A stretch of DNA of 56,376 nucleotides from Hydrogenophaga sp. (lineage in GTDB: Bacteria > Pseudomonadota > Gammaproteobacteria > Burkholderiales > Burkholderiaceae_C). The position numbers and the translations under genes were made by a program. The notes under the pieces were generated by a model. It saw nothing but the letters and a program-made list of their open reading frames with translations, was not told the DNA's origin and did no database searches. The stretch lies in NCBI GenBank assembly GCA_018993155.1, contig JAGKSX010000018.1:1-56376 (forward strand), read 5' to 3'. Position 1 is the stretch's first letter; each line of letters starts with the position of its first letter. Below are positions 1 through 56,376 of the stretch, piece by piece.

Positions 1-13
1 AAGTAAAGGAGGA

Positions 14-32
14 GACCCGGCGCAGCCGGGTC
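14..32 (+). promoter_or_regulatory. Perfect 8-bp GC-rich hairpin at the left edge
   Basis: GACCCGGC (14–21) and GCCGGGTC (25–32) form a perfect stem with a 3-nt loop. No T-tract follows, so an intrinsic terminator is only weakly supported. It could mark the end of a gene lying left of the window. Confidence 0.35.
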
Positions 33-113
33 GGGGGACATGAGCGGAGCCCTCCGCCCGCCCGTGCCGATGACCGCTCCACCCGGAGAAAAACATCGAC
101 AACAATAGGCCGC

Positions 114-1016
114 ATGCGCCTAAGACACATCGAAGTTTTCAACGCGGTGATGCTCACCGGCAGCGTGAGCGCCGCCGCCCGCATGATCAACGTCACGCAA
201 CCCGCCGTGAGCCGCACGCTGCAGCACGCCGAGATCCAGCTCGGCTTCCAGCTGTTCCAGCGCGTCGGCGGGCGCCTGAGGCCCACCGCCGAAGCGCAAA
301 CCCTGTACCCCCACATCGAACGCCTGTTCGCCCAGCTCGACGAAGTGCAACGCCTCTCCGCCAGCCTCAAGGCCGGCCGCGGCAAAGGCGAGCTTCGCGT
401 GCTCACCGTGCTCGCCCTGAGCTACGAAGTCTTCCCGCGCGCCATGCGCCTGTTCCGCGAAAAACACCCCTCCGTGCGCGTTCACCACGAAGCGCTGCAT
501 TCGCCCCAGATCATCTCCTCCCTCGTGCTGCAGGAAGCCGACGTGGGCTACGTCTTCAGCGCCGTGTCGCACCCCGCGCTCGTGCAGGAACAACTGGCCG
601 ACCGCCACGTCGTGTGCGTGGTGCCCAAGGGCCTGCTGACCGCGCGCCACGTCAAGGCCGGCACCATCACGCTGACGCAACTCTCCAAACTCCCCGTGAT
701 CGCCCTCGACGGCCAGGACCCGCTGGGCCTGCTGCTGGCCCACACCGTGCGCGACAGCGGCGCCGGGCTCAAGGAAGTGATGACCGTGCAGACCTACCAC
801 GTGGCGCTGGCGCTCGCGCACCACGGCGTGGGTGTGGCCATGGTGGAGAGCTGCACCGCCGCCTCGGCCGACCTCGCCAAGGTCGACGTGCTCAAGCTCG
901 AACCCACCGTGCCCACCACGGTGCGCATGCTGCGGCCCACCGCGCGGCCGAATTCGCTGACCACGCGCGCCTTCACACGCTGCATGCAACAGGCGCTGCT
1001 GGAGACGGCTGGCTGA
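114..1016 (+). CDS. LysR-family transcriptional regulator
   Basis: This 300-residue protein has the size and layout of LysR regulators. An N-terminal winged helix-turn-helix (about residues 1–60) carries the family pattern GSVSAAARMINVTQPAVSR at about 16–34. A periplasmic-binding-protein-like effector domain follows (about 90–295), reading ELRVLTVLALS at its start. It ends 3 bp before the convergent dehydrogenase gene. The start at 114 gives a normal LysR N-terminus, although no strong ribosome binding site precedes it. It is the only local regulator in the 0–8 kb module and is the likely controller of the dehydrogenase/aminotransferase/TRAP genes. The inducer is unknown. Confidence 0.9.
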   Translation: MRLRHIEVFNAVMLTGSVSAAARMINVTQPAVSRTLQHAEIQLGFQLFQRVGGRLRPTAEAQTLYPHIERLFAQLDEVQRLSASLKAGRGKGELRVLTVLALSYEVFPRAMRLFREKHPSVRVHHEALHSPQIISSLVLQEADVGYVFSAVSHPALVQEQLADRHVVCVVPKGLLTARHVKAGTITLTQLSKLPVIALDGQDPLGLLLAHTVRDSGAGLKEVMTVQTYHVALALAHHGVGVAMVESCTAASADLAKVDVLKLEPTVPTTVRMLRPTARPNSLTTRAFTRCMQQALLETAG

Positions 1017-1019
1017 GTT

Positions 1020-2267
1020 TCAGAGCCCGCTCTGGCGCAGCTGTGCCGCGAGCCGCTGCGCGCTGCCGAAGGCCAATGTGAAACCCAGGGCACCGTGTCC
1101 GGTGTTGAACCACAGGTTGTCGGGCCCGCCGCGCAGCCGTCCCAGCACCGGCAGCCCGGTGGGCGTGGCCGGCCGCAGCCCGGCCCAGGGCCGCAGCTCG
1201 TCGCTGCAGCGCGCGTCGGGGAACAGGGCCTGGGCGCTGGCCACCAGCGAGTCGATGCGGTCGACGGGGATGTGCGTGTTCTCACCCACCAGTTCGGCCA
1301 TGCCGGCCACGCGCAGGCGCGAACCCAGGCGCGCGAACACCACCTTGCGCGCGGCATCGGTCACGTTCACACGCGGCGCCGCACCAGGTGCCTCGCTCAC
1401 GTCCAGCGTGAGGCTGTAGCCCTTGAGCGGGTAGACCGGCACGCGCAGGCCCAGCGTGCGCGCCAGCGGGTGCGAGGCGGTGCCGAGCGCGACCACGAAG
1501 GCATCGGCCTCGATCGGGCCGCGCGGGGTGTCGGCCGCCACGATGCGATCGACCGAGCGGGTGAGCCGGGTGACCGGCGTGTCGAACGCGAAGCGCACGC
1601 CCTGCGCGAGCAACAGGCGCAGCAGCTCCAGGCAGACCTGGTGGCAGTCGGCCGCGCACTCGCTGGGCGTGTGGATGGCGCCCGCGAAGCGCGGCGCGTA
1701 GCCCGCCAGCGCGGGTTCGATCGCCACGCATTCGGCGGGCGAGAGCGCGTGCTGCGGCGGACTGCCGAGTTCGCGCTGCAAGGCCATCTGGCGGCGCGCG
1801 GCGGCGAAGCTGGCCTCGTCGGCGCACAGCACCAGCTTGCCGGTGGCGGAGAAGTCGCAGGCGATGCGTTCCTCGGCCATCAGGCGTTCGAAGCCGGCGC
1901 GGCTCTCGGCCGCCAGCGCCAGCAGGCTGGCCGTGGTGCGCCGCGACACGCTGGCGCGGCAGGCGGCCAGGAACTGCAGGCCCCAGGCCCATTGGTGCGG
2001 GTCGGGCTGCAGGCGCAGCTTCAGCGGTGAATCGGCCGCGAACAGCAGCTTGGGCAACTGGCGCCAGATGCCCGGGTCGGCCAGCGGTTGCACGTAGGCG
2101 TAGCTCAGCTGCGCACCATTGGCCGCGCTCGCGCCGGTGCCAGCCTGCGCCCGGTCGACCACGGTGACCTCGAAGCCCTCGCGCCGCAACTGCCAGGCCG
2201 CCGCCAGCCCGACGATGCCGGCACCGAGCACGCACACGTGGGGGCGCCGTGGGGAGGAAGCGTTCAT
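1020..2267 (-). CDS. dadA: FAD-dependent D-amino-acid dehydrogenase (DadA-like)
   Basis: The 415-residue protein starts with a Rossmann FAD-binding motif, GAGIVGLAAAWQL, followed by an Asp at the end of strand 2. Later segments typical of the DadA branch of the DAO fold are present: YPLKGYSLT, RVAGMAELVG and a C-terminal GHGALGF motif. The family oxidatively deaminates D-amino acids to 2-oxo acids and passes electrons to the respiratory chain at the inner membrane face. The start at 2267 is chosen because translation upstream runs antisense to the neighbouring aminotransferase. It is divergent from the aminotransferase across a 183-bp shared control region. The exact substrate is uncertain, since sarcosine- or glycine-oxidase-like relatives share the fold. 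Confidence 0.83.
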   Translation of the reverse strand: MNASSPRRPHVCVLGAGIVGLAAAWQLRREGFEVTVVDRAQAGTGASAANGAQLSYAYVQPLADPGIWRQLPKLLFAADSPLKLRLQPDPHQWAWGLQFLAACRASVSRRTTASLLALAAESRAGFERLMAEERIACDFSATGKLVLCADEASFAAARRQMALQRELGSPPQHALSPAECVAIEPALAGYAPRFAGAIHTPSECAADCHQVCLELLRLLLAQGVRFAFDTPVTRLTRSVDRIVAADTPRGPIEADAFVVALGTASHPLARTLGLRVPVYPLKGYSLTLDVSEAPGAAPRVNVTDAARKVVFARLGSRLRVAGMAELVGENTHIPVDRIDSLVASAQALFPDARCSDELRPWAGLRPATPTGLPVLGRLRGGPDNLWFNTGHGALGFTLAFGSAQRLAAQLRQSGL

Positions 2268-2298
2268 GGGGCGAACTGTAGGCAAGCCGCGCCAGAGC

Positions 2299-2389
2299 GA
2301 AAAATGCCAATCGCGACAAGGCCCATGCCGCGAACTCATGGACAGGCCATAACCGGAAGGCATGGAGCGGGGTGAAAAAGGCATTTTTC
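2299..2389. promoter_or_regulatory. Repeated dyad motif in the divergent dadA/aminotransferase control region
   Basis: GAAAAATGCC at 2299–2308 is repeated as its exact reverse complement GGCATTTTTC at 2380–2389. The second copy is also half of a local palindrome, GAAAAA (2374–2379), GGCA, TTTTTC (2384–2389). The 183-bp gap (2268–2450) must hold both divergent promoters, so a shared operator is the simplest reading. The assignment to the LysR protein is inference: LysR boxes usually follow a T-N11-A pattern. Confidence 0.5.
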
Positions 2390-2450
2390 CCAGGGCGCCG
2401 ACGCTGCCTACACTGCGCCTGAATTGCTGTCCCCACCCCGTCCTTCCTGC

Positions 2451-3782
2451 ATGAGTTCCACCCGAGTCTTCCACCGCCAGCTGCACCGCCCCATGCCCTT
2501 TGCCGTGAGCGGCCAGGGCATCACCCTGACCGACCAGGCCGGCAAGACCTACCTCGACGCCTCGGGCGGCGCGGCCGTGTCCTGCCTGGGCCATGGGCAC
2601 CCCGATGTGCTGGCTGCGATGCACGCGCAGATCGACCAGCTGGCCTATGCGCACACCAGCTTTTTCACCACCGAAGTGGCCGAGGAACTCGCGGACGTGC
2701 TGATCGATTCGGCGCCGGCGGGCATGAGCCACGTGTATTTCGTGAGCGGTGGCTCCGAGGCGGTGGAGGCCGCGCTGAAGATGGCGCGCCAGTATTTCGT
2801 GGAGATCGGGCAGCCGCAGCGGCGGCACTTCATCGCCCGTCACCAGAGTTACCACGGCAACACGCTGGGCGCGCTGGCCGTGGGCGGCAACGCCTGGCGG
2901 CGCGAGCAGTTCAAGCCGCTGCTGATCGACGTGACGCACGTCTCGCCGTGCTACGAGTACCGCGACCGCCGCGCCGACGAAACCGCCGAGCAGTACGGCC
3001 AGCGGCTGGTGGCCGAGCTGTCCGACGCGATTGACCGCCTGGGTGGCGAGAACGTGATGGCCTTCGTGGCCGAGACGGTGGGCGGCGCCACGGCGGGTGT
3101 GCTCACGGCCGTGCCCGGCTACTTCAAAGGCGTGCGCGAGCTGTGCGACCGCCACGGCATTCTGTTGATCCTCGACGAGGTGATGTGTGGCATGGGCCGA
3201 ACCGGCACCCTGCATGCCTGCGAGCAGGAGGGTGTGGTGCCCGATCTGATGACCGTGGCCAAGGGCCTGGGCGGTGGCTACCAGCCCATCGGCGCGGTGC
3301 TGGCGCAGGGCAGGGTGGTGGATGCCTTCCGGCAGGGCAGCGGCCTGTTCCAGCACGGCCACACCTACCTGGGCCACGCGATCGCCTGCGCAGCCGCGCT
3401 CGCGGTGCAGCGCGTGATCCAGCGCGACGGCCTGCTGGCGCAGGTGCGCGGGCGCGGGCAGCATCTGCACTCGCTGTTGCAACAGGCTTTCGGCGACCAC
3501 CCGCATGTGGGCGACATCCGGGGGCGTGGCCTGTTCTGGGGCATCGAGCTGGTGGCCGATCGCGGCAGCCGGCAGTGGTTCGACCCCGCGCGCAAGCTGC
3601 ACGCCCGCATCAAGAGCGAGGCCATGGCCGGCGGCCTGATGGTCTATCCCATGGGCGGCACGGTGGACGGCCGCTGCGGCGACCACGTGCTGCTCGCGCC
3701 GCCCTTCATCAGCACGCCCGACGAACTCGAGCAGATCGTGGCGCGGCTGGCCAACGCCATCGACCGCGCGGTGGCCGCCTGA
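2451..3782 (+). CDS. Class III (omega) PLP-dependent aminotransferase
   Basis: The 443-residue protein has the fold-type I, class III signature. [12 protein letters not shown] (about 99–110) binds the cofactor phosphate. [12 protein letters not shown] (about 241–252) contains the Asp that contacts the pyridine nitrogen. Lys271 in [16 protein letters not shown] is the predicted PLP Schiff-base lysine. The family moves amino groups between amines or amino acids and 2-oxo acids in the cytoplasm. The ATG at 2451 is preferred to an in-frame TTG at 2424. It is divergent from the D-amino-acid dehydrogenase and reads towards the TRAP transporter, suggesting use of the transported compound. The substrate is not predictable from sequence. 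Confidence 0.9.
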
Positions 3783-3901
3783 TGGGGGAAAACCCCGTCG
3801 CCGTCGCAGCGGGTCTGCACGAAGCTTGCTTGCTCGTGACAAGACCCTTGTGTTCGCACCAAGTTTGTTCCACCCCGTCGAAACCTTCAGGAGCCTTCCG
3901 C

Positions 3902-4879
3902 ATGAAAAAGATCCCTCTCAGCCTGAGCACCCTGGCCGCCGCAGCCGCCCTGATGACGCCCATGGCACCGGCCCAGGCGCAGCAGAAGTTCATGACCATC
4001 GGCACCGGCGGCGTGACAGGGGTGTATTACGCGGCGGGCGGCGCGATTTGCCGGCTGGTGAACAAGGACCGTGCCAAGCACGGCATCCGCTGCTCGGTGG
4101 AGTCCACCGGCGGCTCGGTGTTCAACGTCAACACCATCAAGGCCGGTGAGCTGGACCTGGGCTTCACCCAGTCCGACGTGCAGTTCAACGCGCTCAAGGG
4201 CGTGGGGCAGTTCAAGGACGCGGGGGCCTATGGCGACCTGCGCGCGGTGTTCGCGGTGCACCCCGAGCCCTTCACGGTGGTGGCCCGCAAGGAAGCCAAC
4301 ATCACCAAGTTCGAGGACTTCAAGGGCAAGCGATTCAACGTCGGCAACCCCGGCTCGGGCACGCGCTCGTCCATGGAAGAGCTGCTGGCCGGCATGGGCT
4401 GGAAGCTGAGCGATTTCTCGCTGGCCTCCGAACTCAAGGCTGACGAGCATGGCCCCGCGCTGTGCGACGGCAAGATCGACGGCTTCTATTACGCGGTGGG
4501 CCATCCGAGCGCCAACATCCAGGACCCCACCACCTCGTGCGGCGCCAAGCTGGTGTCCATCACCGGCCCGGCCGTGGACAAGCTGGTGGCCGAGAAGCCC
4601 TACTACGCCAAGGTCACGCTGCCCGGCGGCCTCTACCCGAACAACCCGCAGCCCACCCAGACCTACGGCGTTTCTGCCACCGTGGTGGCGTCGAGCAAGA
4701 CCTCGCCCGAGACCGTGTACCAGGTGGTCAAGGCGGTGTTCGACAACTTCGACGAATTCAAGAAGCTGCATCCCGCGCTGGCCAACCTGACGCCCGAGGG
4801 CATGGTCAAGGACGGCCTGAGCGCCCCGCTGCACGAGGGTGCGCTCAGGTTCTACAAGGAAAAGGGCTGGGTCAAGTGA
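3902..4879 (+). CDS. TAXI-family TRAP transporter solute-binding protein
   Basis: The 325-residue protein has a signal peptide (about residues 1–26, ending AQA) followed by the TAXI-family opening [20 protein letters not shown]. Further family segments include [22 protein letters not shown] and [15 protein letters not shown]. It should capture the substrate in the periplasm and hand it to the fused TRAP permease encoded 26 bp downstream. An AGGAG ribosome binding site at 3889–3893 supports the start. TAXI proteins are linked to glutamate and other carboxylates, but the ligand here is unknown. Confidence 0.92.
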
Positions 4880-4905
4880 AGTAGAGGCAACGGCCCGGAG
4901 CGCGC

Positions 4906-7488
4906 ATGAGCACCGACATCGAAAAGGCCCCGGAGGCCCTGCAGCAACTCGTGGCCGACAGCGACACCGGTGGGCGAAAGCCCACCGGGTGGACCGCCGG
5001 TGTGGTGTTCACCGTGTGCCTGCTCTGGGCGCTGTTCCAGTACTGGTACGCCTCGCCGCTGCCGTTCGAGCTCGGCATCGGCATCCTCAACGACACCGAG
5101 GCACGCGCCATCCACCTGGCGTTCGCGTTGTTCCTCGCGTTCCTGGCCTGGCCGGCGTTCAAGCGTTCGCCGCGCCACCGGGTGCCGGCCGGGGACTGGC
5201 TGCTGGCGTTGGCGGCGGCCTTCTGCGGCGCCTACATCATGCTGTTCTACGCCGAGCTGGCCACGCGACCGGGTCAGCCCAACAGCATGGACATCGCGGT
5301 CGGTTTCACCGGTGTCGTGCTGCTGCTGGAGGCCACGCGCCGCGCGGTGGGATGGCCCATGGCCGCGTTGGCCGCCATCTTCCTGGCCTACTGTCTGCTC
5401 GGGCCGCACCTGCCCGAGGTGCTCTCGCACAAGGGTGCTTCGGTGAACCGGCTGATCTCGCACATGTGGCTCACCACCGAAGGGGTGTACGGCATTGCCC
5501 TGGGGGTTTCCGCTGGCACCATCTTCGTCTACGTGCTCTTCGGCGCGCTGCTGGACCGCGCCGGCGGCGGCAACTACATGATGCAGGTCAGCTTCGCGGC
5601 CCTGGGCCATCTGCGCGGTGGGCCGGCCAAGGTCGCGGTGGTGTCCTCGGCGCTCAACGGCATGATCTCCGGCTCGTCGGTGTCCAACGTGGTCTCGGGA
5701 GGCATCTTCACGATCCCCTTGATGAAGAAGGCCGGTTACGGTGGCGTGAAGGCCGGGGCCATCGAAACCATGAGTTCGGTCAATGGCCAGATCATGCCGC
5801 CGGTGATGGGCGCGGCCGCATTCCTCATGGTCGAGTACGTCGGCATCCCCTACGCCGACATCGTCAAGCACGCCTTCCTGCCCGCCACCCTGTCCTACAT
5901 CGGGTTGCTCTACATCGTGCACCTCGAAGCGCTCAAGCTCGGCATGCAGCCCATCGTGCAGGCCGTGGCCCGGCCGTGGCGCGTGCGCGTGATGCGCAAC
6001 GCCATCGGCATCGCGGGCAGCATCGTGGTGGTGTGTGCGGTGTACTACCTGCTGCAGACCCTCAAAGCGGTCATGGGCGCGGCCGCACCCTATGCCGTCA
6101 CGGCGGTGGTGCTCGGGCTCTACCTGTTTTCGGTCTACCAGGCCGCGCGCTGCCCGGACCTGCCCGAGGACATCGACATCGATCACCCCAAGCCGCTGCA
6201 GACCTGGCCCACGGTGCGCGCCGGCCTGCACTACCTCATGCCGATCGCGGTGCTGATCTGGTGTCTCATGGTCGAGGAAATGTCACCCGCGCTCTCGGCC
6301 TTCTGGGCCGTGACGGTGCTGGTGGTGCTCATGCTCACCCAGCGCCCGTTGATCGCGCTCTTTCGCAGGACCAGCGGCGCGGGCACCTGGATGCAGGGCT
6401 GGCGCTCGGTGGTGGACGGCTTCAACGATGGCTCGCGCAACATGATCGGCATCGGCGTGGCCACCGCCACGGCGGGCATCATCGTCGGCGCCATCACACT
6501 CACCGGCCTGGGGTTGCGCATGACGGAGTTCGTCGAGTTCGTGGCGCAAGGCAACGTGATGATGATGCTGCTCTTCATCGCCTTCGTGTGCCTGGTGCTG
6601 GGCCTGGGTGTGCCGACCACCGCCAACTACGTGCTGGTGGCCACGCTCATGGCGCCGGTGGTGGTCGAGCTTGGCGCGCAGAGCGGATTGATCATCCCGC
6701 TGATCGCGGTGCATCTTTTTGTCTTCTATTACGGGATCATGGGCGACATCACGCCTCCGGTGGGACTGGCCACGTTTGCGGCGGCGGCGATCTCGGGCGA
6801 AGATGCGATCCAGACCGGCGTGCAGGGCGCGATCTACGCGCTGCGCACGGTCATCCTGCCTTTCATCTGGATCTTCAACCCGCAACTGTTGCTCATCAAT
6901 GTGCACGGCACGGCCGAGCTGATCCGCCTGCTGCTGGCCTGCACGCTGGCCACGTTGCTGTTCGCGGCATTGACGATGAACTGGTTCCGGGTGAAAAGCC
7001 GCTGGTGGGAAACGGCGCTGCTGCTTGTCGCCGTGGTGCTGCTGTTCCGCCCCGACTATTTCATGGACCGCATCGCGCCCGAGTACCGGCAGGTGCCTGC
7101 GGCCCAGGTGTACGACGTGGCGCGCGACACCGCCAGCGATGACCGGGTCGTGATGGTCATCCAGGGCACGACCATCGAGGGCGACGACGTGGTGAAGACG
7201 GTGGCCGTGCAACTTGGAGAGAAGGGCGAGGAGGGGCGCAAGCGCCTGAGCGACGCGGGCCTGCAGCTCGTGCCGTTGGGCGGGGCGGTTCAAATCGGGC
7301 AGGTCAAGTTCGGCACGCGCGCGGCCAAATCCGGCTTCGAGCAGGGTTGGGACGTGACTGGTGTCCAGGTACCCAACGACAGGCCCACACCCCACTGGTT
7401 CTACCTGCCGGCGCTGCTGCTGGTGGCGCTGGTCTGGTGGAGCCAGGGCCGGCGCATGGCCCTGCCACGCGCCTTGAAGGTGGCCTGA
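4906..7488 (+). CDS. TRAP transporter fused DctQM permease
   Basis: The 860-residue polytopic membrane protein fuses the small (DctQ-like) and large (DctM-like) TRAP permease subunits, as is usual for TAXI-type systems. Hydrophobic segments run through most of residues 25–700. DctM-like motifs include GMISGSSVSNVVSGG, SVNGQIMPPVMGAAAFLMVEY and LGLGVPTTANYVLVA. The C-terminal ~200 residues form an additional region after the DctM core, with a soluble stretch between two hydrophobic segments. It drives sodium- or proton-coupled uptake with the upstream binding protein. Only 1 bp separates it from the racemase-family gene, so co-transcription is likely. Confidence 0.92.
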   Translation: MSTDIEKAPEALQQLVADSDTGGRKPTGWTAGVVFTVCLLWALFQYWYASPLPFELGIGILNDTEARAIHLAFALFLAFLAWPAFKRSPRHRVPAGDWLLALAAAFCGAYIMLFYAELATRPGQPNSMDIAVGFTGVVLLLEATRRAVGWPMAALAAIFLAYCLLGPHLPEVLSHKGASVNRLISHMWLTTEGVYGIALGVSAGTIFVYVLFGALLDRAGGGNYMMQVSFAALGHLRGGPAKVAVVSSALNGMISGSSVSNVVSGGIFTIPLMKKAGYGGVKAGAIETMSSVNGQIMPPVMGAAAFLMVEYVGIPYADIVKHAFLPATLSYIGLLYIVHLEALKLGMQPIVQAVARPWRVRVMRNAIGIAGSIVVVCAVYYLLQTLKAVMGAAAPYAVTAVVLGLYLFSVYQAARCPDLPEDIDIDHPKPLQTWPTVRAGLHYLMPIAVLIWCLMVEEMSPALSAFWAVTVLVVLMLTQRPLIALFRRTSGAGTWMQGWRSVVDGFNDGSRNMIGIGVATATAGIIVGAITLTGLGLRMTEFVEFVAQGNVMMMLLFIAFVCLVLGLGVPTTANYVLVATLMAPVVVELGAQSGLIIPLIAVHLFVFYYGIMGDITPPVGLATFAAAAISGEDAIQTGVQGAIYALRTVILPFIWIFNPQLLLINVHGTAELIRLLLACTLATLLFAALTMNWFRVKSRWWETALLLVAVVLLFRPDYFMDRIAPEYRQVPAAQVYDVARDTASDDRVVMVIQGTTIEGDDVVKTVAVQLGEKGEEGRKRLSDAGLQLVPLGGAVQIGQVKFGTRAAKSGFEQGWDVTGVQVPNDRPTPHWFYLPALLLVALVWWSQGRRMALPRALKVA

Positions 7489-7489
7489 C

Positions 7490-8137
7490 ATGCGCATCGC
7501 CCTGATCCATGCGCTGGCCCACTCGGTCGCGCCCATCAACGAGGAGCTCGCGCGCGCCTGGCCGGAGGCCGGGCGCATGAACCTGCTCGACGACAGCCTG
7601 TCGGCCGACCTGGGGCGCGATGGCAAGGGACTGGACGCGGCGATGCACCAGCGCTTCGAATCGCTGGCGGCCTATGCCGAGGGCACCGGGGCCAACGCCA
7701 TCCTGTTCACCTGCTCGGCATTCGGTTCGTGCATCGAGGCGGTGGCGGCGCGGCGCCCGCACATGCCGGTGCTCAAGCCCAACGAAGCCATGGTGGCCGA
7801 AGCCGTGGCCGTGGCGCGCGGCGGCCGCATCGGGCTGGTGGCGTCCTTCGCGCCCACCCTGACTTCCATGCCGCCGGAGTTCCCGGCCGGCACCGAACTG
7901 GTCACCTGCCTGGCCGAAGGCGCCATGGACGCCCTCAACCGGGGCGACGACGCGGGCCACGACGCGCGCGTGGTCGAGGCCGCGCGCTGGCTGGTGGGGC
8001 AGGGCTGCGACGTGATCGCGCTGTCCCAGTTCAGCATGGCGCGCGCGCAGCTGGCGGTGCACAAGGCGGTGGGCTTGCCGGTGCTCACCACGCCCGGCAG
8101 CGCAGTCCGGGCCCTGCGGCGCCGCCTGGGGGCCTGA
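7490..8137 (+). CDS. Aspartate/glutamate racemase-family protein
   Basis: The 215-residue protein belongs to the Asp/Glu/hydantoin racemase fold. Cys75 in ILFTCSAFGSC lies at the first catalytic-cysteine position. At the place where two-base racemases carry the second cysteine, the sequence reads ALSQFSMARAQ, with Gln180 and Ser182 instead. It may therefore act as a one-base enzyme such as a decarboxylase or isomerase rather than a true racemase. It is the last gene of the TRAP operon, 1 bp after the permease. A C-terminal PVLTTPGSAVRALRRRL segment matches family ends. The substrate is unknown. Confidence 0.8.
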   Translation: MRIALIHALAHSVAPINEELARAWPEAGRMNLLDDSLSADLGRDGKGLDAAMHQRFESLAAYAEGTGANAILFTCSAFGSCIEAVAARRPHMPVLKPNEAMVAEAVAVARGGRIGLVASFAPTLTSMPPEFPAGTELVTCLAEGAMDALNRGDDAGHDARVVEAARWLVGQGCDVIALSQFSMARAQLAVHKAVGLPVLTTPGSAVRALRRRLGA

Positions 8138-8247
8138 GGCTGTCCGGCCGGGGTGGGCGCTGCAGCTACAATCTAAGGTTGCCGTGAAGTGGACAACCGG
8201 CCGTCCAGCGCTGCTTTTGCGTTGCACCGGAAAACCCCCTACGAGGC

Positions 8248-8334
8248 GCGCGGGTGGCGAAATTGGTAGACGCACCAGGTTTAGGTCCTGACGCCAGCAA
8301 TGGTGTGGGGGTTCGAGTCCCCCCCCGCGCACCA
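8248..8334 (+). tRNA. tRNA-Leu (anticodon TAG)
   Basis: A full class II tRNA fold can be drawn. The acceptor stem is GCGCGGG/CCCGCGC, the D-arm contains GGTAGACGC, and the anticodon stem CAGG/CCTG encloses the loop TTTAGGT (anticodon TAG). A variable arm is present and the T-arm is GGGGG TTCGAGT CCCCC. The CCA end is encoded at 8332–8334. A TACAAT hexamer at 8167–8172 is a candidate −10 box about 75 bp upstream. It lies 75 bp in front of the trigger factor gene. Confidence 0.97.
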
Positions 8335-8362
8335 CACCACAGACAAACAGACAGACCCCCCG

Positions 8363-8387
8363 GGTCGGCCAGACAGGCTGGTTGACC
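8363..8387 (+). promoter_or_regulatory. Stem-loop between tRNA-Leu and tig
   Basis: GGTCGGCCAG (8363–8372) can pair with CTGGTTGACC (8378–8387) over 10 bp, including two G·U pairs, with a 5-nt loop. No T-run follows directly, so a terminator is unlikely. It ends 10 nt before the tig ribosome binding site and could be a 5'-UTR structure or a processing signal on a tRNA-Leu–tig transcript. Confidence 0.5.
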
Positions 8388-8408
8388 GACACCCTTTTGG
8401 AGAATGCC

Positions 8409-9719
8409 ATGACCGTGAACGTTGAAACCCTGGAAAAGCTCGAGCGCAAGATCACGCTGACGCTGCCGGCCGATGTGATCCAGAAAGAAGTGTCCAACCG
8501 CCTCAAGCGCATCGCGCGTGATGTGAAGATGGACGGTTTCCGTCCCGGCAAGGTGCCGATGAACGTCGTGGCCCAGCGCTATGGCTACTCGGTGCACTAC
8601 GAGGTCATGAACGACAAGGTCGGTGAAGCCTTCGCCACCGCCGCCAACGAAGCCCAGCTGCGCGTGGCCGGCCAGCCCAAGATCACCGAGAAGGAAGGCG
8701 CGCCCGAAGGCCAGCTGACCTTCGACGCCGTCTTCGAGGTGTATCCGCAAGTCAAGATCGACGACCTGACCACCGCCTCGGTGGAAAAAGTGGCCGCCGA
8801 AGTGGACGACGCCGCCATCGACCGCACGCTGGAGATCCTGCGCAAGCAGCGCCGCACCTTCGCGCAGCGCGCGCAGGACCAGGCCGCCCAGGACGGCGAC
8901 CGCGTCACCATCGACTTCGCCGGCAAGATCGACGGCGAGCCCTTCGAGGGCGGCAAGGCCGAGGCGTTCCAGTTCATCGTCGGCGACGGCCAGATGCTCA
9001 AGGAATTCGAAGACGCCGTGCGTGGCATGAAGACCGGCGAGTCCAAGACCTTCCCGCTGGCCTTCCCCGCCGACTACCACGGCAAGGACGTGGCCGGCAA
9101 GACCGCCGACTTCCTGGTCACGGTCAACAAGATCGAAGCCGCCAACCTGCCGGCCGTGGACGAAGCCTTCGCCAAGTCCCTGGGCATCGCCGACGGCACG
9201 GTGGAAGGCCTGCGCGCCGACATCCGCAAGAACCTGGAGCGCGAAGTCAAGTTCCGCCTGCAGGCCCGCAACAAGCAGGCCGTGATGGACGCCCTGGTGG
9301 CCAAGGCCGAGCTGGATCTGCCCAATGCGGTCGTGCAGTCCGAGCTGGAGCGCCTGGTGGAAGGCGCCCGCGCCGACCTGAAGCAGCGCGGCGTGAAGGA
9401 TGCCGATAAGGCGCCGATCCCCGAAGAGCTGTTCCGCCCGCAAGCCGAGCGCCGCGTGCGCCTGGGTCTGGTGGTGGCCGAACTGGTGCGCGCCAACGAG
9501 CTGCACGCCAAGCCCGAGCAGATCAAGGCTCACATCGAAGAGCTGGCCGCCTCCTACGAGAAGCCGGCCGACGTGGTGCGCTGGTACCAGGGCGACAACC
9601 AGCGCATGGCCGAGGTGGAAGCCATCGTGATCGAGAACAACGTCACGGAGTTCGTGCTGTCCAAGGCACAGATCACCGAAAAGTCGGTCAGCTTCGACGA
9701 ATTGATGGCCCAGGCCTGA
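8409..9719 (+). CDS. tig: Trigger factor, ribosome-associated chaperone and peptidyl-prolyl isomerase
   Basis: The 436-residue protein matches the usual trigger factor length. The N-terminal ribosome-binding domain contains the signature GFRPGKVPMNVVAQRYG (about 45–61). A central FKBP-type PPIase domain follows (about 155–245, GDRVTIDFAGKIDGEPFEGG), then the C-terminal arm domain. It binds near the ribosomal exit tunnel and protects nascent chains. The ATG at 8409 is chosen over an in-frame TTG at 8382 because a GGAG box (8398–8401) lies at suitable distance. The neighbours clpP, clpX and lon form the standard tig-clpP-clpX-lon order. Confidence 0.97.
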   Translation: MTVNVETLEKLERKITLTLPADVIQKEVSNRLKRIARDVKMDGFRPGKVPMNVVAQRYGYSVHYEVMNDKVGEAFATAANEAQLRVAGQPKITEKEGAPEGQLTFDAVFEVYPQVKIDDLTTASVEKVAAEVDDAAIDRTLEILRKQRRTFAQRAQDQAAQDGDRVTIDFAGKIDGEPFEGGKAEAFQFIVGDGQMLKEFEDAVRGMKTGESKTFPLAFPADYHGKDVAGKTADFLVTVNKIEAANLPAVDEAFAKSLGIADGTVEGLRADIRKNLEREVKFRLQARNKQAVMDALVAKAELDLPNAVVQSELERLVEGARADLKQRGVKDADKAPIPEELFRPQAERRVRLGLVVAELVRANELHAKPEQIKAHIEELAASYEKPADVVRWYQGDNQRMAEVEAIVIENNVTEFVLSKAQITEKSVSFDELMAQA

Positions 9720-9745
9720 TTTCCCGCCCGGCGGGACGTTGGAAC

Positions 9746-9774
9746 AGGGCGGAGCGATCCGCCCTTTCTTTTTC
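9746..9774 (+). terminator. Intrinsic terminator after tig
   Basis: AGGGCGGA (9746–9753) pairs perfectly with TCCGCCCT (9758–9765) across a GCGA tetraloop and is followed by a T-rich run. It separates tig from the clpP transcription unit. Confidence 0.9.
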
Positions 9775-9908
9775 GGGTTTGCCCCCCACCTGGAGGTACC
9801 TCCCTCCGCCTGTCCTGCGGTCGTCCCGGTCAAGCCACCGGTCGCCGTGGGGCCACATGGGGTTGGTTACAGTAGTGACATGGCAAGCATCAACACACGG
9901 AGTACAGC

Positions 9909-10526
9909 ATGAGCGCAATGGACATTCAAGGTTTGGGCATGGTGCCCATGGTCATCGAGCAGTCGGGCCGCGGCGAGCGTGCGTACGACATCTATTCGCG
10001 CCTGCTCAAGGAGCGCGTGATCTTCCTGGTGGGCCCGGTCAATGACCAGTCGGCCAACCTGGTGGTGGCGCAGCTGCTGTTCCTGGAAAGCGAAAACCCC
10101 GACAAGGACATCTCGTTCTACATCAACTCCCCGGGCGGTTCGGTGAGCGCTGGCATGGCGATCTTCGACACCATGAATTTCATCAAGTCGGACGTGTCCA
10201 CGCTGTGCATCGGCATGGCCGCGAGCATGGGCGCGTTCCTGCTGGCCGCCGGCGCCAAGGGCAAGCGCTTCGCGCTGCCGAACTCCAAGGTCATGATCCA
10301 CCAGCCGCTGGGCGGCACCCAGGGCCAGGCCACGGAAATCGAGATCCACGCCCGAGAAATCCTCAAGACGCGCGAGCAGCTCAACAAGATCCTGGCGGAG
10401 CGCACCGGCCAGCCGCTGGAGAAGATCGAGCGCGACACCGAGCGCGATTACTACCTCTCGGCCGCCGAATCGGCCGAGTACGGCCTGATCGACAAGGTCA
10501 TCGAAAAGCGCCCCGGCGCTGTCTGA
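9909..10526 (+). CDS. clpP: ATP-dependent Clp protease proteolytic subunit
   Basis: The 205-residue serine protease carries the complete catalytic triad: Ser106 in GMAASMGAF, His131 in VMIHQPLGG and Asp180 in [12 protein letters not shown]. All three are offset by nine residues from E. coli ClpP. It forms the tetradecameric barrel that degrades proteins unfolded by ClpX or ClpA in the cytoplasm. A GGAG box precedes the ATG. The gene sits 135 bp upstream of clpX, its usual partner. Confidence 0.98.
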
Positions 10527-10661
10527 CCCCGTCCTGGCCATGGCCACCCATGGGCCGCCAAACCCGGGAGACGGTGCCAAAACCGGCGCTTTTCCCCCGT
10601 TTGGCCCCTATGGGGCTTGAACTATCATTGTTGTTACCGCTTCATCCGAGCCCCCAGACCT

Positions 10662-11927
10662 ATGGCCGACAAAAAAGCCGCCTCCAGTGAAAAAGCGCTC
10701 TACTGCTCGTTCTGCGGCAAGAGCCAGCACGAGGTCAAGAAGCTGATCGCCGGCCCCTCGGTGTTCATCTGCGACGAATGCATCGACCTGTGCAACGACA
10801 TCATCCGTGACGAGTTGCCCGGCCTCGAATCCGTCAAGGCCTCGGGCGACGACGTGCCCACGCCGGCCCAGCTCAAGGCCAACCTGGACAACTACGTCAT
10901 CGGGCAGCAGGCCGCCAAGCGCGCGCTGGCCGTGGCCGTCTACAACCACTACAAGCGCCTGCGCCACAAGGTCGCCGCCCGCAAGGACGACGTCGAGCTG
11001 GCCAAGAGCAACATTCTCCTGATCGGCCCCACCGGCTCGGGCAAGACGCTGCTGGCCCAGACCATGGCGCGCATGCTCAATGTGCCATTCGTGATGGCCG
11101 ACGCCACCACGCTGACCGAAGCCGGGTATGTGGGCGAAGACGTGGAAAACATCGTCGCCAAGCTGCTGCAGAGCTGCAACTACGACGTCGAGCGCGCCCA
11201 GCAGGGCATCGTCTACATCGACGAAATCGACAAGATCACGCGCAAGTCCGACAACCCCTCCATCACCCGCGACGTGTCGGGCGAGGGCGTGCAGCAGGCC
11301 TTGCTCAAGCTGATCGAAGGCACGATGGCCTCGGTGCCGCCGCAGGGCGGGCGCAAGCACCCCAACCAGGACTTCCTGCAGGTCGACACCACCAACATCC
11401 TGTTCATCTGCGGCGGCGCGTTTGCCGGCCTGGAGAAGATCATCGAGAACCGCACCGAGGCCTCCGGCATCGGCTTCGGTGCCGTGGTCAAGAGCAAGAA
11501 GCAGCGCAGCATCACCGAATCGTTCAAGGAAATCGAGCCTGAAGACCTGATCAAGTTCGGCCTCATCCCCGAGCTGGTGGGCCGTGTGCCGGTGATCGCC
11601 GCGCTGTCGGAACTCAGTGAAGACGCGCTGGTCGAAATTCTCACCGAGCCCAAGAACGCGGTCGTCAAGCAGTTCTCCCGCCTGCTGGCGATGGAGGGTG
11701 CCGAGCTCGAAGTGCGGCCCGCCGCCCTCAAGGCGATCGCCCGCAAGGCCCTGGCCCGCAAGACGGGCGCGCGCGGTCTGCGCTCGATCCTGGAAAACGC
11801 GCTGATCGACACCATGTTCGATCTGCCTGGCATGAGCAATGTGGAGAAGGTGGTGGTCGATGAGTCGACCATCGAGGAAAACAAGCCGCCCTTGCTGGTG
11901 TACCGCGAGGCGGCCAAGCAGGCTTGA
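10662..11927 (+). CDS. clpX: ATP-dependent Clp protease ATP-binding subunit ClpX
   Basis: The 421-residue AAA+ unfoldase begins with a zinc-binding domain with Cys15, Cys18, Cys37 and Cys40. Walker A is GPTGSGKT (122–129) and Walker B is VYIDEIDK. The ClpP-docking loop is seen as SGIGFGA, and a sensor/arginine region [13 protein letters not shown] follows. It recognises, unfolds and feeds substrates to ClpP. The ATG at 10662 gives the conserved N-terminus; an in-frame TTG at 10617 would add an unlikely extension. A short GCCCC-TAT-GGGGC palindrome (10604–10616) lies in the upstream gap. Confidence 0.98.
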
Positions 11928-12015
11928 CGCGCCGGCTTCGACCAACCCCGTCACGGATGCGTCCGGTTGAGATCGCTCGCACCGACCCCATTTACCCGTT
12001 TTAGTCGAGGTTGAA

Positions 12016-14448
12016 ATGTCCGGACAGACCCCCCTTCCCAGCACGCCGGTTGAACTGCCACTCCTGCCCTTGCGCGATGTGGTCGTGTTCCCGCACATGG
12101 TCATTCCGCTGTTCGTGGGCCGGCCCAAGAGCATCAAGGCGCTGGAGTCCGCGATGGAGGCCGAGCGCCGCATCATGCTCGTGGCCCAGAAGGCCGCGGC
12201 CAAGGATGAGCCGTCGACCGACGACATGTTCGAAATGGGCTGCGTCGCCACCATCCTGCAGATGCTCAAGCTGCCCGACGGCACCGTGAAGGTGCTGGTC
12301 GAAGGTGTTCAGCGCGCCAAGGTGCTGACCATCCGCGATGGCGAAAGCCATTTCATCGCCAGTGTGAGCCCGGTCGACCCGGCCGTGGAGCGGGCCGACA
12401 CCCAGTCCAACGAACTCGAAGCACTGCGCCGCGCCGTGATGCAGCAGTTCGACCAGTACGTCAAGCTCAACAAGAAGATCCCCTCGGAGATCCTCACCTC
12501 GATCTCCAGCATCGACGATCCGGGCCGCCTGGCCGACACGATCGCCGCGCACCTGCCGCTCAAGCTCGAGTCCAAGCAGGTGGTGCTGGACCTCGATCCG
12601 GTCAACAAGCGGCTGGAAAACCTGTTCGAACAGCTCGAGCGCGAGGTCGACATCCTCAACGTCGACAAGAAGATCCGCGGGCGCGTGAAGCGCCAGATGG
12701 AAAAGAACCAGCGCGACTTCTACCTGAACGAGCAGGTCAAGGCGATCCAGAAGGAGCTCGGCGAAGGCGAAGAGGGCGCCGACATCGAGGAGATCGAGAA
12801 GAAGATCAAGGCCGCCAAGATGCCCGCGGAAGCGCGCAAGAAGGCCGATGCCGAGTTCAAGAAGCTCAAGCTGATGTCGCCCATGTCGGCCGAGGCCACC
12901 GTGGTGCGCAACTACATCGATGCGCTGGTCGGCCTGCCCTGGAGCAAGAAGACCAAGATCAAGCACGACCTCGCGCATGCCGAGGCGGTGCTGAACGAAG
13001 ACCACTACGGCCTGGAGAAGGTCAAGGACCGCATCCTCGAGTACCTCGCGGTGCAACAGCGCGTGGACAAGGTCAAGGCGCCCATCCTGTGCCTGGTTGG
13101 CCCACCCGGTGTGGGCAAGACCTCGCTTGGGCAGTCGGTGGCCAAGGCCACGGGCCGCAAGTACGTGCGCATGGCGCTGGGCGGCATGCGCGATGAAGCC
13201 GAGATCCGCGGCCACCGCCGCACCTACATCGGCGCCATGCCGGGCAAGGTGCTGCAGAGCCTGAACAAGGTCGGCACGCGCAACCCGCTGTTCCTGCTCG
13301 ACGAGATCGACAAGCTGGGCACGGACTTCCGCGGCGATCCTTCGAGCGCGCTGCTGGAGGTGCTGGACCCCGAGCAAAACCACACCTTCGGCGACCACTA
13401 CATCGAGGTCGACTACGACCTGTCCGACGTGATGTTCGTCGCCACGTCGAACTCGATGAACATTCCGCCGGCCCTGCTGGACCGCATGGAGGTGATCCGC
13501 CTCTCGGGCTACACGGAAGACGAGAAGACCAATATTGCGATCCGCTACCTGCTGCCCAAGCAACTCAAGAACAACGGCATCCGCGAAGGCGAGCTGGACG
13601 TGCGCGACGACGCCGTGCGCGACATCGTGCGCTACTACACCCGCGAAGCCGGTGTGCGTTCGCTCGAGCGTGAACTCTCCAAGATCTGCCGCAAGGTGGT
13701 CAAGGGCCTGCTGCTCAAGAAGTACACGCCCACCGTGGTGGTGAATGCCGAGAACCTCAGCGAGTTCCTGGGCGTGCGCAAGTACAGCTACGGCCGAGCC
13801 GAGGCGCAGAACCAGGTGGGCCAGGTGGTCGGTCTGGCGTGGACGGAAGTCGGTGGCGATCTGCTGACCATCGAAGTGGCCATCATGCCTGGCAAGGGCG
13901 TGATCACGCGCACGGGTTCGCTCGGCGATGTGATGAAGGAATCGGTGGAAGCGGCCCGCACCGTGGTGCGAAGCCGCGCCCGCATGCTGGGCATCAAGGA
14001 CGAGCAGTTCGACAAGCGCGACATCCACATCCACGTGCCCGATGGCGCCACGCCCAAGGATGGCCCGAGCGCCGGTGCGGCCATGACGACCGCGCTGGTC
14101 TCGTCGCTCACGGGCATTCCCGTGCGCGCCGATGTGGCCATGACGGGCGAGATCACGCTGCGCGGTGAAGTGACTGCGATCGGCGGCCTGAAGGAAAAGC
14201 TGCTGGCCGCTTTGCGTGGCGGCATCAAGACCGTGATCATCCCGGAAGAGAACGTGAAGGACCTCGCCGAGATTCCCGACAACGTGAAGCAGGGCCTGGA
14301 GATCGTGCCGGTGAAATGGATCGACAAGGTCCTCGCCATTGCGCTCGAACGCCAGCCCGTGCCGCTCACCGAAGAGGAAGTCGCGGCCCAGATCGCGGCG
14401 GCCAGCGTGAGCAAGCCGACGGCGTCTCCCGACGCGGTGAAACATTGA
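12016..14448 (+). CDS. lon: ATP-dependent protease Lon (La)
   Basis: The 810-residue protein has the LonA layout: a substrate-binding N-terminal domain ([23 protein letters not shown] at about 14–36, in parts), an AAA+ module with Walker A GPPGVGKT (362–369), and a C-terminal protease domain. The catalytic dyad is Ser685 in [10 protein letters not shown] and Lys728 in [10 protein letters not shown]. The 43-residue spacing is as in E. coli Lon. It degrades damaged and regulatory proteins, including motility regulators in other bacteria. It follows clpX by 88 bp and ends just before a terminator. Confidence 0.98.
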
Positions 14449-14460
14449 TCAAAAAATTTC

Positions 14461-14487
14461 GGGGGGCTTGAAAGGGCCCCTTTTTTC
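14461..14487 (+). terminator. Intrinsic terminator after lon
   Basis: GGGGC (14463–14467) pairs with GCCCC (14476–14480), followed by a run of six T residues (14481–14486). The loop contains TTGAAAG, which doubles as a probable −35 box for the next promoter. Confidence 0.85.
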
Positions 14488-14497
14488 GGGTTAGAAT
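14468..14497 (+). promoter_or_regulatory. Sigma-70 promoter for tRNA-Gly (and tRNA-Cys)
   Basis: TTGAAA (14468–14473), an 18-bp spacer and TAGAAT (14492–14497) form a near-consensus housekeeping promoter about 60 bp upstream of tRNA-Gly. The −35 box lies inside the loop of the lon terminator hairpin. Confidence 0.7.
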
Positions 14498-14559
14498 CAT
14501 GGCTTACCGAAATGCAGCGGCAAACGCAATAGCAGATGCAGCAGCAGGTGGTAAGAAAT

Positions 14560-14635
14560 GCGGGAATAGCTCAGTTGGTAGAGCGCAACCTTGCCAAGGT
14601 TGAGGTCGCGAGTTCGAATCTCGTTTCCCGCTCCA
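14560..14635 (+). tRNA. tRNA-Gly (anticodon GCC)
   Basis: This is a 76-nt cloverleaf. The acceptor stem is GCGGGAA/TTCCCGC, the D-arm carries TCAGTTGGTAGA, and the anticodon stem CAACC/GGTTG encloses TTGCCAA (anticodon GCC). The T-loop is TTCGAAT. CCA is encoded at 14633–14635. Confidence 0.97.
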
Positions 14636-14640
14636 AATTC

Positions 14641-14668
14641 AAAAAGGGAAGCTCTGCTTCCCTTTTTT
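14641..14668 (+). terminator. Hairpin terminator between tRNA-Gly and tRNA-Cys
   Basis: GGGAAGC (14646–14652) pairs with GCTTCCC (14656–14662) with a TCT loop, flanked by an A-run on the left and six T residues on the right. The A/T flanks make it potentially bidirectional. Its place between two tRNA genes suggests tRNA-Cys has its own promoter or relies on read-through. Confidence 0.85.
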
Positions 14669-14708
14669 GTCGGAGTTTGAGATCGGTGTCTTTGGTGCCG
14701 GTCCTGAC

Positions 14709-14782
14709 GGCGCGATAGCAAAGCGGTTATGCCCCGGATTGCAAATCCGGTTAGTCCGGTTCGACTCCGGATCGCGCCTCCA
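14709..14782 (+). tRNA. tRNA-Cys (anticodon GCA)
   Basis: This is a 74-nt cloverleaf. The acceptor stem is GGCGCGA/TCGCGCC, the D-arm has AAGCGGTTA, the anticodon loop contains TGCAAAT (anticodon GCA), and the T-arm is CCGG TTCGACT CCGG. CCA is encoded at 14780–14782. It is the last housekeeping gene before the accessory segment. Confidence 0.96.
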
Positions 14783-14805
14783 AAAAATACCGGTTCGAAA
14801 CATCC

Positions 14806-14831
14806 AGCTCGCCCATGGCGGGCTTTTTTTT
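14806..14831 (+). terminator. Intrinsic terminator after tRNA-Cys
   Basis: AGCTCGCC (14806–14813) pairs with GGCGGGCT (14817–14824), including one G·U pair, followed by eight T residues. It ends 16 bp before the stop codon of the reverse-strand regulator, so the two units converge here. Confidence 0.88.
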
Positions 14832-14847
14832 GTCTGTTCGCCGCAGC

Positions 14848-15582
14848 TCAGCCCTGGACATCCAGGGCGTTGGGTTCGAGCGGCAGGTTCTGCGCACCTC
14901 GCAGCAGGCCGATCACTTCCGCGAAGGCATGAACCTCGTCGCCCAGGCCTTCGGCGCGGAAGCTCGGCCGTTCCTGCCCCACCGCCGCGACGTGCGGCTT
15001 GATGGTCTGGGCAGACTTGCCGTCAAAGCTGGTGAAGGCCGCCCGCACGGGCGTTTGCACGACGCAGCGGCGCAGATCGAAGCCGGTCTCGCTGCCGATG
15101 AGGTAGATGCGGTCCTTCTGCATCGAGGCCGGCTCCATCGGCACGAACACCGCCAGGATGCAGTCGCCGGCCCTCACGCCAAAGCCCATGTCCCTGCGGG
15201 CGCGATAGTGGCAAAGCTCGGCCTCCTGGGCGGCGCGCCCACCGGCCATGTCTTCGGGCAGGCAGATGGCCAGGTCCTCGCCCGGGCCGATGGCCGGGAC
15301 GAGCCGGGTCCCCTGGGGCAGGGCGTCGGCGTTGGGGTCGAGGAAGTAGCCGGGTGATTGCTGGGTCAGCGCGCAGAGGGTGAGCAGGGCCTCGTAGTCA
15401 GGGAGCACGTCGCCGGTGAGGAAGGCCGAGGCCAGGCTTTCGTCTACCCCCAGCCTGAAGCCCAGTTCGCGACTTTTTTCACGCATGGCGCCCGGAAAGC
15501 CCAGGCGATCCAGGCTCATTCTCAATCGAGCCCTAAAGAGCGCAGAAAGATCGCCGATAGACAGAGGTTCAAGACTTGGCAT
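14848..15582 (-). CDS. Putative HTH regulator with a CI/S24-like C-terminal half
   Basis: The 244-residue protein cannot be assigned to a named family with certainty. Its N-terminal ~75 residues resemble a phage-repressor helix-turn-helix (RLGVDESLASAFLTGDVLPDYEALLTLC, in parts). The C-terminal part has a GDCILAVFVPMEPASMQKDRIYLIG segment (in parts) that resembles the beta-rich fold of CI/LexA-type S24 domains, but no clear Ser-Met/Lys catalytic pair is visible. The start at 15582 is chosen to leave the upstream region free as a promoter; the frame stays open to 15777. It is divergent from the FlhD-like gene across 140 bp, the layout expected of a repressor controlling that gene. The function is inferred from context. 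Confidence 0.6.
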   Translation of the reverse strand: MPSLEPLSIGDLSALFRARLRMSLDRLGFPGAMREKSRELGFRLGVDESLASAFLTGDVLPDYEALLTLCALTQQSPGYFLDPNADALPQGTRLVPAIGPGEDLAICLPEDMAGGRAAQEAELCHYRARRDMGFGVRAGDCILAVFVPMEPASMQKDRIYLIGSETGFDLRRCVVQTPVRAAFTSFDGKSAQTIKPHVAAVGQERPSFRAEGLGDEVHAFAEVIGLLRGAQNLPLEPNALDVQG

Positions 15583-15634
15583 GAGGGCTGGGCGTTGGGG
15601 TGTGGGCGTCGCAAAGGGCTGGCTGCCATGGTAG

Positions 15635-15657
15635 ACGCCAACCGGCTGGTTGGGCGT
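15635..15657. promoter_or_regulatory. Inverted repeat in the divergent HTH/FlhD-like control region
   Basis: ACGCCAACC (15635–15643) faces GGTTGGGCGT (15648–15657), an inverted repeat with one extra base in the right arm. It sits in the 140-bp gap between the HTH gene and the FlhD-like gene and is a candidate operator. Further GGGCGT copies occur nearby (about 15604 and 15653). Confidence 0.45.
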
Positions 15658-15722
15658 AACACCATGTCCCTTTCGGGCGCGTTGGCGACGCAGTTCAAGA
15701 ACAGACAGGGGAATGTACACAG

Positions 15723-16325
15723 ATGATGACAGCGCTGATGGACTCGCGGATTCAAGGCAATCTGCATCTGCCCACATATGAAAGGGCCATTCGCGCCGAA
15801 AACCTCAAGGCGCTGGCCCGGCGTTGGCACATCGCGCGCAGTTCCGAACTGGTCGACCCGCGTGTCATCGCACGCTGGTTCCCGGGGCAGCGCAACCTGC
15901 TGGAGCTGCTGGCCCTGCTGAGCGAGGACGAAGTCATCAAGCTGGCGGACTGCTCGCATCCGCTGTTTTCCATGATGATCCACACAGGACTTTTGCCCAC
16001 GACATCGGCGTCGCTGGTGCAGCCGGGCGAATTCGAGGCCGCCAATCGCCAGGAGGCCTTCATGGCGCTGGCGGTGCGCGTCGACAGCATCAAGACCTCG
16101 TTCGACGAGGCCTGCGTGCTGTTCGATCTGTCCATGAGCGAAGCCGTGCACGTCCGCCGCTTCGGACCGCATGAACTCTGGGACATCTCGGCCAACCCCG
16201 GCCTGGTGATGTTTCCGGTGGCCAGTGACCACTACTTCGAGGCCGCCGCCACGCGCGACCTGACCTCTTCGCAGAAAACGCAGTTCATGGTCATGAGCCG
16301 GCGTTCGAAGAACCGCATTCACTGA
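15723..16325 (+). CDS. FlhD-like transcriptional regulator, enlarged
   Basis: The 200-residue protein directly precedes an FlhC-like gene. Residues about 58–86 read LLELLALLSEDEVIKLADCS then HPLF, matching the FlhD core in which a hydrophobic helix leads into a 'VKLAxTNQLVCxF' type segment. FlhD is normally about 105–120 residues. Here residues about 130–168 (FGPHELWDISANPGLVMF) look like a second, weaker copy of the same pattern. FlhD with FlhC forms the master activator complex of many flagellar regulons, and FlhDC homologues SetCD and AcaCD control conjugative elements. The spacing to the FlhC-like gene is 16 bp. Assignment rests on motif resemblance plus the partner gene. Confidence 0.6.
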   Translation: MMTALMDSRIQGNLHLPTYERAIRAENLKALARRWHIARSSELVDPRVIARWFPGQRNLLELLALLSEDEVIKLADCSHPLFSMMIHTGLLPTTSASLVQPGEFEAANRQEAFMALAVRVDSIKTSFDEACVLFDLSMSEAVHVRRFGPHELWDISANPGLVMFPVASDHYFEAAATRDLTSSQKTQFMVMSRRSKNRIH

Positions 16326-16341
16326 AACCAGGGACATCACC

Positions 16342-17004
16342 ATGATCAACACCGCGGGCCGAGCCCTCGCTTCTTCTGGACACAAACGCGTCCTCTTCGA
16401 GGACCAGGTATCGGACGAGCGATTCGAGGCCCTGATCGAGCTGACCTCGCGCACCAAGCTGATCGTCAAGCTGCTGGGCACCGACGTGGGCGAGCAGCGC
16501 ATCAAAGAGGAGATGGACCGCCGTCTCGGGCAGTACGGTATCAAGGTCAAGCGGCCCAGAGGCCTGGGACAAACCACGACAGCCAAGACCTTCCTCGACA
16601 GCGCGGCGGAGCGCTTCGAGGCCTCGTACCTGATGGCCCTGCATTTCGGATCGCGCGGCATTGGCGAGTACGCCGTGGTCGAGACGAATTTCGGCAAGGC
16701 GCTGGACAAGATGATCGAGGTCTACAACAAGTACCGCCGGACGGTGCCGCCCGTGGGCGACAGCCAGCGCATCACGTTCGAGACCTATGCGTTGCTGATC
16801 GAGGGGCTGCAAAGCCGCGAGATCGAAGTCCGGCAGTGCGGTGCCTGCAACACCAAGCACCCGGTGGTCAAGCAGCACCAGGGCCCCGCGCATTGCCCTG
16901 CCTGCGCCACGCAGGACCTTCGCATGGACGAGGCGCGCGCCGAGGTGCAGGCCCGCATCGCCGCGTACCGCCAATCGCGCAACCAGATGCCGAAGTTTGG
17001 CTGA
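16342..17004 (+). CDS. flhC: FlhC-like zinc-binding transcriptional activator
   Basis: The 220-residue protein has an FlhC layout. A helical N-terminal half includes an RGLGQTTTAKTFLDSAAERF region corresponding to the FlhC 'RGxPPxKGxLP' stretch. FlhC-like helices follow (ASYLMALHFG, ALDKMIEVYNKYRR). A C-terminal zinc site is formed by Cys166, Cys169, Cys185 and Cys188. In FlhC the four-cysteine zinc site stabilises the FlhD4C2 DNA-binding complex. It is longer and more divergent than typical FlhC, as its FlhD-like partner is. It probably activates the flagellar operons from 21 kb onwards, although control of other accessory genes cannot be excluded. Confidence 0.7.
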   Translation: MINTAGRALASSGHKRVLFEDQVSDERFEALIELTSRTKLIVKLLGTDVGEQRIKEEMDRRLGQYGIKVKRPRGLGQTTTAKTFLDSAAERFEASYLMALHFGSRGIGEYAVVETNFGKALDKMIEVYNKYRRTVPPVGDSQRITFETYALLIEGLQSREIEVRQCGACNTKHPVVKQHQGPAHCPACATQDLRMDEARAEVQARIAAYRQSRNQMPKFG

Positions 17005-17013
17005 CACCTTCCC

Positions 17014-17076
17014 TCTACGGGGCAAAACGGCACCGTAGACCGGGCGGCCGCCGAGGCATTGGGTAGAAGAATACCC
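17014..17076. repeat. Two short inverted repeats downstream of the FlhC-like gene
   Basis: TCTACGG (17014–17020) and CCGTAGA (17033–17039) form a 7-bp inverted repeat. GGGTA (17061–17065) and TACCC (17072–17076) form a second, smaller one. No T-tract follows either, so these are more likely operator-like or mRNA structures than terminators. They lie in the 169-bp gap before the next unassigned gene. Confidence 0.4.
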
Positions 17077-17173
17077 GGATGCTTGAAACGTGGCCCTCAT
17101 CCCTCCCGTCGCGCTCCTGGCCGATCCGCTCAGCACATGATGCGTTCGCGCCTTCCCGCGCGCGCGGCTCGGC

Positions 17174-17791
17174 ATGACGCAGATCGTTTCGCTCAACGCG
17201 GCGCGCACCCGCCAGGCCAAGGCGGTCCAGGGTGGTGGGGGCACCGCCTACTGGCCCTTGCAGGCGCTGGAAACGGGTGGGCCCGAGCAGTGGATCCACG
17301 ATGCGCTGGCTGGCCAGCCTTACGAGGGGTTCGGTCTGTCCTGCTGGGCGCAGCAGCCCAACCTCAAGGAAGCCACGCTCCGGCTGGCGTCCTTCATCAC
17401 ACCCTGTTGGCCCTCCGAGGATGGCTCCTCCCTTCTGGTGCGAGCCATCGGGGAAGCGGTCAAACGCTCCGAGGTGGCCGTCGGCAACGGTGAGACCTTT
17501 ACCGGCCGTTTCGTGGGGGTCTACCTCTATGGCCTGACCATGCACGCGAAGGATGTGGCGCGGGTCTCCATCTCTGGCGTGGACCGGTTCGGCATGGTCC
17601 AGCGCTGGCGGCACTTCTCGGAGCCCTTGCAGGCCTGGGCGGTGCGCCATGGCATCGACACGCTGGTCGCCGAGGTGTCGGATCCCTTGCCCGCCGAGGT
17701 CACCATCGTGGGCATCCGCACGCACATGGTCGTGCGGGTGTCGGACCCCATCGACACCGGCTACCTCATGAAACACGCGGCCCAGGGGTGA
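17174..17791 (+). CDS. Hypothetical protein of unknown family
   Basis: I do not recognise this 205-residue protein. It has no signal peptide or membrane segment. The C-terminal half looks like an alternating beta-strand domain (ARVSISGVDRFGMVQRWRHF and EVTIVGIRTHMVVRVSDP regions). The start at 17174 lacks an obvious ribosome binding site, so the N-terminus is uncertain. It is 169 bp after the FlhC-like gene and 18 bp before the next gene, which suggests an operon running to 19,390. Base composition resembles the rest of the window. Confidence 0.65.
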   Translation: MTQIVSLNAARTRQAKAVQGGGGTAYWPLQALETGGPEQWIHDALAGQPYEGFGLSCWAQQPNLKEATLRLASFITPCWPSEDGSSLLVRAIGEAVKRSEVAVGNGETFTGRFVGVYLYGLTMHAKDVARVSISGVDRFGMVQRWRHFSEPLQAWAVRHGIDTLVAEVSDPLPAEVTIVGIRTHMVVRVSDPIDTGYLMKHAAQG

Positions 17792-17809
17792 TGGTGAGGT
17801 CGGTTGCCC

Positions 17810-18583
17810 ATGCACAGCGATGACCACGCCCAACTGTACGGGCTGAGCGCACGGCGCGCGCCGCGGCACAATCCGGCGTCCTGTTTCGCATGCCACAAGT
17901 ACCTGCTCTCCAGCATCATCCAGGTGTTGCAGGAGCGCGAGCATGCGCCACGGCAGGGGCCTGCCGTGATGCTTCGCGTGGTCCACGCGCATTCACAGCT
18001 CGATGTCGACTCGGGCCCTGGATCGCTCGATTTCACCGAAACCAGCGCCTGGGGCGAACTGCGCTCGGGCGACCCCCACGAGCCTCGGCCGTTTGCCCTG
18101 TCGGTGTTCGACACCGGGAGCACCGCGGGCCTGGGCGGCACGCTGGCCGACATGCTCTTTCGACTGGCGCCCATTCCGTGGGCACAGACCGCCAGCCTCA
18201 CCGACGAGGAGGTCGCGCACAACAGCGTCGTGCACCTCGCGTTCGCACCGCGCCTGCCGGACGATCCCCTGGTTGTTCACAGTTGCAACGCGGCGGGGCA
18301 GGGCGTGACCCACCTGCGCCGGTCGGACCGCTGGCAACGTGTCTCCGGCGAAGAGGTCGTGCAGGCCGCATTGAGGCATGCGCACATGATGGGCAGGGGC
18401 CCCTCCCAGTCTGGCAACCCGCGGCAGGCCCCCGATGTGCCCACCGCCACGCCTTCCGGCGAGGCCTTCACCAGCACCAGCGAGATTCTCAAGGCCTTCG
18501 ATCACATCCTCGTGCGGGCCGCCGTGCGAGAGCTGCAGAACCAGGAGGCGATGGAGAGCGGCCGCAGGAGCGTTTGGTTGTGA
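17810..18583 (+). CDS. Hypothetical protein with an N-terminal CxxC motif
   Basis: I do not recognise this 257-residue protein. A CFAC motif (Cys25, Cys28) lies near the N-terminus within PASCFACHKYLL. The region about 175–215 is Gly/Pro/Ser-rich and probably flexible. The end is helical (KAFDHILVRAAVRELQNQEA). A GAGG box at 17796–17799 supports the ATG at 17810 over a TTG two codons upstream. It lies in a run of four unassigned, closely spaced genes. Confidence 0.62.
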   Translation: MHSDDHAQLYGLSARRAPRHNPASCFACHKYLLSSIIQVLQEREHAPRQGPAVMLRVVHAHSQLDVDSGPGSLDFTETSAWGELRSGDPHEPRPFALSVFDTGSTAGLGGTLADMLFRLAPIPWAQTASLTDEEVAHNSVVHLAFAPRLPDDPLVVHSCNAAGQGVTHLRRSDRWQRVSGEEVVQAALRHAHMMGRGPSQSGNPRQAPDVPTATPSGEAFTSTSEILKAFDHILVRAAVRELQNQEAMESGRRSVWL

Positions 18584-18605
18584 GCCGAACGCCCAGGAGC
18601 GAACC

Positions 18606-18950
18606 TTGTTGTACCCCCTGAACATCCCTTGCCTGCGCAGTGCCGCCGATCGGGCGTCGGCGCCCGCGGCCACCACCGTGCCCGCCCGGCTCAGCGCTGC
18701 CGGGGCCGGTCCCGGTGTCGATCTGGGGGTGGTCGTCCATCTGTGGTCCGAGCATTCCCCGCCCGACGGCAAGGCGCTGTGTGGTGCGCGGCCCAGCGGC
18801 ATCTTCCGTCGATGGCAAGCCCGGCGGGGCGAGCCGGTGTCCTGTGTGAAGTGCCTGGCGGTTCTGGCGGAGGAGAACGCCATGGGCCGCGAGCCTGCCG
18901 CCCCCGATGCTCGAACCGTGGAACCGTTTGCTGGAGTCTGTGCACCATGA
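18606..18950 (+). CDS. Small putative zinc-ribbon-like protein with a TTG start
   Basis: This 114-residue protein contains His44 (VHLWSEH), Cys58 (KALCGARP) and Cys79/Cys82 (VSCVKCLAVLAEE). The pattern is common in small phage/plasmid-borne metal-binding proteins. I infer the TTG start at 18606 from an AGGAG box at 18595–18599 with good spacing; the frame is open further upstream. Its stop overlaps the next start in an ATGA. No function is proposed beyond probable zinc binding. Confidence 0.55.
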   Translation: MLYPLNIPCLRSAADRASAPAATTVPARLSAAGAGPGVDLGVVVHLWSEHSPPDGKALCGARPSGIFRRWQARRGEPVSCVKCLAVLAEENAMGREPAAPDARTVEPFAGVCAP

Positions 18951-19390
18951 ACCCATCCCTCGTGTCTTCCGCCACACCCGGCTTTCGCCCGCGAGACGAC
19001 ATTCATCCGGATGACCGCGCGGGCGACGTCATCCCCCTGTACCAGCACACGGTCAAGACCCCGCACATGAAAGCCATGCAGGACGTGCTGGACATCACCG
19101 CGGTGATCGACTCGGTGCTGGCGCGCGACTTCGGCGGCAAGGGCCGGGGCATCCACTCCAAGCTCGACAGCGTGCGCCACCCGGTGCCGGCGCGGCTGGA
19201 CCGGCGGCTGCGGTATCTCGCGGCCGTGCGCAACAAGGCCCTCAACGAGCCGGACTGGGAGATTCCGCAGCGCGAGCGCTACCTGGCCGAATGCCGAGCC
19301 GCCGCCATCCGCCTGCTCGACATCGGTCGCCGGCGCCAGCGCAGGGCGCATCTGCTGCACCGCTGGCTGGCGCGCCTGTCGGGCGGCTGA
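18947..19390 (+). CDS. Hypothetical protein, weakly HEPN-like
   Basis: This 147-residue protein overlaps the preceding gene by four bases (ATGA), suggesting translational coupling. The C-terminal half is helical, with RLDRRLRYLAAVRNKALNEP at about 83–102. The R95-N96-x3-N100 pattern resembles the R-x4-H motif of HEPN ribonuclease/nucleotide-binding domains with Asn in place of His. The resemblance is short and may be chance. If real, it would suggest a non-catalytic or altered HEPN domain. It is the last gene of the unassigned run and converges on the histidine kinase. Confidence 0.6.
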   Translation: MNPSLVSSATPGFRPRDDIHPDDRAGDVIPLYQHTVKTPHMKAMQDVLDITAVIDSVLARDFGGKGRGIHSKLDSVRHPVPARLDRRLRYLAAVRNKALNEPDWEIPQRERYLAECRAAAIRLLDIGRRRQRRAHLLHRWLARLSGG

Positions 19391-19405
19391 GCGCCGCCTG
19401 CGCGA

Positions 19406-21025
19406 TCAGCACCCGAGCGCGGCCAGGCCGGACGCCGCCATCGCCGTTTCCACCGGCAGCGTGAAGTAGACCGCACAGCCGTGGCCCGGCGTGCTGTCGA
19501 GCCAGATGCGGCCGTTGTGGCGCTGCACGATGCGCTGGCACAGAGCCAGGCCCGCGCCGTGGCCCTCGAAGTCCAGCGTGTGGTGCTGGCGCTGGAACAT
19601 GAGGAACAGGTTGCTGGCCTTGGCGACGTCGAAGCCGGCGCCGTTGTCCACGATGAAGAACCGGCAGGTGCCGTCGCTCTCCGTGCGGCAGCCGATCTGG
19701 ATTTCGGCCGGCTCGACCTTGCGCGTGAACTTCATGGCGTTGTCCAGCAGCCGCGTGAACAGGTCGGTCACCATCGCCGCGTCGGCCACCACCGTCGGCA
19801 GATCGGGCTGGATCTCCCACTGGATATGGCGGTCGGGGGCGGCCTGCCGCAGGCGCGAGACCACACCTTCGAGCACGCTGTTCATCGCCAACCGCTCGGG
19901 GTGCAGGTCGATGCGGCCGATGCGCGAGTAGGTCAGCAGGTTCTCGATCATCGCGTTCAGGCGCTGCGAGGCCCGCTTCATGGCATCGCGGAAATGCCGG
20001 ATCTCTTCACTGGCGTTCTCGCCCAGTTCCTCGGCGATGAGGCCGGCGAAGGTGTTGATGTGCCGCACCGGCCCACGCAGATCGTGCGTGATGGAGTGGG
20101 TGAAGATGTCCAGGTCCTTGTTCGGCACGGTGTGCTGGCGCACTCGCTGGGTCACGCGCCGGTCCAGTTCGGCGTTGAGGTCGTTCATGACCCGGTCCAG
20201 GTCTTTCATCGCGGTCATGTCGCGCGTGATGCAGGACAAGCCTTCGAGCTCGCCGTTGTCGCCGCGCAGGGCCGTGATCAAGGTCTGGCCCCAGAACGCC
20301 TCCGCACCGGCGCGCTTGAGCCAGCCGCGGGTTTCCCATTGGCCGCGATCGATGGCCAGCCGGATGGTGTCGTCGATGCCGATCTCCGCCTCTTCACCGA
20401 CGCGCGGCGCGGCCATGTCGGCCAGGTGCATGTTGCCCACCTGTTCCCGGGAAAAGCCGTGCAGGCGGTGCGCGCTCTCGCTCCATTCGGTGATGCGGCC
20501 CACCGGGTCGAGGAAGTAGATGCAGGAGTCCTGCAGCGCATCGGCCATGAGGTCGAAGCGGCGCTTGTTCTGCGCGAGGTCATCGACGCGCGCTCGCCCG
20601 GCGACGTCCTTCGTTTCGACGAAGACCCCGAGGACCACGCCGTCGTGCACGTCGGGCGTGAACGAGGTCTCGGTGAAGGTGTGGGCTCCGCCCGGCGTGG
20701 ACTGCTCCGTGAGCCTCAGCTGTTTCTCGCCACCCAGGGCCTGCATGAAGCGCGGCAGCAGGGCGGGCAGGGCGTCCTGGGGAAAACAGTCCTGGAACGG
20801 CCGGCCTTCCAGTGCCGAAGGGTCGATGCGCAGGCTGTCGCAGAAGGCCTGGTTGCCAAAGCGGCAGCGCAGATCGAGGTCGAAGTGCGCGAGTTGCCAT
20901 GGCAATCGGTCGGCGATCGAACGCGCCAGCGCCGCCTGTTCCTGCAACCGCTCGATCGTCAGGCCGCAGGAGGCCTTTTCTGCGGCCTGGGTCGAGGGGG
21001 GCGCGGACGGTTCAAGGGTGGGCAT
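19406..21025 (-). CDS. PAS-domain sensor histidine kinase
   Basis: The 539-residue protein has two PAS-like domains (about 45–160 and about 165–285), a coiled linker and a HisKA domain with phospho-acceptor His314 in ITHDLRGP, as in phytochrome-type kinases. The C-terminal HATPase has an N-box LLDNAMKFTRK and G-boxes VDNGAGFD and GHGAGLALC. No transmembrane segment is seen, so sensing is probably cytoplasmic. The ATG at 21025 is preferred; an upstream in-frame ATG at 21091 is possible. No response regulator is encoded nearby. It lies between the accessory genes and fliF and is transcribed away from fliF, so a link to flagellar control is only positional. Confidence 0.85.
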   Translation of the reverse strand: MPTLEPSAPPSTQAAEKASCGLTIERLQEQAALARSIADRLPWQLAHFDLDLRCRFGNQAFCDSLRIDPSALEGRPFQDCFPQDALPALLPRFMQALGGEKQLRLTEQSTPGGAHTFTETSFTPDVHDGVVLGVFVETKDVAGRARVDDLAQNKRRFDLMADALQDSCIYFLDPVGRITEWSESAHRLHGFSREQVGNMHLADMAAPRVGEEAEIGIDDTIRLAIDRGQWETRGWLKRAGAEAFWGQTLITALRGDNGELEGLSCITRDMTAMKDLDRVMNDLNAELDRRVTQRVRQHTVPNKDLDIFTHSITHDLRGPVRHINTFAGLIAEELGENASEEIRHFRDAMKRASQRLNAMIENLLTYSRIGRIDLHPERLAMNSVLEGVVSRLRQAAPDRHIQWEIQPDLPTVVADAAMVTDLFTRLLDNAMKFTRKVEPAEIQIGCRTESDGTCRFFIVDNGAGFDVAKASNLFLMFQRQHHTLDFEGHGAGLALCQRIVQRHNGRIWLDSTPGHGCAVYFTLPVETAMAASGLAALGC

Positions 21026-21385
21026 GGGGAGAGGTGCTTTCTGTCGGTGGCGCTGCTGTCCCGTCTGGGCGGCGCTTGCGGCGTCAACCATACCAGCAGC
21101 CTGTGGCGGCGGTGCGACTCGGCGTTGCGTCCTGCGTCCAACGCCCTCAAATTTTTCCGCCCATTCCGAGCAAATTGACACGCTTGGGCGGCCCCCGATG
21201 GAGGGCGCCACCCACACAGGGACGGGCATGTGTGGCATGGCGCCGCGCTTTAGTTCGAAAGCAGTCGTTTGTCGATGTCGTGTCGCGCGAGGCCGGACCT
21301 ACGGGGGGATTTGGACTCAAAGAGCGAAGTGGTCGAGGGGGGGCCAGCGCCAAGAATCCACCGGTACCCCAACAGGACCCATCGA
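21026..21385. other. 360-bp divergent control region upstream of fliF
   Basis: No gene is evident here. The region must hold the promoters for the histidine kinase (reverse) and fliF (forward). A perfect TTGACA occurs at 21175–21180 but no acceptable −10 box follows at 16–18 bp, which may point to an activator-dependent promoter. A long hairpin lies at 21204–21244. No sigma-54 or sigma-28 consensus was found. The fliF frame is open back to 21269, but the extension lacks a good start. Confidence 0.6.
21204..21244. promoter_or_regulatory. Long imperfect hairpin in the fliF leader
   Basis: GGCGCCACCCACACA (21204–21218) faces TGTGTGGCATGGCGCC (21229–21244). This gives two 7-bp perfect helices separated by a small 1x2 internal loop, with a 10-nt terminal loop. 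No T-tract follows. It lies 142 bp upstream of the fliF start and could be a protein-binding dyad or an RNA leader structure. Confidence 0.55.
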
Positions 21386-23068
21386 ATGAATGCACTCAGG
21401 CTCATGCGCGACAAGCTGCCCTCGGGGAAAGCCTTGGGCGGCGCCTTGCGTCCTGAACTGATGTCCCGCCTGCTGCCGGTCGTGCTGCTGGCGATCGGCA
21501 TCACGGCCCTGGTGATGATGTTCCTGTGGAACGACCAGGCCAGCTACAAGCCGGTGTTCGGTGCGCGCGAGCAGGTGCCGGTGTCGGACATGATGGCCGC
21601 GCTGGATGCCGAAGGCATCGCCTACCGGCTGCACCCCGAGTCGGGCCAGGTGCTGGTCTCGTCCTCCGACCTCGGCCGCGCCCGCATGCTGCTGGCGGCC
21701 AAGGGCGTCACCGCGCGCCTGCCCGAGGGGCTGGAACTGATGGACAAGAACGACCCGCTGGGTGTCACGCAGTTCGTGCAGGACATCCGCTTCCGCCGCG
21801 GCCTGGAAGGCGAGCTGGTGCAGAGCATCACCTCGATGGACGCCGTGCGCTCGGCCCGCGTCCACCTGTCCGTGGCGCGCTCCTCGACCTTCGTGCTCAA
21901 CGCCCAGGACAAGAGCACGGCCTCGGTGGTGTTGAGCCTGCACCCCGGCCGCACGCTGGGCAACGAGCAGATCGCCTCCATCATCCAGCTCGTGGCCGGC
22001 AGCGTGTCCAACCTGGACCCGTCCCGCGTGAGCGTGGTCGATCAGGCCGGCCGCCTGCTCTCCGCGCGCGTCGATGTGAAGGACGGCATCGACCAGGGCA
22101 GCTTCGCCGACGAGGCGGTGCGCAAGGCGCAGAACGACATCCTGCAGAACGCGCACCAGCTGCTGCAGCCGCTGCTGGGCGCGGGCAACTACAACGTGAG
22201 CGTGGCGGTCGAGCTCGGTCAGGACCGCGTGCAGGAAACCCAGGAGCGCTACGGCGATGCGCCCAAGGTCACCAACGAAGCGTCGCGCGAGGAGAGCAAC
22301 CGCGACCGCGTGGCGCTCGGTGTGCCGGGCTCGCTCAGCAACCGCCCGGCCACACCGGCGCCGGACGCGAACGAGGCTCCCAACACCGCCGAGCGCAGCG
22401 CCGTCACCCGGCAGTTCGCCTACGACCGCAGTGTCACCACCATCCAGCGCGCGCGCGGCCAGCTCAAGAAGCTCAGTGTGGCCGTGGTGCTCAACGAAGG
22501 TGCCGCCCCCGGCGGTGCCGCCAGCTGGGGGCCTCAGGAAATCGCGCGCATGGAAAGCCTGCTGCGCGGCGGCCTGGGCATCAACGCCGAGCGCGGCGAC
22601 CAGCTTGTGGTCTCGGCGCTGGCCTTCCCCGGTGCAGCACCCGCCGTGCCCTGGTACGCGGAACGCGAGACCGTGTTCGAGTTCGTGACCTGGGGCCTGT
22701 ATGCCCTGGGCGCGCTGCTCGCCTACTTCCTGCTGGCGCGCCCGCTGCTGCGCCTTCTGCGTGAGCGCGGCAAGCCCGCCGCCGAAGTCGGCATGACCGA
22801 CCTGATCGCCCTCGAAGGCGGCCCTGGCGCAGCCGAGGAGGCGCCCGCGCTGGCCCAGCCGTCTCAGGCCGTTGCGGCGCTGCCCAACAAGGTCCAGCCG
22901 TCGGCCTCCGGCGCGATGGTGCCGCTGCTCGCCGACTACGACCTGCCGCCGCCCGGTTCGCCGGTGGAGGTGCTGGTCAATCACTTGAAGGTGCTGGCCC
23001 AGAAGGAGCCCGAGCGCGTCGCCGAAGTTGTCAAACAGTGGGTCCAGAAAAATGCCGCCATCACCTGA
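21386..23068 (+). CDS. fliF: Flagellar MS-ring protein FliF
   Basis: The 560-residue protein forms the MS ring of the basal body in the inner membrane. An N-terminal membrane segment (about 27–46, LLPVVLLAIGITALVMMFLW) is followed by ring-building domains with the typical DLGRARMLLAAKG and KASVVLSL-like stretches. A second membrane segment lies near 430–455, then the cytoplasmic FliG-binding tail. The ATG at 21386 has an AGGA box at 21374–21377. The gene opens a tightly overlapping fliFGHIJ operon, and its 3' end overlaps fliG by 17 bp. Confidence 0.96.
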   Translation: MNALRLMRDKLPSGKALGGALRPELMSRLLPVVLLAIGITALVMMFLWNDQASYKPVFGAREQVPVSDMMAALDAEGIAYRLHPESGQVLVSSSDLGRARMLLAAKGVTARLPEGLELMDKNDPLGVTQFVQDIRFRRGLEGELVQSITSMDAVRSARVHLSVARSSTFVLNAQDKSTASVVLSLHPGRTLGNEQIASIIQLVAGSVSNLDPSRVSVVDQAGRLLSARVDVKDGIDQGSFADEAVRKAQNDILQNAHQLLQPLLGAGNYNVSVAVELGQDRVQETQERYGDAPKVTNEASREESNRDRVALGVPGSLSNRPATPAPDANEAPNTAERSAVTRQFAYDRSVTTIQRARGQLKKLSVAVVLNEGAAPGGAASWGPQEIARMESLLRGGLGINAERGDQLVVSALAFPGAAPAVPWYAERETVFEFVTWGLYALGALLAYFLLARPLLRLLRERGKPAAEVGMTDLIALEGGPGAAEEAPALAQPSQAVAALPNKVQPSASGAMVPLLADYDLPPPGSPVEVLVNHLKVLAQKEPERVAEVVKQWVQKNAAIT

Positions 23069-24077
23069 TCAGGAAGGGGCCGACAGCGGCTCGCTCTCGG
23101 CCACCGAACAGGCTGCCATCGTGCTCCTGAGCATGGGCGAGCAGCCGGCCGCGGCTGTGTTGCAGCACCTCTCGCGCGAGGAACTGCTGGACGTCACCCA
23201 GGTCATGTCGCGCATGAGCGGCATCAAGGTGGACATGGCCCGCACGGCCCTGCAGCGCTTCTTCGACGACTACCGCGAGCAAAGCGGCGTGCACGGCGCC
23301 TCACGCGCCTACCTCAAGAGCTCGCTGGACATGGCGCTGGGCGCGAACATCGCCAGCAGCGTGCTCACCCGCATCTACGGCGACGCCATCCGGCCGAAGA
23401 TGGCCCGGCTGCAGTGGGCCTCATCGCGCTGGATCGCCGACCGCATCGCAGCCGAGCACGAGCACATGCAGGCGGTCTTCCTGGCCTTCCTGCCCTCGGC
23501 ACTGGCCAGCGAGGTCATCGAGCGGCTGCCCGAGGAAAACCGCGACGCGGTGCTGATGCAGATCGCCCAGCTCGGCCATGTGGAGCACGACATCCTGCGC
23601 GAACTCGAGGTGCTGGTGGATGCGTACCTGGCGAGCCTGGAAACCCAGAGCGCCACGGTGGAGGGCGTGCGCCAGGCCGCCGAGATCATCAACCGCCTGC
23701 CCGGCAACCGCCAGAAGATGGTCGAGCAGATGCGGGCGCGCGATCCGGCCGTCATGGCTCGGATCGAGGTCAGCATGTACGACTTCTTCATCCTCTCGCG
23801 ACAGACCGAGGAAGTCATCACCCGCATCATCGAAACCTCGCCGCTGGACCTGTGGGCCGTGGCGCTCAAGGGTGCGGACCCCGAGGTGCGCCGCAAAGTG
23901 CTGCAGGCCATGCCGAGGCGCCAGGCGCAATCCTTCGAAGACACGCTGCGTCGCACCGGACCGGTACCGCTCAGCCGCGTCGAGCAGGCACGCGCCGAGA
24001 TCATGCGCGAGGTCAAGGCGCTGGTGGACCGCGATGAGATCCAGATCCAGCTGTTTGCCGAGGCGGTGGTCGCATGA
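23052..24077 (+). CDS. fliG: Flagellar motor switch protein FliG
   Basis: The 341-residue protein fits FliG length and order. The N-terminal domain that binds FliF (TEQAAIVLLSMGEQPAAAVL) is followed by the middle domain (RLPEENRDAVLMQIAQL) and a C-terminal torque-generating domain with charged helices (EVRRKVLQAMPRRQAQSFED). It couples stator activity to rotation at the cytoplasmic face of the MS ring. The ATG at 23052, inside the fliF 3' end, is chosen. It overlaps fliH by 4 bp (ATGA). Confidence 0.95.
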   Translation: MPPSPDQEGADSGSLSATEQAAIVLLSMGEQPAAAVLQHLSREELLDVTQVMSRMSGIKVDMARTALQRFFDDYREQSGVHGASRAYLKSSLDMALGANIASSVLTRIYGDAIRPKMARLQWASSRWIADRIAAEHEHMQAVFLAFLPSALASEVIERLPEENRDAVLMQIAQLGHVEHDILRELEVLVDAYLASLETQSATVEGVRQAAEIINRLPGNRQKMVEQMRARDPAVMARIEVSMYDFFILSRQTEEVITRIIETSPLDLWAVALKGADPEVRRKVLQAMPRRQAQSFEDTLRRTGPVPLSRVEQARAEIMREVKALVDRDEIQIQLFAEAVVA

Positions 24078-24784
24078 AGATCTACCGGCCGCACCGCTTC
24101 CCGCCGCTGAGCCGCTTCACGCCGGTCCAGGCGCTGTCGCCCGGCGACGCCGAGAGCGCGCAGGCGGCGCTGGCCGAAGGCTTTCAGCAGGGCATGGACC
24201 GCGGCTACCGCGAAGGCTATGACAGCGGGGCGGAGCGCGGCCAGGCCGAAGGCCGCCTGCAAGGGCTCCAGGAAGGCCGAGACGAAGGGCTGGCCGAGGC
24301 CCGTGCCGCCGTGCTGGCCCGCTGGCAGGTGTATGCGGCGCCAGTGGACGCCGCGCTCGCGGCCCTGCACCAGGCCCAGGACGATTACCAGAAGGCCCTG
24401 CGCAGCGAGGTCGTCGATCTGGTGGGCAAGGTGGCCCGGCAGGTGATCCGCGCCGAGCTCACGCTGCAGCCCGCGCAGTTGCTGGCCCTGGTCGAGGAGT
24501 CCCTCAAGAGCATGCCGCCTGCCACCGGCGAGATCGAGGTGTTCCTCAACCCGGAAGACCTGGAGCGCATCCGCGACCTGGACCCCGTGCGCGCCCGCAC
24601 GTGGAAACTCATGGCAGACAGCCGCCTCGACGCCGGTGAATGCCGGGTGCACTGCGGCGGCCAGGAGGCCGACGCCGGCTGCCGCCACCGGCTGCAGGCC
24701 TGCATGGAACAGATCGGCGCGCAGCTGCTCGACGCCGAGCCTGCCGCAGGCGAGGCGGGCGCGCCCACGGAGCTCGCCGCATGA
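24074..24784 (+). CDS. fliH: Flagellar export ATPase regulator FliH
   Basis: The 236-residue protein carries the hallmark Gly-rich heptad-like segment of FliH (GFQQGMDRGYREGYDSG at about 36–52 and GLQEGRDEG). A helical region follows, then a C-terminal domain homologous to V/F-ATPase stalk subunits (EVVDLVGKVARQVIRAELTL region). It anchors and regulates the FliI ATPase at the export gate. It is coupled to both neighbours by ATGA overlaps. Confidence 0.93.
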   Translation: MKIYRPHRFPPLSRFTPVQALSPGDAESAQAALAEGFQQGMDRGYREGYDSGAERGQAEGRLQGLQEGRDEGLAEARAAVLARWQVYAAPVDAALAALHQAQDDYQKALRSEVVDLVGKVARQVIRAELTLQPAQLLALVEESLKSMPPATGEIEVFLNPEDLERIRDLDPVRARTWKLMADSRLDAGECRVHCGGQEADAGCRHRLQACMEQIGAQLLDAEPAAGEAGAPTELAA

Positions 24785-26088
24785 TTGCCGAGCGCCTCAA
24801 GTCCGTTGAACTCACCGACGTGCCGGTCTCCGTTCCCACGGGGCGGCTGGTGGGCGTGGCGGGCATGCTGCTGCACGTCAAGGGCTGCCAGCTTCGCATC
24901 GGCCAGCGCTGCCGCATCGAAGCCGGACCGGGCGAGTGGGTCGAGGCGCAGGTGGTGGGCTTTCGCGACGAGACCACCTCGGTCATGCCCTTCAAGAAAA
25001 CCGACGGTCTGAGCGCCGGCGCGCGGGTGCTGCCGATGGCGTCGGACAGCGAGCTGCTGATCGGCCCGTCCTGGCTGGGTCGCATCGTCAACGGCCTGGG
25101 CGAACCCATGGACGGACTGGGGCGCCTGGGCGGCGAGCACCGCCTGGGCAGCCAGCCCCCGCGCGTGGACCCCTTGCGCAAGCGGCCGGTGCACGAACCG
25201 CTGGATGTCGGCGTGCGCGCGATCAACGGCCTGCTCACCCTCGGCCGCGGCCAGCGCGTGGGCCTGATGGCCGGCAGCGGTGTGGGCAAGAGCGTGCTGC
25301 TCGGCCTGGTCACGCGCCAGACCGTGGCCGACGTGGTCGTGGTCGGGCTCATCGGTGAACGGGGCCGCGAGGTCCGGGAGTTCATCGACCTCTCCCTCGG
25401 CCCGGCCGGCCTGCGCCGTGCGGTGGTCGTGGTCGCGCCGGCCGACGAATCGCCACTGATGCGCCTGCGCGCCACCGAGCTCTGCCACTCCATCGCCGCG
25501 CACTACCGCGACCGGGGCCAGAACGTGTTGCTGCTGCTGGACTCGCTCACCCGGTACGCCATGGCGCAGCGCGAAGTCGCCCTCTCGCTCGGCGAGCCGC
25601 CGGCCACGCGCGGTTATCCGCCGTCCGTGTTCAGCGTGCTGCCGCAGCTGGTGGAAAGCGCGGGCAATGGGGAGGGCGAGGGCAGCATGTCCGCCATCTA
25701 CACCGTGCTGGCCGAAGGCGATGACCAGCAGGACCCGGTGGTGGACACCGCGCGCGCCATCCTGGACGGCCACATCGTGCTCTCGCGCGCCCTGGCCGAG
25801 CGCGGCCACTACCCGGCCATCGACATCGGCCAATCCATCAGCCGCTGCATGTCGCTGGTGGCCGGGCAGGCGCACATCGCCGCCGCGCGCTCCATGAAGG
25901 CGCTGCTGTCGAGCTACCAGCAGGTGCGCGACCTGCTGCCCATGGGCGCCTACGTGCCGGGCGCCGACCCGCAGGCCGACCGGGCCGTGAGCCTGTACCC
26001 GCGCATCGAGGCCTACCTGCACCAGGGCGTCAAGGAGAGCGCGCCCCTGACCGACTGCCTGCGCGACCTGAGCGAGCTGATGGCATGA
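24781..26088 (+). CDS. fliI: Flagellum-specific ATPase FliI
   Basis: The 435-residue protein is an F1-beta-like type III export ATPase. Walker A is AGSGVGKS (164–171), Walker B is VLLLLDSLTRYA, and the type III ATPase signature PPATRGYPPSVFSVLPQL is present. It energises unfolding and entry of flagellar export substrates with FliH and FliJ. The ATG at 24781 overlaps the fliH stop and gives the usual N-terminus. Confidence 0.97.
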   Translation: MIAERLKSVELTDVPVSVPTGRLVGVAGMLLHVKGCQLRIGQRCRIEAGPGEWVEAQVVGFRDETTSVMPFKKTDGLSAGARVLPMASDSELLIGPSWLGRIVNGLGEPMDGLGRLGGEHRLGSQPPRVDPLRKRPVHEPLDVGVRAINGLLTLGRGQRVGLMAGSGVGKSVLLGLVTRQTVADVVVVGLIGERGREVREFIDLSLGPAGLRRAVVVVAPADESPLMRLRATELCHSIAAHYRDRGQNVLLLLDSLTRYAMAQREVALSLGEPPATRGYPPSVFSVLPQLVESAGNGEGEGSMSAIYTVLAEGDDQQDPVVDTARAILDGHIVLSRALAERGHYPAIDIGQSISRCMSLVAGQAHIAAARSMKALLSSYQQVRDLLPMGAYVPGADPQADRAVSLYPRIEAYLHQGVKESAPLTDCLRDLSELMA

Positions 26089-26522
26089 ACCCGCCCACCT
26101 ACCTCGTCACCCTCGGCCACCTGGTCACCGCGCGCGAGCGCGAGCAGGAGCGCATCGGCGCCGAGCTGAGCCGCCAGCAGTCGGTGCGCGAGCGCATGCA
26201 GCGCAGCGTGGATCGGCTGCACGCCATCTGCGACGCCGCCGGGCCCTCGGGCGCCCAGCCCTTCCTGCTGGCCGCGAACTGCGCGGCCTACAAGCAGTCG
26301 GTGATGGGCCTGGCGCAGGAGCAGCAGCGCAGCCTGGAGCGCCACAGCGCCGAGGTGGAGGCTACCCGCGTGGCCCTGCACGCCGCCTTTCGCCAGCGCG
26401 AAGGTGTGGCCCAGGTGCTGCACAAGCGCGAGAGCGAATGGCGCCTGGCCGGCGAAGTGCGGGCGCGAAAACAGCTCGACGACGTGGCCCTGACCGTCTG
26501 GCGCCGGACCACCCCGCGATGA
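26085..26522 (+). CDS. fliJ: Flagellar export protein FliJ
   Basis: The 145-residue protein is almost entirely helical and rich in Arg, Glu and Gln, as expected for the FliJ coiled-coil (gamma-subunit-like) component of the export ATPase. Sequence conservation in the family is low, so the call relies on length, coiled-coil character and position after fliI. It overlaps fliI by 4 bp. An 89-bp gap follows, with an inverted repeat CCCGGT (26557–26562)/ACCGGG (26569–26574). Confidence 0.88.
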   Translation: MNPPTYLVTLGHLVTAREREQERIGAELSRQQSVRERMQRSVDRLHAICDAAGPSGAQPFLLAANCAAYKQSVMGLAQEQQRSLERHSAEVEATRVALHAAFRQREGVAQVLHKRESEWRLAGEVRARKQLDDVALTVWRRTTPR

Positions 26523-26556
26523 AAAAAAACCGCCACCCCCTTCAAAAACCGCTGCT

Positions 26557-26574
26557 CCCGGTCGCCTTACCGGG
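26557..26574. promoter_or_regulatory. Inverted repeat between fliJ and fliD
   Basis: CCCGGT (26557–26562) and ACCGGG (26569–26574) form a perfect 6-bp stem with a 6-nt loop in the 89-bp gap separating the export-apparatus operon from the cap/sigma-factor operon. It may be an operator or weak terminator; no T-run follows immediately. Confidence 0.35.
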
Positions 26575-26611
26575 CATGGGCGGGGCTTTTCCTGCCTGAT
26601 CAGGAGCAACC

Positions 26612-27973
26612 ATGGACATCAACCCGACCCAGATGGCGACCCAGCTCGCCACCATCTACACGCAGGGCACGCAGGACATCATCACGCGCGACAGCAAGAG
26701 CGCCGATGCCACCAACGCGGGCTACACCCGCCTGCGCTCGGCCCTCTCGGCGTTCAACACCGCGATGGACGCGCTCTCGGGCAAGAAGGGCCTGGTCAAG
26801 AACAGCGTGAGCTTCGCCGGCAGTTCGGGCGCCACCGGCACGGCCTCGGCTTCGGCCCAGCCCGGCACCTACAGCTTCTTCGTCGAGGCCGTGGCCTCCA
26901 ACCACCAGATCGCCTTCGCCGACCTGCCCGCCGTGCCGGTGGCCACCGGTGGTCCGCTGGTGATCCAGCAGGCCGACGGCAGCAGCTTCAACGTCAACCT
27001 GCTGATGGCCGACGCCGATGGCAACGGCACCATCTCGCAGACCGAGATCGCGCGCGCCATCAACCAGGCCTCGGGCAACGCGGGCAAGGTGACGGCCCAG
27101 GTGGTCAACACCGGCAACGGCTCCCAGCTGATCCTCTCGTCCGGCGCCAGCGGCGAGGACGGCGCGATCACCGTCGACGCCAGCGGCCTGCCCGCCGGGG
27201 CGCTCAAGAACGCCCTGAGCGCCACGCCCAACGAGCTGGCGCAGGCGCGCGACGCGGTGGTGTGGCTGGGCGACCAGGGCACGGGCGTGCGCATCCAGCA
27301 GGCCAGCAACACCGTGACCGCCATCGACGGCGTGACCCTCAGCCTCACCCGCGCCATGTCCACGGGCGACGCCCCCGCCACGCTGACCGTGGCCGCCGAT
27401 GAGGCCGGCACCGCCGACAACGTGCGCAGTTTCGTGACCGCCTTCAACACCTTGCAAGGCGTCATCAACGACCTCACCAAGACCGACATCAACGCGGCCG
27501 CACGAGGCGTCTTCGCCAGCGACAGCAGCGTTCGCGCGCTGCGCACCCGACTCAACGACATCCTGCGCCAGGACTTTGGCGGCGTGCGCATGTCCGAGCT
27601 GGGCATCTCCACCGACCGTCAGGGCGCGCTCACCTTCGACGCGGCCAAGCTGAAGAAGACGCTGGACGTCAAGCCCGACGCGCTGGACAAGGCCTTCGGC
27701 TCGTCCAGCCTGTCGGCGCCCTCGGGCGTGTTGGGCTCGATGAACACCTACCTCAAGACCTGGCTCGACTCGGGCAACGGCCAGATCAAGCGCCGCCAGG
27801 ACTCGGTGCAGACCCTGCAGCGCGACATCACCCACCGCCAGGCGCGCCTGGACGAGCAGTTCGCGATGTCCTACGAGCGCTACCTGCTGCAGTTCACCCA
27901 ACTTCAATCCCTGATGGGTCAGCTCAACCAGACCTCGGGCATGTTCGGATCGTCCACCTCGGCCACCGCCTGA
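26612..27973 (+). CDS. fliD: Flagellar filament cap protein FliD (LafB type)
   Basis: The 453-residue protein has FliD N- and C-terminal helical domains around a variable centre. The N-terminus shows the family pattern of alternating helices ending in an FAGSSGATGTASASAQPGTY-type stretch. The C-terminus is a coiled coil (QTLQRDITHRQARLDEQF). It caps the growing filament and assists flagellin polymerisation outside the cell. A GGAG box precedes the ATG. The following genes fliS, fliT, fliK, fliL, fliA, motA and motB run in the order seen in lateral flagellar operons (lafBC…STU). Confidence 0.93.
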   Translation: MDINPTQMATQLATIYTQGTQDIITRDSKSADATNAGYTRLRSALSAFNTAMDALSGKKGLVKNSVSFAGSSGATGTASASAQPGTYSFFVEAVASNHQIAFADLPAVPVATGGPLVIQQADGSSFNVNLLMADADGNGTISQTEIARAINQASGNAGKVTAQVVNTGNGSQLILSSGASGEDGAITVDASGLPAGALKNALSATPNELAQARDAVVWLGDQGTGVRIQQASNTVTAIDGVTLSLTRAMSTGDAPATLTVAADEAGTADNVRSFVTAFNTLQGVINDLTKTDINAAARGVFASDSSVRALRTRLNDILRQDFGGVRMSELGISTDRQGALTFDAAKLKKTLDVKPDALDKAFGSSSLSAPSGVLGSMNTYLKTWLDSGNGQIKRRQDSVQTLQRDITHRQARLDEQFAMSYERYLLQFTQLQSLMGQLNQTSGMFGSSTSATA

Positions 27974-28016
27974 GGACCGACCGCACCGCCCGTCACCACC
28001 CCAGACGAGGACTTCC

Positions 28017-28403
28017 TTGACATACGACGCATACGAGAGCTACGCCCAGGTCGACCTGGGCGCCCAGACGGCACAGGCCTCGTCCGTGCAGCTGGTGCTC
28101 ATCCTGATGAACGGCCTGCAGGACGAGCTGGCGCGCGCGCGCGCCCACATCGAAGGCAGCCGCTTCGAGGCCAAGGCGCGCAGCCTCGACAAATGCGTCG
28201 GCATGCTCAATGGCCTGTCCAGTTCGCTGGACACGGACGCCGGTGGCGAGGTGGTCGCGCAGGTCGCGCAGGTTTACGACTACTGCGCCCGCCGCCTGCA
28301 CGAGGCCGGGGTCCGGCTCGACGTGGGCATGGTCGACGAAGTGGGCCGTCTGCTGCGCACGCTGCAGGAAGGCTGGGAAGGCATGCAGGCCCACCATGGA
28401 TAA
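28017..28403 (+). CDS. fliS: Flagellin export chaperone FliS (LafC type)
   Basis: The 128-residue protein has a four-helix FliS profile. It opens with YESYAQVDLGAQTAQASSVQLVLILMNGL, in two parts, then an RSLDKCVGMLNGLSSSLD helix and a GGEVVAQVAQVYDYCARRL stretch. FliS binds the flagellin C-terminus before export. The start codon is TTG at 28017, supported by a GAGGA box at 28007–28011 with 5-nt spacing. It overlaps fliT by 8 bp. Confidence 0.93.
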   Translation: MTYDAYESYAQVDLGAQTAQASSVQLVLILMNGLQDELARARAHIEGSRFEAKARSLDKCVGMLNGLSSSLDTDAGGEVVAQVAQVYDYCARRLHEAGVRLDVGMVDEVGRLLRTLQEGWEGMQAHHG

Positions 28404-28707
28404 GCGCCAGGCGTTCCTGGACCTGGCGGCGCGCCTGCGCCACGAGACGCAGGCCGCCGACTGGGCCGCGTTGGCCCGCACCGATCAACAGCTCGCCGCG
28501 CTGCTCGCCCGCCTGCCCGCCGTGGCGGCACTGAGCGCGCCGGAGCAGGCCGCGCACCACGCACTGCGGCAGGCGCACGAGGCCGCGCGCACCGCCTGCG
28601 CGCAGGCCCATGCCCAGGCCCACGAGCGCCTGCAGGCGCTGTGCGACCAGCGCACCGGCTGGACCGCCTACGCCCTGAGCACCGACCTGCAGGAGGCCTC
28701 GCCATGA
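28396..28707 (+). CDS. fliT: Putative flagellar chaperone FliT (LafD position)
   Basis: The 103-residue, all-helical protein lies between fliS and fliK, the position of FliT/LafD. Sequence conservation in FliT is low, so the assignment rests on size, helicity and context. FliT binds FliD, and in enterobacteria FlhDC, linking assembly to transcription. The ATG at 28396 lies inside fliS, and its stop overlaps the fliK start (ATGA). Confidence 0.72.
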   Translation: MDKRQAFLDLAARLRHETQAADWAALARTDQQLAALLARLPAVAALSAPEQAAHHALRQAHEAARTACAQAHAQAHERLQALCDQRTGWTAYALSTDLQEASP

Positions 28708-29753
28708 ACGCCGCATCCCCCATCCTCAACCTCGCCCCCGCCGTGCCGGCACCGATCGGTGCCGCGCCGGTCGCGCCGTCAGCCGATGGACAGGCCGCGC
28801 TGCCGGGCGATTTCGCCGACCTGCTGGCCGTGGGCGAAGGCGCGGAGCCCGTCGAGGACGCCGGCCCCACCTTTCCCACCGAGATCGGCCTGCTAGATGA
28901 AGAGCCGGCGGCCGATGACGGTGAGCAGGCGCGCGACGACGGCCCGGCCGAACCCACGGAGGCGATGCTGTCCGCCGCCCTGGCCAAGGTGCAGTGGACG
29001 GTGGGTGTGGAGCGCGCGCTGCAGCTGGCGCTGCGCTCCTCGCAGGCCGCACCCCCCGCGCCCGCCGCGCCGCCGCCGGGCGCCGCGCCCGTGGCCCTGT
29101 TCCCTACCAGCCCGGCACCCGCGACGTCCCTTGCGGCTGTGCCCGCGCCCGCCGATGCCGCCGTGTCCGACGCCTCGACGCCGTTGCCGGCGGCCGCACC
29201 GGCCGGGCAGGGCAGCACCACGGCCGATGCCGGCGCGCGCGCACCGCGCTTCGAACTGCCGCCGGTGCAGCCCGGTCCTGCCGCCGTGACCGCGCCGGCC
29301 GGGGGCGGCACGTTCGTGCTCGAAGGCGACAGCGTGCGCCTGCCCGCCGCCGAGCCCGACCTGTGGCAGCGCCCGCTGGCGCAGGCGCTGGGCGATCGGC
29401 TGCAGGTGCAGGCCTCGCAAGGCATCGAGCAGGCCCGCATCCGGCTGGAGCCGCCGGCCCTGGGCCGCATCGACATCGTGCTGCGCCAGGAGGCCGGCCA
29501 GCTGCAGGTGCAGCTCAGTGCGTCCCACCACGACGTGGTGCGCCAGCTGCAGGCCATGGGCGAAGGCCTGCGGCAGGAACTCACGCACAAGCAGGGCAGC
29601 CCCGTCACGGTGCAGGTGTTCGAAGACCGCGCGCTCGCCGACGGCCGCTCCTCGCACCGAGAACGCCAACACCCGCCGCAGCAGGAAGACCGGCCCGGCC
29701 AGGGCCTGCTGAGTGAATCGAAGGCCGACCGGCGCGCCTTCTCCCTGGCCTGA
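28704..29753 (+). CDS. fliK: Flagellar hook-length control protein FliK (LafE type)
   Basis: The 349-residue protein has a Pro/Ala-rich, probably disordered N-terminal half typical of the ruler. A conserved C-terminal domain follows (about 225–310), containing RIRLEPPALGRIDIVLR and QLQVQLSASHHDVVRQLQAM. FliK measures the hook and switches FlhB export specificity. An AGGAGG box at 28691–28696 precedes the ATG. A second gene with a FliK-like C-terminus lies at 46,940. Confidence 0.9.
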   Translation: MNAASPILNLAPAVPAPIGAAPVAPSADGQAALPGDFADLLAVGEGAEPVEDAGPTFPTEIGLLDEEPAADDGEQARDDGPAEPTEAMLSAALAKVQWTVGVERALQLALRSSQAAPPAPAAPPPGAAPVALFPTSPAPATSLAAVPAPADAAVSDASTPLPAAAPAGQGSTTADAGARAPRFELPPVQPGPAAVTAPAGGGTFVLEGDSVRLPAAEPDLWQRPLAQALGDRLQVQASQGIEQARIRLEPPALGRIDIVLRQEAGQLQVQLSASHHDVVRQLQAMGEGLRQELTHKQGSPVTVQVFEDRALADGRSSHRERQHPPQQEDRPGQGLLSESKADRRAFSLA

Positions 29754-29788
29754 AGCGCCACCGACCGACCGCCACCGAGCCTGCCCGC

Positions 29789-30241
29789 ATGAAAAAAGTC
29801 AAACTGATCTCCCTCGTCGTCGGCGTCGCGCTGCTCACCGCCGTGGGCGGCGGCGCGGCGGCCTACTGGCTGCTGCGCCCGGCCAAGCCGGCCGTGGCCG
29901 GCGCCCCGGCGCCCGACAAGCGCGAGTACCGCTACGTCACGCTGGACAAGGTCATCGTGATGCTGCGTGGGCGCGAAGGCGGCCCGCTGACCAACTACCT
30001 CGCGGTGGACCTGGTGTTCAAGACCCCCGTGGCCGACGAGGCGCAGACCAAGCAGCAACTGCCCAAGCTGCGCTCGATCGCGGTCCGCTCGCTCTCCGAG
30101 TTCACGCTCGAACAGGCCGGCATGCTCACCATCCCCGCGCTTTCCGACCATGTGCAGAAGGCCTACGTCGAGAGCTTCAAGTCCGAGGCGCGGGCCATGC
30201 CCTTCGGTGAAGTGATGATCGGCAAGCTCATCATCGAGTGA
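29789..30241 (+). CDS. fliL: Flagellar basal-body protein FliL (LafF type)
   Basis: The 150-residue protein has one N-terminal transmembrane helix (about 5–28, LISLVVGVALLTAVGGGAAA) and a periplasmic FliL domain (YVTLDKVIVML, LAVDLVFK and a terminal FGEVMIGKLIIE). FliL surrounds stators and supports torque. Its stop overlaps the GTG start of fliA by 4 bp. Confidence 0.92.
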   Translation: MKKVKLISLVVGVALLTAVGGGAAAYWLLRPAKPAVAGAPAPDKREYRYVTLDKVIVMLRGREGGPLTNYLAVDLVFKTPVADEAQTKQQLPKLRSIAVRSLSEFTLEQAGMLTIPALSDHVQKAYVESFKSEARAMPFGEVMIGKLIIE

Positions 30242-30963
30242 GCGACGGCATGTACGGCGGTTACACCGAGATGGCCAGCGTGGCCGCGGCCGAGCTCGGC
30301 GCGGCGGACGAGCAGAAGCACCTGCTGGCGTTCACGCCGCTGGTGCGGCGCACCGTGCGCCAGCTCAGCTCGCAGGTCGGTGGCACCATGGACCGCGACG
30401 ACATGATGCAGATCGGCCTCATGGGCCTGCTCGAGGCCCTGCGCCGCTACGGCGAGCCCGACGACCGTTTTCCCGCCTTCGCCAGCCTGCGGGTGCGCGG
30501 CGCCATCCTGGACGAGCTGCGCCGCCAGGACTGGCGGCCGCGCTCGGTGCGCCAGGAGAGCTTTCGCCTCAAGACCGAGGTGCGCGAACTCACGAAGCGC
30601 ATCGGGCGCGAACCCACCGAAGCCGAGGTGCTGGCCGGGCTGGACATCAGCCCCGAGGCCTACCTGGCCTACCAGCAGGACAGCAACGCCGAAACCCTGG
30701 CCAGCTTCGACGACATGTTCGACGCGCTCTCCAACGAGGCCTCCGCCCAGCGCTCGCCGGAGGCCGAACTGGTGCTCAAACGAAGCCTACAGCAGGCTTT
30801 GGGCACGTTGAGCGAGCGTGAACAGCGCGTGATTCAGCTCTACTACGAATACGAACTGAGCCTCAAGGAGATCGCGGCGGTGCTGGGCTTGACCGAAGCC
30901 CGCATCTGCCAGATCAACAAGGCCGCCCTGCAGAAGATGAAAACCGTCCTGCAGACCGACTGA
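30238..30963 (+). CDS. fliA: RNA polymerase sigma factor FliA (sigma-28, LafS type)
   Basis: The 241-residue protein has sigma region 2 (DRDDMMQIGLMGLLEALRRY, with FPAFASLRVRGAILDELRRQ), region 3, and region 4 with a helix-turn-helix (LSLKEIAAVLGLTEARICQI). It directs late flagellar and chemotaxis genes; a good target is seen upstream of the chemoreceptor gene at 54.8 kb. The GTG at 30238 overlaps fliL; an ATG at 30250 is the alternative. FlgM, its anti-sigma factor, is encoded 2 kb downstream. The stop codon lies within an 8-bp tandem repeat. Confidence 0.95.
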   Translation: MSDGMYGGYTEMASVAAAELGAADEQKHLLAFTPLVRRTVRQLSSQVGGTMDRDDMMQIGLMGLLEALRRYGEPDDRFPAFASLRVRGAILDELRRQDWRPRSVRQESFRLKTEVRELTKRIGREPTEAEVLAGLDISPEAYLAYQQDSNAETLASFDDMFDALSNEASAQRSPEAELVLKRSLQQALGTLSEREQRVIQLYYEYELSLKEIAAVLGLTEARICQINKAALQKMKTVLQTD

Positions 30964-30983
30964 CCGACTGACCGACTGACCGA
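30955..30983. repeat. 8-bp short tandem repeat at the fliA–motA junction
   Basis: ACCGACTG is repeated 3.6 times (30955–30983), starting in the last sense codons of fliA and running into the gap before motA. The fliA stop TGA (30961–30963) falls in the first unit, so copy-number change would alter the fliA–motA spacing rather than the FliA protein. The unit length makes slipped-strand variation plausible. Confidence 0.9.
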
Positions 30984-31001
30984 TTTTTCAAAGCCCCAGC
31001 C

Positions 31002-31922
31002 ATGCAACTCTTCGTCGGCGCCCTTGTCATCCTCCTCACCGTCTTCGGCGGCTTCCTGCTGGGCGGCGGAGACCTCGCGGTGGTCTGGGAACCGGTGGAA
31101 CTGCTGATCATCGGCGGCGCCGGCCTGGGCGCCATCATCGTCGGCAACCCGCGGCACGTGCTCAGCGAGATGGGCATCCAGCTGCGCAAGCTGGTCGGCT
31201 CGCGCAAGCAGGGCGAGGAGTTCCAGCGCCAGCTGCTGCTGCTCATGTACGAGCTGCTGCAGACCGCCGCCGGCGGCATCAAGGCCCTGGACGCCCACGT
31301 GGAAGAGCCGCACAAGAGCGCGATCTTCATGAAGTACCCGCTGGTGCTCGACGAACCCAAGCTGCTGCACTTCATCGTCGACAACTTCCGCCTGATGGCC
31401 ATCGGCAAGATCAACGCCCATGAGCTGGAGGGCGTGCTGGAGCAGGAGCTCGAGACCATCCACGAGGAACTGAACCAGCCGGCCAAGTCGCTGCACAAGA
31501 TCGCCGAGGCCATGCCCGGCTTCGGCATCCTGGCCGCCGTGCTGGGCATCGTGATGGCGATGAACTCGGTGGGCGCCGGTGCCGGCGCGGGTGAGATCGC
31601 GGCCAAGGTGGCCGCGGCCATGGTCGGCACCTTCATCGGCATCTTCCTGTGCTACGCCGTGCTCGACCCCATCAGCAACATGATGAAGCAGCTGGTGAAG
31701 GAAGAGATGTCGCACATGGAAGCCGTCAAGGTGGTGCTGGTCACCCATGTGTCGGGCAAGGTCGCGCTGCTGGCCATCGACGCCGGGCGCCGCCTGGTGC
31801 AACTGAACATCAAGCCCAGCTTCTCCAAGCTGGAGTCCTGGATCAACGCGCTGGAGGGCCGCGAAGAGGAACCCCGGCAGCAGTTCAACCGCCGCGCGGG
31901 GGATCGCCGTGTCCAAGCTTGA
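31002..31922 (+). CDS. motA: Flagellar motor stator protein MotA (LafT type)
   Basis: The 306-residue protein has four membrane segments in the MotA arrangement. The C-terminal pair contains the conserved PGFGILAAVLGIVMAM stretch and VGTFIGIFLCYAVLDPIS. The family uses a cytoplasmic loop of charged residues to contact FliG. With MotB it conducts ions to power rotation. It lies in the lateral lafT position after fliA and overlaps motB by 14 bp. Confidence 0.96.
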   Translation: MQLFVGALVILLTVFGGFLLGGGDLAVVWEPVELLIIGGAGLGAIIVGNPRHVLSEMGIQLRKLVGSRKQGEEFQRQLLLLMYELLQTAAGGIKALDAHVEEPHKSAIFMKYPLVLDEPKLLHFIVDNFRLMAIGKINAHELEGVLEQELETIHEELNQPAKSLHKIAEAMPGFGILAAVLGIVMAMNSVGAGAGAGEIAAKVAAAMVGTFIGIFLCYAVLDPISNMMKQLVKEEMSHMEAVKVVLVTHVSGKVALLAIDAGRRLVQLNIKPSFSKLESWINALEGREEEPRQQFNRRAGDRRVQA

Positions 31923-32931
31923 CCACGCCACCATCGTCAAGCGCGCCTCGCGGCGCCACGACGAAGAGGCGCACGGCGGGGCCTGGAAGGTGGCCTTCGC
32001 CGATTTCGTGCTCGCGCTCATGTGCCTGTTCATGGTGCTGTGGGTGCTCGCCGCGCGCGACAAGGAAGAGCTCAGCGGCCTGATGTCCGCCAGCGGAGGG
32101 CACGTGGTCAACGAAGGGCGCGGCCCCCGCGTCGAAACCGTGGGTGGTCCGCGCGGCAGCCTGATCGAGCGTTTTCCCATGCCGGCCCGCGGGTCGGGTG
32201 GTGGCCCGATGGCGGGCGAGCAGGTGGGCGAGGTGCAGCCGCGCGAACCGGGCCAGCGCGTGCGCTACGAAACGCCCGCGCAGCTGCAGGACCTGGCCGA
32301 GCTGCTCAAGCTGATGAGCGAGCAAGCGGGCCTGCAGGCCAACCTGCAGACCATCGTCACGCCCTACGGGCTGCGCATCATGCTGCACGACACCGACCGC
32401 GAAGGCATGTTCCAGCTCGGCAGCGCGACGCCCGGCGCGAAATTCAAGGACATGCTGCGGCGCATGGGCCCGCTGTTCGCGAAGATCGAGAACAGCATGC
32501 TCATCGTCGGCCACACCGACGCCAGGCCCTATGCCGGCGCGGGCCCGCACACCGCATCGAACTGGACGCTGTCGAGCGAGCGCGCCGCCGCCGCGCGCGC
32601 ACACCTGATGGATGGTGGCATGCCCGCGCGCAACGTGTTGCAGGTGGTCGGCATGGCCGATCGTGCGCCCTTCGAAACCGGGGACGCCCACGCCAGCGTG
32701 AACCGGCGCATCGAATTGCTCGTGCTCACCGAAGGCCAGAGCGGGGCCATCGCCGCCATGTTCGGCGCGCCCACGGACCAGCACCCGCTGGTGCCCGGCG
32801 TGCAGACCGAGATGCCCAGCCTGGACGTGCTCGCGGCGCTGCGCGCCTCTCTGCTCAAGGCCAGCCAGGGCATCCCCGGCCTGCAGCAGGTGATGGACCG
32901 CGGCGCCAGCCACCCCCCCGTCACCCCATGA
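31909..32931 (+). CDS. motB: Flagellar motor stator protein MotB (LafU type)
   Basis: The 340-residue protein has a single N-terminal membrane segment with the essential ion-binding Asp32 (AFADFVLALMCLFMVLW). A periplasmic OmpA/MotB peptidoglycan-binding domain follows (about 160–265, IVGHTDARPY, NRRIELLVL). It anchors the stator to peptidoglycan. The start is GTG at 31909 within motA. The last bases form an ATGA with a 19-codon ORF that leads to flgM. Confidence 0.95.
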   Translation: MSKLDHATIVKRASRRHDEEAHGGAWKVAFADFVLALMCLFMVLWVLAARDKEELSGLMSASGGHVVNEGRGPRVETVGGPRGSLIERFPMPARGSGGGPMAGEQVGEVQPREPGQRVRYETPAQLQDLAELLKLMSEQAGLQANLQTIVTPYGLRIMLHDTDREGMFQLGSATPGAKFKDMLRRMGPLFAKIENSMLIVGHTDARPYAGAGPHTASNWTLSSERAAAARAHLMDGGMPARNVLQVVGMADRAPFETGDAHASVNRRIELLVLTEGQSGAIAAMFGAPTDQHPLVPGVQTEMPSLDVLAALRASLLKASQGIPGLQQVMDRGASHPPVTP

Positions 32932-32983
32932 ACGCCCTTCAGGCCGCAGGCGAATGCAAACCCGACGAACGCGAGGAGATCGC

Positions 32984-33268
32984 ATGAGAATTTCCGGCAA
33001 CCCCGGCACCGAGCCCGCCGCCGCAGCGCGCGCCGCCGACGCGCCCCGCACCGACGCGGCCAGCGCCGGCGCGCCCTCGCTGGCCACCGCGCCGGCCGCG
33101 CTGGCCTCGGGCGTCATGCAGCCCGCCATGGACGCGCTGCGCGCCCTGTCGGACGTGGACACAGCCCGCGTCGCCGAGATCCGCGAAGCCCTGGCGCGCG
33201 GCGAGATCCGCTTCGACGCCGGCAAGCTCGCCAGCCTCATCACGCGTTACCACGGGAGCCGGCCGTGA
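32984..33268 (+). CDS. flgM: Anti-sigma-28 factor FlgM
   Basis: The 94-residue protein has the FlgM C-terminal pattern VDTARVAEIREALARGEIRF (in part) and DAGKLASLITRYH, after an Ala/Pro-rich, likely unfolded N-terminus. It holds FliA inactive until exported through the finished hook. A strong GAGGAG box precedes the ATG. It overlaps flgN by 4 bp (GTGA). Confidence 0.9.
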   Translation: MRISGNPGTEPAAAARAADAPRTDAASAGAPSLATAPAALASGVMQPAMDALRALSDVDTARVAEIREALARGEIRFDAGKLASLITRYHGSRP

Positions 33269-33690
33269 GCGTGCGGCGCGAGTGCGTGGCCTTCCTGGAG
33301 CTGGTGCGCGAAGACCAGACCGACTTCCAGGCCATGCGCGACCTGCTGCAGGCGCAGTTCGACGCCGCGCTGCGCCACGACCCGGTGCGCGTGGCGACCG
33401 TCTGCGAATCCATTTCGGCGCTGACCGAGCGCATCACCCAGCGCGGCCAAGAGCGCCTCGCACTGGCGCGGCGCATCAGCGGCACCCAGGGCGATGCCGC
33501 TTACGAAATGGTGCAGGCCGTGCTGCCCTTGGGCGTGCGCGCCACCGTGAAGCAGTGGTACACCGACCTGCAGGCGATGGTGGCCGAGTGCCAGCGGCTC
33601 AACACCCGCAACTGCGACCTGCTGATGGGCCAGCACGAAATCATGCAGCGCGTGCTCAACGACGAGGTGCACACCTATGCGCCTGCCTGA
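33265..33690 (+). CDS. flgN: Flagellar export chaperone FlgN
   Basis: The 141-residue helical protein follows flgM, the standard flgMN order. It matches FlgN-like features: a long N-terminal helix with many Glu/Asp/Arg residues and a C-terminal QRLNTRNCDLLMGQHEIMQR stretch, where FlgN proteins bind FlgK and FlgL. The start is GTG at 33265, coupled to the flgM stop. It overlaps the muramidase gene by 14 bp. Confidence 0.87.
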   Translation: MSVRRECVAFLELVREDQTDFQAMRDLLQAQFDAALRHDPVRVATVCESISALTERITQRGQERLALARRISGTQGDAAYEMVQAVLPLGVRATVKQWYTDLQAMVAECQRLNTRNCDLLMGQHEIMQRVLNDEVHTYAPA

Positions 33691-34396
33691 CGCGCGCTTC
33701 GCCGCCGGCACCGCCAACCTGGGGGTGGAGGGCATGGCCCCATTGCCGCGAGCGGGCGCGGGCGGCTTCGGCGCCCTCATGCGCTCGGTGGACGGCGAGG
33801 TGCGCCGCTTCATCGCGCAGGGCTCGGGCGCCGGCCTGCCTGGCGGGCTCACGCCCGAGGCCGCATCGTTGCGCCTTCGCATGGCTTCGGCCACCGCCGC
33901 CAGCCCCGCCACCGGGGCCGGTGTGCCCGAGGCCGAACGCGCCGCTTTCCTCAACCGCATCGCGCCCTGGGCCGAAAACGCCGGCCGCGCGCTGGGCGTG
34001 GCGCCCGAGCTGGTGGCTGCGCACGCGGCGCTCGAATCGGGCTGGGGCCTGCAACCGCTGCGCAGCGCCGACGGCAGCGACACGCACAACCTGTTCGGCC
34101 TCAAGGCCACGGGCGGCTGGAAGGGCGGCACCACCGACGCGCTCACCACCGAGTTCAGCGAGGGCGAGGCCCACAAGACCACCGAGCGCTTTCGCGCCTA
34201 CGCCGATCCGGGCGAGGCCTTCCAGGACTACGCGCGCCTGCTGCGCGACAACCCGCGCTACCGGGGCGCCATCAACGCGGGCCAGGACGCCCGGGCCTTC
34301 GCCCAGGGCCTGGCGGCGGGCGGCTACGCCACCGATCCGGCCTACGCCGACAAGCTCGAACAGGTGGCCCGCCAGATCCAGGGAGCCAACCGATGA
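33677..34396 (+). CDS. Standalone flagellar muramidase (GH73, FlgJ C-terminal-domain homologue)
   Basis: The 239-residue protein has a flexible N-terminal ~85 residues, then a GH73 glucosaminidase/muramidase domain with the predicted catalytic Glu120 in AAHAALESGWG. Family stretches HNLFGLKATGGWKGG and FRAYADPGEAFQDYARLL follow. In many proteobacteria this domain is fused to rod-cap FlgJ; here FlgJ is a separate 126-residue protein at 41.2 kb. It should open the peptidoglycan for rod passage. It has no classical signal peptide, which suggests export through the flagellar route. It converges on flgA. Confidence 0.9.
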   Translation: MRLPDARFAAGTANLGVEGMAPLPRAGAGGFGALMRSVDGEVRRFIAQGSGAGLPGGLTPEAASLRLRMASATAASPATGAGVPEAERAAFLNRIAPWAENAGRALGVAPELVAAHAALESGWGLQPLRSADGSDTHNLFGLKATGGWKGGTTDALTTEFSEGEAHKTTERFRAYADPGEAFQDYARLLRDNPRYRGAINAGQDARAFAQGLAAGGYATDPAYADKLEQVARQIQGANR

Positions 34397-34406
34397 GCCG
34401 CCGGCG

Positions 34407-35099
34407 CTATTCGGCGGGTTCGACCACGCCCTCGTCGACAACGCGCGCGCTCAGCGTCTTGCCCGACGCGGTGTTGCGCACCCGCACCAGCTCGCCGAGC
34501 GAGCCGGCCTGCAGGCTCTCGCCCGCGTTCTCCACCGACACGCCGCCCTGGCGTGCGACGATGCGCACGGCCGCCCCGCGCCTGACCAGCACGGCCTTGT
34601 TCAGCAGGCGCGCCTGCAGCACCTGGCCTTCGCGCAAGGCGCGCCGGCTCGACTGGCCCAGCGCTTCATCCGCGGTGCCGAGGGCGTCGGCCATCTGCGT
34701 CACGTCGCGGCGCTCGGGCCGCACGTCCGCGGCGCTGAGTGCCTTGCCGGCCGCGATGGCCCCGGCGCTCACCAGCACCTCGGCTTCGAGCGCCACGCGC
34801 GCCACGAACTCGTGCGTCCAGCCCGGTGTGTCCGGGCAGCTCACCTTGAGCGGCATGCGGGTCGGGTGGCGCGCATCGCCCAGGTCCACCGCGACCGGGC
34901 TGGCGCACTGCAGGTTCGCGGGCGCGCGGCTGCCGAGCTTCACGCTCACTTCAGGGGCTTTCCAGCCCAGGTCTGCGGCGTGGGCGAGCCAGTGCGCGCG
35001 CACCGCCTGCTCGACCTGCGGCAGCACGGGCGCCGCCACCGCGAGCGCGGGCAGCGCGCCGAACCAGACAAGCAACTTCAAACAGAAAGGACTGCGCAT
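34407..35099 (-). CDS. flgA: Flagellar P-ring assembly chaperone FlgA
   Basis: The 230-residue protein starts with a signal peptide (about 1–22, FCLKLLVWFGALPALAVAA). It ends in a SAF-type beta-clip domain typical of FlgA (GKALSAADVRPERRDVTQ and RRGAAVRIVARQGGVSVENAG regions). It acts in the periplasm to help FlgI form the P ring. The ATG at 35099 is chosen because it gives an immediate signal peptide. The start codon overlaps that of flgB in CATG, so each gene's promoter must lie inside the other. Confidence 0.9.
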   Translation of the reverse strand: MRSPFCLKLLVWFGALPALAVAAPVLPQVEQAVRAHWLAHAADLGWKAPEVSVKLGSRAPANLQCASPVAVDLGDARHPTRMPLKVSCPDTPGWTHEFVARVALEAEVLVSAGAIAAGKALSAADVRPERRDVTQMADALGTADEALGQSSRRALREGQVLQARLLNKAVLVRRGAAVRIVARQGGVSVENAGESLQAGSLGELVRVRNTASGKTLSARVVDEGVVEPAE

Positions 35100-35460
35100 G
35101 GGTATCGATATCGGGCAAGTGATTGCGGTGCATGCCGACGCACTGCAGTTGCGGGCGGAGCGGACCAAGGTGCTGGCCTCCAACCTCGCCAACGTGAACA
35201 CCCCGGGTTACCAGGCCCGCGACATCGACTTCGCCGCCAGCCTGGAGCGGGTGATGAGCGAAGGCGGGGAGGGGGTGGAAACGGGCGATGGCGGCGAGCT
35301 GATGTACCGCGTGCCGCACCACCCTTCGGCGGATGGTAACACCGTGGAATTGGGCGTCGAGCAGGCGGCGTTCGCGCAGAACGCGGTCGGCTTCCAGACC
35401 AGCCTCACCTTCGTGCAGATGAAATTCAAGGGCCTGGCGCAGGCCATCGCGGGGCAATAA
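35098..35460 (+). CDS. flgB: Flagellar proximal rod protein FlgB
   Basis: The 120-residue rod protein has the N-terminal signature LASNLANVNTPGYQARDIDF (about 28–47) and a C-terminal amphipathic helix with QTSLTFVQMKFKGL. An AAGGA box at 35087–35091, located inside divergent flgA, supports this start. It begins the flgBCDEFGHIJKL operon. Confidence 0.95.
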   Translation: MGIDIGQVIAVHADALQLRAERTKVLASNLANVNTPGYQARDIDFAASLERVMSEGGEGVETGDGGELMYRVPHHPSADGNTVELGVEQAAFAQNAVGFQTSLTFVQMKFKGLAQAIAGQ

Positions 35461-35462
35461 AC

Positions 35463-35882
35463 ATGTCGTTCGAAAGCATCAGCCGCATCGCCGGCTCGGC
35501 CATGTCGGCCCAGACCGTGCGCCTCAACACCATCGCCAGCAACCTGGCCAACGCCGAGGCCGCCTCGGGCGCCGAAGGCGACACCTACCGCGCGCGCAAG
35601 CCCGTGTTCGCCACGATCTACGAGAACGGTGGCAGCGGCGCCACGCCGGGCGCCAGCGTGCAGGTGCTCGACGTGATCCAGAGCGACGAGCCGCTGCGCC
35701 GCATGCACCAGCCCGACCACCCGCTGGCCAACGAGGCCGGCGACATCTACCTGCCCAACGTGAACCCCGTGGCCGAGATGACCGACATGATGTCGGCCTC
35801 GCGCGCCTTTGAAACCAGCGTCGAGGTGCTGACCCGCACCCGCCAGATGCAGATGGCCGTGCTGCGGCTGGGAGAGTCCTGA
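35463..35882 (+). CDS. flgC: Flagellar proximal rod protein FlgC
   Basis: The 139-residue rod protein shows the family N-terminus MSAQTVRLNTIASNLANAEA, a central HPLANEAGDIYLPNVNPVAEM-type stretch and the C-terminal MTDMMSASRAFETSVEVL helix. It follows flgB by 2 bp and precedes flgD by 2 bp. Confidence 0.96.
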   Translation: MSFESISRIAGSAMSAQTVRLNTIASNLANAEAASGAEGDTYRARKPVFATIYENGGSGATPGASVQVLDVIQSDEPLRRMHQPDHPLANEAGDIYLPNVNPVAEMTDMMSASRAFETSVEVLTRTRQMQMAVLRLGES

Positions 35883-35884
35883 TC

Positions 35885-36553
35885 ATGGAAGCCATCACCG
35901 ATCTGACCCAGAAGAACGCGAAGACCGCCGCCGAAGCGCCGGTCAGCGCGAACGCGGACGCCGGCACCAAGGACATGTTCCTCAAGCTGCTGGTGGCGCA
36001 GGTGCGCAACCAGAACCCGCTGGAGCCCAGCGACCCGGCCGAGTTCGTCAACCAGCTCACGCAGCTGAGCCAGACCGAGGCGATGCAGAACGTGGTGGCG
36101 CAGACGCGCAACAGCGCTTCCATGCTGGAGAGCCTGCAGGTGCTCTCGCTCGGCGCCCAGGTGGGCAGCCAGGTGTCCGTGGTGACCGAGTCGGTGATCT
36201 TGGGCACCGACAAGGTCTCGGGCAGTTTCAAGCTCGACGCCGCGAATTCCAACCTGGCGGTGGTGCTCACGGCGCCAGATGGCCAGAAACACCGCGTAGA
36301 GCTGGGTGCCCAGAGCGCCGGCTCCGTGTATTTTTCAGTGGACCCCCAGGCCCTGGGCCTGCCGGGTGGCAGCTACGACATCGCCATCGATGGCGGCGAA
36401 GGCGTGTCCCCCGATGTGGAGATCCAGAGCGAACTCACCAGCGTGAAGCTCTCGCCCACCGGCGGCGTGCTGCTGCAGGTGGCGCACCTGGGGGACGTGC
36501 CTTCCCATGCCATCACCGGCTTTTTCGGCCGCCTGAAGACCTCCAACAGTTGA
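35885..36553 (+). CDS. flgD: Flagellar hook assembly (cap) protein FlgD
   Basis: The 222-residue protein contains the N-terminal conserved segment MFLKLLVAQVRNQNPLEPSD (about 31–50) followed by FVNQLTQLSQTEAM. C-terminal beta domains are present, including LPGGSYDIAIDG. It caps the growing hook and polymerises FlgE. It lies between flgC and flgE as usual. Confidence 0.96.
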   Translation: MEAITDLTQKNAKTAAEAPVSANADAGTKDMFLKLLVAQVRNQNPLEPSDPAEFVNQLTQLSQTEAMQNVVAQTRNSASMLESLQVLSLGAQVGSQVSVVTESVILGTDKVSGSFKLDAANSNLAVVLTAPDGQKHRVELGAQSAGSVYFSVDPQALGLPGGSYDIAIDGGEGVSPDVEIQSELTSVKLSPTGGVLLQVAHLGDVPSHAITGFFGRLKTSNS

Positions 36554-36570
36554 TTTAAGGACCTCCTTCC

Positions 36571-37764
36571 ATGAGCTTCAACATTGCCCTCGGCGGCGTC
36601 AACGCCATCAACACCCAGCTGGAAGCGATCAGCAACAACATCGCCAACGCCGGCACCTACGGCTTCAAGTCCAGCCGCGCCAACTTCGCCTCGATGTACG
36701 CCGATGGCCAGGCCATCGGTGTGGAGGTCGGCTCCATGTCGCAGACCATCGGTACCAGCGGCGGCGCGCTCAACACCGGCCGCAGCATGGACGCCGCGAT
36801 TCAGGGCAAGGGCTTCTTCGTCACCAAGGACACCAACGGCGAGACCCTGTTCACCCGCGTGGGCATCTTCGGCGCCGACAAGGACGGCTACGTCACCGAC
36901 AGCTTCGGCCGCCGCGTGCAGGGCTATGCCGCCATTCCGGGCAGCACGGCGCTCGGCGCCCTGGGCGACATGCAGATCGAAAAGGGACAGCTGCCGGCGC
37001 AGGCCAGCAGCACGCTCGACTACGTGGGCAACCTCTCGGCCGACTGGCCCAACCCGGCCGTGGCGCCGTTCTCCCCGACCGACCCGCAGTCGTACAACGG
37101 TTCCATGGTCTCGGTGGTCTACGACTCGCAAGGCACCAAGCACACGGTGACGCAGTACTTCGTGAAGACCAACCCGAACGAAGTCACGGTGCACTACACC
37201 TTCAACGGCGCGGCCTTGCCCGCGGGCTCGCAGACCGTGCTGCAGTTCAGCACCGCCGGCCAGCTGCTGACCCCGGCCGCACCGGTCACCAAGAACCTGC
37301 CGGTGCCGGCCACGGTGGCGCCGATCGCGCTGGCCGTGAACTACAACGGCACGACCCAGTTCGCGGGCCAGGCCACCACCACCGTCAACGCCAGCAACGG
37401 CTACGCCTCGGGCTCCTTCGTGGGTGTGGCGCTCGACAAGGACGGCTCGGTGCTGGCCCAGTACAGCAACGGCCTGAAGCAGCGCGTGGGCACCATCGCC
37501 CTGGCCAACTTCCCCAACGAAGACGGCCTGGTGCCGGTGAGCGACACCAGCTGGGCCATCTCCAACGCCAGCGGCGAGCCGCTGTACGACGTGCCCGGCG
37601 CGGGCCAGGCCGGCACCATCAGCCCCGGCTCGCTGGAGCAGTCCAACGTCGACATGACCGGTGAACTGGTGGGCCTGATGACCGCGCAGCGCAACTACCA
37701 GGCCAACACCAAGGTGTTCTCCACCCAGCAGGCCATGACCCAGGCCCTGATGCAGGCCGTCTGA
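36571..37764 (+). CDS. flgE: Flagellar hook protein FlgE
   Basis: The 397-residue hook subunit has the axial N-terminal motif LEAISNNIANAGTYGFKSSR (about 18–37) and the C-terminal LEQSNVDMTGELVGLMTAQR stretch. A variable central domain (about 90–300) forms the hook surface. An AAGGA box (36557–36561) precedes the ATG. Confidence 0.96.
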   Translation: MSFNIALGGVNAINTQLEAISNNIANAGTYGFKSSRANFASMYADGQAIGVEVGSMSQTIGTSGGALNTGRSMDAAIQGKGFFVTKDTNGETLFTRVGIFGADKDGYVTDSFGRRVQGYAAIPGSTALGALGDMQIEKGQLPAQASSTLDYVGNLSADWPNPAVAPFSPTDPQSYNGSMVSVVYDSQGTKHTVTQYFVKTNPNEVTVHYTFNGAALPAGSQTVLQFSTAGQLLTPAAPVTKNLPVPATVAPIALAVNYNGTTQFAGQATTTVNASNGYASGSFVGVALDKDGSVLAQYSNGLKQRVGTIALANFPNEDGLVPVSDTSWAISNASGEPLYDVPGAGQAGTISPGSLEQSNVDMTGELVGLMTAQRNYQANTKVFSTQQAMTQALMQAV

Positions 37765-37774
37765 GCCCCTCGCC

Positions 37775-38503
37775 ATGGATGCCCTGATCTACACGGCCAT
37801 GAGCGGCGCGGAGCGCACGCTGCGCGAGCAGCAGGTGCGCGCCAACAACCTGGCCAATGCGGACACGCCCGGCTTCCGGGCCGATGTCGCGTTCAGCACC
37901 GCGCTTGCCACCCCCGGCTATGGCTACGACGACCGCCACATGAGCCAGCTCAATGCCGACGGCGTGAGCGCGCGCAACGGTGTGCTCAAGTCCACCGGCC
38001 GTGAGCTGGACGTGGCCATCACGGGCGAGGGCTATTTCGCGGTGCAGCACCGCGACGCGCAGGAGGCCTACACCCGCTCGGGCCAGTTCACCGTGGATGC
38101 CGATGGCACGCTGACGGTGAACGGGCGCCCCGTCGTCGGCGATGGCGGCCCCATCGTGTTGCCCGCGTTCACGCGCGTGGACATCGCGGGCGATGGCACG
38201 GTCTCGATCCAGCCGCCAGGCCAGGAAGACCTGCAGCCGGTGGACCGCATCAAGACCGTGCGGCCGCTGGGCGGCGAGGTCACGAAGAACGAAGCCGGCC
38301 TGATCGTGGCGCGCGACGGCCAGCCCCTGCCGGCCGACGACACCGTGACCATGCGCTCGGGCCACCTCGAAGGCAGCAACGTGTCCGCCGTCGAGGAAAT
38401 GGTGGCCACCATGACGCTGAGCCGCGATTTCGAGGTGCAGATGAAGCTGTTTGGCTCGGCCGAACGCATGTCCGAAGCGGGCAACCGCCTGGTGCGCGGC
38501 TGA
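37775..38503 (+). CDS. flgF: Flagellar rod protein FlgF
   Basis: The 242-residue axial protein has an N-terminal RANNLANADTPGFRADVAF motif, a central QFTVDADGTLTVNGRPVVGD stretch and a C-terminal LEGSNVSAVEEMVATM helix. These fit the proximal rod protein FlgF rather than FlgG on length and order. It follows flgE by 10 bp. Confidence 0.94.
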   Translation: MDALIYTAMSGAERTLREQQVRANNLANADTPGFRADVAFSTALATPGYGYDDRHMSQLNADGVSARNGVLKSTGRELDVAITGEGYFAVQHRDAQEAYTRSGQFTVDADGTLTVNGRPVVGDGGPIVLPAFTRVDIAGDGTVSIQPPGQEDLQPVDRIKTVRPLGGEVTKNEAGLIVARDGQPLPADDTVTMRSGHLEGSNVSAVEEMVATMTLSRDFEVQMKLFGSAERMSEAGNRLVRG

Positions 38504-38546
38504 TCCGGCTCCGGCACCTCCCGTACAACCAACCAGGAAACCGACC

Positions 38547-39335
38547 ATGAATCCCGCCATGTGGGTCAGCAAGACCGGCGTGCAGGCGCAGGACGCCAAG
38601 CTGCAGGCCATCGCCAACAACCTCGCCAACGTCAACACCGTGGGCTTCAAGCGCGACCGCGTGATGTTCGAGGACCTGTTCTACCAGGTCGAGCGCCAGC
38701 CCGGCACAGCCCGCGACGAGAACACCAACACGCCCACCGGCGTGCAGCTGGGCAATGGCACGCGCGTGGTCGGCACGCAGAAGGTCTTTACCACCGGCAG
38801 CCTGCAGACCACCGGCCAGCAGCTGGACGTGGCCATCGTCGGCCAGGGTTTCCTGCAGGTGGAGCTGGCCAACGGCGACACCGCCTACACGCGGGCCGGC
38901 CAGCTGCAGACCAGCCCCGAAGGCCGCCTCGTGACGGCGCAGGGCTACCCCATCGTGCCGGACATCACCGTGCCCGCCAACGCGCTGTCCATCGCCATCG
39001 GCGAAAACGGCGTGGTCAGCGCCAAGATCGCGGGTGAGACCGAGCTCACCGAGCTCGGCCAGATCACGCTCGCGGGCTTCGTGAACCCCGCCGGCCTGCT
39101 GGCGCTGGGCGACAACCTGTTCCAGGAAACCGCCGCCAGCGGCGTGCCCAACGAAGGCGTGCCTGGCGAAGAGGCCTTCGGCAAGCTCAAGCAGGGCGCG
39201 CTGGAAGGCTCCAACGTGCAGGTGGTCGAGGAAATGGTGGAGATGATCTCCGCGCAGCGCACCTACGAGATGAACACCAAGGTGCTGTCCGCCGCCGACG
39301 GCATGCTGCAGAACCTGGCCCAGGCGGTGCGCTGA
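38547..39335 (+). CDS. flgG: Flagellar distal rod protein FlgG
   Basis: The 262-residue protein has the typical FlgG length. The motif LQAIANNLANVNTVGFKRDR lies near the N-terminus, with the FlgG-specific segment VMFEDLFYQVERQPG. The C-terminus has LEGSNVQVVEEMVEMISAQR. The ATG at 38547 gives the standard N-terminus (MNPAMWVSKTG). Its stop overlaps the flgH start by one base (TGATG). Confidence 0.96.
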   Translation: MNPAMWVSKTGVQAQDAKLQAIANNLANVNTVGFKRDRVMFEDLFYQVERQPGTARDENTNTPTGVQLGNGTRVVGTQKVFTTGSLQTTGQQLDVAIVGQGFLQVELANGDTAYTRAGQLQTSPEGRLVTAQGYPIVPDITVPANALSIAIGENGVVSAKIAGETELTELGQITLAGFVNPAGLLALGDNLFQETAASGVPNEGVPGEEAFGKLKQGALEGSNVQVVEEMVEMISAQRTYEMNTKVLSAADGMLQNLAQAVR

Positions 39336-39994
39336 TGCGCGCGCTGGCCGTCCTCACCCTGGCGGCGGCCACCGTGCTCGGTGGCTGCGCCATCGTGCCG
39401 CCCGCGCCACCGCCGCTGGCCGAGGCGCCCATGCCCCCGGTGCAGCCCCCGGCGCGCAAGGGCCAGTCGGGCGGCTTGTTCAACCCGAACTCGGCCTGGG
39501 TGCTCACCAACGACAGCCGCGCGTTCCGCTCCGGCGACGTGCTCACCGTCATCCTGGCGGAGACCACGCAGGCCAGCAAGCGCTCGGGCACCAGCCTGGA
39601 CAAGCGCAGCAGCATGAGCGCGCAACCCCTGAGCATCGCCGGCAAGGTGCTCGACACCAGCATCGGCCTCTCGGCCGACCGCGAGTTCTCGGGCGGCTCC
39701 AGCAGCACGCAGCAGAACGCGCTGGAAGGCGCGATCACGGTGGTGGTGCACGAGGTGATGGCCAACGGCCTGTTGCGCGTCTCGGGCGAGAAGAGCCTGT
39801 GGCTCAACCAGGGCGAAGAGTTCATCCGCCTGAGCGGCTTCGTGCGCTCCGAGGACATCGACGCCACCAACCGCGTGTCGTCCCAGCGCATCGCCAACGC
39901 GCGCATCGCCTATTCCGGCACCGGCACCCTGGCCGATGCCAACAGCCCGGGCTGGCTCACCCGCTTCTTCACTAGTCCCTGGATGCCTTTCTGA
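39335..39994 (+). CDS. flgH: Flagellar L-ring lipoprotein FlgH
   Basis: The 219-residue lipoprotein has a signal peptide with lipobox LGGC (Cys18). Core L-ring segments are present: [20 protein letters not shown] and [20 protein letters not shown]. It forms the outer-membrane ring around the rod. It lies between flgG and flgI. Confidence 0.96.
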
Positions 39995-40004
39995 GATGCC
40001 CGCC

Positions 40005-41153
40005 ATGAACCTCGCCCCGATCCGCGCCGCCCTGGCCCTGGGCGCCGCCCTGCTGGTTTTCGCCTTGCCGGTGCAGGCACAGTCACGGGCGCCATCACAA
40101 GCGCCAGGTGTGCCGGCCCGGCCGCTGCACAGCCTGGTCGACGTCGAAGGCATGCGCGAGAACCAGCTGATCGGCTACGGCCTGGTGGTCGGCCTGCAGG
40201 GTTCGGGTGACAGCAGCCAGATCCGCTTCTCGGGTCAGACGGTCGAGAACATGCTCAAGCAGTTTGGGGTCAAGCTGCCCGAGCGCAGCAACACCAAGGC
40301 GCGCAACGTGGCCACGGTGATGGTCAGCGCGGTCTTCCCTCCGGGCTACCGCAAGGGGCAGAGCATCGACGTGACCGTGTCCTCGATGGGCGATGCCAAG
40401 AGCCTGCGCGGCGGCGTGCTGCTGCTCTCGCCGCTGCGCGGCGCCGACGGCGAGGTCTACGCGCTGGCCCAGGGCAACGTGGTGGTGGGCGGGCTATCGG
40501 CGCAGGGCGCCAGCGGGTCCAGCGTCACCGTGAACACCCCGACCGCCGGCCGCGTGCCCAACGGCGCCACGGTGGAGCGCGAGATCGAAAGCGACTTCGA
40601 CACCCGCGAGACCGTGACGCTGAGCCTCAAGCGCCCGCACTTCCAGACCGCCACCAACATCGTCGAGGCCATCAACCGCCAATTCGGCACGCTCGCCACC
40701 ACGCGCAACGCCACCAGCGTGGACGTGGTCGCCCCCGCGAACCCGACCCAGCGCGTGGCCTTCGTGGCCATGCTGCAGGCGCTGCCGGTGGCCGTGGGCA
40801 CGGAAACGCCCAAGGTGGTCTTCAACTCGCGCACCGGCACGGTGGTGATCGCCGACGGCGTGCGCGTGCGGCCGGCGGCGGTGTCGCACGGCTCGCTCAA
40901 GGTGGTGATCGGCGAACAACCCCTGGTGAGCCAGCCCGCGCCCTTCGGCCGGGGCGAGACCAAGGTGGTGCCGCAATCGAGCGTGGCGGTGGAGCAGGGC
41001 AGCGGCCGCATGTTCAGCTGGCCACCGGGCACCAGCCTCAAAGGCATCATCGACACCATCAACAGCACCGGCGCCTCGCCCGACGACATCATGGCCATCC
41101 TGCAGGCGCTGGACCAGGCCGGTGCCATCGACGGCGAACTCGTCGTCATCTGA
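40005..41153 (+). CDS. flgI: Flagellar P-ring protein FlgI
   Basis: The 382-residue secreted protein has a signal peptide (about 1–25, ending VQAQ), then the conserved opening [20 protein letters not shown] followed by [11 protein letters not shown]. Later segments include [20 protein letters not shown] and [20 protein letters not shown]. It forms the P ring in the peptidoglycan layer with help from FlgA. An ATG three codons upstream (39996) is an alternative start. Confidence 0.96.
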
Positions 41154-41165
41154 GGCGCGCCCACC

Positions 41166-41546
41166 ATGCAAGCCATTGGACCTTCGGCCTCCGGCGCCGG
41201 GCAGCCGGCCGATATCGACCCGGTGCTGCGCGCCAAGGCGGTCGATGCCGCAGAGAAATTCGAGGCCTTCTTCATCTCGCAGAACCTCAAGGCCATGCGC
41301 CGCTCCACGCAGGCCCTGGCGAGCGAAGACAGCCCGTTCAACAACAAGATCAACCAGGACATGCTGGACCTGGCCGACAACGTGGTGGCCGACACCATGG
41401 CCCGCCAGCGCGCCTTCGGCATCGCCGACGTGATCCTGCGCCAGCTGCTGCCCGCGCCCGCCGTGCTTAAGCAAACGCCGGCGGCGGTCGCTCTCCACGA
41501 GAAGACCCCGACCGTGCGCGGGGCCGCCACCCCGCTGGAACCCTGA
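41166..41546 (+). CDS. flgJ: Rod-assembly protein FlgJ, rod-scaffold domain only
   Basis: The 126-residue protein corresponds only to the N-terminal rod-cap part of FlgJ: AVDAAEKFEAFFISQNLKAM with a following DMLDLADNVVADTMARQRAFGIAD. There is no muramidase domain; that activity is encoded separately at 33.7 kb. It sits between flgI and flgK, the normal position, so this is a split rather than a misplaced gene. It is 3 bp upstream of flgK. Confidence 0.92.
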   Translation: MQAIGPSASGAGQPADIDPVLRAKAVDAAEKFEAFFISQNLKAMRRSTQALASEDSPFNNKINQDMLDLADNVVADTMARQRAFGIADVILRQLLPAPAVLKQTPAAVALHEKTPTVRGAATPLEP

Positions 41547-41549
41547 CCC

Positions 41550-42926
41550 ATGACCATCCACTACACCGCGCTGACCGGCGCACTGGCCGCGCAGACCGCG
41601 CTGGCCGCGGCCAGCCACAACATCGCCAACGTGATGACGCCGGGCTTCACCCGCCAGGGCGCGCTGTTCGCGGCGGTCGGCCCGTTCAAGGGCGGCGTGG
41701 CCGCCACCGGCGGCGGCGTTTCGGTGCCTGCGCTGCTGCGCTTCAGCGACGGCTACAAGAACATGCAGATGTGGCAGGCCAACGCCGAACTGGGCCGCTA
41801 CAACACCTCGCAGCCTTACATGAAGCAGCTCGAGCAGGTGATGGGCGACGACGGCTCCAGCCTCAACAGCGGGCTGGACCTGTTCTTCAACGCCCTCAAC
41901 GCCGCCAGCGTGGACCCCACCTCCGCGCCTCTGCGCCAGCAGGTGATCACCTCGGCCGAGGCGCTGGCGCAGCGTTTCAACAACCTGAACCAGGTGCTCA
42001 ACAACCAGCGCGCCTCGGTCGCGCAGCAGCGCACCGCCTCGGTGGCGCAGGTGAATTCGCTGAGCGCGGAGATCGCCGACCTCAACGAAAAGATCGCGGC
42101 CACGCGCGCCACCGGCATCAACCCCTCCAGCCTGATGGACGCACGCGACCTCAAGATCGACGCGCTGTCCAACCTGGTGGGCCTGCAGGTGGTCGAGCAG
42201 GCCGATGGCAGCGCCAGCGTGTCCCTGCGCAGCGGTGTGCCGCTGGTGGCGGGTTCGCTGGCCGCCACGCTCTCCACCGTCAACAACCCGGACGGCTCCC
42301 AGACCCTGAAGCTGGCCTTCGCCAGCGAGTCCTTCACCGTCACCCAGGGCAACCTGGGCGGCCAGCTCGGCGGGCTCGACGAATTCGAGCGCACGGTGCT
42401 CAAGCCGGTGATCGACGACGTGGCCGCGCTGGCCGAAGAAATCGCCACGCGGGTGAACACCCAGATGGCCGCCGGCTTCGCCATGGACGGCACGCCGGGC
42501 ACCGACCTGTTCCAGTTCGACGCCGCCTCCACCGGCCTGCTCAAGGTGGTCAATGGCCTGCTGGGCGAAGACCTGGCGTTCTCCTCGGACCCGACCAAAC
42601 CCGGCAACAGCGACAACCTGCAGGCCCTCATCGGCCTGCGCGACCAGCCACTGACCGTGCCTTCGCTGGGCACCGTGCGCCTGGGCGACATCTACACCCA
42701 GATCGTCGGGCGCCTGGGCACGCAGAACCAGCAGGCGCGCGCCGCGCACGACACCGCCAGGACCGTGCGCAACCAGGCCGAGGAAAGCTGGAAGTCCACC
42801 AGCGGCGTGAACACCGACGAGGAGGCCATCAACATCGTGCAGTACCAGCAGATGTACCAGGCCAACATGAAGGTGCTGGCCGTTTCCAACGAGCTGTTCG
42901 ACACCACGCTGGCCATGTTCGGCTGA
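41550..42926 (+). CDS. flgK: Flagellar hook-filament junction protein FlgK
   Basis: The 458-residue protein has the axial N-terminus LAAASHNIANVMTPGFTRQG and FlgK-type helical segments (GDDGSSLNSGLDLFFNALNA, DLNEKIAATRATG). The C-terminus is TDEEAINIVQYQQMYQANMK with VLAVSNELFDTTLAMFG. It joins hook and filament and is exported with FlgN. It is shorter than the ~550 residues of Salmonella FlgK, with a reduced central domain. Confidence 0.95.
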   Translation: MTIHYTALTGALAAQTALAAASHNIANVMTPGFTRQGALFAAVGPFKGGVAATGGGVSVPALLRFSDGYKNMQMWQANAELGRYNTSQPYMKQLEQVMGDDGSSLNSGLDLFFNALNAASVDPTSAPLRQQVITSAEALAQRFNNLNQVLNNQRASVAQQRTASVAQVNSLSAEIADLNEKIAATRATGINPSSLMDARDLKIDALSNLVGLQVVEQADGSASVSLRSGVPLVAGSLAATLSTVNNPDGSQTLKLAFASESFTVTQGNLGGQLGGLDEFERTVLKPVIDDVAALAEEIATRVNTQMAAGFAMDGTPGTDLFQFDAASTGLLKVVNGLLGEDLAFSSDPTKPGNSDNLQALIGLRDQPLTVPSLGTVRLGDIYTQIVGRLGTQNQQARAAHDTARTVRNQAEESWKSTSGVNTDEEAINIVQYQQMYQANMKVLAVSNELFDTTLAMFG

Positions 42927-42939
42927 AGGAGAAGAGACC

Positions 42940-43851
42940 ATGCGCATCGCCAGCACCCAGTACCACACCACCATGAACACCTCGCTGCAGATGGCGTCGT
43001 TCAAGGTCGAGCAACTCATGCAGCAGATGGCCACGGGCGAGCGCCTGCTGGTGCCTTCGGACGACCCCATCGCCAGCGTGCGCCTGGGCCGCCTGGCGCG
43101 CGAGCAGGCCGCACTGGACCAGTACCGCGACAACATCGCCGCCCTGGGCGGGCGCCTGCGGCACAGCGAGGTGCTGCTCGACAGCATGAGCCGCGACATG
43201 CTGCAGATGCGCGACCTGCAGATCTGGGCCGCCGACGGCACCAACACCTCGGAAGACGTGCAGGCCATGGCCACGCAGCTCATCTCGCTGCGCGACAGCA
43301 TCTTCGCCACCGCCAACACCCGCGACCAGGAGGGCCGCTACCTGTTTTCGGGCACCGCCTCGAACACCGCGACCCTCACGCACGACCCGGCCGCCGCGCC
43401 CGGCGCGCGCTACAGCTTCACCGGCAACACCGACCTGCAACAGGTGGTGGTGGGCAACGGCATCACGCAGGCGGCCAACGTGCCGCTGGACGAGATGGCC
43501 GCCTTCCTGAACCAGCTCGACCTCACCATCCAGGACTTCCAGACGCCCGGCGTCACCGTCAACGACCCCGCCGTGCGGGCCCGCCTCAAGGCCACCACGG
43601 ACCTGCTCGACACCACCTTCAACAGCGTGAGCTCGCGCATCGCGCGCATCGGTGGCTCGCTCACCACGCTGGACTCGCAGGACACCTCGCTGGCCAACGT
43701 GAGCCTGTCCAATGACCATGCGGTGCTCGCGCTCGGCAAGCTCGACTACGCCGAAGCCGCCGTGCACCTCAGCGGCTACACCACCGCGTTGCAGGCCACG
43801 CAGAAGGCCTACGCCAAGGTGTCGGCGCTCTCGCTGTTCAACGTGCTCTGA
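42940..43851 (+). CDS. flgL: Flagellar hook-filament junction protein FlgL
   Basis: The 303-residue protein is flagellin-like. The N-terminal helix carries MQQMATGERLLVPSDDPIAS and the C-terminal helix a YTTALQATQKAYAKVSALSL motif ending in LFNVL. It lies immediately after flgK. The 14-bp gap to the next gene suggests the operon continues. Confidence 0.95.
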   Translation: MRIASTQYHTTMNTSLQMASFKVEQLMQQMATGERLLVPSDDPIASVRLGRLAREQAALDQYRDNIAALGGRLRHSEVLLDSMSRDMLQMRDLQIWAADGTNTSEDVQAMATQLISLRDSIFATANTRDQEGRYLFSGTASNTATLTHDPAAAPGARYSFTGNTDLQQVVVGNGITQAANVPLDEMAAFLNQLDLTIQDFQTPGVTVNDPAVRARLKATTDLLDTTFNSVSSRIARIGGSLTTLDSQDTSLANVSLSNDHAVLALGKLDYAEAAVHLSGYTTALQATQKAYAKVSALSLFNVL

Positions 43852-43865
43852 CCGGTCGTTCGCGC

Positions 43866-44933
43866 ATGCAGGTCAACACGCTTCCGGCCCTTCGATCCAG
43901 CGCGAGCCCCGAGCGCTCGTCGTCCGGCGCCGCGCTCAATGCCGGGCGGACTGCGGGCCTGGCGACGGCGGTGCCCGTGGCGGCCAGCGCCCATCCCCTG
44001 CGCGGCCCGGCGGGCGCGGCGGCCCGACCGGCGTCCGCCTTCAGTCCCTGGGATGGCGAACGGCACGGTCAGGTGGCCGCAGCCCAGTCGTCGAAGGCCT
44101 ACCTGGGCCGGCTGTCCGCCGATCTGCACACGCTCAAGTCGGGCTACAGCGACCAGCTCGCCGAGCCGGCCACGGCCCACCAGCGCGAGCCCGAACTCGC
44201 GGCGGCGCGGCAAGGCCTGAAGACCCTCTGGCGCCAGCGCGCCGCGTCCACCGGCGCTGCCATCGACCCGCAACTGCAGTACCAGGGCCACGGTGCGGCC
44301 CGCCAGACCTTCCGCATCCGCGGCATCGACGCGGCCGCGCTCTCGCAGGGCGCGCGCGAGGTGCTCAGCATCGGCCTGCCGTCCAACCTGGCCGGCCCGC
44401 TGACCGTCACCATCGACCCCGAGCAGGGCGTGCACAGCAACGTGCGCCGGCTCGACCACGCCCTGGCTGCGGCCGAGGTGCGCGTGCACATCGATGACCG
44501 GGGTGAACCGGTGTTCAGCGCATCGGAAGCCACCTGGGACAAGGTGCAGGACCGCATCACCATCAAGGGCGAAGGACATCGGTTTGCCGACGGCGTGGCC
44601 CAGCGCGTGCGCACCCAGACCGAGGCACCGGCCCTGCCTTCGGCCCTGTACGAGCAGGCGCCGGTAGAGCTGCAGGAAATCCGCACCGCATTGCAGCGCG
44701 TGATCCATGCGCTGGACCGCGTGGGCTTCACCCAGGCCCAGGTGGCCGGCGCGCTGGCACTGGCCTCGGCCGAGGCCAGCGCCGCCTCGGCGGAGATTCC
44801 GGCAGAGTCGGTGGAGCGTTCGGCCCAGGCCTTTCTGGTGCGCACGCAGTCGATGCGCTTCGAGACCTATGCCGATGTGGCGCCGGCCCTGGCGGGCGTG
44901 AACCGCGCGCGGGTCATGGCGCTGCTGGGCTGA
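43866..44933 (+). CDS. Putative flagellar axial-associated protein in the LafW position
   Basis: The 355-residue protein cannot be named securely. The first ~65 residues are Ala/Ser/Arg-rich and probably disordered, as in export signals. Residues about 149–240 resemble a flagellin-type 'hook IN' domain: FRIRGIDAAALSQGAREVLS, then VTIDPEQG, LDHALAAAEVRVHIDDRGEP and ITIKGEGHRF. The tail is helical. It follows flgL by 14 bp and precedes the flagellin, the place of lafW, a putative hook-associated gene, in Flag-2 clusters. Its last 20 bp overlap the convergent methyltransferase gene. Role inferred from context and motif only. Confidence 0.6.
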   Translation: MQVNTLPALRSSASPERSSSGAALNAGRTAGLATAVPVAASAHPLRGPAGAAARPASAFSPWDGERHGQVAAAQSSKAYLGRLSADLHTLKSGYSDQLAEPATAHQREPELAAARQGLKTLWRQRAASTGAAIDPQLQYQGHGAARQTFRIRGIDAAALSQGAREVLSIGLPSNLAGPLTVTIDPEQGVHSNVRRLDHALAAAEVRVHIDDRGEPVFSASEATWDKVQDRITIKGEGHRFADGVAQRVRTQTEAPALPSALYEQAPVELQEIRTALQRVIHALDRVGFTQAQVAGALALASAEASAASAEIPAESVERSAQAFLVRTQSMRFETYADVAPALAGVNRARVMALLG

Positions 44934-45762
44934 CGCGGGCCGGAGCGCCGGCGCTCGTCGCCACCACCACGTGGGCCTGGATCTTGCCGGCCACCGGGCC
45001 GTCGCCGTGGCGGCTGGCGATGGCCTCGGTCGCGCGGTCCGTGGCGAACTGCAGCAGACCGGCATCCCGCGCCTCGATTTCGTTGCGCAGCGGCGTCCCC
45101 TGGCAGTAGGCGGTGGCAGCGTCCCGTGCCGAAGCAGCATGGCTCACTTCTTCGCGCGTCTCGATCCGGATGTCGGTAAACCCCGCGCGGCTCAGCTCGT
45201 CGCGGATCCCGGCGACATCGTGGTAACCGTGCGGTACGAGGGCCGGGAAGCGCGGCGGGTTGTCCGGGAACACGGTGGCGAGGGCGTTGGTGACCTCGTC
45301 GGCAAAGGCGTTGTTCTCGATGCGGTCCCAGGTGCTGAAGACAAAGTGCCCACCCGGCCGGAGCACGCGACGGGCCTCGGTATAGCCGGCGACCCGATCG
45401 GGGAAGAACATCACGCCGAACTGGCAGCAGACAGCGTCGAATGTGCCGTCCGCGAACGGCAGGTGGAGCGCGTCCGCCGGTTGCCATTCGATGCGGGCAT
45501 CGACCCCTTGCCGGGCGGCGGCATGGGTCAGCATGGGCTGGTTGAGGTCGGTCACCACGTAGCGTGCGTGAGCGCCGAGCCGGGGCGCCAGTGCCCGGGT
45601 GACCACACCGGTGCCAGCCGCGGTCTCCAGTACCGCACCGGGTGAGAAGGCTGCCACCAGCTCCGCCATGTGTTTCGCGTAGGCCGCGAAGATCATGGGG
45701 ACCATCAGGCTGTCGTAGAACTTCGGGATCGAGCCCGCGAAGACGGTGTGGGTTTCGGCCAT
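44914..45762 (-). CDS. Class I SAM-dependent methyltransferase (UbiE/Ubi-like fold)
   Basis: The 282-residue protein has SAM-binding motif I VLETAAGTGVVTRAL (about 44–58), an acidic post-I residue in VVTDLNQPML, and motifs FDAVCCQFGVMFF and EARRVLRPGGHFVFSTW. A GGGAGG box just upstream (reverse strand) fixes the ATG at 45762. It is embedded between the LafW-position gene, with a 20-bp convergent overlap, and the divergent flagellin. The target is unknown; flagellin or a small molecule are both possible. It may be a late insertion, since it breaks an otherwise uniform flagellar run. Confidence 0.85.
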   Translation of the reverse strand: MAETHTVFAGSIPKFYDSLMVPMIFAAYAKHMAELVAAFSPGAVLETAAGTGVVTRALAPRLGAHARYVVTDLNQPMLTHAAARQGVDARIEWQPADALHLPFADGTFDAVCCQFGVMFFPDRVAGYTEARRVLRPGGHFVFSTWDRIENNAFADEVTNALATVFPDNPPRFPALVPHGYHDVAGIRDELSRAGFTDIRIETREEVSHAASARDAATAYCQGTPLRNEIEARDAGLLQFATDRATEAIASRHGDGPVAGKIQAHVVVATSAGAPARVSPAAP

Positions 45763-45956
45763 GAGACCTCCCATGGAAGGTGGGATGGTGCGCTTCGTCA
45801 GAGCCCTCGTCAACGCCGCTCAGCCAGCTTTCTCGGTGCCAACGGATCTATTCGAAAAAATTCTGCTGCCGCATTTAAGGACCCGCTCCAGCAGGTCGCT
45901 CTGTACTGGTGAGGTCGTCGATACCCGGCGTCCCAACCGATCAAGGAGTACCCACC

Positions 45957-46838
45957 ATGTTGAGCCTGCACACCAACTACGCTTCGCTGAGCACCCAGAA
46001 CGCCCTGGGCTCCACCCAGAAGACCCTGACGACGTCCATGGCCCGCCTGGGCACGGGCTTCCGCATCAACTCCGCCATGGACGATGCCGCCGGCCTGCAG
46101 ATCGCCACCCGCATGAACGCCCAGTCGCGCGGCATGGCCGTGGCGATGCGCAACACGCAGAACGGCATCTCGATGATGCAGACCGCCGAAGGCGCGTTCA
46201 AGGAAATGACGAACATCGTCACCCGCATGAAGGACCTGGCCACCGAAGCGGCCAACGGCTCGGCCACCCAGGAAGACCGCGACGCCCTCCAGTCCGAGTT
46301 CGACCAGCTCGGTGAAGAGCTCGGCAACATCATGACGAACAGCTCGTTCGCCGGTGAAGCCCTGTTCAGCAAGGACGGCACGGCCGGCAAGCTCGGCGCT
46401 GCGGCCGTGACGTTCCAGATCGGCGCGACGACCGCCGAAACGATGGACGTGGACGTGACCACGGCCCTGGGCGACCTGGGCACCGACCTCGACGCCGTGG
46501 TGGCCCCCTACCCCGCCGGCGTGACCGCCACCGCCGGCACCGAAATCGCCAGCGCCGCCGCCGCCAACACCGCCATCGACGACCTGGCCGACGTGCTGGA
46601 CTCCATCGGTGCCGTGCGCGCGCAGCTGGGTGCTTCGTCCAACCGCCTGGAAAGCGTCTACAACAACCTGGGCAACCAGCGCACCCAGACCGAAGCCTCC
46701 AAGGGCCGAATCATGGACGTGGACTACGCCGCTGAAACGGCCAACATGACGAAGAACCAGATGCTGATGCAGGCCAGCACCTCGATGCTCAAGCAGTCGT
46801 CGAGCATGTCGCAGCTGGTCATGTCGCTCATGCAGTAA
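45957..46838 (+). CDS. Lateral-type flagellin (LafA-like)
   Basis: The 293-residue flagellin opens with LSLHTNYASLSTQNAL, the form seen in lateral flagellins, then the conserved RLGTGFRINSAMDDAAGLQI. The C-terminus contains LESVYNNLGNQRTQTEASKG and ends in SLMQ. The surface domain is short (about residues 140–200). It is Met-rich (20 Met) and has no Cys. An AAGGAG box (45943–45948) precedes the ATG. I could not find a good sigma-28 promoter in the 194-bp divergent gap. A strong terminator follows. Confidence 0.95.
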   Translation: MLSLHTNYASLSTQNALGSTQKTLTTSMARLGTGFRINSAMDDAAGLQIATRMNAQSRGMAVAMRNTQNGISMMQTAEGAFKEMTNIVTRMKDLATEAANGSATQEDRDALQSEFDQLGEELGNIMTNSSFAGEALFSKDGTAGKLGAAAVTFQIGATTAETMDVDVTTALGDLGTDLDAVVAPYPAGVTATAGTEIASAAAANTAIDDLADVLDSIGAVRAQLGASSNRLESVYNNLGNQRTQTEASKGRIMDVDYAAETANMTKNQMLMQASTSMLKQSSSMSQLVMSLMQ

Positions 46839-46850
46839 ACCGGCGACTTC

Positions 46851-46870
46851 GGCCGCCTTCCACGGCGGCC
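46851..46870 (+). promoter_or_regulatory. GC-rich hairpin in the flagellin 3' UTR
   Basis: GGCCGCC (46851–46857) pairs perfectly with GGCGGCC (46864–46870) across a 6-nt loop, 12 bp after the flagellin stop. With the terminator 10 bp downstream it gives the flagellin mRNA two 3' structures, which may stabilise the transcript. Confidence 0.6.
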
Positions 46871-46879
46871 CGAGACGAC

Positions 46880-46911
46880 AAAGCCAGCCGGTGAACCGGC
46901 TGGCTTTTTTT
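46880..46911 (+). terminator. Strong intrinsic terminator after flagellin
   Basis: AAAGCCAGCCG (46880–46890) pairs with CGGCTGGCTTT (46897–46907) around a GTGAAC loop, followed by a run of T residues. This is the strongest terminator in the window and isolates the flagellin unit from the next gene. Confidence 0.93.
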
Positions 46912-46939
46912 CATTCCGAAGGGGTGGACGGAGACCTGC

Positions 46940-47905
46940 ATGAACATCGATCGCGTCACCGCCGCGAGCCTCACGCCGCAGCAGCGCCATCCCGCCCGGG
47001 ACGGCGCGCCGCGACCGGCCGTGGGCGAGCACATTGCGCTGCGCTACGAGGGGCGCGACGAGCACGGCGTGACGCTGCGGCGCGATCGCGGCGCCACGCT
47101 GCGCCTGCCCCCGCAAGGCGCCTGGGCCCAGGGCCTTTCGGTGGGCGACATGGTGTGGATGCGGGTGCTGGCGACCGAGCCTTCGCTCGAACTCGAGTTC
47201 GTCGCGCCCCGGCCGGGCGTGCCGGGCGCCCTCGCATCACCCGACGAACTGCCCGCGATGCGCCTGGACCAGGCGGCCCTGCGGGCCTACCAGTGGAAGC
47301 TGCCGCCGCCCGCCGAGCTGGCGGCCGCATGGCGCGTCATCCTCACGTCCCGCCATATGGACCTGGGCCTGCAAGGGCTGGCGCTGCTGGAGCGGCCACC
47401 GCTGGCGCTGCCCGGCCCGCACACGGCGCCCGGTTCGCCGCTGCCGGAGCGCGGCGAGCCCGGTCACTGGCGTTTTCACCTGTACGCCTGGGGCGGCATG
47501 AGCGTGGCGCTGCGCGTGGCCGCGGCGCCGCGGTGGGAGCGACGCAAGCCTCGGCCACGGGAAGAGGGGCCCGCCGGCCTGGAGGTGGCCCTGACCCTGC
47601 CGCAGGCCGGCCCGATCACGGTGCAGTTGCTGTGGGTGGGGGGCGGCCTGGCCATGGCCCTGATTCCCCGACAGGCTCAGGTGCTGCCCCTGCTGCGCGA
47701 GCTGATGCCGGCGCTGGCCGAGGCCCTGGACCGCCTGGGCGCGCCGCTGGTGAAGGTGCAGCTGGGCACGCCGCTGGCACCCCTGCCGCCAGGGGGCTTG
47801 AACTACCGACCCGGCCCGACCTCGCCGCTGTTGCTGCACGCCCTGGCCGAGGTGGTAAGCAGCGTCACGCGGCACTGGCCGGTGCCGCCGGACGCCTTGG
47901 CCTGA
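46940..47905 (+). CDS. Hypothetical protein with a FliK-like C-terminal domain
   Basis: The 321-residue protein has a GGAG box 7 nt before its ATG. Residues about 212–275 read VALTLPQAGPITVQLLWVGG, then LRELMPALAEALDRLGAPLV and KVQLG. This resembles the hook-length control C-terminal domain, in which strands are followed by a helix and a final strand. The N-terminal part (about 25–110) may form a small beta domain. It lies 7 bp from the convergent flhA. It could be a second hook-length or secretion-switch factor. Confidence 0.65.
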   Translation: MNIDRVTAASLTPQQRHPARDGAPRPAVGEHIALRYEGRDEHGVTLRRDRGATLRLPPQGAWAQGLSVGDMVWMRVLATEPSLELEFVAPRPGVPGALASPDELPAMRLDQAALRAYQWKLPPPAELAAAWRVILTSRHMDLGLQGLALLERPPLALPGPHTAPGSPLPERGEPGHWRFHLYAWGGMSVALRVAAAPRWERRKPRPREEGPAGLEVALTLPQAGPITVQLLWVGGGLAMALIPRQAQVLPLLRELMPALAEALDRLGAPLVKVQLGTPLAPLPPGGLNYRPGPTSPLLLHALAEVVSSVTRHWPVPPDALA

Positions 47906-47912
47906 AGGCCGC

Positions 47913-50000
47913 TCAGCCCAGCGAGCCGACGATGGAGACCTCGCGCTGCTCGGGCACCTCGTTGTAGGACAGCACGTGCAGGCCCGGCGCGAACAGCCGG
48001 GCGTAGCGCGCCAGCAGAGGGCGCACCTGGGGCATCACCAGCAGCAGCGGCGTGGCCGCCATCTGCTTCATCTGCTCGCGCGCGATGGGCATGTGGGACT
48101 GCAGCTGGTTGAGCAGGTTGGGGTCGATGGGGAAGTTGTCCAGCGCCACCTTGCCGGCGCTGCGCGCCTGGTTGAGCGCGCCCAGCAGCAGGTTCTCCAG
48201 CTCGCCGCCCATGTTGAAGGCCTTGATCTCGCCGGTCTGGCCGCACAGGGCGCCGACGATCTGGCGGCGCAGCGTGCAGCGCACCTCGGCGGCCAGCAGC
48301 AATGGGTCCTTGGTCTGCTCCGCGTTGTCCAGCAGGGTGGTGGCCACGGGCACGATGTCCTTGAGCGACACGTTCTCGGCCAGCAGGGTGCGGAACACCT
48401 TGAGCAGCATGCTGTGGGTGAAGGCCTTGTCCAGCGCCGCCGACAGCTTGGGGGCGAGCGCGCCCAGCCGCTCCATCAGCGCGTGGACGTCGTCGTGCTG
48501 GAACAGCTCGCCGAGGTTCTCGCGCATCAGCTTGGTCACGTGCGTGGCGATCACCGTGGGCACGTCCACCACCTGGTAGCCCATGCCCAGGGCGTGCGCC
48601 TTCTGCGCGGGCTCGATCCAGACCACCGGCATGCGGAACGACGGGTCGGCGCCCGGGATGCCGTCGATGTCGCCATACACCTGGGGCCCCGGGATGGCCA
48701 TGAGCCGGTCGGCGAACACCTCGGCCTGCGCCAGCACCGTGCCGTGCATGAGCACCGAGTAGAAGTTGGGCTTGAGGCCGAGGTCGTCGCGCGCGCCGAT
48801 GGGCGGCAGCACCACGCCCATGCCTTCGCTCAGGGTCTGGCGCACGCCCTTGAGGCGCTTGGCGAGCACGGCGCCTTGCCCGGGGTCGATCAGGCCCACC
48901 AGCTTGTAGCCCACCGACACGGCCACCGGCTCCACCACCGGCAGGCTTTTCCAGTCGATCTCGGGCTGGCTCTCGGTCAGCAGGGCCACCTGCACCTGGG
49001 CGGTGGGGTCGGGCGGGGCCACCACCACGCGCGAGCCCATGCGCCACGCCACGTAACCGAGCACGCCGGCGAAGGCGAAGAAGATCAAGGTGGGCATGCC
49101 CGGGATGGCGCCCAGCAGGGCCATCAGGCCGGCCGCCCCGTACAGCACGCCCGGCGAAGCCAGCAGCTGGCCGGTGATCTGCTTCTCGATGTCGCCCGAC
49201 TCGCTGGCGCGGGTGACGATGATGGCCGCGGCGGCGGAGAGCAGCAGCGCCGGGATCTGCGCGACCAGACCGTCGCCGATGGTCAGCAGCGCGTACAGCT
49301 TGAACGACTCGCCCAGCGAGAGGTCGTGCATGAAGCTGCCGATGAGCACGCCGCCGATGAGGTTGATCAGCAGGATCAGGATGCCGGCGATGGCATCGCC
49401 CTTGACGAACTTGGAGGCGCCGTCCATGGCGCCGTAGAAGTCGGCCTCGCCGGCCACTTCCTTGCGGCGCGTCTGGGCGCCTTCCTGGTTGATGAGGCCG
49501 GCGTTGAGGTCGGCGTCGATCGCCATCTGCTTGCCGGGCAGGGCGTCGAGCGTGAAGCGCGCCGACACCTCCGAGATGCGCTCGGCGCCTTTGGTGACCA
49601 CCAGGAAGTTGATGATCATCAGGATCACGAACACCACCAGGCCGACCACGAAGTTGCCACCGATCACCACGTGGCCGAAGGCCTCGACCACCTGGCCGGC
49701 CGCGTCCGTGCCCTGGTGGCCGTTGAGCAGCACCACCCGCGTCGAGGCCACGTTGAGCATCAGGCGCAGCAGCGTGGCGCCCAGGATGACGGTGGGGAAG
49801 ATGGAGAAGTCCAGCGGCCGGCGGCTGTTGACCGCGACCAGAATCACGATCAGGGAGAGCACGATGTTGAACGTGAACAGCACGTCCAGCAGCAGCGGCG
49901 GCAGCGGCAGGATCACCATCGTCAGCATCGCCAGCAGGAAAAGCGGCGCGGCGTAGCGCATGCGCTGCAGGTCGGACCAGAGTGACTTCAGGGCGTTCAT
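47913..50000 (-). CDS. flhA: Flagellar export gate protein FlhA
   Basis: The 695-residue protein has eight N-terminal membrane segments (LPPLLLDVLFTFNIVLSLIV region) and the conserved FHIPEP-family stretch SARFTLDALPGKQMAIDADL followed by NAGLINQEGAQTRRKEV. A large cytoplasmic C-terminal domain binds chaperone–substrate complexes. It is the last gene of the reverse-strand fliE–flhA operon and 13 bp after flhB. Confidence 0.97.
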   Translation of the reverse strand: MNALKSLWSDLQRMRYAAPLFLLAMLTMVILPLPPLLLDVLFTFNIVLSLIVILVAVNSRRPLDFSIFPTVILGATLLRLMLNVASTRVVLLNGHQGTDAAGQVVEAFGHVVIGGNFVVGLVVFVILMIINFLVVTKGAERISEVSARFTLDALPGKQMAIDADLNAGLINQEGAQTRRKEVAGEADFYGAMDGASKFVKGDAIAGILILLINLIGGVLIGSFMHDLSLGESFKLYALLTIGDGLVAQIPALLLSAAAAIIVTRASESGDIEKQITGQLLASPGVLYGAAGLMALLGAIPGMPTLIFFAFAGVLGYVAWRMGSRVVVAPPDPTAQVQVALLTESQPEIDWKSLPVVEPVAVSVGYKLVGLIDPGQGAVLAKRLKGVRQTLSEGMGVVLPPIGARDDLGLKPNFYSVLMHGTVLAQAEVFADRLMAIPGPQVYGDIDGIPGADPSFRMPVVWIEPAQKAHALGMGYQVVDVPTVIATHVTKLMRENLGELFQHDDVHALMERLGALAPKLSAALDKAFTHSMLLKVFRTLLAENVSLKDIVPVATTLLDNAEQTKDPLLLAAEVRCTLRRQIVGALCGQTGEIKAFNMGGELENLLLGALNQARSAGKVALDNFPIDPNLLNQLQSHMPIAREQMKQMAATPLLLVMPQVRPLLARYARLFAPGLHVLSYNEVPEQREVSIVGSLG

Positions 50001-50013
50001 GGCGGGCTTCGGG

Positions 50014-51138
50014 TCAGGTCAGGTGGGCGGGGACGTGGAGGTCGGCGGGCAGCGCGGGCTGCGCCTTGCGGCCGCCCTCGCGGTAGGCGCGCAGCTGGAG
50101 CACATGGCGCAGCACGAGCGCCACGGCCTGGTACAGCGCGGCCGGGATCTGCTGCTTGACCTGGCTGGTGTTGTAGATGGCGCGCGCCAGTGGCGGCAGC
50201 TCCAGCACCTCCACCTTGTGTTCGGTGGCCAGGGCGCGGATGTAGAGCGCGAGTTCGTCCACGCCCTTGGCGATGACGTAGGGCGCTTCGGCCTTCTGCG
50301 TGTCGTACTTGAGCGCCACCGCGTAGTGCGTGGGGTTGACGATCACCACGTCGGCGGTGGGCACGATCTTGCGCACGCTGCGCTTGGCGATCTGCTGCTG
50401 CAGCTGGCGGATGCGCTGGCGCACCTCGGGCCGGCCTTCGCTGGTCTTGTGCTCTTCCTTCAGGTCGCGCTTGCTCATGCGCTGCTCGCGCAGGAAGACG
50501 AAGCGCTGCAGCGGCAGGTCGATCAGCGCGAACACCACGAACACGCTGCACAGGGTGAAGATGCCGGTGATCGCCAAGCCCATGGCCTGCGCCAGCGCCT
50601 CGTGCAGCGGCAGGCCCTGCAGCCGCAGGAAGGCTGGGCGGGTGGAACTCGCGGTGTGCCAGAGCACGCCACCCAGGCAGGCCGCCTTGGCGGCGGTGGT
50701 GGCCCAGTCGATCAGGTGCTTGGGCTTGGTGATGCGGCTGAAGTAGCTCAGCGGGTTCAGCCGCTCCAGCTTGGGCATGAACTGGTCGGTGCTGAGCACC
50801 CAGCCGCTGGGGAACAGCGTGAACGCGGCCACGATGAGGGGGATGAGCGCCAGGGGCAGCACCATCTTGCCCACCAGCAGGATCGCCGGCTTGAAGGCGT
50901 TGGACCACAGGTTGTCCAGCGCGGCCTCGCCGTCGAGCACCACGAAGCCCAGGCCGAACAGGTGCTTGAAATCCGCCAGGTACGAGGGCGCCAGGATGAC
51001 GATGAGCTGCAGGCTGCAGACCAGGCCCACGGCAGTGGCCACGTCCTTGGAGCGGGCGACCTGGCCCTTCTCGCGCGCCTTGCGCAGCTTCTGCGCGCTG
51101 GCGTCTTCGGTCTTTTCCCCGGTGTCCTGCTCGGCCAT
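50014..51138 (-). CDS. flhB: Flagellar export switch protein FlhB
   Basis: The 374-residue protein has four membrane segments and a cytoplasmic domain with the autocleavage site Asn268-Pro269-Thr270-His271 in VIVNPTHYAVALKYD. Cleavage there is required for the change from hook to filament export, triggered by FliK. The C-terminal tail after about 350 is basic and Pro-rich. It lies 3 bp after fliR. Confidence 0.97.
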   Translation of the reverse strand: MAEQDTGEKTEDASAQKLRKAREKGQVARSKDVATAVGLVCSLQLIVILAPSYLADFKHLFGLGFVVLDGEAALDNLWSNAFKPAILLVGKMVLPLALIPLIVAAFTLFPSGWVLSTDQFMPKLERLNPLSYFSRITKPKHLIDWATTAAKAACLGGVLWHTASSTRPAFLRLQGLPLHEALAQAMGLAITGIFTLCSVFVVFALIDLPLQRFVFLREQRMSKRDLKEEHKTSEGRPEVRQRIRQLQQQIAKRSVRKIVPTADVVIVNPTHYAVALKYDTQKAEAPYVIAKGVDELALYIRALATEHKVEVLELPPLARAIYNTSQVKQQIPAALYQAVALVLRHVLQLRAYREGGRKAQPALPADLHVPAHLT

Positions 51139-51141
51139 GGC

Positions 51142-51915
51142 TTACCTCACCACCATCATCTGTTCGAGCATGCCCAGCACGCGCGAGGTGAGGCGCACGT
51201 ACTGCTCGGGGATGTAGCGCACCAGGCCGGAGAGCATGAACAGGCCGAACACGATGATCAGCGAGAAGCCGAGCGAGAACAGGTTGAAGGCCGGCGCGAT
51301 GCGGTTGAGCAGGCCGAAGCCGATCTGCACCACCAAGGCCGAGAAGATCACCGGCAGGGCCAGCAGCAGGGCGGCCGAGAAGACCCACGCCACCTGCAGC
51401 GGCAGCATCTCCAGCGCCACCTGCGGGATGCCGCCGCCCACGGGCCAGGATTTGAAGCTCGATCCCATCACGCCGTTGAAGACCAGGTGGCCTTCGACGG
51501 CGAAGAACACCAGGATGCTCATGACGTAGAGCAGGGTGGAGACCACGTCGGAGGACACGCCGCTCATGGGGTCGTTCATGACCGCCATGGACAGGCCCAT
51601 CTGCGACGAGGCCATGAAGCCCAGCAGGGTGAAGACCGCCATGATGAACTGGAAACACAGGCCAATGATCAGGCCGATCACCACCTGCTCGATGGTGGTG
51701 ACGATGCCGAGCAGGGAGAAGGGGGTGATCGGCGCCGGGGGCTGCGCCACCGGCAGCAGCACCACGGCCAGCGCCAGCGCCAGCAGCACGCGCACGGTGA
51801 CGGGCACCATGTTCTCGCCCACCACCGGCATGAACGAGAGCATGGCCAGCAGCCGCACGAAGGGCCACCACATCGCCAGCAGCGTGGCCAGCAATTGACC
51901 GAAGACCGGCTCCAT
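51142..51915 (-). CDS. fliR: Flagellar export membrane protein FliR
   Basis: The 257-residue protein is hydrophobic with six membrane segments and the FliR-type opening WWPFVRLLAMLSFMPVVGE. The middle has SMAVMNDPMSGVSSDVVSTL. With FliP and FliQ it builds the export channel. The ATG at 51915 is chosen; a GTG at 51924 is possible. Confidence 0.95.
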   Translation of the reverse strand: MEPVFGQLLATLLAMWWPFVRLLAMLSFMPVVGENMVPVTVRVLLALALAVVLLPVAQPPAPITPFSLLGIVTTIEQVVIGLIIGLCFQFIMAVFTLLGFMASSQMGLSMAVMNDPMSGVSSDVVSTLLYVMSILVFFAVEGHLVFNGVMGSSFKSWPVGGGIPQVALEMLPLQVAWVFSAALLLALPVIFSALVVQIGFGLLNRIAPAFNLFSLGFSLIIVFGLFMLSGLVRYIPEQYVRLTSRVLGMLEQMMVVR

Positions 51916-51925
51916 GGGGCTCACG

Positions 51926-52195
51926 TCAGATCGCCAGCTGCGCGGCGCGTTCGAAGATGGCGATGCAGTAGTCCATGAGCTTGCTCGCCAGCCACTGCCC
52001 CATGAAGATGATGGCCAGCAGCGTCACGATGAGGCGGGGCAGGAAGCTCAGCGTCTGCTCGTTGATCTGCGTGGCGGCCTGGAACAGGCTCACCACCACG
52101 CCCACCACCAGGCTGGGGCCGATGAGCAGCGTGACCAGCACCACCACCAGCTTCAGGCACTCGGCCACCAGTTCGACGGCGATCTCGGGCGTCAT
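51926..52195 (-). CDS. fliQ: Flagellar export membrane protein FliQ
   Basis: The 89-residue protein has two membrane helices and the conserved FliQ stretch VVSLFQAATQINEQTLSFLP (about 35–54). It overlaps fliP by 4 bp (ATGA on the reverse strand). Confidence 0.96.
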   Translation of the reverse strand: MTPEIAVELVAECLKLVVVLVTLLIGPSLVVGVVVSLFQAATQINEQTLSFLPRLIVTLLAIIFMGQWLASKLMDYCIAIFERAAQLAI

Positions 52196-52986
52196 ATCGC
52201 GCGCACGCTGGTCACCAGCGTGTTGACCGTCAGCGTCCAGCCATCCACCAGCACGAACAGCAGCAGCTTGAGCGGCAGGGAGATCACCAGGGGCGAGAGC
52301 ATCATCATGCCCATGGCCATCAGCACGGACGAGACCACCAGGTCGATGACCAGGAAGGGAATGAACAGCATGCAGCCGATCATGAAAGCCGTCTTGAGCT
52401 CGCTCAGCACGAAGGCGGCGAGCTTGACGGTGAAGGGGTGCAACGCGGGGTCGGTGACGGCGGGCGCGCCGGCCAGCGTGGCGATCTGTTCGAGCGCGGG
52501 CTTGCTGGTCTGCGCGAGCATGAAGCGCGAGAGCGGCGCCTCGGCGTTCTCCAGCGCCTGGGCCAGGGTGATCCTGCCCTCGTCGTAGGGTTGCAGCGCG
52601 TCGGTCCAGATGCGCTCGCCCACCGGCCGCATCACCAGCAGGGTGAGGATGAGCGCGATGCCGGTGATGATGCGGTTGGGCAGGCCCTGCTGCAGGCCCA
52701 GCGCCTGGCGCAGCAGCGAGAGCACGATGACGAAGCGGGTGAAGCTGGTCATCATGAGCATCATGGCCGGGAGCAAGCCCAGCAGCGTCATGATGATCAG
52801 GATCTGCGTGCGAACCGTGTAGTCGGTGGTGCCGCCGCTGGTGTTGCTGCTGAAGATCTGCAGCCCTTGACCCCCCGCCGGCGCCTGGGCCTGCGCCAGC
52901 GCATCGGTGCTGGCCAGCCCCGCGAGCGCTGCCAGCGTGACGGCGCCCAGGAGCAGGGCGCCGGGTCGAAGGGCGCGTGGCGTCAT
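52192..52986 (-). CDS. fliP: Flagellar export channel protein FliP
   Basis: The 264-residue protein has a cleavable N-terminal signal (about 1–31) followed by four membrane segments. FliP signatures include MMTSFTRFVIVLSLLRQALG, SELKTAFMIGCMLFIPFLVI and MGMMMLSPLVISLPLKLLLF. The frame stays open far upstream, but the ATG at 52986 gives the family N-terminus and overlaps the fliN stop. No fliO gene is found between fliN and fliP. Confidence 0.96.
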   Translation of the reverse strand: MTPRALRPGALLLGAVTLAALAGLASTDALAQAQAPAGGQGLQIFSSNTSGGTTDYTVRTQILIIMTLLGLLPAMMLMMTSFTRFVIVLSLLRQALGLQQGLPNRIITGIALILTLLVMRPVGERIWTDALQPYDEGRITLAQALENAEAPLSRFMLAQTSKPALEQIATLAGAPAVTDPALHPFTVKLAAFVLSELKTAFMIGCMLFIPFLVIDLVVSSVLMAMGMMMLSPLVISLPLKLLLFVLVDGWTLTVNTLVTSVRAI

Positions 52987-53369
52987 GCGGCCAGGCTGTC
53001 CAGGTTCAGGTCGGAGATCTCGACCACTTTCAGGCCGTAGTTTTCGCCGGAGACCACCACCACGGCCTTGCCGATGGACACGCCATTGACCTTGATGGTC
53101 AGCGGCTCGCCAGCCAGCGCATCGAGTTCGACCACGCTGTCGGTGCTCAGGTGCGCCAGGTCTTCCAGCGACACCCGGGTCGAGCCCAGCTCCAGCGTGA
53201 GCGTGACCGGGATCTTGCGCATGAGGCTGCCCATGCCCAGCCGGGGTGCCGGGGCCTCGAACGCCACCGGTTCCGCCGCGGGTTTCTCGGCCGGGCCGTC
53301 CATGTAGGACAGCAGTTCGTCGATGCCGCCGGTGGCGTCGGCTGGGGAGGGCGCGGTGAGGTTTTCCAT
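52983..53369 (-). CDS. fliN: Flagellar motor switch protein FliN
   Basis: The 128-residue protein ends in a SpoA-type C-ring domain (about 55–125) with MRKIPVTLTLELGSTRVSLE and PLTIKVNGVSIGKAVVV. The N-terminal ~40 residues contain GGIDELLSYMDG (14–25), which resembles the CheY-binding peptide normally seen at the start of FliM. It follows fliM by 6 bp. Confidence 0.95.
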   Translation of the reverse strand: MENLTAPSPADATGGIDELLSYMDGPAEKPAAEPVAFEAPAPRLGMGSLMRKIPVTLTLELGSTRVSLEDLAHLSTDSVVELDALAGEPLTIKVNGVSIGKAVVVVSGENYGLKVVEISDLNLDSLAA

Positions 53370-53375
53370 GGCGGT

Positions 53376-54260
53376 TCAGACTTCTTGGAGGGAGGTGAGA
53401 CAGAGCTTGCCGCCGTGCTCGACCACGCTGGCCTTGAGCACCGGGCTGTCCTGGATGCGCACGGTGGCCAGGCCGAGGTCGACCGGCAGCACGCTGCCAG
53501 GCCGCAGCGCCATCACGTCGCCCAGCGACAGCGGCTTCTCCAGCAGCCGCACGTCGAGCAGCATGGGCAGCTGCCGGCGCAGGGTGGCCGGGTCGATGGG
53601 TTTTTTCGCGGGCTTGCGCCGGGGCGGCGCCAGGGCGCGCAGCAGGGCGTCCAGGGCGCAGTCTTCCAGCACCCAGTTCAGCCGGCCCATGGGGCTGCCC
53701 TGGGCGTCGAGCAGGTCGCAGCCCAGGAACAGGGCCTGGGCATCGGTGGGGCCGCCGAAGCCATGGCGCTCGGTGTCGAGCACGGCCGGCGCGGTGTCCG
53801 GGGCGGTGCGCTCCTGCAAGCCGCTGAGCAGGCGCGCCGAGAGGCACTGCACGAGGCGCTTGCCCACCTGCGCGGCGAGCCGCTGTTCGGTGGCGGTTTC
53901 CGAGCGCTGCAGCGTTTCCTGATCCAGCTGGTTCCAGTTGCTCATGCCCAGGCGGCGGGCCAGCAGCGCGAGCGCGGCCTGGCGATCGATGGAGAAACCC
54001 AGGCGGCCGGCGGCCGTGTCGAACAGGAACCAGCGCAGGGGCCTGTGCGGATGGACGCGGCGCGAATGTTCGATGCGCCCCAGCTGGAAGCCCGGTGTGG
54101 TGCGGGTGGCGAACAGGCTTTCCACGGCGGCCGCCAGATCGGCGTGGAGGACCTCGCAAAAACGGTCCAGCACGTGAACGGGGCGGCCCAGTTCGCAGGT
54201 GTCGATCACCGTCATGAGCGCCCCGCGGGCGGGCCCGATGATCTTCGTGGTCGCGGGCAT
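53376..54260 (-). CDS. fliM: Flagellar motor switch protein FliM, divergent
   Basis: The 294-residue protein lies between fliE and fliN and has a SpoA-type C-terminal domain (about 205–290, LPMLLDVRLLEKPLSLGDVM then LRPGSVLPVDL). The middle domain is divergent. The N-terminus (MPATTKIIGPARGALM) does not contain the EIDALL-like CheY-binding peptide common to primary FliM proteins. It is shorter than typical FliM (~330). This fits a lateral (LfiM-type) switch protein. Confidence 0.87.
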   Translation of the reverse strand: MPATTKIIGPARGALMTVIDTCELGRPVHVLDRFCEVLHADLAAAVESLFATRTTPGFQLGRIEHSRRVHPHRPLRWFLFDTAAGRLGFSIDRQAALALLARRLGMSNWNQLDQETLQRSETATEQRLAAQVGKRLVQCLSARLLSGLQERTAPDTAPAVLDTERHGFGGPTDAQALFLGCDLLDAQGSPMGRLNWVLEDCALDALLRALAPPRRKPAKKPIDPATLRRQLPMLLDVRLLEKPLSLGDVMALRPGSVLPVDLGLATVRIQDSPVLKASVVEHGGKLCLTSLQEV

Positions 54261-54265
54261 GCGGC

Positions 54266-54589
54266 TCAGATCGGCAGCTTGATGAGGTCGTCGAGGCCCG
54301 AAACGACCTTGTTGCGCACCTGCATCATCATTTGAAAGTTGAGCGAGGCTTCCTGGCTCTTGAGCATGGCACCGACCAGGTTGTCGCTCTGGCCCGTCTC
54401 GACCGCGCTCACCATGGCCTGGGCCTCGTGGCCCTTGTCGTCCACCGAGCGGATCAGGCCGCCGATGTGGTCGGTGAACGAGCGGGCGCCCTGGCCCCCG
54501 CCGAGCGGCAACGCCTCGGCGATGTGCGACTCGCTGGCCTTGATCTGCGCAAGGCTGCTCTGGATGTTCAAAAGCATGGAGCTGTTCAT
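54266..54589 (-). CDS. fliE: Flagellar MS-ring/rod junction protein FliE
   Basis: The 107-residue protein shows the FliE C-terminal pattern NLVGAMLKSQEASLNFQMMM followed by QVRNKVVSGLDDLIKLPI. It links the MS ring to the rod. It starts the reverse-strand fliEMNPQR-flhBA operon, 5 bp before fliM. In Flag-2 clusters fliE usually precedes fliF, so its place here is a rearrangement. Confidence 0.95.
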   Translation of the reverse strand: MNSSMLLNIQSSLAQIKASESHIAEALPLGGGQGARSFTDHIGGLIRSVDDKGHEAQAMVSAVETGQSDNLVGAMLKSQEASLNFQMMMQVRNKVVSGLDDLIKLPI

Positions 54590-54777
54590 GGGCGCGGCGG
54601 CGTAAGGGCTTGGGGTGAAGAAAGTATCGAGGGGCGAGGGCGCGGCCGGCCCGGGTCAACAGGCTGAAAACCCGGCGTTGGAGCCTCCGGCGGCGCCAGC
54701 GACGGCGCGTTTTCCGCGGGGAATGAGGCGGAAGGTATGCACCGCGACCGCATGGCGGATAAAGGCGCTTTCTTTCC

Positions 54778-54804
54778 TCAAGACGCCCGCGGCGGCGCCG
54801 ATAG
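54778..54804 (+). promoter_or_regulatory. Sigma-28 (FliA) promoter for the chemoreceptor gene
   Basis: TCAA (54778–54781), a 15-bp spacer and GCCGATAG (54797–54804) match the FliA consensus TAAA-N15-GCCGATAA with one mismatch in each half. It lies about 80 bp upstream of the chemoreceptor start codon. It is the best FliA site in the window. Confidence 0.75.
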
Positions 54805-54824
54805 TTGGCGGATCAACGTCTGAA

Positions 54825-54838
54825 CGTCAGCGCTGACG
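54825..54838. promoter_or_regulatory. Perfect 14-bp palindrome in the chemoreceptor leader
   Basis: CGTCAGCGCTGACG is a perfect palindrome about 20 bp downstream of the predicted FliA −10 box. It lies in the predicted 5' UTR and could be an operator or hairpin. Confidence 0.5.
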
Positions 54839-54884
54839 GCGCTGCATCCACCGGCCGCCTCTGGCCATCAACCCCGGGAAAAAA

Positions 54885-56376
54885 GTGAATTTCATCCAGT
54901 CTCTGAAGGTCGGCCCTCGCCTGATCGCCGCCTTTCTCGTCATCTGCGCCATCTGTGCCCTGGTGGGCGGCATCGGCATCTTCAACATGTCGAGGATCAA
55001 CGACGAGGCCACCAAGATGTACACCCTTGAGCTGATGGGCCTCTCTCACATCAAGGAGGCGAACATCAACCTGATCTACGCCGGGCGCGCCCGCTCCAAC
55101 TTCATGCTGGCCACCACCGAGGAAGAGCGCGCGGCGAACAAGGCGACCCTGGACAAGAGCCTGAACGCCGCCGGCGACTTGCTTGGCAAGGCCGCGCCCC
55201 TGTTCTATTCATCGAAGGCCAAGGACATGTTCGCCGAGGCCGAAGCCTCGCTGGCCGCCTACCGCCAGCACCTGAACACCGCGCTCAGCCTGGCCGCGCA
55301 GGACGCCCTGCTGTCCACCCGCAGCGAGGCGCTGACCAAGGCGCTGGACGACGCCCGCATCGAGTCCACCAAGGTCGACAACCTGTTCACGGAACTCTCC
55401 CGCATGAAGGAAGGCGCGGCCAGCAAGGCCAACGACCTGACGGACCAGCTCTACGCCACCAGCCTGACCATGATGCTGGCCCTCGTCGCCGCCGCCGTGG
55501 GCATCGGCATGGCGCTGGGTCTGGTGATCAGCCGCTCCATCACGCGGCCGCTGAACGAGGCCGTGCGCGTGGCCGAGACCGTGGCCGCCGGCGACCTGAC
55601 CTCGCGCATTCACGTCACCAGCACCGACGAAACCGGGCAGCTGCTGAACGCGCTCAAGGCGATGAACACCAGCCTGCTCAACATCGTGAGCAACGTGCGC
55701 TCCAGCTCCGAGTCCATCGCCACCGGCAGCTCGCAGATCGCGATCGGCAACAACGACCTGAGCCAGCGCACCGAAGAACAGGCGAGCAACCTCGAACAGA
55801 CCGCGGCCTCGATGGAAGAGCTCACTTCCACGGTGCGCCAGAACTCGGAGACCGCGCGCCAGGCCAACCAGCTGGCCACGACCGCCAGCGAGGCGGCCGT
55901 GCAGGGCGGCGACGTGGTGGGCCAGGTGGTGGGCACCATGCAGGACATCACCGAAAGCTCAAAGAAGATCGCCGACATCATCGGCGTGATCGACGGCATC
56001 GCGTTCCAGACCAACATCCTGGCGCTGAACGCCGCGGTGGAAGCCGCGCGCGCCGGTGAACAGGGCCGGGGTTTCGCGGTGGTGGCCGGCGAGGTGCGCA
56101 ACCTGGCGCAGCGCAGCGCGGGCGCCGCCAAGGAAATCAAGCTCCTGATCAACGAGAGCGTGGAGAAGGTGGAAGCCGGCTCGCGGCTGGCCGACGACGC
56201 GGGCCGCAACATGGAAAACATCGTGTCGCAGGTCAAGCGCGTGACGGACATGATCACCGAGATCAGCGCGGCCGGCGTGGAGCAGTCGCAGGGCATCAGC
56301 CAGGTCAGCGACGCGGTGAACCAGCTCGATCAGGTCACGCAGCAGAACGCCGCCCTGGTGGAGGAAAGCGCCGCCG
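54885..56376 (+). CDS. Methyl-accepting chemotaxis protein, truncated by the window edge
   Basis: The gene starts with GTG at 54885 and runs off the window after about 497 codons. An N-terminal membrane helix (about 11–31) is followed by a periplasmic four-helix ligand-binding domain (about 32–190), a second helix (about 190–212), a HAMP domain (SRSITRPLNEAVRVAETVAAGD) and the signalling domain. The signalling hairpin reads DIIGVIDGIAFQTNILALNA and VEAARAGEQGRGFAVVAGEV. It senses an unknown periplasmic ligand and signals to CheA. A sigma-28 promoter upstream ties it to FliA. Confidence 0.96.
   Translation, partial: MNFIQSLKVGPRLIAAFLVICAICALVGGIGIFNMSRINDEATKMYTLELMGLSHIKEANINLIYAGRARSNFMLATTEEERAANKATLDKSLNAAGDLLGKAAPLFYSSKAKDMFAEAEASLAAYRQHLNTALSLAAQDALLSTRSEALTKALDDARIESTKVDNLFTELSRMKEGAASKANDLTDQLYATSLTMMLALVAAAVGIGMALGLVISRSITRPLNEAVRVAETVAAGDLTSRIHVTSTDETGQLLNALKAMNTSLLNIVSNVRSSSESIATGSSQIAIGNNDLSQRTEEQASNLEQTAASMEELTSTVRQNSETARQANQLATTASEAAVQGGDVVGQVVGTMQDITESSKKIADIIGVIDGIAFQTNILALNAAVEAARAGEQGRGFAVVAGEVRNLAQRSAGAAKEIKLLINESVEKVEAGSRLADDAGRNMENIVSQVKRVTDMITEISAAGVEQSQGISQVSDAVNQLDQVTQQNAALVEESAA

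Follow-up and report, generated by a model that had tools for sequence, protein, structure and literature searches.

The lateral flagella of Vibrio parahaemolyticus and Aeromonas and the Flag-2 system of E. coli are the closest described relatives of the gene cluster analysed here. Vibrio reportedly requires a lateral sigma-28 factor of its own (PMC8630636). Among betaproteobacteria, a study of Burkholderia dolosa describes LafA relatives in many species and no lateral-specific FlhDC (PMC5773237), and a putative lateral flagellum has been reported in Delftia (PMC9045143). The lateral cluster of the gammaproteobacterium Plesiomonas shigelloides is reported to be without lafK and fully functional (PMC4481668). 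FlhDC-family pairs are also described as controlling tra operons: AcaCD of IncA/C plasmids, SetCD of SXT/R391 and the FlhDC-like genes of SGI1, the last on a chromosomal island (PMC4605294). It is only partly understood how a cell with two flagella keeps their components separate. From sequence comparisons, we consider it likely that the present cluster belongs to a LafK-free betaproteobacterial lateral clade. Early operons of this clade would be started by an activator in trans and a LafS-type FliA would use its own promoter for the filament genes, with a neighbouring FlhDC-like pair belonging to a plasmid-type block.

The window, a stretch of 56,376 nucleotides from a Hydrogenophaga sp., carries a near-complete set of lateral-type flagellum genes at 21.3-54.6 kb. 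The forward strand encodes fliF-G-H-I-J, fliD-S-(T)-K-L-fliA-motA-motB, flgM-N-J, flgB-C-D-E-F-G-H-I-J-K-L and flagellin; the reverse strand encodes fliE-M-(N)-P-Q-R-flhB-flhA (47913..54589), with fliE directly before fliM. The frame of fliF (21386..23068, +) is open from 21269, and from 21443, inside this gene, the DNA resembles the lateral locus of a relative (G157). Profile models identified fliG, fliH, fliI and fliJ (23028..26522, +), with FliH (PRK13386) and FliI (PRK07196) above their cut-offs and FliG and FliJ below theirs. In the run of fliD, fliS, fliT, fliK, fliL and fliA (26612..30963, +), fliL is a weak match and fliA encodes a LafS-type sigma-28 with DWRPR..RQ in region 2.4. The following motA and motB (31002..32931, +) occupy the place of LafT and LafU; the MotA1 model scored above its cut-off, and the best MotB model was LafU, below its cut-off (182 of 383 bits). 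FlgJ is split, its muramidase part standing with flgM and flgN (32954..34396, +) and its rod part after flgI in the run from flgB to flgL (35098..43851, +). A flgA-like gene (34407..35201, -) is divergent from flgB; like fliT and fliN, it was named from position and similar frames in relatives, without a model match. Behind flgL lie a LafW homologue (43866..44933, +; blastp 1e-6, profile against the E. coli gene after flgL 3e-10), a methyltransferase-type gene (44914..45813, -) and the lateral flagellin gene fliC/lafA (45957..46838, +). A gene of unknown function (46940..47905, +) between flagellin and flhA is shared with some relatives.

The cluster resembles the Vibrio, Aeromonas and E. coli Flag-2 systems in its FlhA clade, gene content, LafA-type flagellin, LafW, LafS-type FliA and the order fliD-S-T-K-L-A-motAB. 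It differs from them in the absence of LafK and in the joining of fliE to fliM, as well as in a promoter type conserved in its clade, which may yet be shared, as lafA and flgK of E. coli have a similar-looking one. An FlhA tree of 75 rows, for which the program warned of possible long-branch joins, placed the window FlhA with Vibrio, Aeromonas and E. coli Flag-2 in a lateral clade of 41 rows that includes a betaproteobacterial subclade of 28 rows, both with SH-aLRT 100. The window FlhA falls outside the ordinary primary clade of Comamonadaceae. A second FlhA in the same genome, on contig C13, groups within that primary clade and has flagellar neighbours, with flhB, flhF and flg-type genes recognised by eye among the ORFs; tblastn also recovered a second FliA, whereas no primary flagellin turned up in the draft. 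The flagellin starts at ATG 45957 with MLSLHTNYASL, and its best model, LafA_2, reached 360 bits, five short of the curated cut-off of 365. Profile scans of the window ORFs returned no LafZ regulator. These comparisons support reading the cluster as a genuine lateral system of the Flag-2/Laf type, in a betaproteobacterium whose genome encodes a primary FlhA as well. A sequence-only reading of the window had proposed such a near-complete cluster with a lateral-type HTNYASL flagellin start, and it was right on these points; it had also advised looking for a second, primary locus. Betaproteobacterial lateral flagella such as that of B. dolosa (PMC5773237) are probably of the same kind.

The same reading had found no LafK encoded, and this also held. 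The window contains none, nothing LafK-like lies between fliE and fliM, and nothing in the draft genome scored like LafK. In E. coli Flag-2, the activator in the LafK slot sits between fliM and fliE. By tblastn, LafK adjoins fliE in 11 of 12 gammaproteobacterial lateral loci versus 0 of 13 named betaproteobacterial loci; the exception is a Pantoea locus (L223) with a partial FlhA, where fliE is also missing from the stretch. Genome-wide searches peaked at 235.6 bits across 15 betaproteobacterial genomes, against best matches of 307-404 bits in four gammaproteobacterial controls, whose other activators reached up to 231 bits, outside a 278-404-bit group. A LafK gene concealed between fliM and fliE in relatives was rejected, since eight such gaps showed no candidate frame by eye and tblastn found none there. 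Also rejected was the idea that LafK is one of ten strong sigma-54 activators encoded in the genome itself. The best two, on contigs C55 and C111, reached 235 bits, at 50% identity across 240 residues and 42% across 311, respectively; the C55 protein carries a long additional N-terminal region, and its alignment is confined to the ATPase part. NCBIfam scans of six of the ten gave no match that reached a cut-off. A scan for sigma-54 sites was positive in 0 of 110 betaproteobacterial upstream windows versus 3 of 39 gammaproteobacterial ones (fliD 2/3, flgB 1/2, others 0/34), a weak contrast given that gammaproteobacterial windows are rarely positive either. The absence of LafK is not peculiar to the window, and the generalisation that known lateral systems use LafK fails for the betaproteobacterial loci examined as it does for P. 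shigelloides, the reported gammaproteobacterial case (PMC4481668). LafK between fliM and fliE is a marker of most gammaproteobacterial systems and not of the whole lateral clade. The available literature did not describe LafK absence in betaproteobacteria, and its thin coverage of LafS papers makes this weak evidence of novelty. Clade-wide LafK absence and the lateral promoter type go beyond what the accessible B. dolosa account contains (PMC5773237), as does the position of the window cluster beside a plasmid-type block.

That block includes, upstream of the flagellar genes, a pair with an FlhD-like half (15723..16325, +) and an FlhC-like half (16342..17004, +), the latter with a C-x2-C...C-x2-C cluster. 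The sequence-only reading had recognised an FlhDC-like pair, and the pair does exist, its two halves differing in how well they can be assigned. Against canonical FlhC, hhalign gave the C-like protein E 1.6e-4 over 158 columns (probability 50.6%), and a homologue in JS666 is annotated as FlhC family. The D-like protein is marginal (E 0.052 against canonical FlhD, probability 1%), swapped controls gave E 0.26 and 0.47, and at E 0.1 Pfam yields no FlhD or FlhC match for either protein. Structure predictions of both were of low confidence (mean pLDDT 38 and 41). A divergent repressor-like gene (14848..15777, -; its start may be near 15582) has no Pfam match. It is 47% identical to a gene beside the second pair of plasmid pPBL-H3, 44% to one on pBPS33-1 and 32% to one on JS666 plasmid 1, with no counterpart beside the first pPBL-H3 pair. 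Downstream follow orf3 (17174..17791, +), relatives of which adjoin traD on plasmids, orf4 (17804..18583, +), which takes the place of a hypothetical gene of the plasmid block and aligns in DNA only in its first part, and a PAS sensor histidine kinase (19406..21238, -), which shares 74% identity with the pPBL-H3 kinase across 382 aa. The pair, orf3, orf4 and kinase form a block found on the conjugative plasmid of Hydrogenophaga PBL-H3, where the nearest copy of the pair (88% identical in the C-like protein) stands in the same D-C-orf3-orf4-kinase arrangement. Most other copies head or adjoin tra operons in the manner of AcaCD and SetCD; tra genes accompany the second copy in PBL-H3 and the copies of pBPS33-1, JS666 plasmid 1, G199, G171 and G169. 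The nearest homologue and the window pair neither head nor adjoin tra genes, and no tra gene was found among the window ORFs scanned.

The pair had been taken to fill the regulator slot of LafK and to substitute for it. Its position 4-5 kb before fliF, intact frames, the FlhC relationship at E 1.6e-4 and the failure to find a canonical FlhC in the draft genome would fit recruitment as class-I activator of the lateral cluster. We nevertheless regard this as very improbable. The pair is separated from fliF by the histidine kinase and does not lie between fliM and fliE, it is embedded in a plasmid-type block with other copies beside tra genes, and LafK is missing across the clade even where no pair occurs. 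In 150 genomes of the family, counting that of the window, a full-length lateral FlhA occurs 12 times and a C-like protein twice; among 67 genomes of the genus, the numbers are four and six, leaving out unassignable FlhA fragments in G107, G134 and G176. Both occur together only in the genome of the window, and nothing matches the pair in the three relatives of the same genus whose lateral FlhA is nearest. As judged from these homologies, the pair is part of a regulatory block of plasmid type that was inserted behind tRNA-Cys, and most likely it has a present or past role in conjugation control of the AcaCD/SetCD kind. The pair differs from AcaCD, SetCD and the SGI1 genes in adjoining flagellar genes, and the likeness drawn here is to their published description (PMC4605294). 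Even with a plasmid origin, the pair may also act on fliF. An FlhDC-like pair beside flagellar genes need not regulate them, because conjugative plasmids use the same family.

The insertion point is tRNA-Cys (14709..14782, +), where homology over lon-tRNA-Gly-tRNA-Cys ends at the 3' end. Genus homology stops at 14782-14786 in five of six genomes compared and at 14639 in the sixth; three relatives (G114, G164 and G195) instead have a tRNA-Leu within a few hundred bases after tRNA-Cys. The contig of G181 ends just after tRNA-Cys and is thus uninformative. Cluster and block both lie downstream of this point, and tRNA-Cys resembles an integration site in G152 too, which might indicate a single integrated element with the flagellar cluster as cargo of a conjugative element. 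No flagellar gene was seen in the ~17 kb after lon read in G152 or the 5.8 kb read in G157, where the lateral clusters lie on other contigs. We consider a single element unlikely, however: the window has no repeat of the tRNA-Cys 3' end longer than 14 bases, the block edges share no 12-mer, the contig stops at 56376, and the G157 cluster is preceded by different genes before fliF, without the plasmid-type block.

The LafK step is missing in the betaproteobacterial clade, and the early operons would probably be started by an activator in trans, perhaps at sigma-70-type promoters. The likeliest candidate would be the canonical FlhDC of the primary system. That this FlhDC drives both flagella, leaving the lateral cluster without need of its own regulator, has in our view slightly less than an even chance. 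Canonical FlhC was found in 10 of 13 genomes checked, no regulator family is common to more than three of 24 betaproteobacterial lateral loci compared, and a TA[GA]AAT element precedes 10 of 22 betaproteobacterial fliM genes versus 3 of 88 other betaproteobacterial upstream windows. Shared regulators are also suggested by the B. dolosa authors (PMC5773237). Against it, G036 and G127, drafts that are 99-100% complete, yielded no FlhC, and no FlhDC box was recognised by eye upstream of fliE, fliM and flgB. The draft genome of the window also yielded no canonical FlhC. This gene may sit in an assembly gap, because contig C13 ends 143 bases before flhB and flhC in G114, of the same genus, lies ~4.5 kb upstream of flhA.

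Beyond the early step, a sigma-28-type promoter pattern specific to lateral systems precedes filament genes in the betaproteobacterial lateral clade: ATTTAAGT-N14-G(T/C)CGCCTTGT, also written ATTTAAGT-N14-GTCGCCTTGT. In the window, pattern scans placed it before flgK (41467..41492, +) and flagellin (45875..45900, +). Lateral sites before these two genes are of TTAAG...GTCGCC type, and transcription from them would be predicted to start just past GTCGCCTT. The pattern precedes 15 of 16 lateral flagellins from 14 genomes versus 0 of 25 primary flagellins from 12 of those genomes; a strict canonical sigma-28 pattern precedes 0 of 16 and 9 of 25, respectively. By gene, it was found before fliC in 18/21, flgK in 11/12 and fliD in 7/13 cases, compared with 1/311 in 23 other gene groups and a background of 0.0047 per window. 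The pattern was derived from the window and a few relatives, whose sites are thus not independent; skew extends to columns on either side of it, with a preceding T in 76% and a following TT in 70-78% of sites. Six of 13 loci, including the window, lack the pattern before fliD, G069 lacks it before its flagellin gene, and none was found before motA and flgM (0/11 each). A canonical sigma-28 scan of the window gave one good site, at 15534 inside the repressor-like gene, and 1 of 12 shuffles was equally good. The distribution of the lateral pattern before filament genes is a new observation, and the available literature did not describe a separate lateral sigma-28 promoter type, which is weak evidence of novelty owing to thin LafS coverage.

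Region 2.4 of FliA reads DWRPR..RQ in all six aligned betaproteobacterial lateral FliA and in E. coli LafS, compared with DWMSRGSRK in two betaproteobacterial primary FliA and DWVPRSVRR in E. coli FliA. For the roles of each sigma factor and activator, we infer that the LafS-type FliA of the cluster would switch on flagellin, flgK and often fliD through this promoter. Such sites would be read poorly by the primary FliA, whose -10 is of CCGATAA type, which would keep the two filament regulons apart. We lean towards viewing betaproteobacterial lateral flagella as a branch free of LafK and perhaps of sigma-54, whose lateral sigma-28 recognises a promoter type of its own, so that two sigma-28 regulons operate in the same cell without cross-talk. 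A LafK-free branch with a separable promoter type makes the question of how parts are kept apart testable by simple reporters. The upstream regions of E. coli lafA and flgK resemble the lateral promoter type, and the code may go back to an ancestor shared with E. coli Flag-2.

The sequence-only reading had described the flagellar genes at 21.4-54.6 kb as a cluster of the lateral type, and both family models and an FlhA phylogeny support that description. The window is the entire contig C10 (56,376 bases) of a 4.9 Mb draft in 176 contigs. Most of its flagellar genes were named by family models, while fliT, fliN and flgA were assigned by position and gene starts are estimates. The flagellin matches the lateral-named model LafA_2 at 360 bits (cut-off 365), and the best model for MotB is the lateral-named LafU at 182 bits, under its cut-off of 383. 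Directly following flgL is a gene for a protein related to LafW (blastp 1e-6; profile 3e-10), and a methyltransferase-type gene (44914-45813, minus strand) lies between lafW and the flagellin gene. FlgJ is split, with its rod and muramidase parts encoded separately, and fliE immediately precedes fliM on the minus strand. The proposed search for a second, primary flagellar locus recovered another FlhA on contig C13, next to frames recognized by eye as flhB-, flhF- and flg-type. A second FliA was detected there by tblastn, and a primary flagellin was not found in the draft genome. An FlhA tree built by maximum likelihood from 75 proteins (quick search without bootstrap, with a program warning that long branches may have been joined) puts the window protein in a 41-row lateral clade that also holds Vibrio, Aeromonas, Pseudomonas and the Flag-2 protein of E. 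coli (SH-aLRT 100), and there within a 28-row betaproteobacterial subclade (SH-aLRT 100). The C13 protein groups with primary FlhA of Comamonadaceae. Full-length lateral FlhA (at least 69% identity) occurs in 12 of 150 family genomes including this one, with fragments in G107 and G134 left unassigned, and in 4 of 67 genomes of the genus, with a G176 fragment left unassigned.

The sampled betaproteobacterial branch lacks LafK, the sigma-54 activator usual in lateral flagella. E. coli Flag-2 carries a sigma-54 activator between fliM and fliE, and lafK is used as the name for the gene at this place in one report (PMC6993521). With the E. coli activator as tblastn query, a match next to fliE was found in 11 of 12 gammaproteobacterial lateral loci; the twelfth, a Pantoea locus with partial FlhA (L223), showed neither LafK nor fliE. 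LafK next to fliE was found by tblastn in none of 13 named betaproteobacterial loci (fliE visible in 11), one of which, L196, is the same contig as G036. The only other match in fetched stretches longer than 6 kb (L107, 40%) lies outside the G084 cluster, and the matched protein is 63% identical to an activator present in the genome under study. Genome-wide, the best matches peak at 235.6 bits in 15 betaproteobacterial genomes with lateral flagella, compared to 307-404 bits in four gammaproteobacterial genomes. The absence of LafK noted from the window alone is thus confirmed and shared by the named relatives. P. shigelloides was reported earlier as lacking lafK (PMC4481668). The fliM-fliE gaps of the betaproteobacterial relatives (~0.6-1.1 kb) contain a repeat-like sequence that recurs across genera, noticed by eye as peptides shared in meaningless frames.

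The lateral flagellum of this LafK-free branch probably has its own sigma-28 code, as suggested by upstream sequence patterns. A scan found no canonical sigma-28 sites before the flagellin, flgK and fliD genes of the window. The window, G157, G034 and G075 share a different sequence at their best weak matches before fliC, and a first lateral pattern was built from it. Across 24 betaproteobacterial loci (1.26 Mb), this pattern matched 38 times, compared with an average of 10.85 after base shuffling, and 29 of the 38 matches are located before fliC, flgK or fliD. A slightly wider pattern, scanned per gene in 22 loci, occurs upstream of fliC (18/21), flgK (11/12) and fliD (7/13), compared to 1/311 in the other 23 gene groups (expectation 0.0047 per upstream window), with none at motA (0/11), flgM (0/11), fliF (0/20) or flhA (0/22). 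The consensus is ATTTAAGT-N14-G[TC]CGCCTTGT, with discovery and test partly on the same loci. Flagellin loci were returned for 15 genomes; the lateral pattern lies upstream of 15 of the 16 distinct lateral flagellins (from 14 genomes) and of none of the 25 primary flagellins (from 12 genomes), while the strict canonical pattern precedes 0 of 16 and 9 of 25, respectively (shuffling expectation 0.01-0.015). In E. coli Flag-2 the pattern matches at flgK, and lafA appears similar by eye; the other 11 gammaproteobacterial stretches, mostly without late genes, gave two further matches. Region 2.4 of sigma-28 reads the -10 element. Its sequence differs consistently between the two types: DWRPR..RQ in E. 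coli LafS and six betaproteobacterial lateral FliA proteins, DWMSRGSRK in two betaproteobacterial primary proteins and DWVPRSVRR in E. coli FliA. The promoter difference would account for how two sigma-28 factors serve two flagella separately, an arrangement described for V. parahaemolyticus (PMC8630636).

The sequence-only reading had placed an upstream FlhDC-like pair in the role of LafK; the two genes lie at 15723-16325 (FlhD-like) and 16342-17004 (FlhC-like). Neither protein matches the Pfam FlhD or FlhC models. Profile comparison supports a relationship of the C-like protein to FlhC (E 1.6e-4, probability 50.6%) and is marginal for the D-like protein and FlhD (E 0.052), with swapped controls at E 0.26 and 0.47. 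Of 150 genomes from the family, 2 encode the C-like protein, as do 6 of 67 from the genus (G169, one of the six, at only 27%); both counts include this genome, which alone combines it with lateral FlhA. A plasmid of Hydrogenophaga strain PBL-H3, typed conjugative, carries a D-C-orf3-hypothetical-kinase block corresponding to 15.7-21.2 kb of the window (C 88%, D 77%, orf3 66% and kinase 74% identity, the last over 382 aa). This copy is not at the head of a tra operon. A second PBL-H3 pair adjoins TraD and type IV secretion genes, as do the pairs of pBPS33-1 (typed non-mobilizable), JS666 plasmid 1, G199, G171 and G169. The divergent repressor-like gene of the window is akin to those of the second PBL-H3 pair, pBPS33-1 and JS666 (32-47% identity), therefore the window block is a mix of both plasmid arrangements. 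Activators of tra genes from the FlhDC family are known, including one such pair on a genomic island (PMC4605294). The simplest account is that a plasmid-derived regulatory block landed beside the flagellar cluster; the pair is unlikely to be a LafK substitute. The PBL-H3 plasmid with both pairs (pPBL-H3_B2-1) also has an annotated AcaB-family regulator at 27190-28053, near a PRTRC system. Separately, a near-perfect canonical sigma-28 promoter (12/13) lies within the repressor-like gene of the window (15534-15560, plus strand), ~165 bases before the FlhD-like gene; an equal site appeared in 1 of 12 window shuffles.

The activator of the lateral cascade likely acts in trans, since no regulator family is common to more than three of 24 betaproteobacterial loci; the most frequent were a response regulator, histidine kinases and LysR-type regulators, at three loci each. 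Strong sigma-54 sites were found in 0 of 110 betaproteobacterial and 3 of 39 gammaproteobacterial upstream windows (2/3 fliD, 1/2 flgB), a weak contrast because the latter are mostly negative too. A TA[GA]AAT element lies upstream of 10 of 22 betaproteobacterial fliM genes compared to 3 of 88 other betaproteobacterial upstream windows. Beside the lateral cluster of G157 (L162, 5139-6798) are genes for a weakly response-regulator-like protein and a LuxR-type regulator, neither of which is in the window. Canonical flhC occurs twice at equal scores, 1.2-2.3 kb apart, in G075, G034 and G007; such repeats may break assemblies, which would account for flhDC missing from drafts. Homology with the genus over lon-tRNA-Gly-tRNA-Cys stops at the tRNA-Cys 3' end in five of six genomes. 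In G152 (contig C1, L180, ~1590-3593), the 3' end of tRNA-Cys is nearly repeated (47 bases, 85%) ~1.9 kb past the tRNA, which resembles the trace of a small integrated element; this tRNA may thus be a preferred integration site within the genus.
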